The position numbers were made by a program, and so were the translations under genes. A stretch of DNA of 64,000 nt from Bradyrhizobium japonicum USDA 6 (lineage in GTDB: Bacteria > Pseudomonadota > Alphaproteobacteria > Rhizobiales > Xanthobacteraceae): positions 6,441,001 through 6,505,000 of the forward strand of contig NC_017249.1 of the NCBI RefSeq assembly GCF_000284375.1. The letters run 5' to 3'. Each line of letters begins with the position of its first letter. The first letter of the stretch is position 1. Positions 1-64,000 of the stretch are shown in pieces. The notes under the pieces were generated by a model. The model had not been told where the DNA came from and did no database searches. It saw only the letters and a program-made list of their open reading frames with translations.

Positions 1-1
1 C

Positions 2-1801
2 CGGCAGCCAATGCTTTCGAGCGACGGCCGCTTCGTCATTACGTTCAACGGCGAGATCTACAACTACAAGCCATTACGGCAAGAGCTCGAGGGCGCAGGC
101 AAGCGCTTCACCGGCAATAGCGATACGGAGGTCTTGCTGGCCCTGATCGAGAAATGGGGCCTGGAGAAGGCTCTCCAGCGCTGCAATGGCATGTTCGCAA
201 TCGGCCTGTGGGATCGCCGGAACCGCACGCTGCACCTGGCCCGCGATCGAATGGGGAAAAAGCCGCTCTACGTCGCACGGACGTCGGATGCGGTGGTGTT
301 CGCGTCGGAGTTGAAGGCCATCGCGGCATTCCCCGACTTTCACCAGGAGATCGACCCGGGCGCGGTTGCGGAGTTTCTATCGCGCGGATGGTTGCCGGAA
401 AACCAGTGCATATGGCGAGGCGTCTTCAAGATTCCACCCGGGGGCGCCCTATCGATCCGCGCCGAGGACCTCTCGGTCTTCCGGGATGCCGCAGCGCTAC
501 AAGAGCGCGTGCGCTCCTGGTGGTCGTTGGCCGATGCCGCGCAAACGGGCCGCGCAGCGCTGGCCACTGCGGATGACCAGCAACTCATCTCCCAGGCTTG
601 CGATCTGCTCAAGGCCGCGGTCGCCGACCGAATGGTTGCCGACGTTCCGGTCGGGTTGTTCCTGTCGGGCGGAATAGACAGTTCGACCGTCGTGGCCCTG
701 ATGCAGGCCCAATCGGCGCGCCCGGTACGGACCTTTACGATCGGATTCGGTGAGCGCGCTTTTGATGAAACGGCCAACGCTGCGGCCGTGGCGCAGCACC
801 TCGGCACCAGCCATACCGAGCTACGTCTCACCTCCGCGGACGCCAGAGCGGTCATCCCCGAACTTCCAACCATCTGGGACGAGCCGTTTGCCGATGAATC
901 CCAGATCCCCACACTGCTTCTATCTCGACTTGCACGGCAGGACGTCACCGTTGCGCTTTCGGGCGACGGAGGTGACGAGTGCTTCGGAGGGTATTCCAGG
1001 CACGTACTTTCCGCCCGTTTAGCGCCTCTGCTGAACTCCAACCGATCGATCCGGACCATGGCCGCGAGCGGTGTGGCGCTGCTCGGGCGCGGCATGCGCG
1101 AAAGCGTCGTCGAAACACTTCGTCTTCCAGGTTGGTTGCAGCGGATGACACACGGCGACCGTATCAACCGTCTGGCAGACCTTATCGGCAGCAACGACGT
1201 CGGCGAGATGTACCGTCGGTCGACGCGGCTCTCCGAACTGCAGTTGACGCGAACCCAGGCAGGCTCGGAGCCGGACTCGATCCCGCCGCTCAACGATCTG
1301 CTGTCTGATTTTATCGTTCGGGATATGCTTGGATATCTCCCGAGCGATATTCTCGTGAAGCTCGATCGCGCGAGCATGGCCACGAGCCTGGAGGCACGCT
1401 GCCCGCTTCTGGATCATCGCGTCGTCGAGTTCAGCTGGGCGCTGCCGAACTCGGCGAAGGTGCGTCATGGTCAGGGAAAATGGCTCCTGCGCCAGGTCCT
1501 CGGCCGTCACCTGCCGCGTCACCTCTTCGAGCGACCGAAACAGGGCTTTGACGTGCCGATCGGCTCCTGGCTGAAGGGACCGCTTCGCTCGTGGGCGTCG
1601 GACCTCCTTTCGGAGTCGCGTCTTCGCAACCAGCATCTCCTGGACGTTTCCCGCGTGCAGGAGTGCTGGCTTCAACATCTTAGCGGTCGCCGCGATTTCT
1701 CACGACCGTTGTGGGCCGTCTTGATGCTGCAGTCCTGGCTCGACTCAGCAGTTACTTCCGGGCCGTCGCGAACAGCGGACGTGATGGAACCGGCGCAGTA
1801 G
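2..1801 (+). CDS. asnB: Asparagine synthase (glutamine-hydrolysing)-like amidotransferase, 5' end outside window
   Basis: The reading frame is open to the left edge, so the N-terminal catalytic Cys of the class II glutaminase domain lies outside the window. Visible are the end of the glutaminase domain (FNGEIYNY; ARDRMGKKPLY) and the synthetase domain with the PP-loop SGGIDSS near nt 667 and SGDGGDE. The family transfers glutamine amide nitrogen to aspartate or another carboxylate through an acyl-adenylate. The next gene is a Wzz-like chain-length protein 12 bases downstream, so a role in amidating a surface-polysaccharide sugar acid or a peptide is more likely than housekeeping asparagine synthesis; that is inference. 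The family call is secure, the substrate is not. Confidence 0.93.
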   Translation, partial: RQPMLSSDGRFVITFNGEIYNYKPLRQELEGAGKRFTGNSDTEVLLALIEKWGLEKALQRCNGMFAIGLWDRRNRTLHLARDRMGKKPLYVARTSDAVVFASELKAIAAFPDFHQEIDPGAVAEFLSRGWLPENQCIWRGVFKIPPGGALSIRAEDLSVFRDAAALQERVRSWWSLADAAQTGRAALATADDQQLISQACDLLKAAVADRMVADVPVGLFLSGGIDSSTVVALMQAQSARPVRTFTIGFGERAFDETANAAAVAQHLGTSHTELRLTSADARAVIPELPTIWDEPFADESQIPTLLLSRLARQDVTVALSGDGGDECFGGYSRHVLSARLAPLLNSNRSIRTMAASGVALLGRGMRESVVETLRLPGWLQRMTHGDRINRLADLIGSNDVGEMYRRSTRLSELQLTRTQAGSEPDSIPPLNDLLSDFIVRDMLGYLPSDILVKLDRASMATSLEARCPLLDHRVVEFSWALPNSAKVRHGQGKWLLRQVLGRHLPRHLFERPKQGFDVPIGSWLKGPLRSWASDLLSESRLRNQHLLDVSRVQECWLQHLSGRRDFSRPLWAVLMLQSWLDSAVTSGPSRTADVMEPAQ

Positions 1802-1812
1802 AGGAGCATGCG

Positions 1813-3690
1813 ATGGAAGCGTTCACAAGTAAACGGATTCTGCCGGTGACTGTCCTGTCCCAGGGCCGGTCACAAGGCGACGAGCCACCTCCAGATGACG
1901 CCATCGCGGCATTCAAGCATGTCTTCGAGAGCATCAGGCGATACAAGCTCTTCATTGTCAAAATGATCGCCGCGGGCGCGCTGCTCGCGGTGCTCGGTAG
2001 TATATTTATGTCGCCCACCTATCTCGCAACGGCACAGCTTGTCGTGAGCGCTCGAAGCGGAGCGGCCGACAATGCCGGAGCACCCGGCAATTCCACGCCG
2101 ACTGGCGGTTCGGACGACCCGACGATCGATACGCACGTAACGGTCATGTCATCCGATGCGTATCTGCGGCGACTCCTGCCGGCACTAAGGATGCTCGACA
2201 ACCCGGCCAACGAGAACGGTTCGGTGCTCCGCACTGCCTTGTCAAAGATAAAGGGGTTCCTCTCCTTCCGGAAAGACCCGAGCGACGGCGCGGCGGTGGC
2301 AGCATTGAAAGGGCGCCTGAAGGTCAGCCAGGAGCGCCGGTCCAGAGTTATCAGCGTCATTGCCAGCTACCCCAATCCAGAACGGGCCGCAGACGTCGCA
2401 AACCTGGTCGCCCGATCCTACGCTGACGAGCTTGTCCGGCAAAAGCGGGCTGTGGAGCTCCAGGCTCTGGACGCCATCGCAGCACAATCGGCGAATGTTC
2501 AGCGCGAATTGTCGACGGCGAAGGCGGAATGGGACGCCAGTCACTCAGGGCAGACCTCGTCATCACCGGAAGCCGCACAGGCCGCCGCCGCGTTGGAGTG
2601 GAAAATCACCACGCTGGCGCAGCAATATGAAACACTGATACGAAAGCGGCAGGATCTCACCACAAAGGGCGTGATCGCCGAGCCAGACGTGACCGTCATT
2701 GCGGACGCCTCGCCACCCGACTTTCCGAGCTCGTTGAACCCGTTCCTCCTTGTTCCACCGATCACGATTATCTTCGCGCTCCTCGCATGTCTCGTCGCGA
2801 TCATCCTGAAGCACTTCGATCGAAGTCTGCACACAGAGGCGGAAGCTGCAGAGGCATTGGACATCCCGTGCGTCGGGTTGATCCCCTCGATCCCGCCCGA
2901 GCTCAGCATCTCGCCGCAGCGCTTCGTAGAGCAATCAGCTGTCTCGCATAGCAGGGCCGTTCGCTCGACCGTCGTATCCCTCATGGCCGCCGATCCGGTC
3001 TCTCCACAGACGCCGCATGTCATCCTTGTGACATCCAGCCTGCACGGTGAAGGCAAGAGCGCGATCGCCTGGAGTTTCGGCTTTTGTGCGGCGCAACTCG
3101 GACAGCGCGTTCTATTCCTGGATTTCTCTCAATTGCCACGGCGCGTCGGCGGTGAGGCTTCAGATCTCTTCAAGCTGTTGGCGCACGACGGAGCGGCCGC
3201 CAAAGCCGTCCAGCACATCCCTGAGCTCGGAATCGACTACATTTCGTCGAGATTGTCCGAAGGCAGTCGCCTGGGGCCGTTGGCGGGCCCGAAGGTCGCC
3301 TCGCTGTTCGAGCACTTCAGGAACACCTACGATCTCGTCGTCATCAACGCACCGTCGCTGGATGATGCGCCGGAAGTGCGCCTCCTCGCCTCCTGGGCGG
3401 ATCACGTTCTACTTGCCGTCCGCGCAGGAAGCACGAGCCGCGACGTCGTGCGGAGCACTTTGACCCGGTTTGCCGGGACGTCGGATCTCGATTCACGTGT
3501 CAAGATCTGGTGTGTCCTGACGCACGGCGTACCGTCCGAGCCCGCGCCCTCGGATCTGGAGCCGTCATCAACATCGACTTTGATGCATTACTATCGCCGC
3601 TTCAAGACAACGGCGGTGCGGTGGACAAGCATCGAACCTGCAATCAATGTTTCCGACCACGCTGAATCAGGCCTGAGACCACGGCAATGA
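1813..3690 (+). CDS. Wzz/BY-kinase-like polysaccharide chain-length and export regulator
   Basis: 625 residues. The ATG at 1813 follows a GAGGAG ribosome site directly after the asnB stop. Order: a first membrane segment near residues 48-68, a periplasmic part with Ala/Gln-rich helices, a second membrane segment near 315-340 (LVPPITIIFALL), then a cytosolic CpsD/CapB-like P-loop domain. The P-loop SSLHGEGKS is intact and FLDFS is Walker A'. The Walker B position reads VVINAPS, with Asn where VVIDxPP is usual. The C terminus carries only one Tyr pair (HYYRRF) instead of the usual Tyr cluster. Family members control exopolysaccharide or capsule chain length; here kinase activity is doubtful. 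It probably forms an operon with asnB. Confidence 0.85.
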   Translation: MEAFTSKRILPVTVLSQGRSQGDEPPPDDAIAAFKHVFESIRRYKLFIVKMIAAGALLAVLGSIFMSPTYLATAQLVVSARSGAADNAGAPGNSTPTGGSDDPTIDTHVTVMSSDAYLRRLLPALRMLDNPANENGSVLRTALSKIKGFLSFRKDPSDGAAVAALKGRLKVSQERRSRVISVIASYPNPERAADVANLVARSYADELVRQKRAVELQALDAIAAQSANVQRELSTAKAEWDASHSGQTSSSPEAAQAAAALEWKITTLAQQYETLIRKRQDLTTKGVIAEPDVTVIADASPPDFPSSLNPFLLVPPITIIFALLACLVAIILKHFDRSLHTEAEAAEALDIPCVGLIPSIPPELSISPQRFVEQSAVSHSRAVRSTVVSLMAADPVSPQTPHVILVTSSLHGEGKSAIAWSFGFCAAQLGQRVLFLDFSQLPRRVGGEASDLFKLLAHDGAAAKAVQHIPELGIDYISSRLSEGSRLGPLAGPKVASLFEHFRNTYDLVVINAPSLDDAPEVRLLASWADHVLLAVRAGSTSRDVVRSTLTRFAGTSDLDSRVKIWCVLTHGVPSEPAPSDLEPSSTSTLMHYYRRFKTTAVRWTSIEPAINVSDHAESGLRPRQ

Positions 3691-3827
3691 CCCCAGGCGG
3701 CTTGGGTTAATCACCCGGGTCTTTCGATATGGCAGGCAGCCGATCGACCAGACGGTGCCTGCGAAACCAGCATCCTTCGTTTGAAGTATGCGTGCCCAGG
3801 CCTGATTAAATACATTGGGACAGCAAA
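3691..3827 (+). promoter_or_regulatory. Intergenic leader with a possible promoter for the A-T-TE gene
   Basis: This 137-base gap separates the Wzz-like gene from the adenylation gene. It contains TTGAAG near 3780 followed by an AT-rich stretch (ATTAAATAC) near 3804, which resembles a weak -35/-10 pair with 18-20 base spacing. No strong ribosome site precedes the ATG at 3828. The promoter call is tentative. Confidence 0.25.
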
Positions 3828-6560
3828 ATGACGGATGCGGTGATGCGGCTTCAGATATCTGGCGATCCGTCGGGTGATCCATGTGACGCCCTTGACGCGC
3901 GCCTGCCCTCGACCGTTCAGCAAGCTCCAGCGACGCTGAGCTGGCTGAGTCCCGTGGAAGTCCCGCTCGATCTGAACGGTCCGGTCGATCGATCATTCGA
4001 TCCTCTGGAAGCCGGCTTTGCCTGCGTCCCCGCCATTGAACACCTGATTGCGGTGACGGCGAAGTTCGCCGACAGGGTCGCAATCAGCGACGGCAATCAC
4101 AGCTTCACCTACGCGCAGCTGTTATCCCGAGTCTTGACCCTGGCCCAGGCGATCAGCGCGCTGATCCCGGAGCAGGAAGCCGTCGGATGGCTATTGCGCA
4201 GCTCGGCCTGGCAGCCGATCGCTATGCTGGCATGCATGGCGGCCGGACGAGTCCTCGTCCCACTCAATCCCCGCGATCCAGTTCAACGGCTCACGGCTAT
4301 CACCGCGGCCGCCCGGATTTCCGTGCTGATCGGGCAAGACGGCGACAGCTCCGCCGGGTGGATCCAACAGCACGCCCTGCGCTGGCTCGACGTCGCCGGC
4401 GCCAGCGACCCTTCCGCAGCAACTGCAACACTCCCCCGAGTTTCGGTCGATGCGCCTGCCGTAGTGCTTTATACTTCCGGCAGCACCGGAGCTCCGAAGG
4501 GGGTCGTCAACAGCCAACGCAACCTGCTCCAGCGCGTCCAGCAATATGTGGACGCCTGCCACATAAGTGCGGCAGACGTCTTCATGCCTCTGAGCGGCCC
4601 CACTACGATCGCCGGTTGCCGGGAGATGCTGTCGGCTTTGTTGACGGGGGCGAAGCTGCACATCGTCGACGTCGAGGCGCTCGGATTGCGCGGCGTTCTT
4701 CGCCAGATCACCACGCAACAGGTGACGATTACATACGTTGTACCAGCCCTGGTGCGTGCACTGATCAACGCAAGCCGGCCAGGCGATCTCGACTCGCTTC
4801 GCATGATCCGCATCGGCGGGGAGAAGGTCCTGTGGACCGATATCGCGCTCGTTCGGCGAGCGATCCCACCGGGTTGCTTCATCCAGGTCAGCTATCTGTC
4901 GACGGAAACCACCGGCACCCAGTGGTTTCTTCCCAAGCAATGGCGCGAGGACGGCGTCAGCGTTCCTGTTGGTTACCTGCTTCCCGGCATATCGTATGCC
5001 GTGGTCGGCGAAAGTGGGAAGCCCGTCCCGCACGGTGAAGTCGGCGAACTGGTGATCAAGAGCAGGTACGTCATGCTCGGATACTGGGAAGACGGACGGC
5101 TTTCTCCGGCATCGCCCTCCCCGGATGACCCAAAGTCTCGCATCTATCAGACCGGCGACCTCGTCACCGTGGATACGCACGGACTGATGCGGATCGTCGG
5201 ACGGAAGGGACGCCAGCTCAAGATCAACGGCCAGCGTGTCGAGCCGGCCGAGCTCGAGAGTGCGTTGCGCAAGCTCACCTATGTGAAGGACGCTGTCGCC
5301 GTCGTGACGGACGCGAACGAGTTGGTCCTGTTTGCATCACCGGCCGATCCACAAAAAGCGCACTTCCGGACCGACGTTCGTAACAGCATCCGGCAGGCTG
5401 TTCCTGCGGCTTTGCATCCGACCAGGCTGCATGAGATTCAGGAGATGCCGCGCCTTCCGGGAGGTAAGATCGATCACGCCAAGCTGAAACTGCTCGATCT
5501 CGAGAGCAAAGCGATCTCGCCCGCGCCTGTGCCGACGATGCAAGGAATGGCCGAGGCCAACAGGATCGTGCAGCAGGTGTGGACCAGCATCCTCGGCGTG
5601 CCGGAAGCTGCCGGGCGCTGGGATGAGGCCGGCGGCGATTCCCTAAAGCTCCTGCGCTGTGTCATGGATATCGAAGACCTCATCGGCCGCGAAGTCAGTA
5701 TGGAAGCGTTCACGGTCGATATGAGCGCTGAAGACATGATCCGGGCGATCGCGACGGTGCAGCCACCGGTGCGGCAGCCTCTCAACGACCAGATTCTCCC
5801 AGGTCTTGTCATACTGCCCGGCTCCATGGGCTATGGCCCGAGCATGGCCGCATTTGGCGCTCAGCTCGGCAAGGTGGCGCGGGTGATTCCGATTCGTTAT
5901 CCAGATCTAAGCTGGAGCCTCGCGGGACGCGATTCCGTGCAGGAGATGGCCGCGATGGCCGTCGAACAGATCAATGCAGCCCAACCACGCGGCGACGTCC
6001 GAATGATCGGCTATTCCCTGGGCGGCGGCGTCGCCTTCGAAGTCGCAAGCCGGCTGATCGAACAAGGTCGTGCAGTCAAATTCCTGGGCATCCTCGACAC
6101 CAATGTCGGCCCTCGCAGAGCAAATCACCGAGAGGCCCTTTCTCGCACGCTACAGCGGATTCGATCCCATCGAGTGACGATCTACCGCATGTTCTGCCGC
6201 TCCGTGGCAAAGTTCGCCGCTCGCTTGGGCCAGGAGGTTCGATTCTGCAAGCTCATCGACGCCATTACATGGCCCCGCCTGGCAAACACGCGCTTCATGC
6301 TCAGGCTCGAGCTCGAGGAGATTCTCCGGATGCGCGCGTTCGGACGCTGGGTCGAGGATGCCAAGCCTCGTCTAGCCATCAAGGGAACTGTCTTTGCCTG
6401 TCATCGGCCAGGCGTGACACCGCGCCTCGGATGGGACTCCCTGTTCGAAGAACTGGACGTGATTCCGATCGCCGGTGGACATCTTGATCTGGTGGTCGAG
6501 CCCCACCTCTCGATCAATCGACCCGTCATCGAGCGCGCGATCGGGGCGTCCTGCTCCTGA
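3828..6560 (+). CDS. Stand-alone NRPS-like protein: adenylation-carrier-thioesterase
   Basis: 910 residues. The adenylation domain covers about residues 60-560: A3 motif YTSGSTGAPKG near 213, YQTGDLV, and GRKGRQLKINGQRVEPAE near 460. A phosphopantetheine carrier domain follows, with GGDSL (Ser near 605). The C-terminal alpha/beta-hydrolase thioesterase has GYSLGG (Ser near 730), a downstream Asp (LDTN) and GGHLDL (His near 883). There is no condensation domain, so it could activate, tether and release one building block rather than make peptide bonds. The A4 region, normally FDxS with the Asp that binds an alpha-amino group, reads PLSGPTT, so the substrate may not be a normal alpha-amino acid. 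It lies just after the asnB/Wzz-like pair. Confidence 0.88.
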   Translation: MTDAVMRLQISGDPSGDPCDALDARLPSTVQQAPATLSWLSPVEVPLDLNGPVDRSFDPLEAGFACVPAIEHLIAVTAKFADRVAISDGNHSFTYAQLLSRVLTLAQAISALIPEQEAVGWLLRSSAWQPIAMLACMAAGRVLVPLNPRDPVQRLTAITAAARISVLIGQDGDSSAGWIQQHALRWLDVAGASDPSAATATLPRVSVDAPAVVLYTSGSTGAPKGVVNSQRNLLQRVQQYVDACHISAADVFMPLSGPTTIAGCREMLSALLTGAKLHIVDVEALGLRGVLRQITTQQVTITYVVPALVRALINASRPGDLDSLRMIRIGGEKVLWTDIALVRRAIPPGCFIQVSYLSTETTGTQWFLPKQWREDGVSVPVGYLLPGISYAVVGESGKPVPHGEVGELVIKSRYVMLGYWEDGRLSPASPSPDDPKSRIYQTGDLVTVDTHGLMRIVGRKGRQLKINGQRVEPAELESALRKLTYVKDAVAVVTDANELVLFASPADPQKAHFRTDVRNSIRQAVPAALHPTRLHEIQEMPRLPGGKIDHAKLKLLDLESKAISPAPVPTMQGMAEANRIVQQVWTSILGVPEAAGRWDEAGGDSLKLLRCVMDIEDLIGREVSMEAFTVDMSAEDMIRAIATVQPPVRQPLNDQILPGLVILPGSMGYGPSMAAFGAQLGKVARVIPIRYPDLSWSLAGRDSVQEMAAMAVEQINAAQPRGDVRMIGYSLGGGVAFEVASRLIEQGRAVKFLGILDTNVGPRRANHREALSRTLQRIRSHRVTIYRMFCRSVAKFAARLGQEVRFCKLIDAITWPRLANTRFMLRLELEEILRMRAFGRWVEDAKPRLAIKGTVFACHRPGVTPRLGWDSLFEELDVIPIAGGHLDLVVEPHLSINRPVIERAIGASCS

Positions 6561-6624
6561 TCCGCAACACGATGCTTTTTGAGGGGCCGGTCCCGCTCAC
6601 CACAGGACAACACAGCGAGATCAC

Positions 6625-6656
6625 GCGGGTTCGGCTCAAACCTGGCTCGAACCCGC
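6625..6656. terminator. Inverted repeat between convergent genes, possible bidirectional terminator
   Basis: GCGGGTTCG at 6625-6633 is repeated as its exact reverse complement CGAACCCGC at 6648-6656, with a 14-base loop. It lies between the ends of the converging A-T-TE gene and the DsrE-like gene. No T-tract follows, so termination is inferred from position and stem only. Confidence 0.45.
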
Positions 6657-6688
6657 CGTCTCGCGCTTGGGAGTGCCGCGTACGATCA

Positions 6689-7225
6689 TCAGGGCCGCAG
6701 GTAGCTCCAGCCTTGCTCCTGAAGCTCCATCAAGCGAACAACCCCGGATTTGGTGACCTTCGCTTGCGTGATGAGAGGCACTTCTTTGCCCTCATTCTTG
6801 GTCATGTTCTCTCGTGTATTTCCGCAGGCCGAGAACGTAAGCTCGGGCGTTGTTTCGCTCATCATTTTGATGCGCCCCTTCACAGGCGAGGTATCGTCTC
6901 GCAGCATGTGCAGTCCTGGCCCGTATGCGACGACTTCGACTTCGACCTTTTGACTGAGGTCGCCGTAGTGCTGAACGACGTTGCTGACGTTGTTGAGAGC
7001 GAGATTCATGACAGCCGGATCGTTGACGTCGACATGGATGACAAGTCGATGCGGCGGCTGCTTCCGAGGTGTCGCAACACCCATCTTTGCATTTGCGTTC
7101 CTGGCGGTGGTGCCAGGATTCTTAGTGGAGAGGGCGGATTGCGCAGAACCGCGGGTTTCGATGCCGCTAATGAGGACCAGTCCGACAGCCGCCACGCCGG
7201 CAAAAATGGCAAATGATCTGCTCAT
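6689..7225 (-). CDS. Exported DsrE/DsrF-like protein
   Basis: 178 residues from the ATG at 7225, preceded by AGGAAG. Residues 1-29 form a signal peptide (FAIFAGVAAVGLVLISG, cleavage near RGSAQS). The mature part has the DsrE-like fold pattern: HVDVNDPAVMNLALNNVSN, VEVVAYGPGLHML and a conserved-looking Cys in FSACGNT. Periplasmic DsrE-like proteins of this size are common in proteobacteria and are annotated as sulfur-relay related, but a function for exported members is not established. It converges on the A-T-TE gene and is divergent from the coiled-coil gene. Confidence 0.75.
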   Translation of the reverse strand: MSRSFAIFAGVAAVGLVLISGIETRGSAQSALSTKNPGTTARNANAKMGVATPRKQPPHRLVIHVDVNDPAVMNLALNNVSNVVQHYGDLSQKVEVEVVAYGPGLHMLRDDTSPVKGRIKMMSETTPELTFSACGNTRENMTKNEGKEVPLITQAKVTKSGVVRLMELQEQGWSYLRP

Positions 7226-7426
7226 GACTGTGCTTCCTGCGTGTGTGACGAAGCGTGCACGTCGCAAGCTATTTAAGCGTAACCGTGGGGGCAAGCAGCT
7301 TTGGCCAAAGCTCGGTCCGATCTACTTAATTCCCATCGTCGGCGCACTACTCCGTTTTGGCTACCACAACTGCGACATCGACATCGCGTCGATGAAAGCG
7401 CCGTCATAAACGACATGCCACGATCG

Positions 7427-7473
7427 CTACCAAGCATCATGATCCCTACCAAGCATCATGATCCCTACCAAGC
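7427..7473. repeat. 19-bp tandem repeat, about 2.5 copies, at the start of the coiled-coil gene
   Basis: CTACCAAGCATCATGATCC occurs at 7427-7445 and 7446-7464, followed by a partial copy at 7465-7473. Each full copy contains an ATG in the phase repeat, and the longest frame of the following gene begins inside copy 2 at 7458. Copy number could therefore affect the 5' region of that gene. Confidence 0.9.
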
Positions 7474-9560
7474 AGTTGGGCGTCTCTATGGGGGTATACG
7501 GATTCGACCTGTCGAAAGGAACAGCCGTCGCGCTGACCACAGCCGCGCGCCGACCCAGGCACCGGCAATTTGCGTTCCGCGGGCTCGGATTGTTCGACAT
7601 CGCTGACGGCTCGCGCGCATGCGACAGAGCCGGCCGGCTCATGGTGGTTCTGATCACCTGCTTTCTGCCGGTTCTGACCGGAACTGCCGATGCCAAATCC
7701 CAGGACGACGGCGACCGTGGTGCCGCCTACATCACACCGGCGATGCTCGATCAGTGCAGATGCACGCGCGGACCGGAGCAGATCGACGGGATCAAACAAA
7801 GACTGAAGCTCGCCCAACGCGCGGACGAGGTGCGACCCGCCGCGACACAGCCCGCGGGAAGCAGGCTCGCCGCGCCCGGATCGCGCGGAGCGAGGACCGC
7901 GACCGAGCAGGCCCGCGCGGCTGCCGATGCCCCTGCGCAGGAAATGACGTCTACGCCACCCTCGGCGTCAAATGCGGCTCAAGCAGCTTCCGAGACGGAA
8001 CGGCTCAACCAGAACCTGCTGCTGGATCAGGAGCGGCAACGAGCGAACAAGCTTGCGCGCGAATTGGCTGCGGCTCGAGTGGAGCTCGACGCGGCGCGGC
8101 AGACCCAGACGCACACTGTCCGCGCCATGGAGATTGGTATTCAGCAAACGCAGGCGCTCGAACAGGAGCGGGAGAAGACCGATAACCTGTCACGTGAGAT
8201 CTCCTTCCTGAAGGCGGAGCTCGACGTCGCAAGGGTTGCGGCTTCAAAGGCTATGCAGGCGCCCGAACCCGAGCCGAAGCAGGAGCGTCCGGTCGACCGA
8301 CGGAATGGGGCCAAACGCTTTGCCCTCCAGCTTGCCTCGCTTCGCTCGGATCTTGAGGCTTCGCGCAGCGCAGCATCCGAAGCCACGAAGTCTGCCGCGG
8401 CGGAAGCCGCACAAAGGCAGGCTCTCGAGCGCGAACTAAAGCAGGAGCAGGACAAGACAGAAGCCCTGATCAGCGAACTCGGCCCCCTTCGGATCGCGGC
8501 CTCCGAGACCGCGAGGGTCGGCACTGCAGATGTCGATCAAAAGTTGACGCTGATGCGCGAGCTCGAGAAGCAGAGGGGCAGAGCTGAGAGCGCGGACCGT
8601 CAGCTGCAGTCCCTTCAGGCTGAGCTCCGTGCGGCGCAAACCGCGAGCTCTGAGTTGGGTGCGGCCCGAGCTGCGGACGCCGAGCAAAAACTGGCACTGA
8701 AACGAGAGGTCGAGAAGCAGCGGGACCGAGCTGAGAGCGCGGACCGCCAGCTGCAGCCCCTTCAGGCCGAACTCCGTACGGCGCAAACCGCGAGCTCTGA
8801 GTTGGCAGCGGCCCGAGCTGCAGATGCCGAGCAAAAACTGGCACTGAAACGAGAGGTCGAACAGCAGCGCGGCCGGGCGGACGCTCTCGCGCGCGAGGCG
8901 GCATCGCTGAAGGATCAACGCGACCTGGCGCGGGCTGAAGCGTCGGAGGCTGCGCGAGTCGCCGAGGCCGCCGCAAAGGCCACAACCAAGCGCGAAAAGG
9001 AGCGACCGGGCAGCGGCGCGGCAATGCTCCCAACGTTCGCATCCGTCCGGGATCATCTGGCCGCATGGAATGCTTCCACGGTTGTGGCGACGCCCTCGCG
9101 TGAGCCCACCGGCCGCGCACCGAGCCAGAGCAGCCTCCAGCCCGCTGCTTCGCCTCGGCCCGCACCGTCAACCTCCGCGCCGATACCACCGAGCGCGCAG
9201 GTCACAAAGGGGACTGCCATGCCCGGCGCCGACTCGAAGGCCGTGGCTTCGGTGGAGCGACAGGTCGCCGCGAGCGGAGCACCGCGCCCGCTTGCGAACG
9301 AGGAACGACTGCTCGCGCGCGCCAGCGCATTGTTGCGGCAGTCCGACATCAACGGTGCCCGCGGCTTGCTGGAATACGTGCTTGGACATGGCAGCGCGCA
9401 AGCAGCCTTTATGCTGGCCGAGACTTACGATCCTCGCGTGCTGCAAACTTGGGACGCTCGCGGCGTCGCCGGCGATTCCGCGAAGGCGCGCGAGCTGTAT
9501 GAACGAGCCCAGGTCGGCGGCGTTCGAGATGCAGAAGCACGGATCAAGGGGCTCAGATAG
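7458..9560 (+). CDS. Large Ala/Glu/Arg-rich coiled-coil protein with a C-terminal SEL1/TPR-like segment
   Basis: Up to 700 residues. The start is uncertain: ATG 7458 lies in the tandem repeat; ATG 7488 and ATG 7641 are alternatives. The hydrophobic stretch VVLITCFLPVLTGTADA after 7641 looks like a signal peptide or anchor, which would fit the later start or a start about 20 codons upstream of it. Residues about 160-500 are heptad-rich coiled coil, including nearly identical 49-residue units. A Pro/Ser/Ala-rich linker follows. The last about 85 residues resemble TPR/SEL1 helical pairs (LLARASALLRQSDINGAR; AFMLAETYDP; AKARELYERA). No enzymatic motif is visible. A TAXI-type binding protein follows 46 bases downstream. 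A scaffolding or envelope role is a guess. Confidence 0.75.
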   Translation: MIPTKQLGVSMGVYGFDLSKGTAVALTTAARRPRHRQFAFRGLGLFDIADGSRACDRAGRLMVVLITCFLPVLTGTADAKSQDDGDRGAAYITPAMLDQCRCTRGPEQIDGIKQRLKLAQRADEVRPAATQPAGSRLAAPGSRGARTATEQARAAADAPAQEMTSTPPSASNAAQAASETERLNQNLLLDQERQRANKLARELAAARVELDAARQTQTHTVRAMEIGIQQTQALEQEREKTDNLSREISFLKAELDVARVAASKAMQAPEPEPKQERPVDRRNGAKRFALQLASLRSDLEASRSAASEATKSAAAEAAQRQALERELKQEQDKTEALISELGPLRIAASETARVGTADVDQKLTLMRELEKQRGRAESADRQLQSLQAELRAAQTASSELGAARAADAEQKLALKREVEKQRDRAESADRQLQPLQAELRTAQTASSELAAARAADAEQKLALKREVEQQRGRADALAREAASLKDQRDLARAEASEAARVAEAAAKATTKREKERPGSGAAMLPTFASVRDHLAAWNASTVVATPSREPTGRAPSQSSLQPAASPRPAPSTSAPIPPSAQVTKGTAMPGADSKAVASVERQVAASGAPRPLANEERLLARASALLRQSDINGARGLLEYVLGHGSAQAAFMLAETYDPRVLQTWDARGVAGDSAKARELYERAQVGGVRDAEARIKGLR
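8543..8880 (+). repeat. 147-bp tandem repeat inside the coiled-coil gene (two full copies plus a partial third)
   Basis: DNA around GAGAAGCAG at 8564 is repeated 147 bases later near 8711, and the start of the unit recurs near 8858. Each unit encodes 49 residues (seven heptads), such as RAESADRQLQ followed by AQTASSEL and AARAADAEQK. Near-identity at DNA level implies recent duplication or ongoing recombination. Confidence 0.9.
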
Positions 9561-9606
9561 CTGCTGGAGCGAGCCCCGGAAGCCAGACCAGAGAATGGAG
9601 AGGCCC

Positions 9607-10629
9607 ATGTCATTGAGTAAGCTCGCGTTCACGGTCGCATTGGCACTGGTCGGCCTGCAGCTTGCTGCCAACGCCCAATCTCGTTCGCCGCGCGACCCGC
9701 CGGCGCCGACCGCGTCACGGAATGCCGATACGGCCGCAAAGGAACGTATCAATGCATGGACGGTGGGGCTGGCCGGAGGACTTATCGAGGGCGCACCGCT
9801 TCGGCTCGCCGCGGAGATCGCACGCGTCGCCAACGAAGAGGACAAGCTTCACGTCATTCCGATCGTGACGACCGGTGCGACCGAGAACGTCAATTCGCTG
9901 CTCTATCTCAAGGGCGTTGATGCCGCGATCATCAACATGGATGCCTTAGACGAGTACAAGGCGCAGGTTCCGTCGATCGAAAAGCGCATCGTCTATGTTC
10001 TCAACCTCTTCCCTGCCGAGTTGCACGTTTTCGTGCGTCCCGAGATCAAGTCGCTCGACGACCTCAAGGGAAAGAAGGTCAACTTCAACACCCAGGGTAC
10101 GGCAGCCGCATATTCTGGTCCGCTGATCTTCAGCCGGCTGGGACTGAATGTCGAAAAGATGTTCATTCCCCACCAGGTCGCATTGCAGCAGATGAAGAGC
10201 GGAGAAATCGCAGCGGTCGTCTTCATCACATCAAAGCCGGTCGACGCCTTCTTGAAAGGACGTTGGGATGATGGCTTCAAGTTCCTGCCGATCGAATACG
10301 ACCCCAGATTTGAAGACTATTATCTTCCGTCGTCCCTCGATTCAAAGGACTATCCAAACCTCGTTCCTGCCGGCAAGCGGATCGCGACCATTGCCGTCCC
10401 GACGATTCTTGCCGCCTATAACTGGCAGCCGCAGACCGATCGCTATCGGCGCATGGTGCGCTTTGTTGACCACCTGTTCGGACGGCTCGACCGGCTGCAA
10501 TCCGCTGGCTTCGATACAAAATGGAAGGACGTGAATCTCCGCGCCAGCGTCCCCACTCTGGCCCGGTTTGGTCCGGCGCAGGATTGGCTCGATCGCTCGC
10601 CCGGCGCGACGGTCGGATTATCGCGATGA
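9607..10629 (+). CDS. TAXI-family TRAP-type solute-binding protein
   Basis: 340 residues. The ATG at 9607 follows GGAGAGG. Residues 1-24 are a signal peptide ending near LAANAQS. The mature protein has the TAXI pattern: WTVGLAGGLIEGAPLRLAAEIARVAN, then VIPIVTTGATENVNSLLYLKGVDAAIINMD and LDDLKGKKVNFNTQGTAA. TAXI proteins normally work with a fused TRAP membrane protein, but none is encoded nearby. It overlaps the VasI-like gene by four bases (ATGA), so the two are co-translated. Ligand unknown; lone TAXI proteins may have sensory rather than transport roles. Confidence 0.85.
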   Translation: MSLSKLAFTVALALVGLQLAANAQSRSPRDPPAPTASRNADTAAKERINAWTVGLAGGLIEGAPLRLAAEIARVANEEDKLHVIPIVTTGATENVNSLLYLKGVDAAIINMDALDEYKAQVPSIEKRIVYVLNLFPAELHVFVRPEIKSLDDLKGKKVNFNTQGTAAAYSGPLIFSRLGLNVEKMFIPHQVALQQMKSGEIAAVVFITSKPVDAFLKGRWDDGFKFLPIEYDPRFEDYYLPSSLDSKDYPNLVPAGKRIATIAVPTILAAYNWQPQTDRYRRMVRFVDHLFGRLDRLQSAGFDTKWKDVNLRASVPTLARFGPAQDWLDRSPGATVGLSR

Positions 10630-11246
10630 AGCGAACCGGTACCCTCGCGGCCGTCTTGCTCGCGGGTATCGGTCATCTAAGCTGCGCGCAAGCCGGCGAC
10701 ACACAGGATCGTTCCAGGGCATGTGCGCAATTTCAGGGAATGGAGCACATGACATGCGTCGACGAGCAGATTGGGGAAGCACCTGAGCAGTCCTTCCAAG
10801 CTCCGCCGCCGAGTCCGAACTGGATCTTGAGTGAAACGACATCACCGGTGGATCACAAGCCGCAGATCGCCGCCCGGACCACCGCACGAGCCGCCGCGAA
10901 GGATGGGCCCTCGTCGCTCGCCATTCATTGTCGCGCCAATCGGACCGAGGTGTTGCTCTCCGCAGCGAGTTCCTGGACCAAAACTCCAGGCACCGACATG
11001 AGGGTCGTATTCCAGATCAATGATCAACCGCCTGTCGATCAACGCTGGAGGGTTGCCGATGGCGGACGAAGTCTCGCCTTTCCGGGCGACGCCGTTCGCT
11101 TCATAAACTCCATGCCAGGGGTGGGCCGGCTTCTGACCAAAGTGTATGCTGGAACAGCTGCGCCCTACGAGGAGACATTTGAGCTGACAGGTCTGGACGC
11201 CGTTCGCCGACGACTTGCAAAGGTCTGCACCTGGCCGCCCAGCTGA
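10626..11246 (+). CDS. Exported VasI/TagO-like protein (type VI secretion-associated family)
   Basis: 206 residues. The ATG at 10626 overlaps the TAXI stop. A signal peptide ends near CAQAGD. A Cys-containing helix (RACAQFQGMEHMTCVDEQ) resembles the N-terminal CxxL...ACYD segment of VasI proteins. The C-terminal half has the VasI beta pattern: IHCRANRTEVLLSA, VVFQINDQPPVDQRW, and a phenylalanine-flanked segment ending in FELTGLDAVRRRLAKVC. In type VI clusters TagO/VasI is a periplasmic accessory protein; no other type VI gene is in the window. The assignment is by visual similarity. Confidence 0.6.
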   Translation: MKRTGTLAAVLLAGIGHLSCAQAGDTQDRSRACAQFQGMEHMTCVDEQIGEAPEQSFQAPPPSPNWILSETTSPVDHKPQIAARTTARAAAKDGPSSLAIHCRANRTEVLLSAASSWTKTPGTDMRVVFQINDQPPVDQRWRVADGGRSLAFPGDAVRFINSMPGVGRLLTKVYAGTAAPYEETFELTGLDAVRRRLAKVCTWPPS

Positions 11247-11308
11247 ACAGCCGCAGGTCGGGCTGAACGGCCGACGGGGAAGGCGTCAACACGTGAGGTG
11301 TAAATGCG

Positions 11309-11995
11309 ATGAGCGAGACGATCAATGTAGCCGAGGCTTACGAGCGAGGACGCACCCAGTTCATGGGAATCGAACTGCAGGTCGCTCCCGGCGCACTGGT
11401 GCCGCGGCCGGAGACAGAGTTGCTTGGCAGGACCGCGGTTGACGCACTGCGCCGGGCACACCTCCCCTCTCCACGGATCGTCGACATGTGCTGCGGCGCC
11501 GGCAATCTTGCTTGCGCGATCGCACTCAATATTCCCGACGCTCGCGTCTGGGCGAGCGATCTGACTGACGGATGTGTCGAGCTTGCGCGACGCAACGCCG
11601 CGAGCCAGGGCGCCGAGTCCCGCATCACCGTGCTCCAGGGCGATCTGTTCGAAGCTCTCGCGGGCCTGCAACTCGAGCAAGCCATCGACATGATCGTCTG
11701 CAACCCGCCCTATATCTCGGAATCCCGGCTCAAAGGCGATCGCGCCACTCTGCTCACGGACGAGCCGCGCGAGGCGTTCGCCGCCGGGCCCTACGGGCTG
11801 AGCATCCATATGCGCGTCACGAAAGACGCACCTCGTTACTTGCGGTCGGGAGGACTTTTGTTGTTCGAGGTGGGCCGCGGCCAGGATCGGCAGGTGGCAA
11901 CCCTGCTCGAACGCAACGACGCTTACGAAAATGTCAGCGTGGTCTTGGACGACGCGGGCGCCGGTCGCGTCGTCATGGCGTACGCGAAGGGTTAG
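11309..11995 (+). CDS. PrmC/HemK-like class I SAM-dependent methyltransferase lacking the N-terminal domain
   Basis: 228 residues from ATG 11309, 62 bases after the VasI-like gene. It has the PrmC hairpin signature VPRPETELL near residue 31, SAM motif I as DMCCGAGNLACAIA, the acidic strand WASDLTD, and the NPPYI active-site motif typical of amino-group methylation of Gln or Asn amides. True PrmC (about 280 residues) has an N-terminal helical domain that binds release factors; only about 20 residues precede the hairpin here. That suggests a different substrate, perhaps a small molecule or peptide. Housekeeping PrmC is presumably elsewhere. Confidence 0.8.
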   Translation: MSETINVAEAYERGRTQFMGIELQVAPGALVPRPETELLGRTAVDALRRAHLPSPRIVDMCCGAGNLACAIALNIPDARVWASDLTDGCVELARRNAASQGAESRITVLQGDLFEALAGLQLEQAIDMIVCNPPYISESRLKGDRATLLTDEPREAFAAGPYGLSIHMRVTKDAPRYLRSGGLLLFEVGRGQDRQVATLLERNDAYENVSVVLDDAGAGRVVMAYAKG

Positions 11996-12056
11996 CCAGG
12001 TTCGAGCACGTCCCCCACAACGACCGTCGGCGTTGCAGCATAGCACCCTGAACCCA

Positions 12057-12077
12057 GCGGCCCTTGCACGGGGCCGC
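12057..12077. terminator. GC-rich hairpin between converging genes
   Basis: GCGGCCC at 12057-12063 pairs with GGGCCGC at 12071-12077 across a 7-base loop. It lies between the end of the methyltransferase gene and the end of the HlyD-family gene. There is no clear T-tract, so it is a candidate bidirectional terminator from position and stem strength. Confidence 0.5.
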
Positions 12078-12084
12078 CAGCGGA

Positions 12085-13389
12085 TCAGCTCTCCCGCATC
12101 CCGCGCCGGATCGCGTCCGTGATCGGCTGGGTCAGATAAGCAAGAATTGTGCGTTCTCCGGTTGCGATCAGGACGTCGGCCATCATGCCCGGCTTGAGCT
12201 TCTCACGGACTTTCTCGGGGAATTGCGTCACCTGGACCGAGACTTTCACCTCATAATAGGGCTGATGGGTGGCATCGTCGCGAGCGGCGTCGGCCGAGAT
12301 CGAAAGAACCTCGCCGAGAGCGATCGGAGTGGAGCGCGCCTTGAACGAGGGAAGCCGCACCTCGGTCGGAAGGCCGAGCTGGACGTGGTTGATATCAAGC
12401 GCCGACACCCTTGCGGCCACCACGAGAACGTCGTTGTCCGGCACGATCTCCATCAGCACGTCGCCCGCCTTGATCACGGCGCCGATCGTGTGAACCTTCA
12501 GGTTCACGATCCGCCCCGATCGCGGTGCGCGTACTTCCATCCGCGCCAGAACGTCGACCGCGACGCGCAGCTTCTCCCGCGCATCAGCAAGCTGCGCGCG
12601 CGTGTCGGCGAGCTTGCCGGTCGCTTCCTCCAGCACCTTCTGTCCGACCTGGTCGATCTGGAGCCGTGACTCGTCGATGATGCGGCCGTAGCGAGCGATA
12701 TCCGCTTCATAGGCGCCGATCTTGCCCTCGAGATCGGCTCTGGAGCGCTCAAGCGTGGCGACGCGCGCGAACGGTACGATGCCCTGATCAACGAGCGGCT
12801 TGAGCTTGGTGTATTCCTGGCTCACACTGTCGAACTGCGCGCGCGCGCCCTTGTTTTGCGCGGTATTTCCCTGGATCTGCCGTTGCGCCTGCGCGATACG
12901 CTCCTCGAGGATCGAGATCTCGATCTTTCGCGCAGCGCGACGTTCATCGAATCGCCGCTTCTGGTCACCCATTGCGCGCATCGCGTTCGGATCGGAAGCC
13001 TTCTGGAGCAGCTCGGCCGGAAACGTGATGCTGTCCTTTCCTTCGGCTTCCGCCTGCAGGCGTGCCTCCTCGGCAACCGCGGAGTACACCGCCGAACGAG
13101 CGATCTCTTCCTTGGCCCGCTCCTGGGTCGGATCGAGCCGCAACAGGACCTGACCTTCCGCCACATGAGCATCGCCTGTGACCAACAGGTTCTGGACGAT
13201 TCCACCCTCGAGGTGCTGCACCACCTTACGGTCGCTCTCGACGACGACGGAGCCGGCCGCCACCACGGCACCATCGATCGACGCGAGAGCGGTCCAGCCG
13301 CCAAATACGCCGAAGGTCAGGAAGACGACTAGGAAGCCTCGCCGCGCGGGTGTCTGCCAATCGCCCGACGGATCCTCATCGTTGCCCAT
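12085..13389 (-). CDS. HlyD/PrtE-family type I secretion periplasmic adaptor
   Basis: 434 residues from the ATG at 13389; a GTG at 13404 is an alternative and neither has a strong ribosome site. A single N-terminal membrane segment lies near residues 18-38 (FLVVFLTFGVFGGWTALASI). Then come the first lipoyl half (VVVESDRKVVQHLEGGIV), a long helical hairpin rich in Glu/Arg, the second lipoyl half (RVAPRSGRIVNLKVHTIGAVI) and a C-terminal beta domain (KLKPGMMADVLI). It joins an inner-membrane ABC exporter to a TolC-type outer channel, which is not encoded here. The start lies inside the small ORF upstream, so the genes are probably translationally coupled. Confidence 0.9.
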   Translation of the reverse strand: MGNDEDPSGDWQTPARRGFLVVFLTFGVFGGWTALASIDGAVVAAGSVVVESDRKVVQHLEGGIVQNLLVTGDAHVAEGQVLLRLDPTQERAKEEIARSAVYSAVAEEARLQAEAEGKDSITFPAELLQKASDPNAMRAMGDQKRRFDERRAARKIEISILEERIAQAQRQIQGNTAQNKGARAQFDSVSQEYTKLKPLVDQGIVPFARVATLERSRADLEGKIGAYEADIARYGRIIDESRLQIDQVGQKVLEEATGKLADTRAQLADAREKLRVAVDVLARMEVRAPRSGRIVNLKVHTIGAVIKAGDVLMEIVPDNDVLVVAARVSALDINHVQLGLPTEVRLPSFKARSTPIALGEVLSISADAARDDATHQPYYEVKVSVQVTQFPEKVREKLKPGMMADVLIATGERTILAYLTQPITDAIRRGMRES

Positions 13390-13622
13390 TGCCCCCGGGG
13401 CCACAAGGTCGGCAGTTTCGCCTTGGCAAGATGGACCAGCTTGGCAAGATCGACCTGCTTGGCAAGACCGACCAGCGATCTTGTCATGGTCTCCGCCTTC
13501 GCAAGGAGTTTGATCGGAGGTTGCGGCTCCTGCACCGCTTTATCTGTCTTGTTGAACTGCTTCAAAAGCTCGGCCAGTTCGTCGTGAAGAGCGTCCGGTC
13601 CCCGCCGCAATAGATTGTCCAT
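13329..13622 (-). CDS. Small overlapping ORF between the type I exporter and adaptor genes
   Basis: 97 residues. Its ATG overlaps the stop of the ABC exporter gene (TAATG), and its 3' end overlaps the first 61 bases of the adaptor gene. The protein starts with an amphipathic stretch (DALHDELAELLKQF) and contains three hexapeptide repeats (LVGLAK, QVDLAK, LVHLAK). No known family is recognised. The coupled start and exact position between two exporter genes support translation. The out-of-frame overlap and basic C-terminal tail mean it could also be a coupling leader with no function as a protein. Confidence 0.45.
   Translation of the reverse strand: MDNLLRRGPDALHDELAELLKQFNKTDKAVQEPQPPIKLLAKAETMTRSLVGLAKQVDLAKLVHLAKAKLPTLWPRGQWATMRIRRAIGRHPRGEAS
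13422..13475 (-). repeat. Three tandem copies of an 18-bp unit
   Basis: CTTGGCAAGAT(G/C)GACC(A/T)G-like units occupy 13422-13439, 13440-13457 and 13458-13475 (the third has ACC in place of AT(G/C)). On the minus strand they encode the hexapeptide repeats LVGLAK, QVDLAK and LVHLAK in the small ORF between the exporter and adaptor genes. Confidence 0.9.
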
Positions 13623-15463
13623 TATTGCCTCGTCGCGTGCGCCTGACGCACTTGATTTGAAAGCTGTGCCGGACGGTGAGCGCCATCGGTTCGATGGTTG
13701 CCGTCAGCATGGTGATGACGATCGGCGCGATGATGTTCGGCGGGCTCGCGCACGTCGCGCCGCATCGGCGCAACTGTTTTGCCGAGCAGTGCAGGCAGCA
13801 TTTCCTCGCGCGTGCCGATTTGCCCGAGCCGTCCCTCGTGCATGAACACGATCTTGTCGACCGCAGCGAGCAGGTTCGGGCGGTGATTGATGATCACGAT
13901 CGTCACCTTGCTCTGCCTCAGCCGCTGGATCGCATCGGCGAGCGCGCGATCGCCGTCGCCGTCGAGATTTGCGTTCGGCTCGTCGAGCACCACCAGCACC
14001 GGCTTGCCGAACAGCGCACGGGCGAGCCCGATGCGCTGCCGCTGACCGCCAGAAAGACCTGCGCCATTATCCCCGATGACGGTGTCATAGCCCTTGGGAA
14101 GACGCTGGATCATCATATGCGCCGACGCCAACTGCGCTGCCTCGACGACCGCCTCGTCGGAGGCGTCGTCGCGGAAACGCGCAATGTTGTCACGCACGGT
14201 ACCGGCGAACAGTTCGACGTCCTGCGGAAGGTAGCCGAGGTTCTGTCCAAGGAAATTGGGATCGAAATGCCTGACGTCGTTGCCGTCGATGCGCACGCAG
14301 CCGTGCACCAGCGGCCAGGCACCGACCAGGGCCCGCGCCAACGACGATTTTCCGGAGCCGGACTGGCCAACCACGGCGACGACTTCGCCAGGGGCCAGTC
14401 GGAACGACACGTCGGCGATGGCCGGCAATTGCGATCCGGGGACGAGCACCGTCGCGGCCTCGACGGAGATTTCACCGACCAGGGCCGGCAATCGAGTCGG
14501 CTGTCGCTCAGTCGCGCGGTTCGCAAGCGCGCGGTCCAGCCTGGCATATGATGTGCGCGCGGCAACCAGCGCCTTCCACTGCGACACCGCAGCCTCGACG
14601 GGCGCGAGCGCGCGTCCCATGATCAGCGAAGCGGCGAACAAAACGCCCCCGGAAATCTCTTGCTGGATCGCGAGATAAGCGCCCACTCCCATGATGGCCA
14701 CCTGAATCGCCATGCGCAGGAATTTGGAGATGGCGAGCAAGGTCCCGCCCCGTTCTCCGGCCGTCGCGCTTTCCAGCAGCGCCTGACCATGAGTTTCCGC
14801 CCAGGCACCGCGGACCGCAGGTCCCATTCCAAGCGCGCGGATCGCTTCGGCGTTGCGCAGCGAGGAGGTCAACCGGTCCAGTGCGTGAAGGTTCTTCGAT
14901 GCGGCTGCATTCAGCGGCGCCTTCGTGACACGCTCGTTGAGGAAGGCGAGCGTCAGAATGATCATCGCGCCGATCAGGGCGACCAGGCCGATCAGCGGGT
15001 GGAGCAGGAAACACATCGCGAGGAAGATCGGCGTCCACGGCACGTCCATCAGCGACGTGATGACGCCGCCCGACAGCACCTCGCGCAAGGTGTCGACATC
15101 GCGCAGCAGCTGGACGTGATGCGAGCTGCTCGTGCTCAGCGCCTGTCCGAGCGCGGTCTCGAACGTCTCGCCAGAGACGAACCGGTCGAAGCGCAATCCG
15201 GTCTGCACGAGAACCCGGCTGCGAAAATGCTCGAGCGTCGCGTAGCTGATGAAGAGCACGAGCGCGATGAGCGAGAGCAGTAGCAGCGTCATCCCGTTTC
15301 GGCTCGTCAGCACCCGATCGTAGATTTGCATGGTGTAGAGCGGCGACACGAACACCAGCAGATTGATGAAGATAGATAGTCCGCCGGCCGCGAGCAGGCC
15401 GGGACGTATCCGACGGAAGGCATCCGCGAGCGCAGACTGTTTTGCCGAAGCGTGCATGTGCAT
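13622..15463 (-). CDS. Type I secretion ABC exporter (permease fused to ATPase)
   Basis: 613 residues from ATG 15463, preceded by AAGGGCGG; in-frame upstream extension to 15619 is Arg-rich and unlikely. The N-terminal membrane domain has about six segments (GLLAAGGLSIFINLLVFVSP; GMTLLLLSLIALVLFI). The ATPase has Walker A GQSGSGKSS near residue 367, signature LSGGQRQRIGLARAL and Walker B LVVLDEPNAN. It belongs to the PrtD/LapB-like group that exports unfolded proteins by a C-terminal signal. There is no N-terminal C39 peptidase domain. An unusual His-rich tail (HHRADRHHHADGNHRTDGAH) closes the protein and could bind metal. The glycosidase-like gene just upstream is the probable cargo. Confidence 0.93.
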   Translation of the reverse strand: MHMHASAKQSALADAFRRIRPGLLAAGGLSIFINLLVFVSPLYTMQIYDRVLTSRNGMTLLLLSLIALVLFISYATLEHFRSRVLVQTGLRFDRFVSGETFETALGQALSTSSSHHVQLLRDVDTLREVLSGGVITSLMDVPWTPIFLAMCFLLHPLIGLVALIGAMIILTLAFLNERVTKAPLNAAASKNLHALDRLTSSLRNAEAIRALGMGPAVRGAWAETHGQALLESATAGERGGTLLAISKFLRMAIQVAIMGVGAYLAIQQEISGGVLFAASLIMGRALAPVEAAVSQWKALVAARTSYARLDRALANRATERQPTRLPALVGEISVEAATVLVPGSQLPAIADVSFRLAPGEVVAVVGQSGSGKSSLARALVGAWPLVHGCVRIDGNDVRHFDPNFLGQNLGYLPQDVELFAGTVRDNIARFRDDASDEAVVEAAQLASAHMMIQRLPKGYDTVIGDNGAGLSGGQRQRIGLARALFGKPVLVVLDEPNANLDGDGDRALADAIQRLRQSKVTIVIINHRPNLLAAVDKIVFMHEGRLGQIGTREEMLPALLGKTVAPMRRDVREPAEHHRADRHHHADGNHRTDGAHRPAQLSNQVRQAHATRQ

Positions 15464-15670
15464 ATCCGGGCCGCCCTTGGCCGGGCGGCGGTAAACGGTT
15501 GAAAAATTGCATGCGATCGAGCGTCGAGACGCCCGCATTTCAACATTCCGCCGTGCGCGGAATGCCACCCCGCCTCTCGACCGCCCCGGTGGTCGCGAGG
15601 AACTCCCCAGAATGGACATGCGCGCAGCGCACCGCGCGCATGTCCTTGTCGATGTAGACGACCTACGAGC

Positions 15671-17044
15671 TTACGAATGCCACCCGTGATGATCGTTGTG
15701 GTGAGACATCCAATCGGCCAGATGCGCTACGAACGAGCCTGTGTCCGGCGTATCCGTCTGCCCAGAATCGGCATCCGCAGTCGTGTTCGACGTCGCATTG
15801 TGACCCCGCCACCAGGAATGATCTCCAGATGCGGACGACGTGCTGGCATTATTGAGCCACTGCGAGAAATCGAGCCGACCACCGTTGTGGTTGTGCCAGC
15901 CACCGCCGCCGGCCGTCTGCCAGGACGAACCGCCCCACCAGCCGCCGCCGCCGCCGTGGTGATGACCACCCCAGCCGCCAGTATCCGTCGAACCACCGTC
16001 TGACGGATCGGTCGTTCCGTCCGAGCCCGACACGGGAGGGGTGCCTCCGGTGCTACCGCCAGCATCGGCGACCGGCGGCGGGTTGCCGTCCGTGCCTGTG
16101 CTGCCGCCAGCGTCCCCAACCGGCGGCGTGTTGCCGTCCGTGCCGGTGCTACCGCCAGCGTCCACCGGCGGCGGCGTGCTGCCGTCCGTACCGGTGCTAC
16201 CGCCAGCGTCCACCGGCGGCGGCGTGTCGGTCACCGGATCGGTAACAGGATCGGTAACGGGCGGAGCGGTCGCGCCCCCCGTGCCATGGCTCGTATTGTG
16301 CGCAAGGAACACCTGCTGCAGCTCCGGCGAGTCCTCGAGCGCGGTATCGCCTTCCTGCGAACCCCAAGCGTAGGCGTAGTCAAAGGCAGGATTGGGAACG
16401 AGCTCCGCCCAATGATCGATCATTGCCTGCTCTTGCTGGGCAGTCGGCAGCACGTGATGGGTGCCGTTTTCGGTGATCCAATCGCCGCCACCAAATGTCT
16501 GGTAGACCGGAACGATGGAGTCGAGCGGAATCCCGGCCTGCTCCGCAGCAGCGACGTACTTGTCGATTGTGCTGAGGTCGACGTTCGGACGGTCCTCCCA
16601 CACCGGATACCAATCGAGACCGAAGTAGTCGATGTGGGTATTCGCCTGGTTGTAGCTGTTCATGTAGTTCGGATCGTCCGCTGATCCCATGTTCATCAGG
16701 ACGGTGAACGTCTTAAGGTTGGGATCGTGTTGATGAATCCAGTCGGATTCAGCCTTCAGATCCGCAGGGTCGGCTTGCGGTCCCCACTGTCCGGTCATAT
16801 CGGGCTCATCCACCAGGTAGAAGCCGAACACTTTCGGATTGTTGAGGAACGGCGTCACCTGGTCGATGAAGTCCTGAGTCACGCCTTGGTACTGATTGAG
16901 CCAGACCAGACCCTGCACGCCATCGGGCAGTGCATTCACCTGGTCGACATAAGAGACGTCCGCAAGATTGAAGCCAGCTTCAGCTGGTGCGAAATTACCT
17001 TGCGAGTCCAGACCCCCGCCCGCAGCGTAGTGTAATGTTGCCAA
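15671..17044 (-). CDS. Probable type I-secreted glycoside hydrolase-like protein with Gly/Pro repeats
   Basis: 457 residues if started at TTG 17044, which has AGGGGA six bases upstream; TTG 17104 is an alternative. No Sec signal is visible, as expected for a type I substrate. Residues about 1-250 look like a TIM-barrel glycosidase: VFGFYLVDEPD (candidate acid/base Glu), YFGLDWYPVWEDR, and later ITENG and AYAWGSQEGD. A Thr/Pro/Asp linker (VTDP repeats) and four about 16-residue PPVDAGGSTGTDG-type repeats follow, then a Gly/Trp/His/Asn-rich tail ending GWHS. The exporter gene lies 207 bases downstream. Polysaccharide processing or biofilm matrix remodelling is plausible; the exact GH family is not assigned. 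Confidence 0.7.
   Translation of the reverse strand: MATLHYAAGGGLDSQGNFAPAEAGFNLADVSYVDQVNALPDGVQGLVWLNQYQGVTQDFIDQVTPFLNNPKVFGFYLVDEPDMTGQWGPQADPADLKAESDWIHQHDPNLKTFTVLMNMGSADDPNYMNSYNQANTHIDYFGLDWYPVWEDRPNVDLSTIDKYVAAAEQAGIPLDSIVPVYQTFGGGDWITENGTHHVLPTAQQEQAMIDHWAELVPNPAFDYAYAWGSQEGDTALEDSPELQQVFLAHNTSHGTGGATAPPVTDPVTDPVTDTPPPVDAGGSTGTDGSTPPPVDAGGSTGTDGNTPPVGDAGGSTGTDGNPPPVADAGGSTGGTPPVSGSDGTTDPSDGGSTDTGGWGGHHHGGGGGWWGGSSWQTAGGGGWHNHNGGRLDFSQWLNNASTSSASGDHSWWRGHNATSNTTADADSGQTDTPDTGSFVAHLADWMSHHNDHHGWHS
16050..16262 (-). repeat. Four 48-bp coding repeats and a 12-bp repeat in the linker of the secreted protein
   Basis: Copies begin near 16050, 16098, 16145 and 16193, with a period close to 48 bases. 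They encode PPVDAGGSTGTDG-type units. Adjacent 12-base repeats (GATCGGTAAC-like, 16233-16262) encode the VTDP units. The repeats are in frame and GC-rich, typical of a flexible surface-protein linker. Confidence 0.85.
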
Positions 17045-17688
17045 TGATATTCCCCTGTCTGTGTTGAAAGCCCCCAGTGACCTGTAGGTCTGAGCGCCCG
17101 ACAACCGATCGTGCGTCCCACCGAGGTGAACGTATGTTTACGTTTGAGGCAGGAATCTCCGTTCCATTGGGCGTAACCAAGGGATTATTGTGCTGAAAGT
17201 TTGCACAGCAGCGCGCCAGCGCTGACCGCCAGATCCGCGGGAAAATTTGTTTTGAAAGATGATTCAACGATATGCGGCCAATCGAGGCCGCGAAGATCAA
17301 TGTTGAATCTGGCGCAACGTCGACGAAATTGTTCAATGTCGGTAGCGGGCAGCAGACCGGATTGATGTCGGTGGATTACCTCCGATGATGGATGTTCTCA
17401 TCGAAGCGTTTCCGTTGTTCAGTAAAGGGGTGGCGCAGGGAGAGAGAAAATCCAAGCGGATCAGCGCTCCTGTGGGCCGGTATTTTGGCACCGAAGCCGA
17501 ACTCGTTTTGCGGGGACAATTGCGAATTGCGGAAGTATTAGGCGCTGGGTTGCCTTGCCGCTCTTTAGCACCGTGGCTGGAGAGCTCTTTTTGATAGCGC
17601 GCGCGAAGCGAATTTGTCCCACCCGTTTGCCGCGCCGCGCGCTAGCGATTTTTCGAGTAGAATCAGCACATTTGCTGCCGAGGACGTC
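17045..17688. other. Non-coding stretch upstream of the secreted-protein gene
   Basis: About 640 bases without a convincing gene; short frames here show no family features. It carries the upstream region of the minus-strand secreted-protein gene, including a perfect inverted repeat at 17129-17144. The interval is locally richer in A and T than its surroundings (for example near 17260-17340). Confidence 0.6.
17129..17144. promoter_or_regulatory. Perfect inverted repeat AACGTA-N4-TACGTT, candidate operator
   Basis: AACGTA at 17129-17134 and TACGTT at 17139-17144 flank TGTT. It lies 85 bases upstream of the preferred TTG start of the secreted glycosidase-like gene, a typical operator distance. 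The binding protein is unknown. Confidence 0.4.
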
Positions 17689-17892
17689 ATGTCAGGATCG
17701 GCCCAAACGAACCTCAAGCTTCCGCCGGGTTCACGAATTCAGGTAAAGCCGGCAGCTGGTCCTCGCTTAGCTGGAAAGATCGGGACCGTGGTTGGGGCCG
17801 GATACTATCCGAAGAGCCTCCGCGTCATTCTGGACGGATCGAAGGGACCAATTACTCTTCACGTGGACTACGTGGCCATGATCGACACGTGA
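17689..17892 (+). CDS. Small KOW/SH3-like protein of unknown function
   Basis: 67 residues from ATG 17689, chosen because GAGGACGTC precedes it; an in-frame ATG at 17614 would add 25 residues of low quality. The core GSRIQVK...LAGKIGTVVGAGYYPKSLRVILDGSKGPITLHVDYV has the beta pattern of a KOW or SH3-like barrel, a fold often binding RNA or protein. No neighbour suggests a role. It is probably a real small gene because the pattern and start agree. Confidence 0.55.
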   Translation: MSGSAQTNLKLPPGSRIQVKPAAGPRLAGKIGTVVGAGYYPKSLRVILDGSKGPITLHVDYVAMIDT

Positions 17893-18074
17893 ATCGGGCG
17901 CAGCGTTCGCGGCTCACTTGCGGCAAAAGGCTTTCTGCAACGACGCGTTTCGAGTTACTCCAGAAGTATCGCCGGCCTCTGCTCCAGCATTAGGCCGCTC
18001 TTTTGACCCATTTCAGCCAATCTTTGTTCGTTGCTCCTTGCTCGGGGCAGGATCCATCAATCCCGGAGCCTGCA

Positions 18075-18626
18075 ATGTTCAAGCAAGTAATTTCTGCGTG
18101 CTGCCTCGTTGTGATCACCTCGCTCAATTCAGATGCACGTCCCTACCGCACACAGCACGCCTCCGAATGCAACGTCACCATGCCATGCGACTTTTCGAAC
18201 TTCGCGCAAATCTTGAACCAGCGAAGAGAGGTGCAAGACTCATTGCGGATACACCGAACCAAGCAACTCAGCGTCGTCGCCAATACAAATATTGCGACGC
18301 CTGACGGCTCCGTCAGCACTCGGATCGTTGGCGGCCGCCCCGCGGGCTGCCCGTTCTCATTCTGCGGTTGTGCCGCAGCCCTGCGCCTGTTTGGTCGCAT
18401 CGTTCCGGAATTGAATCTCGCGGCAAACTGGCTGAGATTTCCGCGTACGTCGCCAGCACCAGGAATGGTCGCGGCAAGACGCGGGCACGTTTTCGTCCTC
18501 GAGCAGCACATCGGGGGCGACGTTTGGATGGCGTACGACGGCAACTCAGGTGGACACACAACGAGAGTACACGCACGTTCTTTGAGGGGATACACGGTTG
18601 TGAATCCGCGCGCGACGCTGACTTGA
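18075..18626 (+). CDS. Small exported protein of unknown function
   Basis: 183 residues from ATG 18075, after CGGAG. A signal peptide (MFKQVISACCLVVITSLNSDA) precedes a mature domain with RIVGGRPAGCPFSFCGCAAALRLFG, LNLAANWLRFPRTSPAPGMVAARRGHVFVLE and VWMAYDGNSGG. The closely spaced Cys residues and the later His and Asp/Asn positions recall small papain-like (CHAP or NlpC-type) folds, but I cannot assign a catalytic triad. Proteins of this style occur repeatedly in bradyrhizobial genomes as I recall. The gene stands alone. Confidence 0.65.
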   Translation: MFKQVISACCLVVITSLNSDARPYRTQHASECNVTMPCDFSNFAQILNQRREVQDSLRIHRTKQLSVVANTNIATPDGSVSTRIVGGRPAGCPFSFCGCAAALRLFGRIVPELNLAANWLRFPRTSPAPGMVAARRGHVFVLEQHIGGDVWMAYDGNSGGHTTRVHARSLRGYTVVNPRATLT

Positions 18627-18797
18627 ATTTAGCCCTTTAACGAAACGGCAACACGGTTGCCATGCACTGGCATGCTTTCACCGGAACAGCGGCAAATTCT
18701 CGTCGCTGAGGCGCCGTTATTATCCCCGGTCGAAACACGACCTGGCTGGAGGCAAATGTGCTGGCGGCGCCGATCGGCGGCCGTCAGCCAGACACCG

Positions 18798-21068
18798 TCA
18801 GGCGACGACTGATCTCGCGTGTCCCCGCTCTCGCATCGCTCCCTGGATAGCCTTCTCAAGGGCGGCCTGATCAAACGGCTTCGACAGGCGGTGCAGATTG
18901 GAACGCGCGTCGATGGGAAGCTCCGCATACCCGGTGCTCAGGAGGATGACCGTACCGGGACGCTCCACGACCACGGCTTCAGCAAGCTGCAGGCCGGTCA
19001 TGACCGGCATCGCATAGTCGGTGACGACGAGTTCGACGGTCTGGGTGCGGCGGAGGAGATCCAACGCCTCTTCGCCCGAGCGTGCCTCGACCACCGCATG
19101 CCCGAGATCCTCCAGCATTGCCGCCGTATTCTCGAGCACGAGAGGGTCGTCGTCGACCAGAAGCACGGAAAGCCGGCGGTCGGCCCGGAGCATGGGTGCC
19201 GGGGACTCCGCTCGCGGTGCTGGCAACGCGGCCTCCTCCTCGGCCACCGGCAGCCAGATCTCGGCCGTTGTGCCCACTCCAAGGCGGCTCTTCAAGACGA
19301 GCCTGCCGCCGGACTGCTCGGCGAGGCCGTGAACCATCGATAGTCCGAGCCCGGTGCCTTTGCCGATCCCCTTCGTCGTGAAGAACGGCTCCTGAGCGTG
19401 CTTGAGCGTTTCCTCGTCCATGCCGCAGCCGGTGTCGCTCACCGAGAGCGCGACGTAGCGGGGAGCGCCGGCTTCCTGCTGCTCGTCTCTGGCGGAGATG
19501 GTTATCAGGCCGCCGGCCGGCATCGCATCACGCGCGTTTACCGCGAGATTGAGGATCGCCAGTTCGAGCTGGTTGGCGTCAATCTTTACGTTTGGCAGGT
19601 CCCGCGGAAAGAGTGTGTCGATACGGACGCCTGCCTCGAATTTCAGCAGTGACGCCATGCCCCGCACCAGTGCGGCGATATCGACGACAGCCGGCTTGAG
19701 ATCCTGTTTGCGAGCGAAGGCGAGCAAGCGCTGGGTTAGCAGTGCGCCCCGCTGCGCGCCTTGCATCGCGTTGTCCACGAGACGCTGTATCTTCGGATCG
19801 TCTGTTTGCAGGCGTTTTTTCAGAAGCTCGAGGCTGCCGAGAACGGCGGCGAGCAGGTTGTTAAAATCGTGGGCGACGCCGCCGGTAAGTTGACCGATGG
19901 TCTCCATTTTCTGCGACAGCGTCAGCGCTTCGCGTGCCCGATCCAGCGCTTCCTGTGCCCGCCGTCTCTCGCTGATGTCGCGCACGATCTTGGCAAACCC
20001 AGTGATCAAGCCGCTTTCGTTCCGTACCGCGACCAGGGTTGCCTCCGCCCAGAAGCGGCTGCCATCCCGGCGCACGCGCCAGGCTTCCACTGCTGACTTG
20101 CCGTACCGCTCCGCCTCCAGGAGAGCACGTGCCGGCGCCCCGGACGCGCGGTCTTCGTCGGTATGAAGGATCGCGTAGCTGGTCCCTACGATGTCGTCGC
20201 CATAACCCATCAGCCGGCGCGCCCCGAGATTCCAGTTTCCCACGGCCCCATTCGGCTCGATCATGAACATGGCGTGATCGGCGATGCCCTCCACCAGGAG
20301 CCGAAAGCGTTCTTCACTTCGCTTCAGCGCGCTGGCCTCGCGTTGGGCGCGCTCCGCCGAGGCCCGATCGTAGACAGCGGCGGCAATCCCAATGCTCAGG
20401 ATCAGGATGGTGGCGCCCGCGAGCAGAAATGCCAGCGGCGCTCGACCCACGAAATGTCCTGCGTGTCCCGCCACGGTGTTCGCAGGCTGGAACGAGGCAC
20501 CTTCCATAGCCGCGTAATGCATGCCGGAGATCGCGAGACCCATCACAAGTCCTGCGAACAGTCGCTGCGTCGCACTCGTCTTGCGAAAGGCGAGCCAGAG
20601 CGCCACGACCGAAGCGCACATCGCGATCACGACCGAGAGCACGACCCACCGAGGATCGTACGCGACGGATGCCGCCATTCTCATCGCACCCATGCCCGTA
20701 TAGTGCATGCCGGATATGCCAAGCCCCATCGCCAAGCCGGACACCAGAAGCGCCCGCGGGCGTCTTCCGACCACGGCAAAGGCCGCGGCCGCGACAACAA
20801 TGGGGACGACAAGCGATAGAAAGGTGAGGAATGGATCGTAGGAGATCTCGGCCCCGGGCAGCCTGAAAGCCAGCATGCCGACGAAATGCATGGACCAAAT
20901 GCCGCCGCCCATGGCGGTGGCCGCGGCTGCAAGCCAAGCCGGACGAGCCCGCTCGGACGCGGCACGCATCCGGGTCGCGAGGTCGAGCGCTGTGTAGGAG
21001 GCGAGCGCGGCGATCAGGATCGACAGCGCCACAAGAACGGGATCGTGAGAGGCCGTATGGTGATTCAT
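18798..21068 (-). CDS. MHYT-PAS hybrid sensor histidine kinase with C-terminal receiver
   Basis: 756 residues from ATG 21068; a GTG at 21077 would add three. The N-terminal membrane domain has about seven segments and three MHYT-type repeats (SMHFVGM, GMHYTGM, GMHYAAM), a proposed sensor of diatomic gas or redox through bound metal. A PAS domain follows (FRLLVEGIADHAMFMIEPNG), then the kinase: H-box GGVAHDFNNLLAAV (His near 398), N-box LNLAVNARDAM, G1 VSDTGCGMDEE and G2 GKGTGLGLSM. The last about 120 residues are a receiver domain (LLVDDDPLVLENT) with the phospho-acceptor Asp in VVTDYAMP. No partner regulator is adjacent. It is divergent from the Liv-type binding protein gene. Confidence 0.93.
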   Translation of the reverse strand: MNHHTASHDPVLVALSILIAALASYTALDLATRMRAASERARPAWLAAAATAMGGGIWSMHFVGMLAFRLPGAEISYDPFLTFLSLVVPIVVAAAAFAVVGRRPRALLVSGLAMGLGISGMHYTGMGAMRMAASVAYDPRWVVLSVVIAMCASVVALWLAFRKTSATQRLFAGLVMGLAISGMHYAAMEGASFQPANTVAGHAGHFVGRAPLAFLLAGATILILSIGIAAAVYDRASAERAQREASALKRSEERFRLLVEGIADHAMFMIEPNGAVGNWNLGARRLMGYGDDIVGTSYAILHTDEDRASGAPARALLEAERYGKSAVEAWRVRRDGSRFWAEATLVAVRNESGLITGFAKIVRDISERRRAQEALDRAREALTLSQKMETIGQLTGGVAHDFNNLLAAVLGSLELLKKRLQTDDPKIQRLVDNAMQGAQRGALLTQRLLAFARKQDLKPAVVDIAALVRGMASLLKFEAGVRIDTLFPRDLPNVKIDANQLELAILNLAVNARDAMPAGGLITISARDEQQEAGAPRYVALSVSDTGCGMDEETLKHAQEPFFTTKGIGKGTGLGLSMVHGLAEQSGGRLVLKSRLGVGTTAEIWLPVAEEEAALPAPRAESPAPMLRADRRLSVLLVDDDPLVLENTAAMLEDLGHAVVEARSGEEALDLLRRTQTVELVVTDYAMPVMTGLQLAEAVVVERPGTVILLSTGYAELPIDARSNLHRLSKPFDQAALEKAIQGAMRERGHARSVVA

Positions 21069-21516
21069 TTCCACCACATGGTAATGGAAATCCGGGGCAA
21101 ATTCACCCTAGGTTGAATAACGGCGGCGGGATCGGGGCCCGGCCGGCCGCGATCCGTGGCACCCTGTCGGCAAATTCAGGCTGGCTCCAGCCGCCGGGGG
21201 GCTGTTTCCGCCCCACCTTCCCTTGGGATTTGAACCGGACCAGGCCTGTGCTGGGTCAGGCTCCATGCACGGACCAAGCGGAGGATCGTACCCCTCACGC
21301 GCCGCCGTTCAAATTGGGCAAGCCGGCCGCCTATTGCACCGCGAAGCCAATTGCGCCGCAACATTCAAAATGAGACTGCCCGTCAAGCCGCACGATGCGC
21401 CCATACGTGCACTGCATCCGACTTCGGTTAGCCTTCGTTCAACAGCCGGGCGCCTTTCGGGAGCTACGGCGGCCGCGCCAATTCAGCGAAAATTTGGCCA
21501 TAGAGGGAGGAATGCA
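21069..21516. other. Long divergent intergenic region between the histidine kinase and the Liv-type binding protein
   Basis: About 450 bases with no supported gene. The frame of the binding-protein gene stays open far upstream, but the GAGGGAGG site at 21503-21510 fixes the start at 21517. The region must carry promoters for both genes. I see no convincing -35/-10 pair or strong palindrome. Confidence 0.55.
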
Positions 21517-22767
21517 ATGTTGAAATGCAGTGTGGGACTGATCGCGCTAAGCAGCCTTTTCCTTTCAGGCGCGGCAATCGCCCAGGAAAAGATCAAGGTC
21601 GGCGTCACGGCAACGCTGGAAGGCACCTACACGGTGCTCGGCGAGGACGGCATGCGCGGCCACCAGACGGCGCTCAATGTGCTTGGCAAGAAGGTCGGCG
21701 ACAAAGAGCTTGAATTCATCGTTGCTTCGACCGACGCGACGCCGGATTCCGCAGTGCGCGCCGTACGCAAGCTGATCGAGCAGGACAAGGTGCAGATCCT
21801 GTTGTCGCCGCTCTCCGGCGACGAGGGCATTGCGGTCAAGAACTTCGCCAAGACGCATCCGGAGCTGACTTTCATCAACGCCGCCTCCGGCGCGCAAGAA
21901 ACCACCTATGTCGATCCCGCTCCGAACTTCTTCCGCTACAACATGGACGGCGCGCAGTGGCAGGTGGGCCTCGGCAAATACGCCTATGAAACCAAGAAAT
22001 ATCGCAAGATCGCGACCGTCGGCGAGGACTATTCCTTCATCTACACCCAGGTGTTCGGCCTCGTGCTCGAATTCTGCGGCGCCGGCGGCCAGGTCACCAA
22101 CCGGCAATGGGTGCCGCTCGGCACCAAGGACTTTGCCTCCGTCATCGCGGCGCTGCCCGACGATGTCGATGCGATCTATCTCGGTCTCGGAGGTGCGGAT
22201 GCCGTCAACTTCCTGAACCAATACCAGCAGGCCGGCGGCAAGGCGCATCTGATGGGCGGCTCCATCATGATCGACCAGACCATCCTGTCCTCGAAAGGCA
22301 ACGCCAAGAATGCGCTGGTCGGCACCATCGCGGCGAGCGGCCAGGCTGACACCTGGGAGGATCCGGGCTGGCAGAAGTTCGTGAAGGCGTATCAGGACGC
22401 GTTTCCGCCCAACAAGCGCTTCCCGAGCCCGTCGCTTCTTGCGACAAACTATTACGGCTCGACCATGGCGCTGATCCTCGCGCTGCGCGAGGTCAATGGC
22501 GATCTTTCCAATAACCAGGCCAAGTACAAGGAGGCCCTGGCCAAGATCGAGATCGACGCACCGAACGGCAAGATCAAGCTTGACGCCAACCGCCAGGCGA
22601 TCGGCACCAACTTCGTCACCGAGGTCGTCGATGACGGCAAGGGCGCGCTGTTCAGCAAGGTTGTCAAGGTGATCCCGAACGTGAACCAGACGCTCGGTTA
22701 CGATCCGGCGGTGTTCGCCAAGATCGGACTGCCGAGCCGTACGGTCCCGGAATGTAAGAAGTACTGA
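21517..22767 (+). CDS. Liv-type (branched-chain amino acid family) ABC substrate-binding protein
   Basis: 416 residues from ATG 21517, directly after GAGGGAGG. The signal peptide is MLKCSVGLIALSSLFLSGAAIAQE. The mature protein fits Peripla_BP_6: KIKVGVTATLEGTYTVLGEDG at the start, ILLSPLSGDEGIAVKNFA in the hinge and DAIYLGLGGADAVNFLNQYQQAG. In rhizobia such proteins bind amino acids, but also aromatic acids, amides and urea. It heads the large co-directional cluster; its permeases and ATPases start 1.2 kb downstream, after the AraC gene. The ligand is unknown; the oxidative and hydrolytic genes downstream argue against a simple amino acid. Confidence 0.92.
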   Translation: MLKCSVGLIALSSLFLSGAAIAQEKIKVGVTATLEGTYTVLGEDGMRGHQTALNVLGKKVGDKELEFIVASTDATPDSAVRAVRKLIEQDKVQILLSPLSGDEGIAVKNFAKTHPELTFINAASGAQETTYVDPAPNFFRYNMDGAQWQVGLGKYAYETKKYRKIATVGEDYSFIYTQVFGLVLEFCGAGGQVTNRQWVPLGTKDFASVIAALPDDVDAIYLGLGGADAVNFLNQYQQAGGKAHLMGGSIMIDQTILSSKGNAKNALVGTIAASGQADTWEDPGWQKFVKAYQDAFPPNKRFPSPSLLATNYYGSTMALILALREVNGDLSNNQAKYKEALAKIEIDAPNGKIKLDANRQAIGTNFVTEVVDDGKGALFSKVVKVIPNVNQTLGYDPAVFAKIGLPSRTVPECKKY

Positions 22768-22903
22768 CGCATTCACCGGCGCTCCTTTTGCTTGCTCTCC
22801 GGCAGCCGGGAGCGATTTGCAGGCGCGATATCTTGTGCTCTTGCAATCTCGCCCCGGTTGTTGAACGCTGACTGAAAAGACAAGAACATTCGGGAGGGAA
22901 GGC

Positions 22904-23731
22904 ATGAGCCGGGCGCTTGCCGTCTTTCACGGCCGGTTCGGTCGCGCGACGGTCTATCAGTTGAACCGCCCTTTCAACGTGCACGCACATCGCGAAGGTC
23001 ATCTGATCTTCCATGTCGGCGGCCTGTCCGCATGCATCGACGTCTGTAACGGGCACTACGACCTTACGGAAAGCTCCATCGTTGCGGTCAATCCCTGGGA
23101 GCCCCACAATTTCCTGCCGTCCGATCTCGACGGTGGCGCGATCTTCTTCGTGCTCTACGTCAATCCGGAGTGGTTCGCGCCCGACGCACCCGGCGCCGAC
23201 CGCCTGCGTTTCGGCCGCACCCAGTTCAAGCGCACGGTCGCACTCGACAAGCACATCCGACGAACCGCAGCACTCGTGTGCGGCGCACCGTCACTCTCCA
23301 GCCTCGATGCCGAGCTGCGGCGGCTGATCGACATCTGCTACGACGAAAGTTGGCAGCAAGCCGAGATCGCGCGCGACGCGCGCACGGCCGGCGCCGTCAC
23401 CGACTTCCGCGTACGCAAATGCATCAAGCTGATGTCGGAAAGTCCGGGCGCCGAAATGGAGCTCGACACGATCGCGCGCGAATCCGGCCTGTCGCGACCG
23501 CATTTCTACCGGTTATTCCGCACCCAGACCGGCGTCACGCCACACCTCTACCTCAACACCCTGATCATGGAACAGGCGCTGGAAGCCCTTGTCGCCGGCG
23601 AAGCACCGATCGCCGACATCGGCTTCGACCTCGGCTTCTCCTCGCAAAGCGGCTTCACACGCTTCTTCACCGCCAATGTCGGGATGGCGCCGACCGATTA
23701 CCGCCGCGCCGCCAAGGTTTTACGGGCCTGA
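22904..23731 (+). CDS. AraC-family transcriptional regulator
   Basis: 275 residues from ATG 22904 with GGGAGGGAAGGC upstream. The N-terminal half is a cupin-like ligand domain (FNVHAHREGHLIFHVGG; NPWEPHNFLPS). The C-terminal half has two helix-turn-helix motifs: LDTIARESGLSRPHFYRLFRTQTG and IADIGFDLGFSSQSGFTRFFTANVG, ending in the usual P-x-D-Y-R. It sits between the binding-protein gene and the transporter genes, so it is the likely activator of the whole cluster in response to the imported compound. The 137 bases upstream could contain its own control site, but none is clear. Confidence 0.92.
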   Translation: MSRALAVFHGRFGRATVYQLNRPFNVHAHREGHLIFHVGGLSACIDVCNGHYDLTESSIVAVNPWEPHNFLPSDLDGGAIFFVLYVNPEWFAPDAPGADRLRFGRTQFKRTVALDKHIRRTAALVCGAPSLSSLDAELRRLIDICYDESWQQAEIARDARTAGAVTDFRVRKCIKLMSESPGAEMELDTIARESGLSRPHFYRLFRTQTGVTPHLYLNTLIMEQALEALVAGEAPIADIGFDLGFSSQSGFTRFFTANVGMAPTDYRRAAKVLRA

Positions 23732-23970
23732 CCGCGCGCGAAAAGATACTGACGATCAAACGCTCCCCTTGTGCCCTCGCTAAGATGGTCGGAACGCGAT
23801 CCCGAAAAGAGGATCGCAAGTCCGGGAGGACGCACGTCCATGGCGAGGTACGCAGCCTGCGCAAGGCTGTTCGACCAGCGTTCAAGGCATGAGGCAGGGC
23901 GAGGTCGAAGCGGCCTGATCGCGCCCTCTTCCCGCTTGCGGGGGCGCGAGGCGGGGATGAGGCAGTCGAC

Positions 23971-24981
23971 ATGACGCGCTTCGTCGAACGTCATCCGGCC
24001 TGGGCCCTGATCGTGATCATCGCGATCGCACTTGCATTGTGGCTGACCTTGGCGGTGTGGCCGCCCGGACTTGAAGAGGCGATCGGCCGCAAGCGGGTTT
24101 TCCTGAACGCCGTGTTCAACGGCATCACGCTCGGCGGCCTCTACTTCCTTGTCGCCAGCGGTTTCACCCTGATCTTCGGCCTGATGCGCAACGTCAACCT
24201 CGCGCACGGCTCGCTGTATTTGTTCGGCGGCTATGTCGGCTACGCCATCAGCGCCTCGACCGGCTCCTGGCTCCTCAGCTTCATCGTCGCATTCATCCTG
24301 ACGGCGCTGGTCGGCGTCCTGCTTCAGCTCATCGTCTTCCGCCGCATGGAGGGCCAGGACTTGCGGCAGACCATGGTGACGATCGGGCTTTCGATCGTTT
24401 TCGCCGACCTGATGCTGTGGGCTTGCGGCGGCGACTTCTATCAGATCCAGACGCCGAACTGGCTGATCGGCCCGATCGAGCTGCCGCTGATCACTGCGGT
24501 GAAATCCTCGGGCGAGCCGGTCTATCTCCGCTATCCCCTGGTCCGGCTGGTGATCTTCGCCGCGTCCGTCGTGATCGGCCTGGCGATGTGGCTCGCGCTC
24601 AACCGCACACGCATCGGCATGATCATCCGCGCCGGCGTCGACGATCGCGACATCCTGGCCGCAACTGGAGTGCGGATCCAGCTCGTCTTCGTGCTGGTCT
24701 TCGCGCTCGGTGCCGGGCTTGCTGGCATCGCCGGCGTCGTCGGCGGCACCTTCCAGTCGCTCTCGCCCGGCGAAGACATCCGCTTCCTGCTCGCCTCGCT
24801 CGTCGTCGTCATCGTCGGCGGCATGGGCTCGATCCCAGGTGCCGCGCTCGGTGCGCTCATCATCGGCCTCGCCGAACAGCTCGGTTCGGTCTACATCCCG
24901 ACCTACGCCATCGTCGTGACTTTCCTGATCATGGTGTTGGTACTAGCAGTCCGGCCGCAAGGCCTGTTGGCGAGGCGCTGA
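23971..24981 (+). CDS. LivH-type ABC transporter permease
   Basis: 336 residues from ATG 23971. About eight to nine membrane segments are visible (WALIVIIAIALALWLTL at the N terminus; LGGLYFLVASGFTLIFGLM; SFIVAFILTALVGVLL). The permease signature GLMRNVNLAHGSLYLFGGY is typical of LivH, and ALNRTRIGMIIRAGVDD is the usual coupling loop. The extra N-terminal segment (residues 1-40) is longer than in standard LivH. The stop is one base from the LivM start, so the genes form an operon. Confidence 0.92.
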   Translation: MTRFVERHPAWALIVIIAIALALWLTLAVWPPGLEEAIGRKRVFLNAVFNGITLGGLYFLVASGFTLIFGLMRNVNLAHGSLYLFGGYVGYAISASTGSWLLSFIVAFILTALVGVLLQLIVFRRMEGQDLRQTMVTIGLSIVFADLMLWACGGDFYQIQTPNWLIGPIELPLITAVKSSGEPVYLRYPLVRLVIFAASVVIGLAMWLALNRTRIGMIIRAGVDDRDILAATGVRIQLVFVLVFALGAGLAGIAGVVGGTFQSLSPGEDIRFLLASLVVVIVGGMGSIPGAALGALIIGLAEQLGSVYIPTYAIVVTFLIMVLVLAVRPQGLLARR

Positions 24982-24982
24982 G

Positions 24983-26092
24983 ATGTCGCTCGCCCACGAC
25001 GCCCGCGTCACCATTCGTCCCGCCGCAGCGGCGCAGCGCCCCAAATTGCGCGGATGGCCGGAGATCAACAATCCTGCAGCCTGGATCGTCGCGGCCATTC
25101 TCCTGATCATGCCGCTGATCGCCAACGGCTTCTTCCTGATCGAGATCTTTGCGACCACGCTGATCCTCGGCATCATGGCGCTGAGCCTGATGTTCCTCGC
25201 CGGCTACGGCGGCATGGTCAGCCTGATGCAGCTCACCATCGCAGGCTTCTCCGCCTATATGGTCGCCGTGTTCGGCGTCAGCGGCAACGCCAATATCAGC
25301 CTGGGTTGGCCGTGGTGGCTCGCAGTCCCGATGGCGCTCGCGCTCGCGACCCTGTTCGGCACGCTTGGCGGCGCGCTGGCGGTGCGCACCGAGGGCATCT
25401 ACACCATCATGATCACGCTCGCGATCGGCGCGGCTTTCTATTACTTCACCAACCAGAACTGGGCGATCTTCAACGGCCATACCGGCATCAACACTGTTGC
25501 AACGCCGCATTTCTGGGGCGTCAACTGGCGCGCCGACATTCCGTTCTATTACATCGTGCTCGCGGTCGCTGCGCTGTGCTACTTCGCCGTTGAATACATC
25601 TCCCGCGCACCATTCGGGCTGGCGCTGCAAGGTGTGCGCGACAATCCCCGCCGCATGGCGGCGCTCGGCTTCAACGTCAATGCGCACCGCGTCGCCGCCT
25701 ACGCCTTCGCGTCCTTTGTCGCGGCGCTGGCTGGCGTGCTCCAGGTCTGGAACTACCGGCAGATCTCGCCCGGTTCCGTGAGCGTCGGCGCCTGCATCGA
25801 TATCCTCATCATCGCCGTGGTCGGCGGCATCACGCGTCCCATCGGCCCCTTCATCGGTGCCCTGATCTTCGTGCTGCTACGCACCTTCGCGCTAGACTTC
25901 CTGGTCAAGCTCGGGCTCGACGGCAACCGCTTCCGGCTGCTGATCGGCCTCGGTTTCCTCGCTATCGTCTTCTGGTCCTCGGACGGCGTGATCGGGCTCT
26001 GGCAGAGCTGGCGACAGCGCCAGCGATCCGGCGCGGCCCGTTCAAGCGGACGTCTCGGCCGAGGATCTGGTCAAGGATCCGGTCATGGATAG
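24983..26092 (+). CDS. LivM-type ABC transporter permease
   Basis: 369 residues from ATG 24983, one base after the LivH stop. About nine membrane segments are visible (AAWIVAAILLIMPLIANGFFLIEIF; LMFLAGYGGMVSLMQLTIAGFSAY). The coupling loop reads GLALQGVRDNPRRMAALGFNV, characteristic of LivM. The C-terminal tail after IGLWQSW is short and basic. The gene overlaps the LivG start by 8 bases. It pairs with the LivH-type protein to form the membrane channel. Confidence 0.92.
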   Translation: MSLAHDARVTIRPAAAAQRPKLRGWPEINNPAAWIVAAILLIMPLIANGFFLIEIFATTLILGIMALSLMFLAGYGGMVSLMQLTIAGFSAYMVAVFGVSGNANISLGWPWWLAVPMALALATLFGTLGGALAVRTEGIYTIMITLAIGAAFYYFTNQNWAIFNGHTGINTVATPHFWGVNWRADIPFYYIVLAVAALCYFAVEYISRAPFGLALQGVRDNPRRMAALGFNVNAHRVAAYAFASFVAALAGVLQVWNYRQISPGSVSVGACIDILIIAVVGGITRPIGPFIGALIFVLLRTFALDFLVKLGLDGNRFRLLIGLGFLAIVFWSSDGVIGLWQSWRQRQRSGAARSSGRLGRGSGQGSGHG

Positions 26093-26867
26093 CGTCGCGC
26101 AACGCCTCTCGGCCGTCGGCGCCGGCGCGGCGCTGGAGCTTCGCGGCGTGACGCGCCTGTTCGGCGCGCTGGCCGCGCTCACCGACGTCACCATTACGGT
26201 GCGCCCCGGCGAGCGGCGCGCCGTGCTCGGCTCGAACGGTGCCGGAAAAACCACCCTGTTCAACTGCATCACCGGCGATTTCCCGCCCTCCTCCGGCACC
26301 ATCCGGTTCTTCGGCGAGGACGTCACCCACTTCCCGCCCTACGAGCGCATCCGCCGCGGCCTGCGCCGGACCTACCAGATCTCCGCGCTCTTTCCTGGTC
26401 TCACCGTCCAGGACAATGTCTACCTCGCCTGCCGCGGCGTCTCGCGCGGGCGCTTCTCCTTCCTGCGCCCCGGACAGAACGACGCGCTGATGAGCGCGGC
26501 CGACAATCTCGTGCAGGCCGTCCATCTCACAGGCGTGAAGGACCAGCGCGTCGCCGAGCTTGCGCATGGCCAGCAGCGCCAGCTCGAGATCGCATTGGCG
26601 CTCGCCGGAGCGCCGCGTTTCGTGTTGTTCGACGAGCCGGCCGCGGGCCTGTCTCCGACCGAGCGCGCCGAGCTGGTCGAGATCCTGACCTCGCTGCCGG
26701 CACATATCGGCTATATCATCATCGAGCACGACATGGACGTCGCGCTACGCGTCGTCGAGAGCGTCACGATGATGCACAACGGGCGCATCTTCAAGGAAGG
26801 CCTGCCGCAGGAGATCCAGTCCGATCCCGAGGTGCAGGAGCTTTACCTCGGAGGCGGTCATGAATGA
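26085..26867 (+). CDS. LivG-type ABC transporter ATP-binding protein
   Basis: 260 residues from ATG 26085, overlapping LivM. Walker A is [10 protein letters not shown] near residue 49, followed by the LivG-typical [21 protein letters not shown]-loop region. The signature is a modified [16 protein letters not shown] instead of LSGGQ, and Walker B is [13 protein letters not shown]. The H-switch is IIEHDMD. The relaxed signature (AHGQQ) is common in LivG proteins. It overlaps the fused LivF gene by 8 bases, indicating coupled translation of the two ATPases. Confidence 0.92.
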
Positions 26868-29076
26868 GGTCCGCCGCTCGGCCGCCGCCGCCCTCGAAGT
26901 CCGCGGCCTCGACGTCTACTACGGGCATTCGCATGCGCTGCAAGGCGTGGACCTGACGCTCGAAGCCGGCGTATTCTCGGTGGTCGGTCGCAACGGCATG
27001 GGCAAGACCACGCTGTGCAAGGCGATCATGGGGCTGGTGCCGGTCAGCGGCGGCTCGATCCGCGTTCGCGGCGACGACATCACCCGGCGGCCGCCCGCCT
27101 ACATAGCCCGGCTCGGCGTCGGCTACGTGCCGCAGGGCCGGCGGCTGTGGCGCTCGCTCAGCGTCGACGAGCATCTGCAGCTTGCCGCGGGCCTGCGGCG
27201 CGGGGCTTGGACGGTCGAGCGCATCTACGAGACCTTTCCGCGATTGGCCGAGCGCAAGGATCATGGCGGCGGCCAGCTCTCCGGCGGCGAGCAGCAGATG
27301 CTTGCGATCTCCCGCGCGCTGCTCACCAATCCACAGCTCCTGATCATGGACGAGCCGACCGAGGGGCTTGCGCCCGTCATCGTCGCCCAGGTCGAGGAGA
27401 TGCTGGTACGGCTTGGCGAGGATGGCGACATGTCCGTGCTCGTGATCGAGCAGAACATCGGTGTGGCCACGGCCGTCTCGCGCAACGTCGCGATCATGGT
27501 CAACGGTCGCATCAACCGCATCATCGATTCCGTGCGCCTTGCCGCGGACCGGGAGTTGCAGCAGCGCCTGCTCGGCGTCGGACTCCACGCCGAGCTCGAG
27601 CCCGCCGTCGACGTGCCGGCTGCAGGCACCGGGGCGAAGGCCGCACCGCAGCCGTCCCGTCCAGGCGGCCCGATCCGCGTCTACATCTCCAATCCGACGC
27701 CCCCCACCCGATGGTCACAGCCGGTCCCGATCGCCCGCATCGAGGCTGCCGCCCGCACGCTCTCGACACAGGTGGCGCGTCTCGACGAGACCGCCCGGCG
27801 CCGGCGCGAGCCGGTCGCGGCGCAAATGCAGGGACCCCCGGTCGTGCTCGTCGTCGGCACGCTCGACACCAAGGGCACGGAGCTTCGCTTCATCCGCGAC
27901 ATCATCGCCGGGAGCGGTCTGCGCACGCGACTGGTCGATGTCTCCACCAGCGGACGGCACGCAACCAGCGACATCTCCGCCCAGGAGATCGCCTTGAACC
28001 ATGGGCGCGGCGGATCGGCGGTGTTCGGACCCGACCGCGGCGCTGCCGTCACCGCGATGGCCGATGCCTTCGCCAGCTGGCTGCGACGCCAGAGCAATAT
28101 TGCCGGCGTGATTTCGGCGGGCGGCTCGGGCGCAGCGTCACTGGTCGCGCCGGGGATGCGGACCCTCCCCGTCGGGGTGCCCAAGCTGATCATCTCCTCC
28201 GTCGCCTCCGGCGACGTCGGGCCCTATGTCGGCCCCGCCGACATCACCATGATGTATTCGGTCACCGACGTGCAGGGCCTCAACTCGATCTCGCGTTCCG
28301 TGCTCGCCAATGGTGCCAATGCGCTGACCGGGATGGTCAGGGCGCGCCTAGATCAGCACGCGCGGAAGGATCGCGGCGACGGCGGATTGCCGTCGGTCGG
28401 CATCACCATGTTCGGCGTCACCACGCCGGCGGTGCAGAAGATCGCGGCCGATCTGCGCGAGGATTTCGAATGCCTCGTCTTCCACGCCACCGGCGTCGGC
28501 GGCCGCTCAATGGAGAAGCTCGTCGATTCCGGACAGATCGCCGGCGTCATCGATCTCACCACCACGGAAATCTGCGATCTCCTGATGGGTGGTGTATTCC
28601 CGGCGACCGACGACCGCTTCGGTGCGATCATCCGCAGCCGCCTACCCTATGTCGGCTCGGTGGGCGCGCTCGACATGGTGAATTTCGGCGCCCCGGACAC
28701 CATTCCGGAGCGCTACCGCGGCCGCAAATTCCACGTGCACAACCCGCAGGTCACCTTGATGCGGACCACGGCGGAGGAAAACGAACGCATGGGCCGCTGG
28801 ATCGCCGAGCGGCTCAACCAGATGGACGGCCCGGTGCGCTTCTTCCTGCCCGAGGGAGGCGTCTCCGCGCTCGACGCACGAGGACAGCCATTCTGGGATC
28901 CCGATGCCGATGCGGCGCTGTTCCGTGCGCTGGAGCGGAACGTGCGGCAGACCGCCAACCGTCAGCTCATCCGCGTCCCCAAGAACATCAACGATCCCGA
29001 GTTCGCCTCCACCATTGTCAGCGCGTTCCGGACCTTGTTCGGCCGCACCGGGGCGCGCCGGAGACTAGCGAGGTGA
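26860..29076 (+). CDS. LivF-type ABC ATPase fused to a Tm-1-like (UPF0261) domain
   Basis: 738 residues. Residues 1-247 are a complete LivF: Walker [11 protein letters not shown] near 42, signature [16 protein letters not shown] and Walker [15 protein letters not shown] Pro/Arg-rich linker of about 80 residues follows. Residues about 326-738 form a Tm-1-like domain: [67 protein letters not shown] and [17 protein letters not shown]. Tm-1 is a plant viral resistance protein; bacterial UPF0261 members have no settled function and often neighbour a PEP-hydrolase-like TIM barrel, as here. The reading frame is continuous with no stop at the junction, so the fusion is genuine in this sequence. Confidence 0.9.
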
Positions 29077-29079
29077 CCG

Positions 29080-29913
29080 ATGGCCCGGTTTGAACGCACA
29101 GAACTGTTGAAACGCTTCCGCGACATGGCAAAGCGCGGCGAGCCCATCATCGGCGGCGGCGCCGGCACCGGCCTGTCGGCCAAGTGCGAGGAAGCCGGTG
29201 GCGTCGATCTCATCGTCATCTACAATTCCGGCCGCTATCGCATGGCCGGCCGCGGCTCGCTTGCAGGATTGATGGCTTATGGCGACGCCAACGCCATCGT
29301 GCTGGAGATGGCCGGCGAAGTGCTGCCCGTCGTGACCAGGACGCCGGTGCTTGCTGGCGTAAATGGTACGGATCCGTTCCGCGACATGGACGTTTTCCTG
29401 GACCAGTTGAAGGCGCTCGGTTTCGCCGGCGTGCAGAACTTTCCGACCGTCGGCCTGATCGACGGAGTGTTCCGCGCCAATCTCGAAGAGACCGGCATGT
29501 CCTACGCGCTGGAGATCGACATGATCGCCAAGGCGCGCGAGAAGGACCTGCTGACGACGCCCTACGTCTTTACCGAGAAGGAAGCCGCCGCGATGGCGAT
29601 CGCGGGCGCGGATATCATCGTCTGTCACCTCGGCCTCACGACCGGAGGCACCATCGGCGCGCAGACCGCGCCCAAGCTCAAGGATTGCCCGGCGCGCATC
29701 GACACCTGGGCCTCCGCCGCGCTCAGCGTCAATCCGGACATTCTGGTGCTCGCGCACGGCGGACCGATCGCCGATCCGGACGACGCCGATTTCATCATGA
29801 AGAACACCCGCTACTGCCACGGCTTTTACGGCGCCTCCTCGATGGAGCGGCTGCCGGTCGAGCGGGCGCTGACGGATCAGGTGCGCAAATTCAAGGCGAT
29901 CGGCGCGCGATAA
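29080..29913 (+). CDS. PEP-hydrolase-like TIM-barrel protein (PF09370 type)
   Basis: 277 residues from ATG 29080, three bases after the fusion gene. Features: [41 protein letters not shown] near the N terminus, [39 protein letters not shown] and [15 protein letters not shown]. These match the TIM-barrel family described as phosphoenolpyruvate hydrolase-like, related to isocitrate lyase/PEP mutase barrels. The reaction is unproven for this group. Direct adjacency to a Tm-1-like domain recurs in bacteria and suggests that the two act together, perhaps on a carboxylic-acid intermediate or as a signalling pair. Confidence 0.85.
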
Positions 29914-29938
29914 CGCCGGAAGGTCGAGGGAGGGAAAT

Positions 29939-32851
29939 ATGTCAGGGACTCTGGTCGGTGAATTGATCCTCTGGCTGATCGTCGCCATCGTGGTGATCGT
30001 GGTCGGCGTCTACATCGTGAACTGGCTCTACCATCGCTCGTCCAAGGAGACCTCATTCGTCCGGACCGGCCTGCTCGGCGAGCGCGTCGTGATCAACGGC
30101 GGCGCGTTCGTGCTGCCCTTCATCCACGACTACACACCCGTCAACATGAACGTGCAGCCGATGGGCATCGTGCGCTCCCGGCAGGACGCCGTGATCACCC
30201 GTGACCGCATGCGCGTCGACATCGAGGCCGACTTCTATGTCCGCGTCCAGGCGACCCGCGAAGCCGTGTCCATCGCCGCCGCCACGCTCGGCCGCCGCAC
30301 CATGGAGCCCGAGCAGCTCCACGCCCTCCTCGCCGGCAAATTCATCTCCGCGATCCGTTCAATTGCCTCGGAGATGACCCTGGAACAGATGCACGAGCAA
30401 CGCGGCGAGTATGTGGCCCGCGTCAAGGCGAACGCGGCCGAGGCCCTCGCTCAGAACGGACTCGAGCTGGAATCCGTCGCGATCACCGATCTCGACCAGA
30501 CCGATCTCGAATTCTTCAATCCTTCGAACCGCTTCGACGCCGAAGGTCTGACACGCTTGATGGAGGACATCGAGGCCAAGCGCAAGCTGCGCAACGACAT
30601 CGAGCAGGATTCGATGATCAAGATCCGCTCCCGCAATCTGGAGGCCGAGCGACAGGCCCTCGAGATCGAGCGCGAAAGCGAGACGGCGCGCCTCGAGCAG
30701 GAGCGTGACATCGAGATGCGCCGCGCCCTGCAGCGCACCGAGGTCGCGCGTGAGCGGGCCCTGCGCGAGACCGAGGCCGAGCAGGCGCAGATTTCCGCGC
30801 GCGAGACCATCGAGAAGGCTCGTATCGCCAACGACCAGGCGATCGCGGAAGCCCGTATCGCCTCAGAGCGCGAGACCCGCCAGCGGGAGATCGAGCGCAC
30901 CCGCACCATCGAGGAGAAGGAACTGCTCGCCCGCGAGGAGGTCGAAAAGACCCGGATCGCCAACCAGCGCTCGATCGACACCAGCCGCATCGCCTCCGAG
31001 CGCGAGGTACGCCAGCGCGAAATCGAGCGGATGCGTACGATCGAGGAAGCCGAGATTGCTGCCCGCGAGGCGATCGAGAAAGCGCGTATCCAGCACGACC
31101 GGGTGGTGACCGACGCCCGTATTGCCAATGAAGAAGAAACACGGCGCCGCGAGATCGAGCGGACCCGCGCCGTGGACGAAGCCGAGATCGCCGCCCGCGA
31201 AGCGACCGAAAAGGCCCGCATCGCCCAGACCATGATTGTCAATGTCGAGCGCATCGCGTCAGACGAGCGCACCCGTGCGCTTGAGATCCAGCAGGTGCGA
31301 ACGATCCAGGAAGCCGAGATCGAGGCCCAGCGCGCGGTCGAGGCCGCGCGCATCGCCCGCGAGCGGACGCTTGCCGCCGAGCGCATCGCCGCAGAGCAGA
31401 ATACGCGGCAATTGGAGATCGAGCGGAACCAGGCACTCGATGTCGCCGGCATCAGCGCGCGCGAAGCCACCGAAGCCACCCGTATCGCCCAGGAGGAGCG
31501 AGTTCGTTCACTCGAGATCGCCCGCAATCGCGCCGTCGAGGAAGCCGATATCGCCTCCCGCGAAGCGATCGAGGCCGCGCGCATCGCGCAGGAGAAGGCC
31601 ATCGCGGCCGAGCGGATCCAGGCCGATAGGGAGACCAAGGCGCTGGAGATCGAACGGACCGCGGCAGTCGAGGCGGCTGACCTCAAGCGGCGCGACGTGA
31701 TCGAGCGCCAGCGCATCGGCGTCGATCTCGCGCTGGAGTCCGAGCGGATCAATTCGTCCAAGAAGCGCGAAGTCCTCAATATCGAGCAGAAGAAGGCCAT
31801 CGAGATCGCGGACGAGGATCGCGTCATCGCGCTCTCCACCAAGCGCTCGGAACGCATCGACGCCGACCGCCAGGTCAAGCAGGCCGAGATCGTCGCACGC
31901 AAGGACGTCGAGACCACCGACGTCTCGCGCGAGCAGGCGCTGGAAGCGGCGCGGATCGAACGCCGCCGCTCGATCGAGCAGCTCGAGGTCGCCCGCGTCC
32001 AGTCGCTGCAGGAAGCCGAGATCGCCGCGCGCGAAGAGGTCGAGCGAGCCCGCATTTCGTCGGATCGCGGTCTGGATGAAGCCCGCATCGGCCGCGAGCG
32101 CGAGCTGCGCAAGCTCGAAGTCAACCGCGAGAAGGAGGTCGAGACCGTTCTGATGGAGAAGGCGATCGCGATCCACCTGAAGTCGCTGGAGGAGTCCGCG
32201 GCAAGGGCCTCGGCCGAGGAAGCGCGGATGCATGCGACGGAGGCCACCGAGCGTGTCATCACCGCGCGCGAAAACGAGATCGCCAGGCGTCGCAAGAGCG
32301 TGGAGATCGTGATCGCCGAGAAGCAGGCCGAGGAGACCCGAATTGCCGCCGAAGCCGAGCGCGTGCGCGCCGCCGTCGAGGCCGAAGCGCAGCGGCTGCT
32401 CAACGAGGCCGAGAACGTGCTGACCGACCAGGCTCGCTACTCGCTGTTCCGCAGGAAGCTGCTCGACCGCATCGAAGGCATCGTGCGCGAGAGCGTCAAG
32501 CCGATGGAGAAGATCGAGGGCATCCGCATCCTCCAGGTCGACGGCCTCAACGGCAACGGCCATGGCGGCAATGGCGGCCGCAGCGCCACCGACGAGGTGA
32601 TCGACTCGGCGCTGCGCTACCGCGTCCAGGCGCCGCTCATCGATTCCCTTTTGGCGGATATCGGCGTCGAGGGCGGCAGCCTCGCCAAGATGCCGGGCCT
32701 GATCCGCGAGGCCCGCGACATGCAAGGCATCAAGGAGTCCGCCCGCAAGGGCGGCGGTGGTGGCGGAGGCGGCGAGAAACCGGCTGCAGCTCCCTCACCT
32801 TCCGCCGAGGGCGAGCCGCCCGCGGAGCGCAGCCCCCGGAAGAAGAGCTGA
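29939..32851 (+). CDS. Giant flotillin-like SPFH protein with an 11-residue-repeat coiled coil
   Basis: 970 residues, ATG 29939 after GGGAGGG. A single N-terminal membrane segment (residues 8-28) precedes an SPFH domain (about 35-200: GGAFVLPFIHDYTPVNMNVQPMG; DADFYVRV-like strand; GLELESVAITDLDQTDLEFF). Residues about 220-810 are nearly pure Glu/Arg/Ile/Ala coiled coil built of 44-residue units, each four 11-residue repeats (for example RIASERETRQR, EIERTRTIEEK). The C terminus has a flotillin-like end (LIDSLLADIGV) and a Gly/Pro tail. Ordinary bacterial flotillins are about 500-700 residues. Flotillins scaffold membrane microdomains; here it could organise the transporter and oxidoreductase of the same operon. 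Confidence 0.88.
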   Translation: MSGTLVGELILWLIVAIVVIVVGVYIVNWLYHRSSKETSFVRTGLLGERVVINGGAFVLPFIHDYTPVNMNVQPMGIVRSRQDAVITRDRMRVDIEADFYVRVQATREAVSIAAATLGRRTMEPEQLHALLAGKFISAIRSIASEMTLEQMHEQRGEYVARVKANAAEALAQNGLELESVAITDLDQTDLEFFNPSNRFDAEGLTRLMEDIEAKRKLRNDIEQDSMIKIRSRNLEAERQALEIERESETARLEQERDIEMRRALQRTEVARERALRETEAEQAQISARETIEKARIANDQAIAEARIASERETRQREIERTRTIEEKELLAREEVEKTRIANQRSIDTSRIASEREVRQREIERMRTIEEAEIAAREAIEKARIQHDRVVTDARIANEEETRRREIERTRAVDEAEIAAREATEKARIAQTMIVNVERIASDERTRALEIQQVRTIQEAEIEAQRAVEAARIARERTLAAERIAAEQNTRQLEIERNQALDVAGISAREATEATRIAQEERVRSLEIARNRAVEEADIASREAIEAARIAQEKAIAAERIQADRETKALEIERTAAVEAADLKRRDVIERQRIGVDLALESERINSSKKREVLNIEQKKAIEIADEDRVIALSTKRSERIDADRQVKQAEIVARKDVETTDVSREQALEAARIERRRSIEQLEVARVQSLQEAEIAAREEVERARISSDRGLDEARIGRERELRKLEVNREKEVETVLMEKAIAIHLKSLEESAARASAEEARMHATEATERVITARENEIARRRKSVEIVIAEKQAEETRIAAEAERVRAAVEAEAQRLLNEAENVLTDQARYSLFRRKLLDRIEGIVRESVKPMEKIEGIRILQVDGLNGNGHGGNGGRSATDEVIDSALRYRVQAPLIDSLLADIGVEGGSLAKMPGLIREARDMQGIKESARKGGGGGGGGEKPAAAPSPSAEGEPPAERSPRKKS

Positions 32852-32860
32852 GGTCGCATC

Positions 32861-33298
32861 ATGGCCCGCGTCTATGTCTCAACCGTCGTCAATGCGCGCA
32901 ACGATCGCGTCTGGGCGCGGGTGCGCGACTTCAACGGCATGCCGAACTGGCATCCCGCGATCGCGGAAAGCCGCATCGAGGGCGGCGAGCCCTCGGACAA
33001 GATCGGCTGTGTCAGGGATTTTCGCTTGCGCAACGGCGACCGCATCCGCGAAAAGCTGCTCGGCCTTTCCGACTACGACATGTTCTGCACCTATTCGATC
33101 CTGGAATCCCCCATGGGCGTGGAGAACTACGTCGCGACGTTACGGCTGACGCCGGTCACCGACGGCGACCAGACCTTCATGGAATGGACCGCCGAGTTCG
33201 ACTGCGCACCCGAACGGGAAGCGGAGCTCGTCGGCAACATCGGCGGCGGCGTGTTCCAGGGCGGCTTCGACGCCCTCAAGCGCCAGTTCGGAGGGTGA
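32861..33298 (+). CDS. SRPBCC-family protein, first of a tandem pair
   Basis: 145 residues from ATG 32861, nine bases after the flotillin-like gene. The pattern VVNARNDRVWARVRDFNGMPNWHPAI, then IGCVRDFRLRNGDRIREKLLGLSDYD and GGVFQGGFDALKRQF is that of the PYR/Bet v1-like SRPBCC helix-grip fold, here closest to the polyketide-cyclase/CoxG-like ligand-binding group. CoxG in carbon monoxide dehydrogenase clusters is a membrane-linked SRPBCC protein, and Mo-hydroxylase genes follow here. It may bind the hydrophobic substrate or link the hydroxylase to the membrane. Confidence 0.88.
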   Translation: MARVYVSTVVNARNDRVWARVRDFNGMPNWHPAIAESRIEGGEPSDKIGCVRDFRLRNGDRIREKLLGLSDYDMFCTYSILESPMGVENYVATLRLTPVTDGDQTFMEWTAEFDCAPEREAELVGNIGGGVFQGGFDALKRQFGG

Positions 33299-33303
33299 GC
33301 TCC

Positions 33304-33747
33304 GTGCCGCATATCGTGAAAAGCACGATCCTGGATGCGCCCACCGATGCGGTGTGGGACGTGCTGCGCGATTTCAACGGACACGATCGCTGGCATCCGG
33401 CGGTCGCGAGCTCCACGATCGAGCGCGCGCACTCCCCCGACAAGATCGGCTGTATCAGGCGCTTCAAGCTGCAGGACGGATCGGAGCTGCGCGAGCAATT
33501 GCTGGCGCTCTCCGATCTCGAGCAGACCTTCAGCTACTGCCTGCTCGATACGCCGGTGCCGATGTTCAACTACGTGGCGCACGTCCGCCTGCTGCCGGTA
33601 ACCGACGGCGACCGCACCTTCTGGCACTGGGAGTCGCGCTTCAGCACCAGGCCGGAGGACCGCGATCGCATCGTCCACATGGTCGCGGAAGACATCTACC
33701 AAGCCGGCTTCGAGGCGATCCGCCGGCACCTGAAGGAGGCGGCATAG
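33304..33747 (+). CDS. SRPBCC-family protein, second of a tandem pair
   Basis: 147 residues from GTG 33304, preceded by GGAGGGTGAG; an in-frame GTG at 33295 is an alternative. The order of motifs matches the preceding gene: LDAPTDAVWDVLRDFNGHDRWHPAV, KIGCIRRFKLQDGSELREQLLALSDL, VRLLPVTDGDRTFWHWESRF and YQAGFEAIRRHL. The pair therefore arose by tandem duplication and has since diverged. It overlaps the same operon and lies two bases before the FAD-subunit gene. Co-location with the hydroxylase suggests a CoxG-like or substrate-carrier role. Confidence 0.87.
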   Translation: MPHIVKSTILDAPTDAVWDVLRDFNGHDRWHPAVASSTIERAHSPDKIGCIRRFKLQDGSELREQLLALSDLEQTFSYCLLDTPVPMFNYVAHVRLLPVTDGDRTFWHWESRFSTRPEDRDRIVHMVAEDIYQAGFEAIRRHLKEAA

Positions 33748-33749
33748 CA

Positions 33750-34568
33750 ATGGCCGTGACAGTGAAGACTTTTGCCAGCACCAGCGAAGCGGCCGGCGCG
33801 CTGTCGGCAGATCGCGGCGCACGCTATCTCGGCGGCGGCACGCTGGTGATGCGCGCGCTGAACGAGGGTGACGTCTCCGTCTCGACCGTCATCCGCGCCA
33901 GCGACCGGACCCTGACCCGGGTCGATGCGTCGGGCCCGCGCGTGACGCTCGGGGCCGGCATCACCTTCGCGAAAATCCTCGCCGAGCGCGACCTCGGCTT
34001 CCTGCACGCCCCTGCCCGCTCGATCGGCGGACCTGCGGTGCGCAACATGGGCACGGTCGGGGGCAACCTGTTCGCGCCAAGTCCTTATGGCGACTTCGCG
34101 GTGGCGCTGCTTGCGCTCGATGCCACCGTCGCCGTACAGGGCGGCTTTGGCACGCGCGACATCGCCATCGAAGAGTTCTTGCAATCGCGCGAGCGGCAAG
34201 CCGGCACGCTGGTGCTCTCGGTGTCCTGCGCACGGCCGGCGAGCGCGGACGCCTTCCGCTACCACAAGGTCGCCCGTATCAAGCCAAAGGGCGGCTCCGT
34301 CATTACGCTCGCAGCCCATCTGCCGATCAGCGGCGGGCGGATCGCCGGGGCACGGATCGCGCTGGGCTCGATGGCGCCGACCCAGATTCGGGCACGGGCC
34401 GCCGAGCGCGTGCTCGAGGGACGCTCCCTGGATGCCGCGACCATCGGGGCCGCGGCATCCGCCGTCACCGAGGGCACCTCACCCTTCGACAATGCGCTCG
34501 GCAGCGCCTGGTATCGCCGCGAGATCGCCGGCGTCCACCTGCGCCGTCTCCTCTCGGGTCAGGAATAG
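33750..34568 (+). CDS. FAD-binding medium subunit of a molybdenum hydroxylase (CoxM/CutM type)
   Basis: 272 residues from ATG 33750. FAD-binding PCMH-type domain: ARYLGGGTLVMRALNEGD (first FAD motif), PAVRNMGTVGGNLFAPSPYGDFAVALLALDA (second FAD motif, TVGGNL/PxGD) and a C-terminal CO-dehydrogenase flavoprotein domain (ARIALGSMAPTQIRARAAERVL). It passes electrons from the 2Fe-2S subunit to FAD. The length matches other medium subunits (about 270-290). It is followed six bases later by the 2Fe-2S subunit gene. Confidence 0.93.
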   Translation: MAVTVKTFASTSEAAGALSADRGARYLGGGTLVMRALNEGDVSVSTVIRASDRTLTRVDASGPRVTLGAGITFAKILAERDLGFLHAPARSIGGPAVRNMGTVGGNLFAPSPYGDFAVALLALDATVAVQGGFGTRDIAIEEFLQSRERQAGTLVLSVSCARPASADAFRYHKVARIKPKGGSVITLAAHLPISGGRIAGARIALGSMAPTQIRARAAERVLEGRSLDAATIGAAASAVTEGTSPFDNALGSAWYRREIAGVHLRRLLSGQE

Positions 34569-34574
34569 CTCGTC

Positions 34575-35051
34575 ATGGCCAAGACCGCCCTGCAATTTCG
34601 TCATAACGGCCGCGACGTCGCGATCTTCGTCGATGGCGGCACCAATCTGCTGGTCGCACTGCGCGAACTGATCGGCGATATGACGCCGAAATTCGGCTGC
34701 GGTCAGGGCGGCTGCGGCACCTGCAGTGTGCTGATCGACGGCGAGCTGCACCTGTCCTGCCTGACGCTGGCGGAGACCGTCGCCGGCCGATCGGTGGAGA
34801 CGCTCGACGGCCTCAGGCAGGGCCCGAAGCTGCATCCGCTCCAGCGTGCCTTCGCCGACCATTTTGCCGCCCAATGCGGCTATTGCACGCCGGGCATGCT
34901 GATGGCCGCAAAGGCGCTGCTCGATCGCAATCCGCAGCCTAGCCGCGCCGAGGTCGTCGAGGCGATCTCCGGCAACATCTGCCGCTGCACCGGCTACGAA
35001 CCCATCATCGACGCCATCCTTGCCGCTTCGGGCGGCCGGGCCAGCGCCTAG
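34575..35051 (+). CDS. 2Fe-2S small subunit of a molybdenum hydroxylase (CoxS type)
   Basis: 158 residues from ATG 34575. Both iron-sulfur motifs are complete: the plant-ferredoxin-like CGQGGCGTCSVLIDG with a later Cys (LSCLTL), and the C-terminal QCGYCTPGM...NICRCTGYEPI pair of CxxC/CxC motifs. It relays electrons from the molybdenum cofactor to the FAD subunit. Length and spacing are normal for the family. Confidence 0.95.
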   Translation: MAKTALQFRHNGRDVAIFVDGGTNLLVALRELIGDMTPKFGCGQGGCGTCSVLIDGELHLSCLTLAETVAGRSVETLDGLRQGPKLHPLQRAFADHFAAQCGYCTPGMLMAAKALLDRNPQPSRAEVVEAISGNICRCTGYEPIIDAILAASGGRASA

Positions 35052-35062
35052 AGGATTTTGTC

Positions 35063-36655
35063 ATGCTGGAACTTCGCAAGGACATTTTCGCCGACGAGCG
35101 CGACGACAATCTCAAGGAGATCGGCAAGGGCACGCAGCGCCAGGACATGCTCGGCCATGTCACGGGCACGTCGAGCTATTTCAACGACCACAAGCTTCAG
35201 GGCATGCTGCATCTGAAGGTGGTCCGCTCGACGCAGGCGCACGCGCGGTTGCGCCATATCGACACCACGGAAGCCGAGCGCTCGTCCGGCGTACGTCGGA
35301 TCATCCGCGGCTCCGACGTGCCGCGCAATCTCAACACGCTTCTCAGCCTCATCAACTTCGGCAAGGACGACGAGCCTACGCTGGCGGCGGACAAGGTCCG
35401 CTACAAGGGCGAGCCGGTCGTCGCCATCGTCGCGGACAGCGAGCGCGAGGCGTTCGAGGCCATCGCAAAGGTACGGATCGACTACGCGCCGCTGCCGGTC
35501 GTGCTCGACGTCGAGGACGCGCTCAAGGCCGGGGCGCCCGTCGTTAACGAGACCTATCCGAAGAACGCCTTCATCTATCACGACGTCCATGATCACCAGA
35601 AGCTGCGCTTCGGTGATGCCGACGCCGCGCTCGCGACGGCCGATCACGTGCTCGAACAGCGCTACCAGATGTCTCCGATCGAGCATGCGCCGACCGAAAC
35701 CAATGGCGCGATCGCCGCGCCCGACACCAACGGCCGCTACGTCGTCTACACCTCGACGCAGGCGCTTTTCTTCTCGGTCGACACCTGCGCCAAGATCCTG
35801 GACCTGCCATCCAACACCTTCCACTTCATCGGCGGCACGGTCGGGGGCGGCTTCGGCGGCAAGGTGGATACGCTGACCGAGCCGCTCGCGATCCTTGGCG
35901 CGATGCTGACCGGGCGTCCCGTCCGCTATGTGTTCGGGCGTGAGGAGGAAATGCAGTACGGCCCGCCCCGCGGCGCCGAGCGCATCTACATCAAGGACGG
36001 CGTGATGCGCGACGGCCGTATCGTCGCGCGCAAGATCCGCGCCTATTTCGACAGCGGCGCCTATACGCGGCTGTCCAGCTACGCCGCCGTGAAATGCGCC
36101 GCGCATTTGCCGGGGCCCTATACCATCCCGAACGTCTATGGCGACGTCTATTGCGTCTTCACCAACCGGACGCCTGCGACGGCGATGCGCGGCTTCGGGG
36201 TCACCGCGATGGATTTCGCGATCGAGTGCCAGATGGACAAGCTGGCCAACCTCGTCGGCATGGACCCGATGGAGTTCCGGATCCTCAACGCCTATCGCGA
36301 CGGCGACATGAAGGCGCATCGGCGCGAAGCCAAGAACACCGCGCTGATCGAATGCGTCCAGGTCGCCGCCGAGAAGGCGAAATGGCCGATCCGCGAGGAA
36401 TTCAAGCGAGCGTCGTCGCGCAAGGACGGCGGCGGCAGCCGCGCCGTGATCCCGCCGACACCGACGGATTCGCTCAGCCGGCCGGCCGCGCCAGTCCAGC
36501 AGCGCACCAGCTATGACCGGCTCCCGCCCACCGTCACCCGCGAACCACCGCGTGAGCCGCCGCCCCCTGCGCCGTCACCACCTCCACCGCGGCCGGCCGC
36601 GCCCTCGCATGGCGCGCCCCGCTTCTCCTCCGTGTTCGGCACCAGGAGGCGCTGA
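35063..36655 (+). CDS. Molybdopterin-binding large subunit of the hydroxylase, N-terminal part, with Pro-rich tail
   Basis: 530 residues from ATG 35063. Contains the ald/xan dehydrogenase domain (GHVTGTSSYFNDHKLQGMLHLKVVRS; YKGEPVVAIVADSEREAFEAI) and the first cofactor-binding half with GGTVGGGFGGK and PATAMRGFGVTAMDF. The loop at the active site reads AMRGFG, so neither the form I AYxCSFR nor the form II AYRGAGR carbon monoxide dehydrogenase motif is present. After about residue 455 the protein turns into a Ser/Pro/Arg-rich tail and stops. The second half of the subunit is the next gene, overlapping by one base. Confidence 0.92.
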   Translation: MLELRKDIFADERDDNLKEIGKGTQRQDMLGHVTGTSSYFNDHKLQGMLHLKVVRSTQAHARLRHIDTTEAERSSGVRRIIRGSDVPRNLNTLLSLINFGKDDEPTLAADKVRYKGEPVVAIVADSEREAFEAIAKVRIDYAPLPVVLDVEDALKAGAPVVNETYPKNAFIYHDVHDHQKLRFGDADAALATADHVLEQRYQMSPIEHAPTETNGAIAAPDTNGRYVVYTSTQALFFSVDTCAKILDLPSNTFHFIGGTVGGGFGGKVDTLTEPLAILGAMLTGRPVRYVFGREEEMQYGPPRGAERIYIKDGVMRDGRIVARKIRAYFDSGAYTRLSSYAAVKCAAHLPGPYTIPNVYGDVYCVFTNRTPATAMRGFGVTAMDFAIECQMDKLANLVGMDPMEFRILNAYRDGDMKAHRREAKNTALIECVQVAAEKAKWPIREEFKRASSRKDGGGSRAVIPPTPTDSLSRPAAPVQQRTSYDRLPPTVTREPPREPPPPAPSPPPPRPAAPSHGAPRFSSVFGTRRR

Positions 36656-37677
36656 TGACCCGGCATCGCGGACGCGGCATGGCGTCGATCAACTATCCCA
36701 TCGGCATGAATCTCGGCGGCGATCCCAGCCAGGCGTTGGTTCACTCCAACCCGAGCGGCAAGTTCACGGTGGCGCTGTCGTCGATCGACCTCGGCCAGGG
36801 CATGAAGTCGGTGACGCGGCAGATCTGCGCGGAGACACTGGGCGTTCCCGTCGAGGACGTCTATGTCGATACCGCGGATTCCGACACCGGTCCGCACTGC
36901 ATGGGCTCCTTCGCCTCGCGCGGCACCCATCGCGTCGGCAATGCGGTGATGGCCGCGGCGCGCGAGGCACGCGGCGTGATGATGGAGGCGGCCGCCGAGG
37001 AGCTCGAGGTCAACGCCGCCGATCTCGAAACCGACGGACGCGGCAACATCCACGTCAAGGGTGCGCCGCATCGCTCGATCTCGACCAAGGACGTCGCCAT
37101 CGCCGCCCAGTTCAAGCAGGGCAAGACCATCTCCGGCCGCGGCATATTCCTCGTGCCTCTGTCCAACGTCGACCCCGAAACCGGCGAGATGTCGCCTGCG
37201 ACCTGCTACGCCCATGCCTGTCTCGTGGCGGAGGTCGAGGTCGACGACGAGACCGGCGAAGTCGCGATGGTCCGCATGGACTCCGCCTATGAGCTCGGCC
37301 GCGCGCTCAATCCGCGCCTGGTCGAGCAGCAACTCGTCGGCGGCGCCTGGATGGGCATCAGCCACGCGCTCTACGAGACGACGGAGCCTCATTATCCCGA
37401 CCCCGTTCACGGCCCCCGCGACTTCGTCGAATATCTGATGCCCGGCCCGGGCGACATTTGCCCGCACGATATCGCCGTGCTGGAGCGCCCCGCGCCGGAC
37501 GGTCCGTTCGGCGCCAAGGGACCGGGCGAGATGTGCGCCAACCCCGTGCTGCCGGCTGTCGCGAATGCGATTTTCAACGCCGTCGGCGTGCGCATCGACG
37601 ATCTGCCGATTACGCCGGAAAAGGTGCTGCGCGCGATCAAGACCCAGGGCGGCGCGCGGCCACAGGCACGACGCTGA
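36655..37677 (+). CDS. Molybdopterin-binding large subunit of the hydroxylase, C-terminal part
   Basis: 340 residues. The ATG overlaps the previous stop (TGATG). It contains the second cofactor-binding half: SSIDLGQGMKSVTRQICAETLG, DTADSDTGPHCMGSFASRGTHRVGNAV, AHACLVAEVEVDDETGEV and GPFGAKGPGEMCANPV, where the Glu of GPGE corresponds to the catalytic Glu of this superfamily. Together the two genes equal one normal about 780-residue large subunit. Both halves look intact and conserved, so this seems a functional split rather than a broken gene. Confidence 0.92.
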   Translation: MTRHRGRGMASINYPIGMNLGGDPSQALVHSNPSGKFTVALSSIDLGQGMKSVTRQICAETLGVPVEDVYVDTADSDTGPHCMGSFASRGTHRVGNAVMAAAREARGVMMEAAAEELEVNAADLETDGRGNIHVKGAPHRSISTKDVAIAAQFKQGKTISGRGIFLVPLSNVDPETGEMSPATCYAHACLVAEVEVDDETGEVAMVRMDSAYELGRALNPRLVEQQLVGGAWMGISHALYETTEPHYPDPVHGPRDFVEYLMPGPGDICPHDIAVLERPAPDGPFGAKGPGEMCANPVLPAVANAIFNAVGVRIDDLPITPEKVLRAIKTQGGARPQARR

Positions 37678-37685
37678 GACTGGCC

Positions 37686-38567
37686 ATGGCAGTTCGCAGC
37701 AACATCGTCGGCATCGACAACCCCGAAGCGCTGGAGAAGGCGCTTCGGGCGGCCTATTACCTCGCCGATGAAGGGCTCGCGACCGCGGCCTATCTCGGCC
37801 TTGCCCTCGGCAAACCGCTCCTGCTCGAAGGCGCCCCCGGTGTCGGCAAGACCGAGGCCGCGAAAGCCATCGCCGCCGTCCTCGGCCGCCGCCTCATCCG
37901 CTTGCAATGCTATGAGGGCATCGACGCCTCGGCCGCGCTCTACGAGTGGAACTATCCACGCCAGATGCTCGCGATCCGCCAGGCCGGCGACGAGAGCATC
38001 GACATCTATGGCGAGACGTTTCTGATCGAGCGGCCGATGCTGGCGACGCTCCGCGCACCCGACTCCACCGTGCTGCTGATCGATGAAATCGATCGCGCCG
38101 ACCAGGAGTTTGAGGCGTTCCTGCTCGAATTTCTCTCGGACTTCCAGATTTCGATCCCCGAACGCGGCACAGTGCGCGCGGCCGAACGTCCCGTTGTCGT
38201 GCTGACCTCGAATCGGACGCGCGACCTGCACGAAGCCCTGCGCCGCCGCTGTGTCTATCACTGGATCGACTATCCCACCGAAGAGCGGGAGGCGCGTATC
38301 GTGATGCTGCGGGCCTCGAGCGTCGCCGAGGCGACCGCGCGCGCCGTCGTCGCGGCTGTCGGCAAATTGCGCCGCGAGCCGCTCAGCAAGGCACCGGGCA
38401 TCGCGGAAGCCGTCGACTGGGCCGAAGCGGCGACGCTGCTTCACAAGGGCGGTGCGCGCTGGCCCGACGCCTTCAAGCGCTCGATCGGCGTGGCGCTGAA
38501 GGACGAGGAAGACCTGCACTTCATCTCGCCCCGGCTCGACATCATGCTCGCGGAGGCAACGGCATGA
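37686..38567 (+). CDS. MoxR/CoxD-like AAA+ ATPase
   Basis: 293 residues from ATG 37686. Walker A is LLEGAPGVGKTEAAKAI near residue 53, Walker B TVLLIDEIDRADQEFEAFLLE, followed by sensor 1 VVVLTSNRTRDL and an arginine finger region (ALRRRC). The MoxR subgroup works with VWA proteins as chaperone machinery. In carbon monoxide dehydrogenase clusters CoxD, of this type, helps to mature the active site of the Mo enzyme. The position right after the Mo-hydroxylase subunits and before a VWA gene makes a similar maturation job likely. Confidence 0.93.
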   Translation: MAVRSNIVGIDNPEALEKALRAAYYLADEGLATAAYLGLALGKPLLLEGAPGVGKTEAAKAIAAVLGRRLIRLQCYEGIDASAALYEWNYPRQMLAIRQAGDESIDIYGETFLIERPMLATLRAPDSTVLLIDEIDRADQEFEAFLLEFLSDFQISIPERGTVRAAERPVVVLTSNRTRDLHEALRRRCVYHWIDYPTEEREARIVMLRASSVAEATARAVVAAVGKLRREPLSKAPGIAEAVDWAEAATLLHKGGARWPDAFKRSIGVALKDEEDLHFISPRLDIMLAEATA

Positions 38568-39685
38568 GCACCGAGCCGGAGCTTCCGCGCGCTGCCCGCA
38601 TTTTCGTCTCCTTCGTCGCGCTGCTACGCGCCAACGGCTTCGCCGTCGCGCCCGAGCAGACCACCTCCTATCTCGCCGCGATCGAGCTGCTCGGGCCGCG
38701 CGACCTCAACGACATCAGGCAATCGGCGCGGGCCACGCTCGCCCCGCCGCCCGAGCGCCGCACCACCTTCGACCGGCTGTTCGACCTGCACTTCCGCGGC
38801 AGCGAAGCCATCGAACATGTCGATGACGGCGAAGACGACGAGACGGTCCGGCTCCAGGAAGAGGGCAGCGGCGAACAGGAACCCCTGTTCTCCGACGATG
38901 CCAACGAATCGGGCCTCACTGCGACGCGCACCGAGGCACTGGTCGAGCGCCGCTTCGCCCAGCTCTCCACCACCGACGCGCTCCGCCGCCTGGCGCGCGA
39001 GGCCTCCCGGCGCCTGCCGCAGCGTCGCGGCCACCGGCGCATGCGTGCCCGCCGCGGACCGTTTGCCGACCTTCGCCGGACCTTGCGGGACAGCGTGCGG
39101 AGCGACGGCGAGATCCTGCGGCTCGGGCACCTGAAGCGGCGCCAGCGCCGGCGAAAACTCCTGCTACTGATCGACGTCTCCGGCTCGATGAAGACGCGCA
39201 CCGAGGAGAACATGAAGCTGGCGCATACGCTGGTACAGGCCGCGCCCAACATCGAGGTCTTCACCTTCGGCACGCGGCTGACCCGCGTCACCCGCCCGTT
39301 GCGTCTCAAGCGTCGCGAGCAGGCGCTGAGCGCGGCGGCGCACCTCGTCAGCGACTGGGATGGCGGCACCCGCATCGGCGACGCGCTGCAAGCCTTCCTC
39401 GCGGTGCCGCGGTTCGGCGGTTACGCGCGAGGCGCGGCCGTCATCGTCGTGTCGGACGGGCTGGAGCGCGGCGAACCCGACGCGCTGCGCGACGCCGTCG
39501 CAAAGCTGTCGCGGCGCGCCTGGCGCGTGAGCTGGCTGACGCCGCTCGCGACGGGCCCCGACTTCCGCCCGCAGACCGAGGCGCTGGTGGCCATCGAGCG
39601 TTTCGTCGATGATCTCGTGGATGGCGGTTCAAGCGCGTCGATTGTCGCGCACATTCTGACGTTGGGACGGAGGAGAGCTGCGTGA
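38564..39685 (+). CDS. VWA-domain protein, CoxE-like
   Basis: 373 residues from ATG 38564, overlapping the MoxR gene by four bases. The N-terminal part is helical and rich in Arg/Glu (AARIFVSFVALLRANGFAVAPEQT); residues about 200-370 form a von Willebrand A domain with a MIDAS metal site: LLLIDVSGSMKT (DxSxS), GGTRIGDAL (Thr) and VIVVSDGLERGEPD (Asp). CoxE-family proteins partner a MoxR ATPase as here. It overlaps the next amidohydrolase gene by four bases (GTGA), so translation is coupled. Confidence 0.92.
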   Translation: MSTEPELPRAARIFVSFVALLRANGFAVAPEQTTSYLAAIELLGPRDLNDIRQSARATLAPPPERRTTFDRLFDLHFRGSEAIEHVDDGEDDETVRLQEEGSGEQEPLFSDDANESGLTATRTEALVERRFAQLSTTDALRRLAREASRRLPQRRGHRRMRARRGPFADLRRTLRDSVRSDGEILRLGHLKRRQRRRKLLLLIDVSGSMKTRTEENMKLAHTLVQAAPNIEVFTFGTRLTRVTRPLRLKRREQALSAAAHLVSDWDGGTRIGDALQAFLAVPRFGGYARGAAVIVVSDGLERGEPDALRDAVAKLSRRAWRVSWLTPLATGPDFRPQTEALVAIERFVDDLVDGGSSASIVAHILTLGRRRAA

Positions 39686-40566
39686 GCGACATTGTCGACG
39701 GCCATCATCACATCTGGCGGCAGGCCGACCTGCCCTGGCTGACCGGTCCGATGCAGCCGCGCATCTTTGGACCCTACGAGCCGATCCGTCGCGATTATCC
39801 GATCCGGGAATACCTCGACGACCTCAAGGGCACCGGCGTCACCCGTTCGGTCTACGTCCAGACCAACTGGGCCAACGACCGTTTCGAGGACGAAGCCGCC
39901 TGGGTCCAACAGACCGCCGACGAGCACGGCTGGCCGCATGCCATCGTCGCCTACGCCGACTTCGCCGTCGACGATGTGCGCCCGCAACTCGATCGCCTGA
40001 AGCGCTATCCGCTCGTGCGCGGCGTGCGCATGCAGCTGCACTGGCACGACAATCCGCTCTATCGTTTCGCGGCCAAGCCCGATCTCTGCGTCGATCCCAT
40101 GGTCCGCCGCAACATCGCGCACCTGGCCGACTACGGGTGGAGCTTTGACCTCCAGGTCTTCACGCCGCAGATGCCGGTTGCCGCGCAGCTCGCCGAGTCC
40201 TGCCCGAGGGTGACCTTCATCCTCCAGCATGCCGGTATGCTCGAGGACCTCTCGCCGGCGGGCCGGGCCGCCTGGCGCGCCGGGATGGCCCGGCTTTCGA
40301 CCTGTCCGAACGTGGTCTCAAAGCTCTCGGGGCTCGGCACCTTCATCCATCGCAACGATCCCGCGCACATCGCGGCCGTCCTTACCGATACCGTCGCGAT
40401 TTTCGGCGCGGAGCGCTGCCTGTTCGGTTCCAATTTTCCGATCGAGAAATTGTGGACCAGCTATCGGGAGCTCGTCGACGCCTTTCGTGCGGCGGCCGCG
40501 AAGCTGACGACCCAGCAGCAGGACGCAATTTTCGGGACGACGGCAACGCGCGTCTATCGGCTTTGA
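39682..40566 (+). CDS. Amidohydrolase-family TIM-barrel hydrolase
   Basis: 294 residues from GTG 39682. It has the HxH motif VDGHHHIWR at the N terminus, VRGVRMQLHWHD, a later metal or catalytic His in ILQHAGM and the C-terminal GSNFPIEKLW segment, in the place of the usual GSDxPH. This resembles the PF04909 group that includes lactone hydrolases such as 2-pyrone-4,6-dicarboxylate lactonase and amidohydrolase-like decarboxylases. In this operon it would act on a ring-opened or lactone intermediate produced after hydroxylation; that is inference. Confidence 0.88.
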   Translation: MSDIVDGHHHIWRQADLPWLTGPMQPRIFGPYEPIRRDYPIREYLDDLKGTGVTRSVYVQTNWANDRFEDEAAWVQQTADEHGWPHAIVAYADFAVDDVRPQLDRLKRYPLVRGVRMQLHWHDNPLYRFAAKPDLCVDPMVRRNIAHLADYGWSFDLQVFTPQMPVAAQLAESCPRVTFILQHAGMLEDLSPAGRAAWRAGMARLSTCPNVVSKLSGLGTFIHRNDPAHIAAVLTDTVAIFGAERCLFGSNFPIEKLWTSYRELVDAFRAAAAKLTTQQQDAIFGTTATRVYRL

Positions 40567-40596
40567 CAGACAAGAACGGAACAGGGAGGGAAACGA

Positions 40597-41445
40597 ATGG
40601 CGCTGGAGATCAAGATCCTGGACTATGGCGATATCGAGCTGGAATCGAGCTTTCTGGTTCTCGGCCGCGACTGCGGCCGCACCCGCCGCGTCCTCACCCT
40701 CGGCTTTCTGATCCTCGGCGGCAAATATCCGGTCGTGGTCGATACCGGTTACCGCTCCAACCAGATCATGGAAACGCTGGGGATGCGCGGCCTGCAATAC
40801 CACGAGAACATGATCGAGAACCAGCTCGCCCGCCACGGCGTACGCATGGGCGACGTCCGCTTCGTCTGCCACACCCATCTGCACATCGACCACGCCGGCA
40901 AGGACGATCTGTTTCCGATGAACACGACCGTCGTCCTCAACCGGAAAGAACTCGAATATTCCGTCTCCGGCTTGATGCATCCGCAGTATCCGGCGCCCGA
41001 CATCAAGCATCTCATCGACCGACTGCACACCAAGAGTGCGCTGCGCTTCCTCGACCTCGAGATCACAGGTCCTATCGAGCTGATGCCCGGCGTCTATTGC
41101 GATGCCGCCAACGCCCACACCGAGGGCTCCATGAACATCATCGTCGAGACCGCCGACGGCATTGCCACCATCTGTGGAGACGTGATCTACGATTTCAACG
41201 ACCAGATCGTCACGCCCTTCCACGAGATTCACGACTGGGAGCCGCGGACGACCGGCAACCACGGCACCAGCAAGCGGGCGGAGAAGGCGTCGATCAAGAA
41301 GCTGCTGAGCAATTCGCGCTATCTGCTGCCGGTGCACGACAGGCCGGCCAAGATCGAGGGCGGCATGGTCGTCGGCCGTCTGCACGACCAGGTCCCCGGC
41401 CCGATCGTGCAGTCGCTGCCCGCGCGCAACTGGTTCCCTGCCTGA
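40597..41445 (+). CDS. Metallo-beta-lactamase-fold hydrolase, N-acyl homoserine lactonase-like
   Basis: 282 residues from ATG 40597, after GGGAGGG. The dinuclear zinc motif HxHxDH is complete (CHTHLHIDHAGKDDLFP near residue 91), with later His (ANAHTEGSMNI), Asp (CGDVIYDFND) and a final His (LLPVHDRPAKI). This set defines the AiiA-like lactonase family. A lactone-opening function fits the catabolic cluster as well as, or better than, quorum-signal cleavage, because it is between other hydrolase genes. No signal peptide; cytosolic. Confidence 0.87.
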   Translation: MALEIKILDYGDIELESSFLVLGRDCGRTRRVLTLGFLILGGKYPVVVDTGYRSNQIMETLGMRGLQYHENMIENQLARHGVRMGDVRFVCHTHLHIDHAGKDDLFPMNTTVVLNRKELEYSVSGLMHPQYPAPDIKHLIDRLHTKSALRFLDLEITGPIELMPGVYCDAANAHTEGSMNIIVETADGIATICGDVIYDFNDQIVTPFHEIHDWEPRTTGNHGTSKRAEKASIKKLLSNSRYLLPVHDRPAKIEGGMVVGRLHDQVPGPIVQSLPARNWFPA

Positions 41446-41467
41446 CGTGAGCTGAGGATATCGACCG

Positions 41468-43042
41468 ATGACACACGTCACCCTGCGCTCCGAATTCGAG
41501 ACCCTGATCGACCCCTACGCGCCGGTCGCGCAGGTCGGCACCGGTTTCGACTTCACGGAAGGACCGATCTGGCATCCGGTCGATCATTATCTCCTGTTCT
41601 CGGATATGCCCGGCGACGTACGGCGGCGCTGGGATGCGCGGCGCGGCGGCGCGGAGGTCAAGCGCCCGTCGAACAAATGCAACGGCATGACCTATGATGC
41701 CGAGCTCAATCTGATCGTCTGCGAGCACGCGACCTCGTCGCTGATCCGTGAGCGGCCGGACGGGCGGCGCGAGGTGCTGGCCTCGCACTTCCAGGGACAG
41801 GAGCTCAACAGCCCCAACGACGTCTGCGTGCACTCCTCCGGTGCCATCTATTTCTCCGATCCCTGGTATGGCCGCATGCCGGTCTATGGTGTCGAGCGGC
41901 CGCGCCAGCTCGGCTTCCAGGGCGTCTATCGCGTCATGCCCGGCGGCGAGCCCAAGCTCGTGGTGGAGCGCAATTTGTTCGACCAGCCGAACGGGCTGTG
42001 CTTCTCGCCCGACGAGAAGCTGCTCTATGTCAACGACACCGTGCAGGCGCTGATCCGCGTATTCGACGTCAACGGCGACGGCTCGCTGTCGAACGCGCGC
42101 GTGTTCGCGAGCGGCATCCGCTCCGAGCTGGAGCCGGGCCTGCCCGACGGCATGAAGTGCGACCAGCATGGCAATGTCTGGGTCACCGCGCCCGGTGGCG
42201 TCTGGGTCTATTCACCGCGCGGCGAGCTGCTCGGGAAAGTCCGCGTGCCCGAGCTCGTCGCCAACCTCGCCTGGGGTGGCCCGGATTTCCGCACGCTCTA
42301 TTTGACGTCGACGCATTCGGTCTATGCCATCCCGACCAAGGCCGGGCCGCGTCATGAGCCCTATATGAGCGGCAAACGCGGCAATGGCGGCGCAAGCGCC
42401 GGTCCCGCGGCTGCAGCGCCCATTCTCGCCGACGGCGAGATGCGGCTCGATCCGAGCCGCTGCGCCATGATCATCCAGGATCTTCAGAACGACGTCATCA
42501 TGGATGGCGGCGCGTTCGCCGAGTCAGGCGCACCGGGTCATGCGAAGCAACAGCATGTGGTCGAGAACGTCCGGCGCTTGGCGGAGACAGCTCGCGCGCG
42601 CGGCGTCGCCATCATCCATGTCTGGTTCGTGGTCGAGCCCGGCGCGCCCGGCGTGACGCTGAACGCACCGCTGTTCGAGGGTCTCGTCGACAGCAAGGCG
42701 ATGGTGCGCGGCGGCTGGGGCGCCGCCCCGGTCTCCGGCCTCGAGCCGCGGCCCGGCGATTTCGTCGTCGAGAAGATGCGGATGAGCGCCTGGGAAGGCA
42801 CCCGGCTGGAGACGATCCTGAAAGCCACTGGCCGCGACATGATCATCAACACCGGCGCATGGACCAACATGTCGGTCGAGCACACCGCGCGCACCGGCGC
42901 CGACAAGGGCTATTTCATGATCGTGCCGGAAGATTGCTGCTCGACCATGAATGCCGACTGGCACTCCGCCTCGATCAACTTTGCCATGCAGAACGTCGCC
43001 GTCGTCACCCGGGCGGATGCCGTCATCAGAGCGCTGGGATGA
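41468..43042 (+). CDS. SMP-30/gluconolactonase domain fused to an isochorismatase-like domain with Cys replaced by Ser
   Basis: 524 residues. Residues 1-305 are an SMP-30/gluconolactonase beta propeller: GFDFTEGPIWHP (metal Glu), NKCNGMTYD (Asn), SPNDVCVHSSG and PDGMKCDQHGNVWV (Asp). After an Ala/Gly linker, residues about 325-524 are an isochorismatase-like domain with MIIQDLQND (Asp) and VVEKMRMSAW (Lys). The motif that normally ends N-x-C-V reads WTNMSVEHTARTGADKG, so the catalytic Cys is Ser. Hydrolytic amidase activity is therefore questionable, unless Ser substitutes. A lactonase plus amidase pair in one protein fits stepwise opening of a cyclic intermediate. Confidence 0.9.
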   Translation: MTHVTLRSEFETLIDPYAPVAQVGTGFDFTEGPIWHPVDHYLLFSDMPGDVRRRWDARRGGAEVKRPSNKCNGMTYDAELNLIVCEHATSSLIRERPDGRREVLASHFQGQELNSPNDVCVHSSGAIYFSDPWYGRMPVYGVERPRQLGFQGVYRVMPGGEPKLVVERNLFDQPNGLCFSPDEKLLYVNDTVQALIRVFDVNGDGSLSNARVFASGIRSELEPGLPDGMKCDQHGNVWVTAPGGVWVYSPRGELLGKVRVPELVANLAWGGPDFRTLYLTSTHSVYAIPTKAGPRHEPYMSGKRGNGGASAGPAAAAPILADGEMRLDPSRCAMIIQDLQNDVIMDGGAFAESGAPGHAKQQHVVENVRRLAETARARGVAIIHVWFVVEPGAPGVTLNAPLFEGLVDSKAMVRGGWGAAPVSGLEPRPGDFVVEKMRMSAWEGTRLETILKATGRDMIINTGAWTNMSVEHTARTGADKGYFMIVPEDCCSTMNADWHSASINFAMQNVAVVTRADAVIRALG

Positions 43043-43672
43043 GTGGTGGCAAAGCTTCTGCACCTCTCTTGCTCGCCCCGTGCCGACTCCGAGTCGAGCG
43101 CCGGCGCGCGCGTCTTTCTTGACGGGTTTCGGCGGGCCCGTCCGGACTGGGATATCGACGTCGTGGATCTCTGGCGCGAGCGGCTGCCGGAATTTGCAGG
43201 TCCCATCGTCGAGGCCAAATATGCGCGCATGAAGGCGCAGCCGTTCAACGACGCGCAGCGCGACAGCTTTGCCGAGGCCGAGCGGATGGCGCTGCGGTTT
43301 TCACTGGCCGATCGGGTGCTGATCTCGACGCCGATGTGGAACTTCAGCATTCCCTACAAGCTCAAACAATGGTTCGACGTCATCGTCCAGCCCGGGCTCA
43401 CCTTTCGGTTCGACCCCTCCCTGGGATATCTCCCGCTGCTGAAGGACCGGCCAACCACGGTGATTCTCGCCAGTGGCAGCGATTTCGCCACCGGAATGAA
43501 CCGCGGGCGCATCGACATGGCAACGCCTTACCTGCGGGAAATTTTGCGCTTTATCGGCATCAGCAATGTCCGTTTCGTGCCGATCGGGCCAACCACCGGA
43601 CCGCAACAGCCCATCGAGGCTGCCCGCGAAAGAGCCCATCTGCAGCTCGCCGCAATGGCAGCGAACTTCTGA
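43043..43672 (+). CDS. FMN-dependent NADH-azoreductase-like flavoprotein
   Basis: 209 residues from GTG 43043; a second GTG at 43046 is possible. Flavodoxin-like fold with an FMN phosphate loop (CSPRADSESSAGARVFLDGF) and the AzoR motif TPMWNFSIPYKLKQWFDVIVQPGLTFRF. The family reduces azo bonds and quinones with NADH. It is the last gene of the + strand cluster, abutting the previous stop. Quinone reduction would match an aromatic or quinonoid intermediate in the pathway. Confidence 0.88.
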   Translation: MVAKLLHLSCSPRADSESSAGARVFLDGFRRARPDWDIDVVDLWRERLPEFAGPIVEAKYARMKAQPFNDAQRDSFAEAERMALRFSLADRVLISTPMWNFSIPYKLKQWFDVIVQPGLTFRFDPSLGYLPLLKDRPTTVILASGSDFATGMNRGRIDMATPYLREILRFIGISNVRFVPIGPTTGPQQPIEAARERAHLQLAAMAANF

Positions 43673-43744
43673 TGCACTGTTGAGGACGCTGCGGCACTTC
43701 GCGACATCTATCGAAGCAAGCTGCGCATCACCTGCGAACGCGAC

Positions 43745-44794
43745 TCACGGCAGGTTGTCCCGCAGAAAAATATCGATGCGGATGCGCTCCTGGTCTGGGC
43801 TGATGGGCTCACCCGAACAATGCGCGAGCAGAACTCGCGCAGCAGACCGCGCCTCGTGACCGGGATCCTGGTTGATGATGGCATCGAGCGTGCCGCGGAC
43901 CAGGAAACGTCGCGTATACTGGGTCAGCTCGTGCGTGATCCAGACCACCTCACGCGCGCGGCCCGAGGCCTCCAGCGCATTGGCGATGCCGCGGTTCCCG
44001 GCGCCGCAGCAGTAGATGCCGCGGAGATCGGCGTGGCGCGCCAGCAGCGCGGCCGTGAGCTCCCGGGTGCGCTCGCTGTCGTCGCGGCCTTCGATCACCG
44101 GCAGCGCGAGCAGGTTCGGATACTCGCTGGACAGGATCTGGTGGAAGCCGAACTGCCGCTCGGTGTGATCGCGCAACGACAACGATCCCGCGATCACGGC
44201 AACCTTCCCCTCGCGGCCGGCGAGGAAACGTCCGATCAGCGTCGCCGCAGTTCGCCCCGCGGCGGGGTTGTCGATACCGACATAATGGAGCCGCCGCGAA
44301 CTCGGCGCGTCCGACACAAGGGTCACCACGGCGACCCCGCGCGCGGCGAGCTCGTCGATCGCGGCGCGCACCCTGGGATGGTCCAGCGCGATGACGGCGA
44401 CGCCCTGATAAGCCGGCGACAGGTTTTCCAGCGCACCGGCGAGCACATCCGGATCGAACACGTCGACATGGAGGATATCGATGAAGCCGCGGTGGCCGGC
44501 GAGCCAGTCCGCGGTGCGCTGGACCTGCTCGGCAAGGTTGGTCATGAAGCTGTTGCTGCCGCTCGGCAGCACGAAGGCAAAGCGGAACGTCTGCCCGCGG
44601 GCGAGGCGCGCGGCCGCGACGTCGCCCCGATAGCCGAGTTTTGCCACCGCGGCCTCGACACGTGCAACGGTCTTGGCGCGCACGCCCTCGCGCCGGTTCA
44701 CGACGCGGTCGACGGTTGCGAGCGAAACGCCCGCCGCACGCGCGACGTCCTCCAGCGTGGCGCGAACCGCCGGCTGCGTCGAACCGGCTGTCAT
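43745..44794 (-). CDS. LacI-family transcriptional regulator
   Basis: 349 residues from ATG 44794, chosen because it overlaps the ThuA stop (ATGA). The DNA-binding domain covers residues 12-60: TLEDVARAAGVSLATVDRVVNRREGVRAKTV. The periplasmic-binding-like sugar domain follows (VIALDHPRVRAAIDELAARGVAVVTLVSD; HYVGIDNPAAGRTAATL). It is the last gene of a sugar operon and is probably the repressor of that operon. Candidate operator elements lie in the divergent promoter region near 49665-49701. Confidence 0.92.
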   Translation of the reverse strand: MTAGSTQPAVRATLEDVARAAGVSLATVDRVVNRREGVRAKTVARVEAAVAKLGYRGDVAAARLARGQTFRFAFVLPSGSNSFMTNLAEQVQRTADWLAGHRGFIDILHVDVFDPDVLAGALENLSPAYQGVAVIALDHPRVRAAIDELAARGVAVVTLVSDAPSSRRLHYVGIDNPAAGRTAATLIGRFLAGREGKVAVIAGSLSLRDHTERQFGFHQILSSEYPNLLALPVIEGRDDSERTRELTAALLARHADLRGIYCCGAGNRGIANALEASGRAREVVWITHELTQYTRRFLVRGTLDAIINQDPGHEARSAARVLLAHCSGEPISPDQERIRIDIFLRDNLP

Positions 44795-45435
44795 TCCCGC
44801 GCCGCCCACAGCATGCCGCGGGTCATCAACGTTCGGATCTCCGGCACGTCGAGCTCGTAAGCGCGGTGGCCGAGCGAGGAGTAAAACACCCTGCCCGCGC
44901 CGTATCGCTTCTTCCAGACCACAGGCATCACCACGCCGTCGATCCAGGGCGCGTGCTCGCCGGTGAAGGTCGTCGTCGCCAGCACCTCGTTGGCGGGGTC
45001 GACATGCATGTAGTACTGCTCGGAACGATGCTCGAAACTTTTCAGCCCCTTCATGATGGGGTCATCCGGCTTCGTCAAGTCGACCTTGTAGTCGATGATG
45101 TTGCCGGGATGCGCGACCCACTGCCCGCCGCACAGGAACTGGTAGTCGACGGACTCGCGGAACGCATCGCACATGCCGCCATGATGCCCGGCCAGCCCGA
45201 CGCCGCCACGCACCGCCGCGCAGAGATTGAGCGCTTCCGCCTTCTCGATCTTCGACATGGTGTAGATCGGGATGATCAGCGACAAATCGTGGATCGCAGG
45301 ATCGGCGAAAGCCGCCGTCGTGGTCTCGACCCGGACCTCGAAGCCTTCCGCCTTCAGCCAGCCGCGGATCATCGAGGCGCAGAGATCGGGGTCGTGTCCC
45401 GGCCAGCCGCCCCATACAATCATTGCCTTGCGCAT
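44791..45435 (-). CDS. ThuA-like sugar utilisation protein
   Basis: 214 residues from ATG 45435, selected because GAGGGA lies six bases upstream; ATG 45441 would be too close to that site. It has the ThuA pattern: MIVWGGWPGHDPDLCASMIRGWL, GGVGLAGHHGGMCDAFRESVDYQFLCGGQW and VVWKKRYGAGRVFYSSLGH. ThuA-like proteins have a glutamine amidotransferase-like fold and are linked to trehalose or disaccharide use in Sinorhizobium. It lies ten bases after the oxidoreductase gene. Confidence 0.9.
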   Translation of the reverse strand: MRKAMIVWGGWPGHDPDLCASMIRGWLKAEGFEVRVETTTAAFADPAIHDLSLIIPIYTMSKIEKAEALNLCAAVRGGVGLAGHHGGMCDAFRESVDYQFLCGGQWVAHPGNIIDYKVDLTKPDDPIMKGLKSFEHRSEQYYMHVDPANEVLATTTFTGEHAPWIDGVVMPVVWKKRYGAGRVFYSSLGHRAYELDVPEIRTLMTRGMLWAARE

Positions 45436-45445
45436 GGTCATTCCC

Positions 45446-46543
45446 TCAGTCGATCTGTCCGGTTTCACGTCCGGCCGGCAGCATTGCCGGCCGCTCGACG
45501 CAGCTGCCGATCTTGACGCGGCGTCCTTCGTCGGCGGAGGTCTGGAACGCCTCCATCACCTCGAGCACATGAAAAGCGAGCGCACCGCTGGCGCGATGCG
45601 GGCGGTTATTCAGGATCGCGGAGGCCATGTCGGCGACACCGATGGAACGAAACTCGCCGTCGACATGATCGTGGGTCAGCGGCACCGGCTCCCATTCACC
45701 GCCAGTCTTCGCGACCTGCACCTCGCCGCCGAACCGGTTCGGGTCCGGCACCAGCATGCTGCCCTTGTCGCCATAGATCTCGATCGGCGCGTGCCGGTGC
45801 TTCGGTACGTCGAAGCTCATCGCGATCGAGACGACCGCCCCGCTCTCGAATTCGAGCGTGCCGGCGACATGGGTTGAAACCTCGACCGGGATAAGGGTGC
45901 CGTTCATCGGCTGGCTGGTGACCAGCCGCTCGGATTTCGGGCGCGCGGTCGAGCCCATCACACTCGCGACCGGGCCAAGCAGCTGCACGAGATCCGTGAT
46001 GTAGTACGGCCCCATGTCGAGCATCGGCCCGCCGCCGCGCAAGTAATAGAAGCCCGGCGACGGGTGCCAGCGCTCATGGCCGGGACAGCCGAAGAAGACG
46101 CTGCCCGCCACAGGCGTGCCGATCGCTCCGTCGTCGATCAGCTTGCGCGCGGTCTGGTGCCCGCCACCGAGGAACGTATCGGGCGCGCAGCCGACGCGAA
46201 GGTCCTTCTGCGCGGCGAGATCCATCACCTTGCGGGCTTCCGTGACGTTGATGCCGAGGGGCTTCTCGGAATGAACGTGCTTGCCGGCGTTCAGCACCGC
46301 GAGGCTGACGTCGGTGTGGGCGAGTGGCACCGTGAGGTTGATGACGATCTCGACGTCGTCGCGTTTGAGCAGCTGGTCGACCCGCATCGCCGGCAGCCCG
46401 AAGGCGGCGCCCTGCCGCTCCGCCGCATCGCTGCGCATATCGGCGAGCGCCTTGATTTCCATGACCGGAAAGCGCTGGGCCGCCTTCAGATAGGCGGTGC
46501 TGATATTGCCGCAGCCGATGATTCCGATGCCGACTTTTCTCAT
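45446..46543 (-). CDS. Gfo/Idh/MocA-family oxidoreductase
   Basis: 365 residues from ATG 46543. Rossmann motif GIGIIGCGNISTAYLKA at the N terminus, EKPLGINVTEARKVMDLA (the conserved EKP lysine), GGGHQTARKLIDDGAIG, and the C-terminal beta-sheet domain. The family oxidises or reduces sugar and inositol derivatives with NAD(P). Pairing with ThuA is typical of ThuAB-type 3-keto-sugar pathways, where ThuB is a Gfo-type dehydrogenase; that assignment is by analogy. Confidence 0.92.
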   Translation of the reverse strand: MRKVGIGIIGCGNISTAYLKAAQRFPVMEIKALADMRSDAAERQGAAFGLPAMRVDQLLKRDDVEIVINLTVPLAHTDVSLAVLNAGKHVHSEKPLGINVTEARKVMDLAAQKDLRVGCAPDTFLGGGHQTARKLIDDGAIGTPVAGSVFFGCPGHERWHPSPGFYYLRGGGPMLDMGPYYITDLVQLLGPVASVMGSTARPKSERLVTSQPMNGTLIPVEVSTHVAGTLEFESGAVVSIAMSFDVPKHRHAPIEIYGDKGSMLVPDPNRFGGEVQVAKTGGEWEPVPLTHDHVDGEFRSIGVADMASAILNNRPHRASGALAFHVLEVMEAFQTSADEGRRVKIGSCVERPAMLPAGRETGQID

Positions 46544-46565
46544 TGTGATCTCCGTGAGGTATCGT

Positions 46566-47414
46566 TCATCCCTTGACCGCGCCTGCGGTGAGACCGGCGA
46601 CGATGTGCTTCTGCGCCAGAAGAAACAGAATGATGGTGGGCAGGATGGTCAGCGTGATGAAGGCGAGGATCAGGTGCCACTCGGAGGAATACTCGCCCTG
46701 ATAGACCATGATGCCGAGCGGCCAGGGATAGAGCGCATCGGTGTTCAGCATCACCAGCGGCAACAGATAGGCGTTCCAGCTGTTGACGAAAGTGATGGTC
46801 CCGACGGTCGCCAGGATCGGTCGCGACAACGGCAGCGTCACATAGCGGAAGAATTTGATGTAGCTGCAGCCGTCGACCAGCGCGGCCTCGAGCAGTTCAT
46901 AGGGAATGTCCTTGAAGAAACGCCGCAGCAGCAGCACGCTCATCGCGAGGCTGAAGGCCACCTGCGGCAGTGCCACGCCAAAATAGGTGTCGAGCAGCCC
47001 GAGATCGCGCACCTTGATGAACAGCGGCAGCACCGCGGTCGCGGCCGGAAACAGCAGGCCGAGCGTCAAATAGCTCAGCAGCATCGATGAGCCGTAGAAC
47101 CTGACATGGGCGAAGGTGAACGCCGCCATCGAGGCGACGATCAGGGTCAGGGTCACCGTGAGCGTCGAGATGATCAGCGAGTTGCGCAAGAGCTGCCAGT
47201 AGCGCGTGGAGAACAGGATGTCGGCATAGTTCTGCCACTCCCAGTGACGCGGCAGGCCGAACGGATTGACGCGCAGTTCGCCGAGCGATTTGAAGCCGCC
47301 GAGCAAGGTCGCGAGCAGCGGCACCAGCACGAAGACGGCAACGACGGCGAGGAACACCGCCTTGAACAGCACGGCGGGATCGAACGGCGTACGATTGGTC
47401 TCGGTGCTACTCAT
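46566..47414 (-). CDS. Sugar ABC transporter permease, MalG/UgpE type
   Basis: 282 residues from ATG 47414, which overlaps the preceding permease stop by eight bases (ATGAGTAG). Six membrane segments are visible (AVFLAVVAVFVLVPLLATLLGGF first). The MalG-type EAA loop reads YELLEAALVDGCSYIKFFRYVTLPLSRP. It forms the second half of a carbohydrate channel with the upstream permease. No nucleotide-binding subunit follows it in this operon. Confidence 0.93.
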   Translation of the reverse strand: MSSTETNRTPFDPAVLFKAVFLAVVAVFVLVPLLATLLGGFKSLGELRVNPFGLPRHWEWQNYADILFSTRYWQLLRNSLIISTLTVTLTLIVASMAAFTFAHVRFYGSSMLLSYLTLGLLFPAATAVLPLFIKVRDLGLLDTYFGVALPQVAFSLAMSVLLLRRFFKDIPYELLEAALVDGCSYIKFFRYVTLPLSRPILATVGTITFVNSWNAYLLPLVMLNTDALYPWPLGIMVYQGEYSSEWHLILAFITLTILPTIILFLLAQKHIVAGLTAGAVKG

Positions 47415-48348
47415 CCCGCATGAACCATCGCTTGTACGTGAAGGCAAACGTCACGCAGATCGTGAACAGAATGACCCCGATGGCACTGCCATAGCCGACC
47501 CGCATGCGGGAGATGCCGTTGTTGTAGAGGAAGCTCACCATCGTGTTGGAGGAATCCGCAGGCCCCCCGCGCGTCAGCGGCATGACGAGGTCGAACAACT
47601 GCAGCGAGCCGACGATGGCGAAGAACACCGAGAGGCGAATCGTCGGATAGAGCAAGGGGATGACCACGTGTCGCAGGGCCTGCGACCGCGTCGCGCCGTC
47701 GATGCGCGCGGCCTCGATCAGGCTCTTGTCGAGGCCCTGGAGCGCCGCGATGAACAGCATCATGTGGAAACCGAAGTATTTCCAGACGACGACGATCAGC
47801 ACGGCCAGCATTGCCGTATCGGTCGAGGCCAGCAGATGCGGGGGCTCGGCGCCGAAGGTACGCCAGATCGAGGCGACAAGGCCGTAATCGCCATCGTAGA
47901 CGAAGCTGAAGATCAGCCCGGTCGCGATCTCGGCCAGGATATAAGGCATGAAGAACAGCATGCGCAGCGCCACCGCCCCGCGAAAGCGTTCGGCGAGCAT
48001 CAAGGCCAGCGTGAGCGCAAGCGGCAGCTGGATGGCGAGCGAAACAGCGATGATCAGCCCGTTGTTGCGCAGCGCGAGCCAGAAGGCGCGTGTCTCCAGC
48101 ACGAAACGGTAATTGTCGAAGCCGATCCAGTTGACCGGCCTGCCGAACCCGTTCCAGTTGAAGGCCGAGTACCAGGCCGCCTCGCCAATCGGCAGCACCA
48201 CGAACAGCGTGAACAGCAGCAGCGCCGGCGGCAGGAACAGGATCAGGACCGTCAGCCTGCCGTCCCAGCTCGGGCCGCGCTCGGCGACCTGCGGGACCAG
48301 CTCACCGGCAACATGCATCGCCGACACGCTCGCGGCCCGGCGTGCCAC
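47407..48348 (-). CDS. Sugar ABC transporter permease, MalF/UgpA type
   Basis: 313 residues from GTG 48348, two bases after the binding-protein stop; ATG 48318 is an alternative start. Six membrane segments (LTVLILFLPPALLLFTLFVVLP first). The EAA loop SLIEAARIDGATRSQALRHVVIPLLYP is characteristic of MalF-type permeases. It pairs with the downstream MalG-type protein. Confidence 0.93.
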   Translation of the reverse strand: MARRAASVSAMHVAGELVPQVAERGPSWDGRLTVLILFLPPALLLFTLFVVLPIGEAAWYSAFNWNGFGRPVNWIGFDNYRFVLETRAFWLALRNNGLIIAVSLAIQLPLALTLALMLAERFRGAVALRMLFFMPYILAEIATGLIFSFVYDGDYGLVASIWRTFGAEPPHLLASTDTAMLAVLIVVVWKYFGFHMMLFIAALQGLDKSLIEAARIDGATRSQALRHVVIPLLYPTIRLSVFFAIVGSLQLFDLVMPLTRGGPADSSNTMVSFLYNNGISRMRVGYGSAIGVILFTICVTFAFTYKRWFMRDE

Positions 48349-48350
48349 CG

Positions 48351-49610
48351 TCAGTTACCCTGCTTCCACGCCGCCTCGATCGCCTTGGCCGCGTCTTGCG
48401 GGCTCATGCTGCCGCCGGCGATCTCCGCGGTGACGTCGTTGACGACGCGGCCAACCGAGGGGCCGAGGCTCTGGTCATAGAAGTTCTGGTGGTAGTTCGA
48501 CTTCGCCAGATTGGCCGCGATCAGCTTCATGAAGGCGTTGTTGAGACCGGCATCCGCGCCCTGCACCACCGGGATGATGAAGTTGCCCGCAGCAAGCCGC
48601 GTCTGCACATCCCTGGAGACGAAGTATTTCAGGAAATCGACCGCCTCCTTCGGCGAGCCCTTGGTGATCAGCCAGCCGGTGATTCCGCCGAGCGTATCGG
48701 TTGGCGCCCCCTTGCCGCCGGCCACGACCGGGAAGTCGAACCAGCAGATATTGTCTTCGCTCAATCCGACCTTGTCGGCGGCAAGCGCGCGCTGCAAATG
48801 ATAGACCGTGCTGATGGCGAGCGTCATCGCCGCCTTGCCATCGCCGAAATAGCCGACCGCCTGCGGATTCTTGAAGCCGAGGAAACCATTCTGGAACGGC
48901 TGGAGATCGACGAGTTGCTTGAACAGATCGCCGGATTTCCGGAAGGTCTCGCCGGCGAAGCCACCATTCTCGCCGCGCAATGCAGCGTCGAAGGCCGGTT
49001 TACCGCCGACGCGCACCGCAAGATGCGTCCAATAGAAGTGCAGCGGCCATTTGTCGGCGCCGCCGACCACGATCGGCGTCACGCCGGCGGCTTTCAACGT
49101 TTTCACCGCGGCAAGCAGGTCGTCCCAGCTCTTGATCCCTGCGGGATCGACCTTTGCCTTCGCCATCAGCTCCTTGTTGCAAAGGAAGCCAACCTGCGAC
49201 AGCGCGGTCGGAAGCCCGTAAACGCGGCCGTTGGCTGTGAAGGCGGCGAGCGCTGCCGGCGTGAGGCTGTCGCTGTATCCCTTCACCTGATCGGTGATGT
49301 CGTCGAGGACACCAGCCTCGATCTGCGTCTTCAGGACGCCGCCGGCCCAGCTGTAGATGATGTTCGGCCGGTCCTTGGATTGCAGGATGGTCGGCAGCTT
49401 GGCCTTGTAGGCCTCGTTCTCGAGGAACTGCATCTCGACCTTGATGCCGGGATGCGACGCCTCATAGGCCCGCGCAACCTCCTCCCAGATCTTCACCTGG
49501 GCCGGATTGGCCTCGATGTGCAGCCACTTGACCGTCGTGTCGGCCGCGGCGGAGTTGGCCCAAAGCAGGCATGCGGCGGCGGCGAGTCCCAGCTTCCCGA
49601 GCAGTCTCAT
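48351..49610 (-). CDS. Sugar ABC transporter substrate-binding protein
   Basis: 419 residues from ATG 49610, which has GGGAGGA upstream; a GTG at 49613 is one codon earlier. Signal peptide LLGKLGLAAAACLLWANSAAAD. Cluster B (MalE-type) features: WEEVARAYEASHPGIKVEMQFL, VYGLPTALSQVGFLCNKELMAKAKVDP and VDFLKYFVSRDVQTRLAAGNFIIPVV. First gene of the sugar operon; binds an oligosaccharide or sugar derivative of unknown identity. The divergent SDR gene probably shares control. Confidence 0.93.
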   Translation of the reverse strand: MRLLGKLGLAAAACLLWANSAAADTTVKWLHIEANPAQVKIWEEVARAYEASHPGIKVEMQFLENEAYKAKLPTILQSKDRPNIIYSWAGGVLKTQIEAGVLDDITDQVKGYSDSLTPAALAAFTANGRVYGLPTALSQVGFLCNKELMAKAKVDPAGIKSWDDLLAAVKTLKAAGVTPIVVGGADKWPLHFYWTHLAVRVGGKPAFDAALRGENGGFAGETFRKSGDLFKQLVDLQPFQNGFLGFKNPQAVGYFGDGKAAMTLAISTVYHLQRALAADKVGLSEDNICWFDFPVVAGGKGAPTDTLGGITGWLITKGSPKEAVDFLKYFVSRDVQTRLAAGNFIIPVVQGADAGLNNAFMKLIAANLAKSNYHQNFYDQSLGPSVGRVVNDVTAEIAGGSMSPQDAAKAIEAAWKQGN

Positions 49611-49664
49611 CACATTCCTCCCAACCGGCTCTTATTCTTTGGCTGCAATCCTGCCTTCGATTTT

Positions 49665-49701
49665 TGAGGTACGCAACTAAAATTCTGATCTATGCACCTC
49701 A
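49665..49701. promoter_or_regulatory. Candidate operator with TGAGGT/ACCTCA arms in the divergent promoter region
   Basis: TGAGGT at 49665-49670 and its reverse complement ACCTCA at 49696-49701 lie in the gap between the sugar-binding-protein gene and the divergent SDR gene. The spacing of 25 bases would place both arms on the same face of a looped or extended operator. The LacI regulator at the end of the operon is the natural candidate binder. No palindrome of classic LacI type (about 14-18 bases) is evident. Confidence 0.3.
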
Positions 49702-49774
49702 CGCGGGGAATGGCTAAGTTTGGCGGGGACATTGGGCGGAGCTCGCTTCGCCGTTAACAAGCCGAGAGGTACCT

Positions 49775-50533
49775 ATGACCGCTGTTTATTCCGACCTCGC
49801 CGGCCAGGTCGTTCTCGTCACCGGTGGCGCAGCGGGAATTGGCGCTGCGATCGTGCGGCGCTTCGCGCAGCAGAAATCCAAAGTCGTGTTCTTCGACATC
49901 AAGACGGACGAGGGCCAACGCCTCGCACGCGAACTGTCGGATCAAGGTCTCAGCGCGCATTTCATGCGCGTCGACCTGACCGATATCGCCGCGTTACGTA
50001 CCGGCGTCGCGGAGGCGCGCAACGCGCAGGGGCCGATCAGCATCCTCATCAACAACGCCGCGCATGACGAACGGCACAAGACCGAGGAGATGACGCCGGA
50101 GTATTGGGACGATCGCATCGCGGTGAACCTGAAGCACCAGTTCTTTGCGGCGCAAGCCGTGTTGCCGGACATGAAGGCGGCGAACGCCGGCGCCATCATC
50201 AACTTCGGCTCGGTGTCGTGGATCGCCGGACAAGGCGGCATGGCCGCCTACACCGCCAGCAAGTCAGGCGTGGTCGGTCTCACGCGCTCTCTTGCGCGCG
50301 ATTACGGTCCCTACAATATCCGCGTGAACGCGATAGCGCCGGGCTGGATCATGACCGAGCGCCAGCTCGAGAAATGGATGACACCGGCGGGCGAGATCGA
50401 ACTCCAGCAGCGACAGTGCCTGAAGCGCCGGCTGGTGCCGGACGAGGTCGCGAAATTCACCGTCTTCCTCGCCTCCGACGAGGCCTCCGCCTGTACCGCT
50501 CAGCACTACATCGTCGATGGCGGCTGGGTCTGA
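49775..50533 (+). CDS. Short-chain dehydrogenase/reductase
   Basis: 252 residues from ATG 49775, with GAGAGG upstream. Cofactor motif VTGGAAGIGAAIVRRFA (TGxxxGIG), NNAAHDE, and the catalytic Ser (FGSVSW) and YTASKSG (YxxxK). The C terminus VDGGWV is classical. It uses NAD(P) to oxidise or reduce a hydroxyl or keto group. Divergent from the sugar operon, so it probably acts on the imported sugar or its aldonic derivative. Confidence 0.93.
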   Translation: MTAVYSDLAGQVVLVTGGAAGIGAAIVRRFAQQKSKVVFFDIKTDEGQRLARELSDQGLSAHFMRVDLTDIAALRTGVAEARNAQGPISILINNAAHDERHKTEEMTPEYWDDRIAVNLKHQFFAAQAVLPDMKAANAGAIINFGSVSWIAGQGGMAAYTASKSGVVGLTRSLARDYGPYNIRVNAIAPGWIMTERQLEKWMTPAGEIELQQRQCLKRRLVPDEVAKFTVFLASDEASACTAQHYIVDGGWV

Positions 50534-50846
50534 GATGGTTTGAAGGTGATGGGCGGGACCAGAGCTCGAACTAGGGCCCCGCTGACTAAGAGGCAGCCCC
50601 TCTATGGGTATTACAGATACTTAGCTGTAAAAGCTCTCTCAGAGAGGTCATAAAACATGCCCTAGAATTTGCGCCTACCGGGGCTTAGTGCGCAACGAGT
50701 CCGGCGCCTCAGTATCGCTTTGGCGACAACGGATCGGGCATTCGAATGGCGGAATCAAAAGTGATTTCAAAGCGCATTTGGAAAAACTGGTCGAAACAGG
50801 CGCTAAGAGCGCCAAATTCACTGTCTGAGAGCCGTACGGTCCGCTG
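50534..50846. other. Non-coding gap at the left end of the accessory segment
   Basis: 313 bases with no supported gene. It contains a decayed tRNA-like sequence (50547-50630, minus strand) and, at 50685-50826 on the + strand, a frame ending in a stop that reads like a truncated gene end (LEKLVETGAKSAKFTV), but no family is recognised. Base composition is visibly lower in GC around 50610-50670 than in the SDR gene. Confidence 0.5.
50547..50630 (-). other. Decayed tRNA-like sequence resembling tRNA-Lys(CTT)
   Basis: Read on the minus strand, a 17-base stem-loop (50581-50597) has arms GCTG/CAGC and a seven-base loop CTCTTAG, whose middle is a CTT anticodon with T33 and a purine at 37. Downstream are TTCGAGC, as in a T loop, and an end TCTGGTCCCGCCCATCA resembling an acceptor plus CCA. 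The T stem has mismatches, and no matching 5' acceptor strand is seen. It is therefore not a functional tRNA; it may be a remnant of a tRNA used as an integration site. Confidence 0.3.
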
Positions 50847-51015
50847 ATGTCAACATCCGATCTCAACAGGAGTGCTCACGATCGACGACGACGAAGGTTG
50901 CTGATCGTGTTGGCTTTGGGATTTGTCGCCTTTGGCGCCGCTGGGGCCGCCCTCTTCTACGCCTTGCAGCCCGAGACCCTCCAGATCGCCGTCGGACCCG
51001 CAGGCAGCGACGATC
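50847..51015 (+). pseudogene. Truncated N-terminal fragment of a TAXI-type solute-binding protein gene
   Basis: The frame starts at ATG 50847 with an Arg-rich N terminus (SAHDRRRRRLLIVLALGFVAFGAAGAALFYAL) and then LQIAVGPAGSDDH, as in membrane-anchored TAXI proteins that begin with a short cytosolic head and a membrane segment. After about residue 56 similarity is lost; the sequence becomes AT-rich and the antisense flippase gene begins. A full TAXI gene would be about 1.3 kb. A rearrangement junction near 51010-51050 has removed the rest. Confidence 0.6.
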
Positions 51016-51047
51016 ATATACTTCGACAATTCCAAAATTCTGCTATA

Positions 51048-51071
51048 CTGGCGGCTCGCTGGAACCGCCAG
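51048..51071 (-). terminator. Hairpin after the flippase gene
   Basis: CTGGCGG at 51048-51054 pairs with CCGCCAG at 51065-51071 over a ten-base loop. It lies just downstream of the flippase stop on the minus strand and is followed by a short A/T-rich stretch, so it is a plausible terminator. Confidence 0.45.
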
Positions 51072-51086
51072 CGCACCCAGCAGCCT

Positions 51087-52496
51087 TCATGCGACCTCTC
51101 CGGTTTCGGTGCGGATCAATCCGAGATGATGAACCGGCTTTGGCGCGGCCACACCGTTCCGATTCGAAGCGCCTCTCAGCAGAAGCAGAGAAACGGCCGT
51201 TCTCAGGAGATAGCCGATGGCTCCGCCAGCAGACATCGCGTAGATGATATGCAGCGGATCCCATTTGCCGGAAACGCCGAGCAGGATAGGCGCGAACACA
51301 AGGAGGGCTCGCACCGAGTCGATTATGAGCCCGAGACCTTGCCGACGCAGCAGGCTCGGCACCTCCTGTACCGGAGTTGACAGGGCCTGCGCGGCGCCCG
51401 TCAGCGCCAGCGCTGTCATCAGGTTTCCTGTCGAAATCCAATCGGGGCCCAGTAGCGGGCCGACAAAATAAGGCGCCGCGGCTCCGATCGCCAATGCCGG
51501 CAAAGTTATGAGAGCGCCGGCGAGCAAGACAAGAAATACTCCACTCTTGTAGGAATGTTCACTTTTGCAGCGCTCGTTTCCCTTGGTTGCCTCGCTGACA
51601 AATACATTGCTGAGCGGCAGCGCAACCAGGCTGATGGGACTCGAAAACAACCGCGCGGCGACGCCGAAGTGTCCTGCCATGGATGTACCGAACAGCGACC
51701 CTATGAGAATGGCCGGGAGGTTGATTATCCCGAAATTCAGGATTGTCCCAGGCAAGTCGAACAGGGGAAATTTGTATTCGCCCCTGGCGACGGCCATCAA
51801 GTCCTTCCATGGAACTCGCGTCACGCGACACACCTCGTTCCATGTGAACACGCGGATGCTGAGAAAACCGATCAGCACCAGCTGGCTCAGTATGTGTGCC
51901 AGCACCATTGAATCGCCGCCCCACTGAAGGAGACCAAAGCTCACCTGCGATAACGCCATGAAAACCGGAGCGACAAGTCTGCCAATGGCAAAATCGCGAA
52001 GTCGACCGCGGCTGAGGCTCCAGCAGTTCAAGGCATCGACGATGCCCGTTGTTGCCATGCCAATTGGCACAAGATAGACGAGCGCAAGCAGCCGCTCCGG
52101 CGCTGACGACGCCAACAGAACGCCTGCCCCGGCGGTGAGCATACTCGTCGAGGCGATTGTCACAATTACAAGCTTGAACGCGGCATATGCCTGCTCTCCT
52201 ACCACATAGAGCGATACGTTAAGCCGGAGTGCAGCGGCTGCCGCCAGGATATTCACGATCCCGAGATAGATGGTGAAAACGCCAAAATCCGACGGTGAAT
52301 AGAGCCTCGTCAGGAGCGGAATGCTTGCAACTACCGTGAGCTGGCCGATGATGGAGAGAAGGGAGACACCGGATGCGGCATAGACAAGTCGTCCCATCAA
52401 CTGACGAGTCGGACGGCTTTTCATTTCGGCAGCGCTTTCATCGGTAGTGGGCATCGAAAGACTATCGCGGGCGCACTCCTCGCTGGCATCATTCAT
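51087..52496 (-). CDS. Wzx-like polysaccharide flippase
   Basis: About 469 residues. Start uncertain: ATG 52496 is used, with ATG 52502 and ATG 52454 also possible; no strong ribosome site is seen. Roughly 12-14 hydrophobic segments are visible (VSLLSIIGQLTVVASIPLLTRLYSPSDFG near the N terminus). The RLYSPSDFGVFTIYLGIVNIL motif is typical of polysaccharide biosynthesis flippases of the MATE-like Wzx group, which move lipid-linked oligosaccharide units across the inner membrane. It is divergent from the FkbM gene, and both belong to surface-polysaccharide synthesis. No glycosyltransferases are nearby, which suggests a relocated fragment. Confidence 0.82.
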   Translation of the reverse strand: MNDASEECARDSLSMPTTDESAAEMKSRPTRQLMGRLVYAASGVSLLSIIGQLTVVASIPLLTRLYSPSDFGVFTIYLGIVNILAAAAALRLNVSLYVVGEQAYAAFKLVIVTIASTSMLTAGAGVLLASSAPERLLALVYLVPIGMATTGIVDALNCWSLSRGRLRDFAIGRLVAPVFMALSQVSFGLLQWGGDSMVLAHILSQLVLIGFLSIRVFTWNEVCRVTRVPWKDLMAVARGEYKFPLFDLPGTILNFGIINLPAILIGSLFGTSMAGHFGVAARLFSSPISLVALPLSNVFVSEATKGNERCKSEHSYKSGVFLVLLAGALITLPALAIGAAAPYFVGPLLGPDWISTGNLMTALALTGAAQALSTPVQEVPSLLRRQGLGLIIDSVRALLVFAPILLGVSGKWDPLHIIYAMSAGGAIGYLLRTAVSLLLLRGASNRNGVAAPKPVHHLGLIRTETGEVA

Positions 52497-52663
52497 TCGC
52501 ATGAGGCGTCGATATCGGGATACCCATAATCTTGGGGCGGTCGGGCAGTGTGCTTGCCCCGCACCGCATTGGATATTGGCGGCCGGAACCATGCGGTGCC
52601 CGCTTGTCCCGGTTACTTCGTGTATGCACTTACGACCCGTCTGACTGAGAAGGATTGGCGACG

Positions 52664-53442
52664 ATGATCAACGTCCAACTTCGGGGATTGCTCAAGCGGA
52701 CCGTCAGACTCTGCGGCTACGACATTCACCGCTTTGACCCGGTACGATACGAGCCATACGATCAATCGAGTGTTACCGAGGGCAAGATCGTTCGATGTGC
52801 CATTGACGGGAGCGAGGTGTTTTTTTCGTGGTCGATGAGCAAGACACAATACAGCAAGAGCACCTGCATCAACGGTTCTATGAACCGGAAGAACTCGAAA
52901 TCATCAAAGGCGCGTTTCGTGGCGGGGTCTTCCTGGACGTTGGAGCCAATGTGGGGAACCATTCACTGTTTGCGGCAATGTACCTTGGCGCATCCAAGGT
53001 GATCTCCGTCGAGCCAAACCCTATTGCCCACGGCATTCTTCGCGCAAACATCGCTCTCAACGGCCAACACGACAAAGTCACCCTTCTCCCCATTGGCTTG
53101 TCGGACGAGCGCTGCCTTGCGTCCATAAATATTCCACTCCACAATCTCGGTGGCGGAATGCTCGCTCCAGGCGCCGCCGATGCACGCATTCAGGTTTACA
53201 CCGGAGACGAATTGCTGAGCGGATCAACTGTCGATTTCATCAAGATCGATACAGAGGGGATGGAACTGAACGTTATCAGGGGATTGGCAAATACGATCAG
53301 ACGCGACCGTCCAAGTTTGTTTGTCGAAGTTGAAGACAAAAACGTCGATGCGTTTCTGCAACTGATGAAGACATTTGAATACACGATCAAAGGTCGGTAT
53401 CGCCGCTACAACACCAACGAGAATTTCCTCGCTGTTGCCTGA
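52664..53442 (+). pseudogene. FkbM-family methyltransferase gene, frameshifted in a T7 run
   Basis: The first frame (ATG 52664) reads MINVQLRGLLKRTVRLCGYD...GSEVFF and is then lost. The rest of the protein continues in another frame from 52828 (VVDEQDTIQQEHLHQRFYEPEELEIIKG). One added T in the T7 run at 52820-52826 would restore GSEVFFFVVDEQDT, as in other FkbM proteins. The methyltransferase part has FLDVGANVGNHSLFAA (SAM motif I), VISVEPNP and DFIKIDTEGMELNVIRG. FkbM enzymes methylate sugar hydroxyls. The frameshift may be real, a phase-variable slippage site, or a base-call error. Confidence 0.75.
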
Positions 53443-53456
53443 GCAGGGCTTGCCGA

Positions 53457-53494
53457 ACAGGTCTTGACTGACAGGTGTTGCTAAACAGGTGTTG
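53457..53494. repeat. Three 14-bp-spaced direct repeats ACAGGT(C/G)TTG
   Basis: ACAGGTCTTG at 53457, ACAGGTGTTG at 53471 and ACAGGTGTTG at 53485, exactly 14 bases apart. They lie just after the FkbM stop. Regular helical spacing could mark a DNA-binding or recombination site, or simply short tandem duplication. Confidence 0.7.
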
Positions 53495-53559
53495 GGGCAT
53501 GCCGCCCGAGGTGGCGGAGATCCTCCACAAGGCCGTCGACAAGGCGGGGAGCAACCGAA

Positions 53560-53860
53560 GCTGGCGCCGGAAGCTGCTCTCAGCATCGACAACCTCCGCA
53601 TGGAGGAGGCTGGCCGACGCGAACGTACAATACGGACCTTGATCGCGAGCCGGCGCGGTCCCTTGACTTTCCCCGCCTGGTAAGCGCCGCACGTTGCGCT
53701 TATCCGTGACCGATCCGGTAGCCTGAAAAGCTCGACGCGTGATGACCTGGCGCCACCTCTTCCGCCGCCCAATGCGAGCAACGAAGTAGCCGGTTGCCTT
53801 CCTGGCTTTACGATTGTCGATCCCGCCGAGCTTGACTTCGAATTCGTCGTCGACGCCGCG
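53560..53860 (-). pseudogene. Possible relaxase (DUF3363-type) gene remnant
   Basis: On the minus strand a frame contains VDDEFEVKLGGIDNRKARKATGYFVARIG, and a neighbouring frame contains RRLAIKVRIVR. I recall comparable segments (a D-x-F-x-x-x-L-G-R-I start, R-x-V-V-x-K-A-R) near the start of the DUF3363 region of mobilisation relaxases. The two parts are in different frames with stops between, so this would be a decayed fragment. The call is tentative. Confidence 0.3.
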
Positions 53861-53892
53861 CGTGACGCAAGATCTTCTTGAGGAAGTAAGAG

Positions 53893-54858
53893 TCAGCGGG
53901 TGGCTCCGTCCAGGGGTTTGCACAAGCCGAGGCCGCGAAGCCGATTGGAAAAGATGCCAATGGCCCCTTCACCATATCGCCCCGATAGCGACCGTTCAGC
54001 CGTGTTGCTGCGCGGCGTCCGGACGTGCGGGGTGACGGCCTCGCGTATCATTCCGGCGACCAGCTTCGGCGCGGTGATCGGCGATGCATGATCGACTTTC
54101 TCGGAGCGAACCTGCGCACCCATCCGTCGTGCCAGGAATAGCTGTGTCGCCGGATTGATCATTCGATCCTCCTCGGCGACCAGGTACCACGACGGCTTTG
54201 CCTTCCATGCCGCTTTCGGAGCCTTTTCCTGGATTGCCGCGACGGCAATGGGACGCTGGATCGCAGCAAGGAGCGCAGCCTGCTCGGGTCGGGCATGCTG
54301 GCACCAGGCCGCGCCAAACCGGTCGTTCGGCATCCAGAGGAAACCATGACTGTCGGGGGTGAGTTTCGGCGCCTCCGGCGAAGGCTTGTCGCGATAGAAT
54401 ATCTGCGCGACTGTTTCGCCTTCGTCGGGGGAGAGAGCCGAAATGAAGACCAGCGACCGCACTCTGTCCTGCGTGATCGCACCTATCACGGCGCCGGCAT
54501 AGGCATGCGCGACGAGGACAACCGGCCCGTCCGTCCGCTCCAAGGCGCGTTCAAGCGCCGCAACATCATCTGAAAGCGATGTGAGCGGAATCGGCGCCGC
54601 CATCGTCTTCAGTCCCTCGGACTGCAGCAGCGTAATGACGTGCGCCCAGCTTGAACCGTCGGCCCAGGCGCCGTGGACGAGAACCACGGTGGCGTCCATC
54701 CCCGCCGCTTGCGATCTTCCATTGACGTCGCGGACGACCTTCTTGCTCGCTCGGGTATTTGCAACCGCCGGCGCGATCACGCCGAATTGTGCTGCCGCAA
54801 CCGTCGTTGCCGCAGCACCAACGAAACGCCGGCGGTCGTGGTTGATTTCGTCGGACAT
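53893..54858 (-). CDS. Exported alpha/beta hydrolase-fold protein lacking the nucleophilic Ser
   Basis: 321 residues from ATG 54858, with GGAGGATCC upstream. Twin-arginine signal (HDRRRFVGAAATTVAAAQFGV). The fold is that of EstC-like hydrolases: VVLVHGAWADGSSWAHVITLLQSEG, the nucleophile-elbow region VLVAHAYAGAVIGAI, and YLVAEEDRMINP plus KVDHASPITAP (His). The elbow normally reads GHSYGG or GHSYAG; here Ser is Ala, so the enzyme should be inactive by the usual mechanism. The C terminus after REAVTPHV carries about 45 extra residues of low quality, as if the end were replaced at a junction. Confidence 0.8.
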   Translation of the reverse strand: MSDEINHDRRRFVGAAATTVAAAQFGVIAPAVANTRASKKVVRDVNGRSQAAGMDATVVLVHGAWADGSSWAHVITLLQSEGLKTMAAPIPLTSLSDDVAALERALERTDGPVVLVAHAYAGAVIGAITQDRVRSLVFISALSPDEGETVAQIFYRDKPSPEAPKLTPDSHGFLWMPNDRFGAAWCQHARPEQAALLAAIQRPIAVAAIQEKAPKAAWKAKPSWYLVAEEDRMINPATQLFLARRMGAQVRSEKVDHASPITAPKLVAGMIREAVTPHVRTPRSNTAERSLSGRYGEGAIGIFSNRLRGLGLCKPLDGATR

Positions 54859-55154
54859 GGATCCTCCATTGCTCTGGCGGCTTGCGTCGACGCACCACCG
54901 CGCACCCTGACCTTCCGCTATTCGGCGACGCGACCACATTGGTTACAGGCGGAGGATCATTCCAGCGATCACTTCCCGACTGCCCCGCCTCTGCCCCGTC
55001 GCGCCAGCCGGATGACCGAAATCATCAGCACGAACGGTTCAGTGACGCTAATCCTGCGAAACCACGCTTCCACGCAGGTGCTAACATGTCTCACCGCGTC
55101 GTCATTGAGGGGCGTTTGCCAGGAGCGTCGCGCGAACCTCGAAGGACCTCAGGG
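54859..55154. promoter_or_regulatory. Divergent promoter region between two exported hydrolase genes
   Basis: 296 bases between ATG 54858 (minus) and ATG 55155 (plus). It must contain both promoters. The GGAGGATCC for the minus gene and CAGGG for the plus gene are seen, but no clear -35/-10 pair or palindrome. No small gene is supported. Confidence 0.4.
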
Positions 55155-56162
55155 ATGACAGAAAAGACAAAGATCGAGCGCCGCACCTTCGTCCAGGTGA
55201 TGACCGCTGCATCTAGCGCCGCTCTATCACTGGCGCTTCTGCCGCGGCGCGCGGCCGGCCAATCCCCAAACAACTCCGCCTCGAACGCTTCCGATCTCTT
55301 CGAGACAAAGGAGATCAAGACCGATGACAACACCATTTTCATCAGGCGCTACGGGAGCGGATCCCCACTGCTCATGGTCCATGGATTTCCTCGAACCAGC
55401 CTGATGTGGCGTCATGTGGCGCCGCATCTCGCCGGCAATCGCACGGTCATCTGCGTCGATCTTCGTGGATATGGCCGCAGCGGCGTTCCCCCATCCACGG
55501 AGGATCACTATCCCTATACGAAGCGGGCGATGGCGAATGAGCTTGTCGCCGTGATGGATAAGCTCGGCTTTTCCAAATTCGATCTGGTTGGTCACGATCG
55601 TGGCGGTCGCGTTTCCTACCGCCTTGCGCTCGATCACCCGGAGAAGGTGCAACGTCTCGCGGTGTTTGACGTGCTGCCGATCTCGGAAGCCTGGGGCCAC
55701 GCCGACGCAAAGTTCGCCATGACGTACTGGCCATGGAGCCTCCTCTCGCAGAAGGCACCGCTTCCCGAAAAATACCTGATCGGTGCGCCGGACGCGGTAT
55801 TCGACAATCCCTTCGGCCAGGGCTCATTCGGCCCCGAAGTGAAAGCGGAATACACCGAAACCTACCGCGATCCGGCTCGGGTGCATGCGATCTGCGAAGA
55901 GTACCGCGCGGCCGCAACCCTGGATATCGAGCATGACAAGGCGGACCAGAAGGAAGGCAGGCGCATCAAGTGCCCTATGCTGCACCTGTGGGCTTCCGGC
56001 GGCCCGCTCGATACATTCTACGAGCAGAATGGCGGCGCATTGGGAATTTGGAAGAAGTGGGCCGACAACGTACAAGGTCGGGCCGTCAAGGGCGGTCACT
56101 TCTTTCCCGAGGAAAACCCCGCCGACACAACGGAGCTTCTAACCAAATTCCTGTCGGCTTGA
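55155..56162 (+). CDS. Exported alpha/beta hydrolase similar to haloacetate dehalogenases
   Basis: 335 residues from ATG 55155. Twin-arginine signal (IERRTFVQVMTAASSAALSLALL). Catalytic features: MVHGFPRTSLMWRHVAPHLAGN, nucleophilic Asp in LVGHDRGGRVSYR, the strand-6 acid in LAVFDVLP, EEYRAAATLDIEHD, and catalytic His in KGGHFFPEENP. The Asp nucleophile and EYRAA...EHD segment match fluoroacetate dehalogenases and related epoxide hydrolases. In the halide pocket WPW stands where fluoroacetate dehalogenase has YHW, as I recall it, so fluoride-specific chemistry is uncertain. Export by Tat is unusual for this usually cytosolic family. Confidence 0.82.
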   Translation: MTEKTKIERRTFVQVMTAASSAALSLALLPRRAAGQSPNNSASNASDLFETKEIKTDDNTIFIRRYGSGSPLLMVHGFPRTSLMWRHVAPHLAGNRTVICVDLRGYGRSGVPPSTEDHYPYTKRAMANELVAVMDKLGFSKFDLVGHDRGGRVSYRLALDHPEKVQRLAVFDVLPISEAWGHADAKFAMTYWPWSLLSQKAPLPEKYLIGAPDAVFDNPFGQGSFGPEVKAEYTETYRDPARVHAICEEYRAAATLDIEHDKADQKEGRRIKCPMLHLWASGGPLDTFYEQNGGALGIWKKWADNVQGRAVKGGHFFPEENPADTTELLTKFLSA

Positions 56163-56324
56163 ACGGCGGCTTCACCTCTGCGGCGATGTCGCCCTCGCCA
56201 ATGAGGACGAATGTTCAACACGGTGAAACTGGTCCTTGAGCCGACGCCCGCGCAGATTTCGACCGGGCTGGCCACAGCCAGGCGATGGCCGGCGAACGAA
56301 CCATCCTCGCCGGCCCAGCTTTGT

Positions 56325-57368
56325 TCAGCCGATCTCCCGCCGGACCATGGCCGCCGCATCGCACATCGCCTTCAGCTTTCCGAACGCGGTTGCGCGCGGC
56401 ATGTACTTCATGCCGCAATCGGGCGCCGGGACCAGGCGGTCCGGCGAGACGTATTTCAGGCCGTTGCGGATACGGGCAGCCACGGTGTCGACGCTCTCGA
56501 TCGCGGGGTCCGCGAGGTCGAGCACGCCAAGCATGATCTTCTTCGACGACAGGTCCTTGAGCACGCCGAGGTCGAGCTTCGGCTGCGCGGCCTCGATCGA
56601 GATCTGGTCGGCAATGGTGTCGTCGAGCTCGGCGAGGAAGGAATAGCCGGCCGGCTTGTTCGAACCCGGCACGACCGCGGCATAGCCGAAACAGAGATGC
56701 ACGACGGTCGGCACCGTGATGCCCTGCAATGCGCGGTTGATCGCCTTGACGGCGTAGCGCTTGGCGAGATCCGGATTGTTGCGCACCCAGGGCTCGTCGA
56801 GCTGGATCACGTCCGCGCCGGCCTTTTGCAGATCGAGCGCCTCGGCATTGACGGCCTCGGCCAGGGCCATCGCGAGTTCCTCCTCGTCCTTGTAGAACTC
56901 GTTCTTGGCCTGCTGGCTCATGGTGAACGGGCCCGGTAACGTGATCTTGGCGGCGCGATCGGTATTCTTGCGGAGGAACTGCATGTCGTGCAGCTCGACG
57001 GGTCCCTTCCGCTTCACGGGACCCACGACGCGCGGCACCGGGGTCTGGGTGTTGCCGGTGCGCGCCACGATGATCGCGGGATTGTCCCCGTCGATGCCGT
57101 CGAGTGCGGTGGCGAAGCGGTTGGAGTAGCTCTCGCGTCGGATTTCGCCATCGGTCACGATGTCGATGCCGGCGCGCTCCATATCGCGGATCGCGACGAT
57201 GGTCGCGTCGTCCTGCGCCTCCTCCAGATGCTCCGCCGGCAACCGCCACATGTCGTGCAGACGGGTACGCGGCACCACCTTCGACAGCATCGCGCGATTC
57301 ACCAGCCATTCCGGCTGCGGATAGCTGCCGACCACCGTGGTCGGCAGGAGATGCTTTGGCATGGGCAT
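56325..57368 (-). CDS. MetE-core protein (cobalamin-independent methionine synthase C-terminal domain)
   Basis: 347 residues from ATG 57368, with GAAGGAG six bases upstream. Core-MetE features: PTTVVGSYPQPEW at the N terminus, VIQLDEPWVR, zinc ligands in VVHLCFG (His and Cys) and APDCGMKYMP (Cys). The N-terminal half of full MetE (about 755 residues) is absent. Core-MetE proteins can use other methyl donors. In this operon it could carry methyl groups released from a methylated substrate to homocysteine or another acceptor, an inference from context. Confidence 0.87.
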   Translation of the reverse strand: MPMPKHLLPTTVVGSYPQPEWLVNRAMLSKVVPRTRLHDMWRLPAEHLEEAQDDATIVAIRDMERAGIDIVTDGEIRRESYSNRFATALDGIDGDNPAIIVARTGNTQTPVPRVVGPVKRKGPVELHDMQFLRKNTDRAAKITLPGPFTMSQQAKNEFYKDEEELAMALAEAVNAEALDLQKAGADVIQLDEPWVRNNPDLAKRYAVKAINRALQGITVPTVVHLCFGYAAVVPGSNKPAGYSFLAELDDTIADQISIEAAQPKLDLGVLKDLSSKKIMLGVLDLADPAIESVDTVAARIRNGLKYVSPDRLVPAPDCGMKYMPRATAFGKLKAMCDAAAMVRREIG

Positions 57369-57403
57369 GGGATTCTCCTTCTTATTGTTATCGAGCGCGG
57401 CTC

Positions 57404-58273
57404 TCACGCCGCGCGCGTCGTCGTGGCCGATCCCTCGTCCTTGACGGGATTGCGCAGGATGCCGATGCCGGAGATCTCGATCTCCACGACGTCGCCGCCC
57501 TTCATCCACAGCGGCGGCGTGCGATAGGCGCCGACGCCGCCGGTCGTGCCTGTGACGATGACATCGCCGGGCGCAAGCTCGGTGAACGTCGAGCAGTAAG
57601 CAATCAAGGCCTGCACGTCGAAAACGAGATCGGAGATCGGGGCCTTCTGCACCTCGACACCGTTAAGCCGGGTGATCAGCGTCTGCCTGGTCACGTCGGT
57701 CAATTCGTCGGCCGTCACCATCCAGGGCCCGAAGCCGCCGGTGCCGGCAAAGTTCTTGCCTGGCGCGAATTGCGAGGTGTGGCGCTGCCAGTCGCGGATG
57801 CTGCCGTCGTTGTAGCAGGCATAGCCGGCGACATGGCTCAGCGCAGCCTCGCGCGAGATGCGGCGGCCGGCCTTGCCGATGATGACGGCCATCTCGCCCT
57901 CATAGTCGAAACGTTCGGATTCCAGCGGCCGGATCATTGGCTGACCATGACCGACCTGGCTGTTGGCGAAGCGGGTGAAGATCATCGGATGCGCCGGCGT
58001 CGGGTGGCCGCTCTCGGCCAGATGCGTGGCGTAGTTGACGCCGATGCAGAAGATCTTGTCGGGATCGGGCACCGTTGGCAGCAGCGCGACATCCTGCAGC
58101 GCGTAGTCGGGCTTCTCACCGGCGAGTTTCTTGAGCTCGTCGAGCGATCCCTTCGCAAGCAGCGCCTTCAGCGTCGGATATGCCTTCAGGCGCTTGCCGG
58201 CATCTATGACGCCCTTGTCGGTGACGATGCCATAGCTCGCGGTGCCGGCGATCGTGAAGCTTGTAACTTTCAT
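57404..58273 (-). CDS. Fumarylacetoacetate hydrolase-family protein
   Basis: 289 residues from ATG 58273, three bases after the deacetylase-like stop. FAH core: KIFCIGVNYATHLAESG, FDYEGEMAVIIGKAGRRI (metal Glu residues), GYACYNDGSIRDWQRHTSQF (Asp) and VIVTGTTGGVGAYR. The family hydrolyses carbon-carbon bonds of beta-diketo acids or decarboxylates/isomerises oxo acids. The N-terminal about 60-residue domain is as in 4-hydroxyphenylacetate-type FAH proteins. It fits catabolism of a ring-cleavage-like product. Confidence 0.92.
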   Translation of the reverse strand: MKVTSFTIAGTASYGIVTDKGVIDAGKRLKAYPTLKALLAKGSLDELKKLAGEKPDYALQDVALLPTVPDPDKIFCIGVNYATHLAESGHPTPAHPMIFTRFANSQVGHGQPMIRPLESERFDYEGEMAVIIGKAGRRISREAALSHVAGYACYNDGSIRDWQRHTSQFAPGKNFAGTGGFGPWMVTADELTDVTRQTLITRLNGVEVQKAPISDLVFDVQALIAYCSTFTELAPGDVIVTGTTGGVGAYRTPPLWMKGGDVVEIEISGIGILRNPVKDEGSATTTRAA

Positions 58274-58276
58274 CAG

Positions 58277-58936
58277 TCAAACACTCTCTTCGATGGAGGA
58301 AACATAGTCGTTGATCGGAAGCGCAATCTCGCCGTTGCGGATCGGAACGCATTGCGGCGGGAAGTCCTGGCGGAACCGGGCGCCGGCCGCCTCGGCGGCG
58401 TCAAGGAACCGTTCGAGATGGTCCATCGCGCCGGTCGGGAGATCGTGCAGCACCATCAGCGTCCAGGGCTGCCGGTTGCACTGCTCGAGCGCTCGCTCGG
58501 TCCAGCCGTCGGGGTCGTCCCAGTCGCGCGGTATCGCATTCCAGAGCACGCAGCTGTGCTTGTTGCGGGCGAGATAGTCCACGACGGAGGGTTTCAACAG
58601 CCGCGCATCCAGATTACCGCCGCCACCGAATGGCCGGAACCAGCGCTGCGGATGCGCGAGATCGGAGATCGCAGACTGCGTGCGGCCGATTTCGTTCTCT
58701 GCCGTCTCGCGATCCGCCTGCTCGCCGAGCGGAATGGTGTGCGTGAACGTGTGATTTCCGATCCAGTGCCCCTCCCCGTGCGCACGCACCGCAAGGCCGC
58801 GCTGCGCGGGATCAACGAGCTTCTCGCCGATGACGAAGAAGGTTGTCTTGATGCCGCGCTCGGCGAGAATGTCGAGCACACGCGGCGTCACATCCGGATC
58901 GGGGCCGTTGTCGAATGTCAGGGTCAGGTCGTACAC
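58277..58936 (-). CDS. Polysaccharide deacetylase (NodB)-family protein with altered metal motif
   Basis: 219 residues from GTG 58936. NodB motif 1 reads LTFDNGPDPDVTPRVL (DNG in place of DDG), motif 2 HWIGNHTFTH (HxxxH) is intact and motif 3 is WFRPFGGGG. The changed Asp is the metal-binding one in standard deacetylases. The context is an ABC uptake and catabolic operon, not cell-wall synthesis, so a hydrolase on a small amide, like PuuE-type relatives of this fold, is plausible. There is no signal peptide. Confidence 0.85.
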   Translation of the reverse strand: MYDLTLTFDNGPDPDVTPRVLDILAERGIKTTFFVIGEKLVDPAQRGLAVRAHGEGHWIGNHTFTHTIPLGEQADRETAENEIGRTQSAISDLAHPQRWFRPFGGGGNLDARLLKPSVVDYLARNKHSCVLWNAIPRDWDDPDGWTERALEQCNRQPWTLMVLHDLPTGAMDHLERFLDAAEAAGARFRQDFPPQCVPIRNGEIALPINDYVSSIEESV

Positions 58937-58945
58937 GCCAGTACC

Positions 58946-59743
58946 TCAGGTCGCCGGCTGCATCGCGCTCGACGCGATGTCGTCGTTGGCCTGACCGGCC
59001 CGTGTGCCGGTCTGCCAGATGGCCGCCTTGCGCTCGATCCAGCGGATCGCGGCGTTGAAAGCAATGGCGAGGAACAGCACGAGCAGCACGCCCGCGAACA
59101 CGTGCGGACTGTCGAGAATTGTGCGGTAGCGCGAGATCAGATAGCCGATGCCGGCCGACGAGATCAGCATCTCCGAGACGACGACGCCGACGATTACCAG
59201 CGCGCCGCCGACACGCAGGCCCGACAGCACCGTCGGAATTGCCGCTGGGATGATGACACGGATCAACCGCTGGCTCAGCGTCGCGCCCATGCTGCGCGCG
59301 GCGAGCAGGAGCTGCGGGTCGATGGTCTGGATGCCGGCGGCGGTGGCGAGCATTGTCGGCAGGAAGCCATAGATCGAGGCAAACGCGATCTTGGACTCCG
59401 AGCCGATGCCGAGCCACACCGTGAAGACGGGATAAAGGATCACGAGCGGCACCGCATACAGGCTCGACACCATCGGCATGATCAAGACGCGCGGACGCGG
59501 CAGGCTGCCGACGATGGCACCGAGCAGGATGCCGCCGCCGCAAGCGAATGCCATGGAGACCACGACCTCGTAGAGCGTCACCGCGAGCGCATGACCGTAT
59601 TCGGCAGCATCGGTCCATCCGGCGATCAGCGTCGACGACAACGACGGCAGGAACAGCTCGGGAATGAGCCCGGTGCGCGGCAGCAGTTCCCACAGCGCAA
59701 TCAGGCCGGTCACGATCAGATACCGCAACGTTTTGGCGCTCAT
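58946..59743 (-). CDS. ABC transporter permease, SsuC/TauC type (second permease)
   Basis: 265 residues from ATG 59743. About six membrane segments (LRYLIVTGLIALWELLPRTGL first). EAA loop: LLAARSMGATLSQRLIRVIIPAAIPTVLSGLRVG, typical of nitrate/sulfonate/taurine-type permeases. It follows the ATPase gene by seven bases. It probably forms a heterodimer with the other permease at 60536-61291, an arrangement seen in pyrimidine- or riboflavin-precursor-type importers. Confidence 0.92.
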   Translation of the reverse strand: MSAKTLRYLIVTGLIALWELLPRTGLIPELFLPSLSSTLIAGWTDAAEYGHALAVTLYEVVVSMAFACGGGILLGAIVGSLPRPRVLIMPMVSSLYAVPLVILYPVFTVWLGIGSESKIAFASIYGFLPTMLATAAGIQTIDPQLLLAARSMGATLSQRLIRVIIPAAIPTVLSGLRVGGALVIVGVVVSEMLISSAGIGYLISRYRTILDSPHVFAGVLLVLFLAIAFNAAIRWIERKAAIWQTGTRAGQANDDIASSAMQPAT

Positions 59744-59750
59744 CTCCGCC

Positions 59751-60557
59751 TCACGCCGATTTGCGGATGTGCCGCCAGATGCGGTCGCGCAGCGCGCCAA
59801 AGGCGTCACCGCTCAGCATCTCGTAGGTGCGGGGTCGCGGCAGCTGGACCTGGAGATGGTCGACGATGCGGCCGGGCCGCGCCGACATCACGATCACCTC
59901 GTCGGCGAGATAGACGGCTTCGGTGAGGCTGTGCGTGACGAAGACGACCGTCTTGCCGGTCGCAGCCCAGATCCGCAGCAGCTCGTCGCCCATGGTCATG
60001 CGCGTCTGCTCGTCGAGGGCTGCAAACGGCTCGTCCATCAGCAGCACCGGCGGATCCTGCACCAGCCCGCGCGCAATCGAGACACGCTGCTTCATGCCGC
60101 CCGAGAGCTCATGCGGATGGCGCCTGCCGAAGCCGTCTAGGCCGACCAGCTTGAGGGCGTCCTGCGCCTTGGCGCGGCGCTCGGCCTTGGGCACGCCCCG
60201 CAGCGCCAGCGGAAACTCGACATTGTCCTCCGCCGTGAGCCAGGGAAACAGGCTCGCCTCCTGGAACACCACGCCGACTCGGTCGGGGTCGGGCTGGAGG
60301 ATCGGCGCGCCGCTAATGGTGATCGTGCCGGAGGTCTGCTGGCGCAGACCCGCCATCATCATCAGAAGGGTCGACTTGCCGCAGCCGCTCGGGCCGACCA
60401 GCACGACGAAGCGGCCGGGCTTGACCTCGAGCGAGACGTTCTCCAGCGCGACGACGTCCTGCGATCTCGTCTTGAAGACCTGACCGACGTTCTTCACCTC
60501 GATCGCGCCAGCCCGCGCAGCGGGCTTCAACGGGGTCACGTTCGCCAATGGCTGCAT
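59751..60557 (-). CDS. ABC transporter ATP-binding protein, SsuB/TauB type
   Basis: 268 residues from ATG 60557, which has GGTGGAAA upstream; ATG 60572 is an alternative. Walker A is VGPSGCGKSTLLMMMAGL, signature ELSGGMKQRVSIARGL, Walker B VLLMDEPFAALDEQTR and the H-loop VTHSLTEAVYLAD. It overlaps the upstream permease gene and drives uptake with the two permeases and the binding protein. Confidence 0.93.
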   Translation of the reverse strand: MQPLANVTPLKPAARAGAIEVKNVGQVFKTRSQDVVALENVSLEVKPGRFVVLVGPSGCGKSTLLMMMAGLRQQTSGTITISGAPILQPDPDRVGVVFQEASLFPWLTAEDNVEFPLALRGVPKAERRAKAQDALKLVGLDGFGRRHPHELSGGMKQRVSIARGLVQDPPVLLMDEPFAALDEQTRMTMGDELLRIWAATGKTVVFVTHSLTEAVYLADEVIVMSARPGRIVDHLQVQLPRPRTYEMLSGDAFGALRDRIWRHIRKSA

Positions 60558-61291
60558 CGCGTTTCCACCCATCTGACAAGTTCGTTGAAGGTCATGGCGA
60601 TCGCGGCGACCATCACGACGCCGGCGAGGAGCTGCTTCATCTGGAAGTTCTCGCCCCAGGTCGCGATCTGGTGACCGATGCCATCACGCGAGGCGTACAT
60701 CTCGGCCAAAATCACGCCGGTGAGGTTGAAGATCATGGAGATCCGCAACGCCTCCAGCAGCACCGGCAGCATGCTCGGCAGATAGACCCGGAACGCCGTC
60801 TGCCATGGCGTTGCGCCATAGGAGCGCGCCACCGTCAAATGCTCGACCTTGACCGATTCCACCGCCGTGGTGGTCGACATGATCACGATGAAGATCGTGG
60901 AAAAGAAGCCGAAGCCGACCTTCTGCGCAAAGCCGACGCCGAACACCAGGATGAACATCGGCAGGAAGATCGACTTCGGGATGCTGAAGGCGAAGAACAA
61001 AAGCGGCTTGGCCACCTCCGCGAAGTAGCGGTTCTCCGCGACCAGGAAGCCGATCACCGCACCGAAGGGCACGGCCAGCGCGAACGCGGCCAGCACCTCG
61101 GTCGCGGTCACCATCAGATCCTTCTGCACCGCCGCGCGCTGCAGCAGATCGCCGAGCGTTGCAAACGTATCGGACGCCGACGGCAGCAGGCGCGGATTGA
61201 CAATGCCGGTGCGCGACAGCACCTCCCACAGCGCCAGGACCGCGATGATGATCGCGACCCGCGCAAGGTTGATGACGAACGTGCTTTGCAT
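60536..61291 (-). CDS. ABC transporter permease, SsuC/TauC type (first permease)
   Basis: 251 residues from ATG 61291. Six membrane segments (LARVAIIIAVLALWEVLSRTG first). EAA loop: HLTVARSYGATPWQTAFRVYLPSMLPVLLEALRIS. It lies two bases after the binding-protein stop. The sequence differs clearly from the second permease, so the transporter has two distinct membrane subunits. Confidence 0.93.
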   Translation of the reverse strand: MQSTFVINLARVAIIIAVLALWEVLSRTGIVNPRLLPSASDTFATLGDLLQRAAVQKDLMVTATEVLAAFALAVPFGAVIGFLVAENRYFAEVAKPLLFFAFSIPKSIFLPMFILVFGVGFAQKVGFGFFSTIFIVIMSTTTAVESVKVEHLTVARSYGATPWQTAFRVYLPSMLPVLLEALRISMIFNLTGVILAEMYASRDGIGHQIATWGENFQMKQLLAGVVMVAAIAMTFNELVRWVETRCSHWRT

Positions 61292-61293
61292 CG

Positions 61294-62253
61294 TTACGGC
61301 TTGGTCGGGACGGGCTTGAACTTGGCCGAGATCACGTCCTCGGCCGGCACGATGTCCTTGAGGCCGCCGAGCTTGGCGAGGTCGAGCGAGAGCTGCACGG
61401 CCGCATTGACGTTGGCCGCGCCCATGTCGCCGCTGGTCTCGAGCTTCATGATGGTGTTGTCGTACTCCAGGCCCGCGATCTCCGGCGGCATTTCATAGAG
61501 CTCGGCGATCAGCTTGACGGTGACGTCGCGGTTGGCGCGCATGAATGCGACCGCACCGTAGAGGGCGTTCACTGCCTTCTGCACCATCTGGGGCTTGGCC
61601 TCGGCGAATTTGTCGAGCACGATCCAGCCTGCGGTGAGGTTCGGCGGAACCGCGGTCGCGTAATCGAGGATGGTCTTGGCCTCGCCGGACTTCGAGATCT
61701 GGAAGCTCAGCGGCGAATAGACCACGGCCGCCTCGACATTGCCGGCCAGCAGGTTCGGCACCAGGCCACCGCCGCCGACGGGAACGCGCGTAAAATCGAT
61801 CTTCTTGTCCTGGATGGTCCACAGCGCGAGCAGGTCGGAGCCGGAGCCGGCCGCGGTGATCGCCACCTTCTTGCCGTTGAGGTCCTTGACGTCGAGCGTC
61901 GACTTGGTCGGGACCATCAATTGCCAGCCGAAATTGCCCATCGCGGCATTGGCGACGATCCGTGACATCACACCCTTCTTGCGTCCGGCGGAGACCAGCG
62001 ACGGCGGATCGAGAATGATGTCGGCCGCACCCGCCGCCATGCCTTCGAACGTCTCCGCGCCGCTGCGGTAGATCGTGAGCTCGGCCTGGATGCCTTCCTT
62101 CTCGAACAGTTTCTGCCGCACCGCCGTCTCGGCGATCGTCGTCGGCCAATAGGTTTTCGTCGGCAGGCCGACGCGGATGGTGTCGGCGGCGCTCGCAGGG
62201 CCCGCCAGAATTGCGGCGGCGATCAGCGACATCAGCGCGTGATTGATCTTCAT
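61294..62253 (-). CDS. NMT1/SsuA-type ABC substrate-binding protein
   Basis: 319 residues from ATG 62253. Signal peptide MKINHALMSLIAAAILAGPASAAD. Mature features: IRVGLPTKTYWPTTIAETAVRQKLFEKEGIQAELTIYRSGAETFEGMAAGAADI and VDVKDLNGKKVAI-like second motif (LDVKDLNGKKVAITAAGSG). This is the family that binds sulfonates, nitrate, thiamine-pyrimidine or aromatic esters. The ligand here is unknown. Confidence 0.9.
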   Translation of the reverse strand: MKINHALMSLIAAAILAGPASAADTIRVGLPTKTYWPTTIAETAVRQKLFEKEGIQAELTIYRSGAETFEGMAAGAADIILDPPSLVSAGRKKGVMSRIVANAAMGNFGWQLMVPTKSTLDVKDLNGKKVAITAAGSGSDLLALWTIQDKKIDFTRVPVGGGGLVPNLLAGNVEAAVVYSPLSFQISKSGEAKTILDYATAVPPNLTAGWIVLDKFAEAKPQMVQKAVNALYGAVAFMRANRDVTVKLIAELYEMPPEIAGLEYDNTIMKLETSGDMGAANVNAAVQLSLDLAKLGGLKDIVPAEDVISAKFKPVPTKP

Positions 62254-62305
62254 TATTGGTTTCCTCCCCGTCTCTGTTTTTGGTGTGCCGGATTTTTCCG
62301 GATCG

Positions 62306-63034
62306 TCAGGTGGTACGGCTCACCTCCGCAATGCGAGAGGCGGCGAGCTCGACGAATTCTTTGGTGATGCCGAAGTGCTTTGACAACGCGCGAACTGCCG
62401 CATCAGCATCGCGCCTGATCACGGCGGCGACGATCGCCTTGTGTTCGGCTTCGACGTTGCGCAGCTTGCCACCGACCTCTCGGCGGATCGAGAGGCGGCG
62501 ATATCGCTCGCTCTGCTCATGCAGCACGTCGCGGAAGCCGAGCAGCCATGGCGAGCCGCACGCGTTGACCAGCGCGCGATGGAAGATGCGGTGACGGACC
62601 ACCCACTCCTCGTAGTGCACGGTCGGATCGTCGGGATAGCGATGGGGAACGGCCTTCAAATCCGCCCAGGCGGATTTCACCGATTCGAGCCAGGCCTCAT
62701 CGCCCCGCTCGATCGAGCGACGGAGCGCAAGCCCCTCGATGTCGATCCGGGTCTGCGTCACGTCGGCGAGATCGGCGAGCGACACCGGGCTCACGCGAAA
62801 GCCGCGCTGGTCCGACGCCTGCACGAGCCCGTCCGCGACAAGTCGCGACAGCGCCTCGCGCACGGCGGCGAGGCTCACGGAAAACTGTTTGGCGAGCCCC
62901 GCGATATGCAGCTTCTGGCCCGGAGCCAGCCGCGTCGCCAGGATGTCGGCGCGCAGACGTTCGTGCAGCGCCGACGTCAGGCTGCGCGGACCATCCCCGG
63001 GGCTTCCGGACAACTGGAACTGAAGCGGACCCAT
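62306..63034 (-). CDS. GntR-family regulator with FCD domain
   Basis: 242 residues from ATG 63034. Winged helix-turn-helix: LTSALHERLRADILATRLAPGQKL, VSLAAVREALSRLVADGLVQ and RGFRVSPVS. The C-terminal all-helical FCD domain binds an acid ligand through metal His and Asp (HRIFHRALVNACGSPWL; VEAEHKAIVAAVIRRDADAA). It precedes the ABC genes and probably regulates them. A palindromic AT-rich element about 46-57 bases upstream is a candidate autoregulatory operator. Confidence 0.92.
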   Translation of the reverse strand: MGPLQFQLSGSPGDGPRSLTSALHERLRADILATRLAPGQKLHIAGLAKQFSVSLAAVREALSRLVADGLVQASDQRGFRVSPVSLADLADVTQTRIDIEGLALRRSIERGDEAWLESVKSAWADLKAVPHRYPDDPTVHYEEWVVRHRIFHRALVNACGSPWLLGFRDVLHEQSERYRRLSIRREVGGKLRNVEAEHKAIVAAVIRRDADAAVRALSKHFGITKEFVELAASRIAEVSRTT

Positions 63035-63070
63035 GGTCGGATGATTGCAAGGCGGCGGCCGCGGGTCAAC

Positions 63071-63094
63071 AGAAAATCGAAAATCGATTTTTCT
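63071..63094. promoter_or_regulatory. AT-rich palindromic element upstream of the GntR gene
   Basis: AAAATCGATTTT at 63080-63091 is a perfect 12-base palindrome. A related half (AGAAAATCGA at 63071-63080) precedes it directly and the reverse (TTTTTCT) follows, so the whole 24-base block is nearly symmetrical. It lies in the only non-coding gap next to the GntR start and stands out from the GC-rich background. Candidate operator or promoter. Confidence 0.5.
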
Positions 63095-63102
63095 AGCTTA
63101 GG

Positions 63103-63936
63103 TTACGCTACGCCCCGCCCAACCTCCTGGGAATGCGCGGCCCTGGACGGCGCCACGTCGAGACGAACCGCGACGCGCTCCAAATCCGGGCTTGGCGCCG
63201 GGTAGAGCTTCATGACGAGCGGATCGTGGCCGGGAACGATGTGGTCCGCGTCCGGCGCTGCGGCTCGCAGCTTGTCAAAGCCCACCAGCATGTCACCGAC
63301 GTGAAATGCCGTCGTGAACGGACGCTCGCTCGTCATGTTCTCGTAGAAATGACTGACGTCCGAGGCGAGCACGACCGGGCCGCGGCGCGTGTTGACGCGG
63401 ACGAACTGAAGACCGGCTGAATGCCCGCCCGCCGCGTGGACCGTCAGTCCGGGCGCGATCTCGGCGTCGCCGTCGTAGAACAGCACCCGGCGCGCATAGT
63501 TCAGCCGCACGATCCCGCAGACGTCCTCGACCTCGAAGGAATGCGACAGCCTCGGATACTGCATATAGCGCCCGGTGGCGTAGGCGAGCTCGCGCTCCTG
63601 AAGATGAAACCGCGCATTCGGAAACCGGTCGAAATTGCCGGCGTGATCGTAGTGCAGATGCGTGAGGATCACATCCTTGACGTCGGCCACGTCGATATCG
63701 AACGCGGCAAGCGTCTCCACCGGGCAGCGCAGGAATGTTCGCCTGCGCTGCTTTGCGATTTCGGCGTTGAACCCGGTGTCGATAACGAAGGTGCGGCCGC
63801 CTCCCCTCGCCAGCCACATGAAATAATCCATCGGCATCGGCCCGTCATGCGGGTCGCCGCCGATGAAGTGCTCGCTCCGCTGCGCATCCCGCGTTGCATA
63901 GCGGATGGCAAAGAGCTCATATTCCGGATCGGCCAT
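63103..63936 (-). CDS. Metallo-beta-lactamase-fold hydrolase, N-acyl homoserine lactonase-like
   Basis: 277 residues from ATG 63936. HxHxDH motif complete (LTHLHYDHAGNFDRFP), with a later His (HAAGGHSAGLQ), Asp (LASDVSHFYEN) and a C-terminal His (HIVPGHDPLVM). It is the first visible gene of the catabolic operon of region 8; its stop lies just before the GntR gene control region. A lactonase role in the pathway fits. It is a different sequence from the MBL gene at 40597 and not a recent duplicate. Confidence 0.86.
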   Translation of the reverse strand: MADPEYELFAIRYATRDAQRSEHFIGGDPHDGPMPMDYFMWLARGGGRTFVIDTGFNAEIAKQRRRTFLRCPVETLAAFDIDVADVKDVILTHLHYDHAGNFDRFPNARFHLQERELAYATGRYMQYPRLSHSFEVEDVCGIVRLNYARRVLFYDGDAEIAPGLTVHAAGGHSAGLQFVRVNTRRGPVVLASDVSHFYENMTSERPFTTAFHVGDMLVGFDKLRAAAPDADHIVPGHDPLVMKLYPAPSPDLERVAVRLDVAPSRAAHSQEVGRGVA

Positions 63937-63957
63937 GGGTCATCCAATCAAGCGGGC

Positions 63958-64000
63958 TCAGGAGCCCTTATCGACCTCGTTGAAGGCCTCGCGCGCGTTG
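63958..64000 (-). CDS. C-terminal end of a gene truncated by the window edge
   Basis: The reverse strand from the edge reads NAREAFNEVDKGS followed by a stop at 63958-63960, 21 bases upstream of the MBL gene start. It is the 3' end of the preceding gene of the same operon. Too little is present to name a family. Confidence 0.5.
   Translation of the reverse strand, partial: NAREAFNEVDKGS

Follow-up and report, generated by a model that had tools for sequence, protein, structure and literature searches.

What a compact block of genes in Bradyrhizobium japonicum USDA 6 does is a question that joins three others: the role of the Tm-1/UPF0261 and PEP-hydrolase-like (PEPh) proteins, whether certain enzymes owe their organisation to a bacterial flotillin, and which substrate a widespread Mo hydroxylase oxidises. 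The block occupies positions 21517-43672 of the window (the whole stretch of 64,000 nucleotides analysed) and harbors 20 genes, all on the + strand. They encode a Liv/Urt-type importer, an AraC regulator, a LivF-UPF0261 fusion and a PEPh protein, followed by a flotillin of 970 aa and a pair of SRPBCC proteins. A Mo hydroxylase in split form comes next, together with CoxD/CoxE, and four hydrolase domains and an azoreductase complete the block. An earlier note had described a co-directional block of about 20 genes with these families, and Pfam found every one of them in place on the one strand. The close packing it reported also held: in the run of 18 genes that LivH (23971) opens and the azoreductase (43672) closes, neighbours overlap or lie at most 30 nt apart. 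The note knew of no described system with this exact set, and a literature search likewise found no description of the cluster as a catabolic system. New here are a portable cassette that also occurs with a second enzyme set, a Mo core that also occurs without this cassette, the MoL1 tail, Ser and Asn substitutions in hydrolase domains and an azoreductase seen only in Bradyrhizobium.

The reading we favour, at a probability of about 0.5 for the whole proposal including docking, is that the 20 genes work as a single system devoted to uptake and degradation, a catabolic supraoperon resembling a metabolon; its substrate class, order of steps, docking and channelling are what we infer. The substrate-binding protein (SBP) and LivHMGF would import some small polar molecule; an N- or O-heterocycle, or an acid able to form a lactone, is the likeliest candidate. 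Because the Tm-1-like enzyme domain is covalently attached to the ATPase subunit, the Tm-1/PEP-hydrolase pair would be placed at the cytosolic face of the importer. After maturation by CoxD/CoxE, the Mo hydroxylase with its FAD, 2x[2Fe-2S] and split Mo subunits would hydroxylate the substrate, and a metallo-lactonase, an SMP-30 lactonase and perhaps an amidohydrolase would open the resulting ring or rings. Products could drain to C4 acids, as suggested by a 4-hydroxybutyrate-dehydrogenase-like gene and some aldehyde dehydrogenase (ALDH) genes in the clusters of other genomes. The long flotillin would be the membrane platform, and the C-terminal peptide of MoL1 may hold the Mo enzyme to it or to the adjacent membrane.

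The import genes start with the periplasmic SBP (21517..22767; PF13458, 161.9 bits), which has a signal-peptide-like start and an RBS-like sequence and is the inferred bll3387 equivalent. It is followed by the AraC-family regulator (22904..23731; PF12833, 80 bits; inferred bll3386 equivalent), the LivH/UrtB-like (23971..24981) and LivM/UrtC-like (24983..26092) permeases, both with PF02653, and the LivG/UrtD-like ATPase (26085..26867; PF00005, PF12399). The LivF/UrtE-like ATPase (26860..29076; PF00005, PF06792, PF23189; bll3382 equivalent) is a 738-aa fusion with ABC_tran at residues 27-167 and UPF0261 at 328-726 (Pfam). It scored 197.7 and 312.7 bits against PF06792 and PF23189 (gathering cut-offs 27), 596.6 bits against NCBIfam NF002673 (cut-off 520) and 332.8 bits against the Tm-1 structure 3wry; the UniProt name bll3382 stands on a protein 89% identical to it. 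Its TIM-barrel partner PEPh (29080..29913) scored 431.7 bits for PF09370 (gathering score 33.8) and 405.6 bits against structure 2p10. Both members of the Tm-1-like/PEP-hydrolase-like pair named in the note were therefore found, but the Tm-1-like one makes up the C-terminal half of LivF itself rather than a separate protein. As in tomato Tm-1 and Tm-1-like proteins (UPF0261 plus TIM-barrel; 3wry, 2p10), both halves adjoin in the module, whereas here UPF0261 forms one protein with an ABC ATPase and a gene of its own encodes PEPh. To our knowledge, no biochemical function has been established for the pair. PMC5028733 describes the two-domain protein.

Much the same 19-20 genes are kept together in many alphaproteobacterial families, including nodule symbionts, and the conservation in related genomes on which the note had staked its reading was found both in Bradyrhizobium-type loci and in other families. 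The order SBP-AraC-LivHMG-LivF/UPF0261-PEPh-flotillin-SRPBCC-SRPBCC-MoFAD-FeS-MoL1-MoL2-CoxD-CoxE was kept in 80/80 Bradyrhizobium-type loci over whatever length of it each locus covers. These loci, all Bradyrhizobium-like, were picked by the PEPh query; 11 are shorter than 20.8 kb, and the 10-kb flank covers only the first part of the Amidohydro_2 (AmdH2) gene. Among 28 flotillin-linked regions fetched from other genera, 13 carry the whole 19-gene set from SBP to the SMP-30/gluconolactonase-isochorismatase fusion (9 families), several of the incomplete ones being merely cut. Protein distances for six module genes in 19 genomes correlated with r of 0.43-0.81, values reached in at most 5 of 999 permutations, as is expected of parts inherited together; shared species history would do likewise. 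A MoL2 orthologue was missing from one of the nine Bradyrhizobium listed in the sample. PEPh was absent from the module in three genomes, and the metallo-beta-lactamase-fold (MBL) protein in one of these three, one other and Shinella; a further genome has the module split in two, with about 180 kb of the same contig between the pieces. The module may therefore function when scattered or when some genes are lacking. The NAD(P)H:FMN azoreductase-like gene (43043..43672; PF02525, 135.4 bits) was present in 6/6 other Bradyrhizobium genomes checked and had no match in 38 non-Bradyrhizobium regions.

The Mo hydroxylase comprises an FAD subunit (33750..34568; PF00941, PF03450; bll3377 equivalent), a 2x[2Fe-2S] subunit with the conserved Cys set (34575..35051; PF00111, PF01799; bll3376 equivalent) and a Mo-binding subunit encoded by two genes, MoL1 (MoCoBD_1; 35063..36655; PF01315, PF02738) and MoL2 (MoCoBD_2; 36655..37677; PF20256, 204.6 bits). 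These Pfam domains and the GxGE Glu place it in the xanthine-oxidase family; the catalytic-type Glu292 of MoL2 was conserved in a 45-row alignment and aligned with the Glu of 3hrd_B. The Mo subunit was split in 39/39 orthologous regions where both halves matched, and the split is therefore no sequencing error. A CoxD-like MoxR AAA+ ATPase (37686..38567; PF07728) and a CoxE-like VWA protein (38564..39685; PF05762, 156.8 bits) follow. By sequence, the closest solved relative of both Mo halves is nicotinate dehydrogenase (3hrd, from Eubacterium barkeri), whose Mo subunit is likewise divided, into large and medium proteins. The matches amounted to 203.9 bits for MoL1 (3hrd_A, the large subunit) and 164.3 bits for MoL2 (3hrd_B); the module differs by its CoxD/CoxE-like genes and by a MoL1 of 530 aa, with a tail of about 100 residues, against 425 aa in 3hrd_A. 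Against the NCBIfam xanthine dehydrogenase/4-hydroxybenzoyl-CoA reductase models, which span both halves, MoL1 scored 279.6 of 780 and MoL2 207.9 of 994.55. FAD, FeS, Mo-subunit, CoxD and CoxE genes also stand together in the cox clusters of aerobic CO dehydrogenase, but the module has a split Mo subunit and adds importer, flotillin and hydrolases. Form I aerobic CO dehydrogenase, of which AYRCSFR is the active-site loop signature, was rejected, as MoL1 has TPATAMRGFG and no such loop.

The note had put uptake, Mo-dependent oxidation and hydrolase-type genes into one unit; the unit is conserved and, by published data on its equivalents, co-regulated, but two of the four hydrolase domains have another residue at a position that is catalytic in relatives. 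AmdH2 (39682..40566; PF04909, 175.1 bits) has as best PDB match 4dlf, named only Amidohydrolase 2, and carries Asn251 opposite the Asp of GSDWP in 4dlf (Asn in 24/24 aligned rows). L-fuconolactonase identity was rejected on this substitution and on a score of 110.9 bits against an NCBIfam cut-off of 400. The MBL protein (40597..41445; PF00753, 39.7 bits) has the HxHxDH metal motif, HTHLHIDHAG, conserved in a 20-row alignment. In the SMP-30/gluconolactonase and isochorismatase-like fusion (41468..43042; PF08450, PF00857; bll3369 equivalent), the isochorismatase-like domain keeps Asp and Lys and has Ser469 for the catalytic Cys, conserved in a 22-row alignment; the residue aligned with Ser469 is Cys in 8bkd and Ser in 8bll. 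Cysteine amidohydrolases of the RutB/isochorismatase type use an Asp-Lys-Cys triad, and this assignment was rejected as well. AmdH2 and the isochorismatase-like domain thus both miss a residue catalytic in relatives, and hydrolysis is therefore not to be assumed for either.

The same enzymes could be read as oxidizing sugars or sugar acids: the Mo enzyme would be an aldose/aldehyde dehydrogenase resembling glyceraldehyde oxidoreductase, and aldonolactones would be opened by the lactonase-like proteins. The only NCBIfam match of AmdH2, L-fucono-1,5-lactonase, and the best one of the FAD subunit, glyceraldehyde dehydrogenase beta (117 of 350), point that way, as do the neighbours of flotillin-less Mo cores: aldo/keto reductase and EthD adjoining in two genomes each, and sugar-type ABC genes nearby in two. 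Yoonia adds SDR-FAH-SDR, its FAH scoring 412 of 500 for 2,4-didehydro-3-deoxy-L-rhamnonate hydrolase, and in Bosea, Qingshengfaniella and Terrarubrum UPF0261-PEPh-SRPBCC goes together with ABC importers for sugars. However, all these NCBIfam scores for sugar families fall below cut-off, the module's own importer is of Liv/Urt type, the sequences of both Mo halves come closest to nicotinate dehydrogenase, and sugar pathways rarely include an isochorismatase-like domain. We consider sugar oxidation unlikely.

A role like that of blcABC/attKLM, in which lactone signals such as acyl-homoserine lactones or gamma-butyrolactone are scavenged, appears less probable still. It draws on the AiiA-like MBL protein with its HxHxDH set and on genes of other genomes: an Fe-ADH was found in the cluster in 9 of 21 non-Bradyrhizobium regions (a subset of the 38), the one tested passing the 4-hydroxybutyrate dehydrogenase model (504.5 vs 500), and an ALDH gene in some. 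The AHL-degrading strain Variovorax VAI-C carries a related cassette (clade B, see below). The module's relatives resemble blcABC (attKLM), the gamma-butyrolactone operon of Agrobacterium, in adding Fe-ADH and ALDH to a cluster that holds an MBL lactonase-like gene, whereas the window harbors neither. Against this reading, the MBL protein stays under the NCBIfam AHL lactonase (AiiA/AttM) cut-offs (50.8 of 375 for AiiA; 39.4 of 390) and is missing in some genomes, and lactone hydrolysis needs no Mo hydroxylase.

The flotillin (29939..32851) has an N-terminal hydrophobic anchor, SPFH (PF01145, 67 bits), a long charged (coiled-coil-like) region and a Flot domain (PF15975, 131.5 bits); it fell below the cut-off of the FloT equivalog model (23.1 of 700). 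SRPBCC proteins 1 (32861..33298; PF10604, 104.6 bits) and 2 (33304..33747, GTG start; PF10604, 65.5 bits) follow it. Importer, Tm-1, PEPh, flotillin and SRPBCC genes are a portable cassette that was also seen with a second enzyme set. In this clade-B form (two further genomes, Variovorax VAI-C and others), the order is LivH-LivM-SBP-LivG-LivF/UPF0261-(PEPh)-flotillin-SRPBCC-SRPBCC, but the Mo hydroxylase does not adjoin, the flotillin is shorter, and the enzymes, where tested, are FAH, alpha/beta hydrolase, Amidohydro_1 and an SRPBCC-MDR fusion. When 41 fusions were placed in a tree, clade B separated from the Mo-linked ones (support 0.997). The converse, a Mo core without flotillin and Tm-1/PEPh, was found in several genomes and could mean that these are passengers of a functional unit made of importer, Mo hydroxylase and hydrolases. 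This seems improbable, since the cassette keeps its inner order with both enzyme sets, the Mo core accompanies a clade-A-like fusion in 30/31 genomes (genomes of the same taxonomic order with a best fusion match of at least 62%; MoL2 at least 75%), and the MoL1 tail belongs only to the flotillin-linked form.

That tail is Pro-rich and ends in a conserved RFSS(V/I)xGxRRR-like C-terminus, RFSSVFGTRRR in USDA 6 (codons 36620..36652). The strict terminal motif was present in 91/99 flotillin-linked MoL1, all 99 ending in -RRR, against 0/13 MoL1 of the flotillin-less group, and was found in none of 11 clean flotillin-less relatives. In a tree of 43 MoL1 sequences, the two groups stood on opposite sides of one branch (support 1.0). 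The peptide is a candidate docking signal, though descent explains the association of tail and flotillin equally. The membrane scaffold proposed in the note thus gains from the flotillin linkage and the special tail, but both are correlative and confounded by descent. We offer only tentatively, as a possible form of the uptake-and-degradation system, an import-coupled metabolon in which the ATPase-Tm-1 fusion and a Mo hydroxylase docked by RFSS(V/I)xGxRRR-COOH, or a close variant, on a lengthened flotillin would hand substrate from transporter to oxidase, the cassette being a reusable chassis for different catabolic sets. If so, a definite enzyme client could be named for a bacterial flotillin, and the Tm-1 family, which spans plants, fungi and bacteria, would be placed in metabolism; the MoL1 peptide is a simple handle on the docking question.

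Published data on the equivalents support the cluster as one conserved, co-regulated unit and, in line with the note, gave no sign of a break into unrelated transcription units, although they bear on co-regulation and not on co-transcription. Losing PhaR or NasT changes expression of the equivalents in one species: in the phaR mutant of B. diazoefficiens USDA110, bll3369-bll3384 were jointly lowered, and in delta-nasT, bll3383-3386, bll3369, bll3376 and bll3377 were raised 2.3-5.4-fold. The USDA110 annotation names bll3376 coxS and bll3377 coxM, and the only labels in the papers found were 'CO dehydrogenase', 'polyketide synthesis', 'LIV transport' and product labels such as gluconolactonase. 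Synthesis of a polyketide or other secondary metabolite, as the phaR study labelled it, is highly improbable, as the Pfam matches of the 20 products include neither a ketosynthase nor an acyltransferase or carrier domain, and the transporter, having a binding protein, must be an importer. The label, we think, goes back to the name 'Polyketide cyclase' that Pfam gives the SRPBCC genes. A PhaR-like site, TGCGCCGCAACA (21352..21363, + strand), lies 165 nt upstream of the SBP start and matches 11/12 consensus positions; at this level, 21078-21516 holds one site but the whole window 33 (both strands). The 12-mer is identical to one given for bll3387 in PMC6201568 Table 3, and an unchanged copy stood upstream in 18 of the 80 Bradyrhizobium-type loci.

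The module at 21517-43672 brings known families together in a new way and is widely conserved; as far as searches show, it is uncharacterised. All the families that the earlier note had named in the window were confirmed with Pfam and NCBIfam, and its observation of the gene cluster stood. The same models refined the list: the LivF ATPase carries the Tm-1-like (UPF0261) domain as a fusion, one gene joins an SMP-30 domain with the isochorismatase-like domain (SGL/isochorismatase gene), and the Mo-binding subunit is encoded by two genes (MoL1 and MoL2). A frameshifted Mo gene in place of a true split was ruled out, the split being present in all 39 regions. From LivH to the azoreductase, neighbouring genes overlapped or lay at most 30 nt apart, and the gaps between the binding protein (SBP) and AraC genes (136 nt) and between AraC and LivH (239 nt) leave room for further promoters. 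Promoter and terminator scans were uninformative: no sigma-70-type site was found, against shuffle expectations of 2.1 in 21000-40999 and 0.7 in 40000-46000, and terminator-like sites were close to shuffle level in both stretches (10 vs 10.1 and 5 vs 3.0, respectively). Rfam and tRNA scans returned no matches. Module proteins were 95-100% identical to those of loci from Bradyrhizobium sp. Arg816 and B. barranii (L004, L077).

The gene order from SBP to CoxE was kept, within the reach of each locus, in 80 of 80 named-genome loci collected with the PEP-hydrolase-like protein (PEPh) as bait. These loci were picked by PEPh similarity, their 10-kb flanks extend just to the first part of the Amidohydro_2 gene (AmdH2), and 11 of them are shorter than 20.8 kb. 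One of the 80, on a contig labelled Frankia sp. RB7 (JAUEPE010000001, L005), resembled Bradyrhizobium, its PEPh being 96% identical, and this record is probably mislabelled. With MoL2 as bait, an orthologue was found at 64% identity or more in 49 of 297 genomes of the order and the next matches fell at 39% or less, so that the family is sharply bounded. At E 1e-70, matches were obtained in 7 of 337 genomes class-wide and 10 of 299 phylum-wide, each count including the window's own genome.

Regions were fetched around 21 and then 12 more matches, along with five plasmid records and later G905 and two places in G100; gene calls came from a crude GC-based script, and conclusions are based on tblastn results. 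The flotillin-linked form was found in 28 fetched regions outside Bradyrhizobium, 13 of which harbored all genes from SBP through SGL/isochorismatase in the window's order (G113, G101, G019, G037, G070, G098, G040, G013, G036, G021, G426, G609 and G905) and spanned nine families, two outside the order. G206 and G226 displayed the complete set with SBP relocated to the far end of the module, as it was in G064, where AraC was not seen, and Yoonia (Rhodobacterales) was complete except for SBP, absent from the fetched stretch. PEPh was missing from G157, from G245 (region also cut) and, together with MBL, from G277, while G454 and Shinella were without MBL. The module was cut by region or contig ends in G181, G443, G024, G038 and G114, and lay in two pieces in G100. 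The azoreductase was present in all six further Bradyrhizobium genomes and had no match in the 38 non-Bradyrhizobium regions examined. Genomes of one family (f18; L098, L096, L123, L145, L179) showed 1.0-1.7 kb separating the MoL1 match from that of MoL2. This gap held an additional ORF, 116-120 aa long in G206 and G226 and about 330 aa in G245 and G100.

The importer and flotillin genes also occurred with other enzymes. A second clade of LivF-UPF0261 fusions (clade B: G105, G209, G092, G050, G131, G087, G085, G062, G324 and Variovorax VAI-C) was 53-62% identical to the window's fusion, and the Mo-linked fusions (clade A) outside Bradyrhizobium about 62-68%; these ranges touch, and in a tree of 41 fusions the clades were cleanly apart (support 0.997, single FastTree run). 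In clade B the importer genes stayed together with those for UPF0261, flotillin and SRPBCC proteins, although G105 and G209 showed no PEPh, and no Mo hydroxylase lay beside the cassette. An upstream FAH match was found in 7 of the 10 members and, by annotation, in Variovorax. G092 encoded an alpha/beta hydrolase and an Amidohydro_1 protein by Pfam, a SRPBCC-MDR dehydrogenase fusion was shared by G092, G085 and Variovorax, and G062 and G324 differed from the other members. Flotillin was about 871-1165 aa long in clade A and 532-744 aa in clade B; the window's flotillin gene showed no DNA-level tandem repeats, and its protein had no PDB sequence match at E 0.001. Among genomes of the order with a fusion match of at least 62%, 30 of 31 encoded MoL2 at 75% or more, the exception being G078, where the genome is 76% complete and the match, confined to residues 285-734, may not be a fusion. 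In another phylum, Thermomicrobium roseum encoded importer, unfused UPF0261, PEPh, cyclase, FAH and Mo hydroxylase all together.

Conversely, the Mo core (FAD-FeS-L1-L2-CoxD-CoxE-AmdH2, at times with SRPBCC or EthD) was found without importer or flotillin nearby in G105, G261, G247, G015, G087, Sinorhizobium BG8 and the actinobacterium Nonomuraea, and just the four Mo genes were seen in G120, G490 and G582. On a plasmid of the haloarchaeon Salinigranum rubrum (L124), the four split-Mo-hydroxylase genes were followed by a cyclase-family protein and then a SRPBCC protein; linkage of SRPBCC genes to this Mo enzyme thus reaches the archaea. Given two clades with different enzyme company and a Mo core standing alone, the importer-Tm-1-PEPh-flotillin-SRPBCC cassette looks like a portable chassis.

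Linkage to flotillin was mirrored in the C-terminus of MoL1. Flotillin-linked MoL1 proteins measured 522-632 aa from the match start vs 440-458 aa for clean flotillin-less ones, the additional 65-190 residues or so forming a variable Pro-rich stretch with a conserved peptide at its end (RFSSVFGTRRR in the window). The strict terminal motif was found in 91 of 99 flotillin-linked MoL1 (73 of the 99 from Bradyrhizobium-type loci; L049, whose sequence runs off the contig, left out), and all 99 ended in -RRR, including the eight lacking the strict motif (G037, G040, G181, G036, G443, Yoonia, L005, L008). None of the 13 MoL1 of the group without flotillin carried it. Eleven of these are clean negatives; the G114 contig starts within the flotillin gene, so that its MoL1, ending in -RRR, is really linked, and the reading frame of Sinorhizobium sp. 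BG8 MoL1 (L126) is broken into two overlapping frames. In a tree of 43 MoL1 sequences (single FastTree run), a single branch with support 1.0 parted linked from unlinked forms, and one ancestral change therefore explains the association of tail and flotillin as well as a functional link would. The tail may have a docking role, and is a specific structural feature by which the scaffold idea becomes testable.

The earlier interpretation, degradation of a (hetero)aromatic or lactone-forming compound at a membrane scaffold, was supported in part only. In the reading that most parts fit, to which we give a probability of about 0.5, the importer would take up a small compound, the Mo enzyme would oxidise it and lactonase-type hydrolases would open the ring. 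MoL2 kept a catalytic-type Glu292, aligned with nicotinate dehydrogenase, and the MBL protein kept HxHxDH. The isochorismatase-like domain displayed Ser469 at the position of the nucleophilic Cys of RutB (opposite a Cys in 8bkd and a Ser in 8bll), and AmdH2 displayed Asn251 at the Asp of GSDWP in the 4dlf structure, in 24 of 24 rows; we take both positions to be catalytic in their families. In 9 of 21 regions a Fe-ADH cluster separated SBP from AraC, the member in G037, the one of nine run against Pfam and NCBIfam, narrowly passing the 4-hydroxybutyrate dehydrogenase model (504.5 vs 500), and an ALDH was present in the clusters of G037, G040 and Yoonia. Because of these two enzymes in relatives' clusters, a C4 end product may be suggested.

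A sugar-like substrate, less likely, is the strongest rival because AmdH2 is a fuconolactonase-like amidohydrolase, reduced Mo cores keep sugar-side company and Yoonia carries FAH. Plain CO dehydrogenase was ruled out by the active-site loop, MoL1 having AMRGFG in place of the Cys loop of that enzyme, and a polyketide cluster by domain content. Plasmid neighbours of PEPh in other genomes indicated no single substrate.

The B. diazoefficiens USDA110 name bll3382 is borne by a protein 89% identical to the window's fusion, and numbering outward from it gives SBP as bll3387, AraC as bll3386, FAD as bll3377, FeS as bll3376 and SGL/isochorismatase as bll3369. Product names in PMC6759348 agree for the last four. 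We infer this numbering, with five anchors, since the window has ATPase, permease, permease where bll3383-3385 are labelled there as permease, ATPase, ATPase, and PMC6201568 has bll3387 just as 'unknown protein'. In USDA110, bll3387 is expressed on TY. The 12-mer listed for bll3387 in PMC6201568, a PhaR-like site, recurs exactly at 21352 but was given little weight because only 18 of 80 relatives share it. In the portion of PMC6759348 available, seven of the genes were up 2.3-5.4-fold in delta-nasT under denitrification and bll3386 was cited as induced in symbiotic cells; the available portions of both papers do not treat the cluster as a catabolic unit. Literature searches for the Tm-1-like/PEPh pair, for UPF0261 and for flotillin together with Mo or Bradyrhizobium yielded no functional study of the cluster, and the accessible literature on Shinella zoogloeoides/Teo12 no lead on substrate.

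Convergent with the module, 43745-49613 (minus strand) encodes a LacI-family regulator, ThuA, Gfo/Idh, two sugar-type ABC permeases and a binding protein; ThuA and Gfo/Idh adjoin UPF0261-PEPh-SRPBCC in Bosea too (L151). Asparagine-synthase-like, Wzz-like, AMP-binding/PP-binding/thioesterase and HlyD/ABC-exporter genes at 11-17104 possibly form an exported lipopeptide or exopolysaccharide cluster. A further uptake/degradation cluster is possible at 56325-63936 (minus strand), with a NMT1-type ABC importer, FAH, cobalamin-independent methionine-synthase-like protein, polysaccharide deacetylase, GntR and metallo-beta-lactamase.
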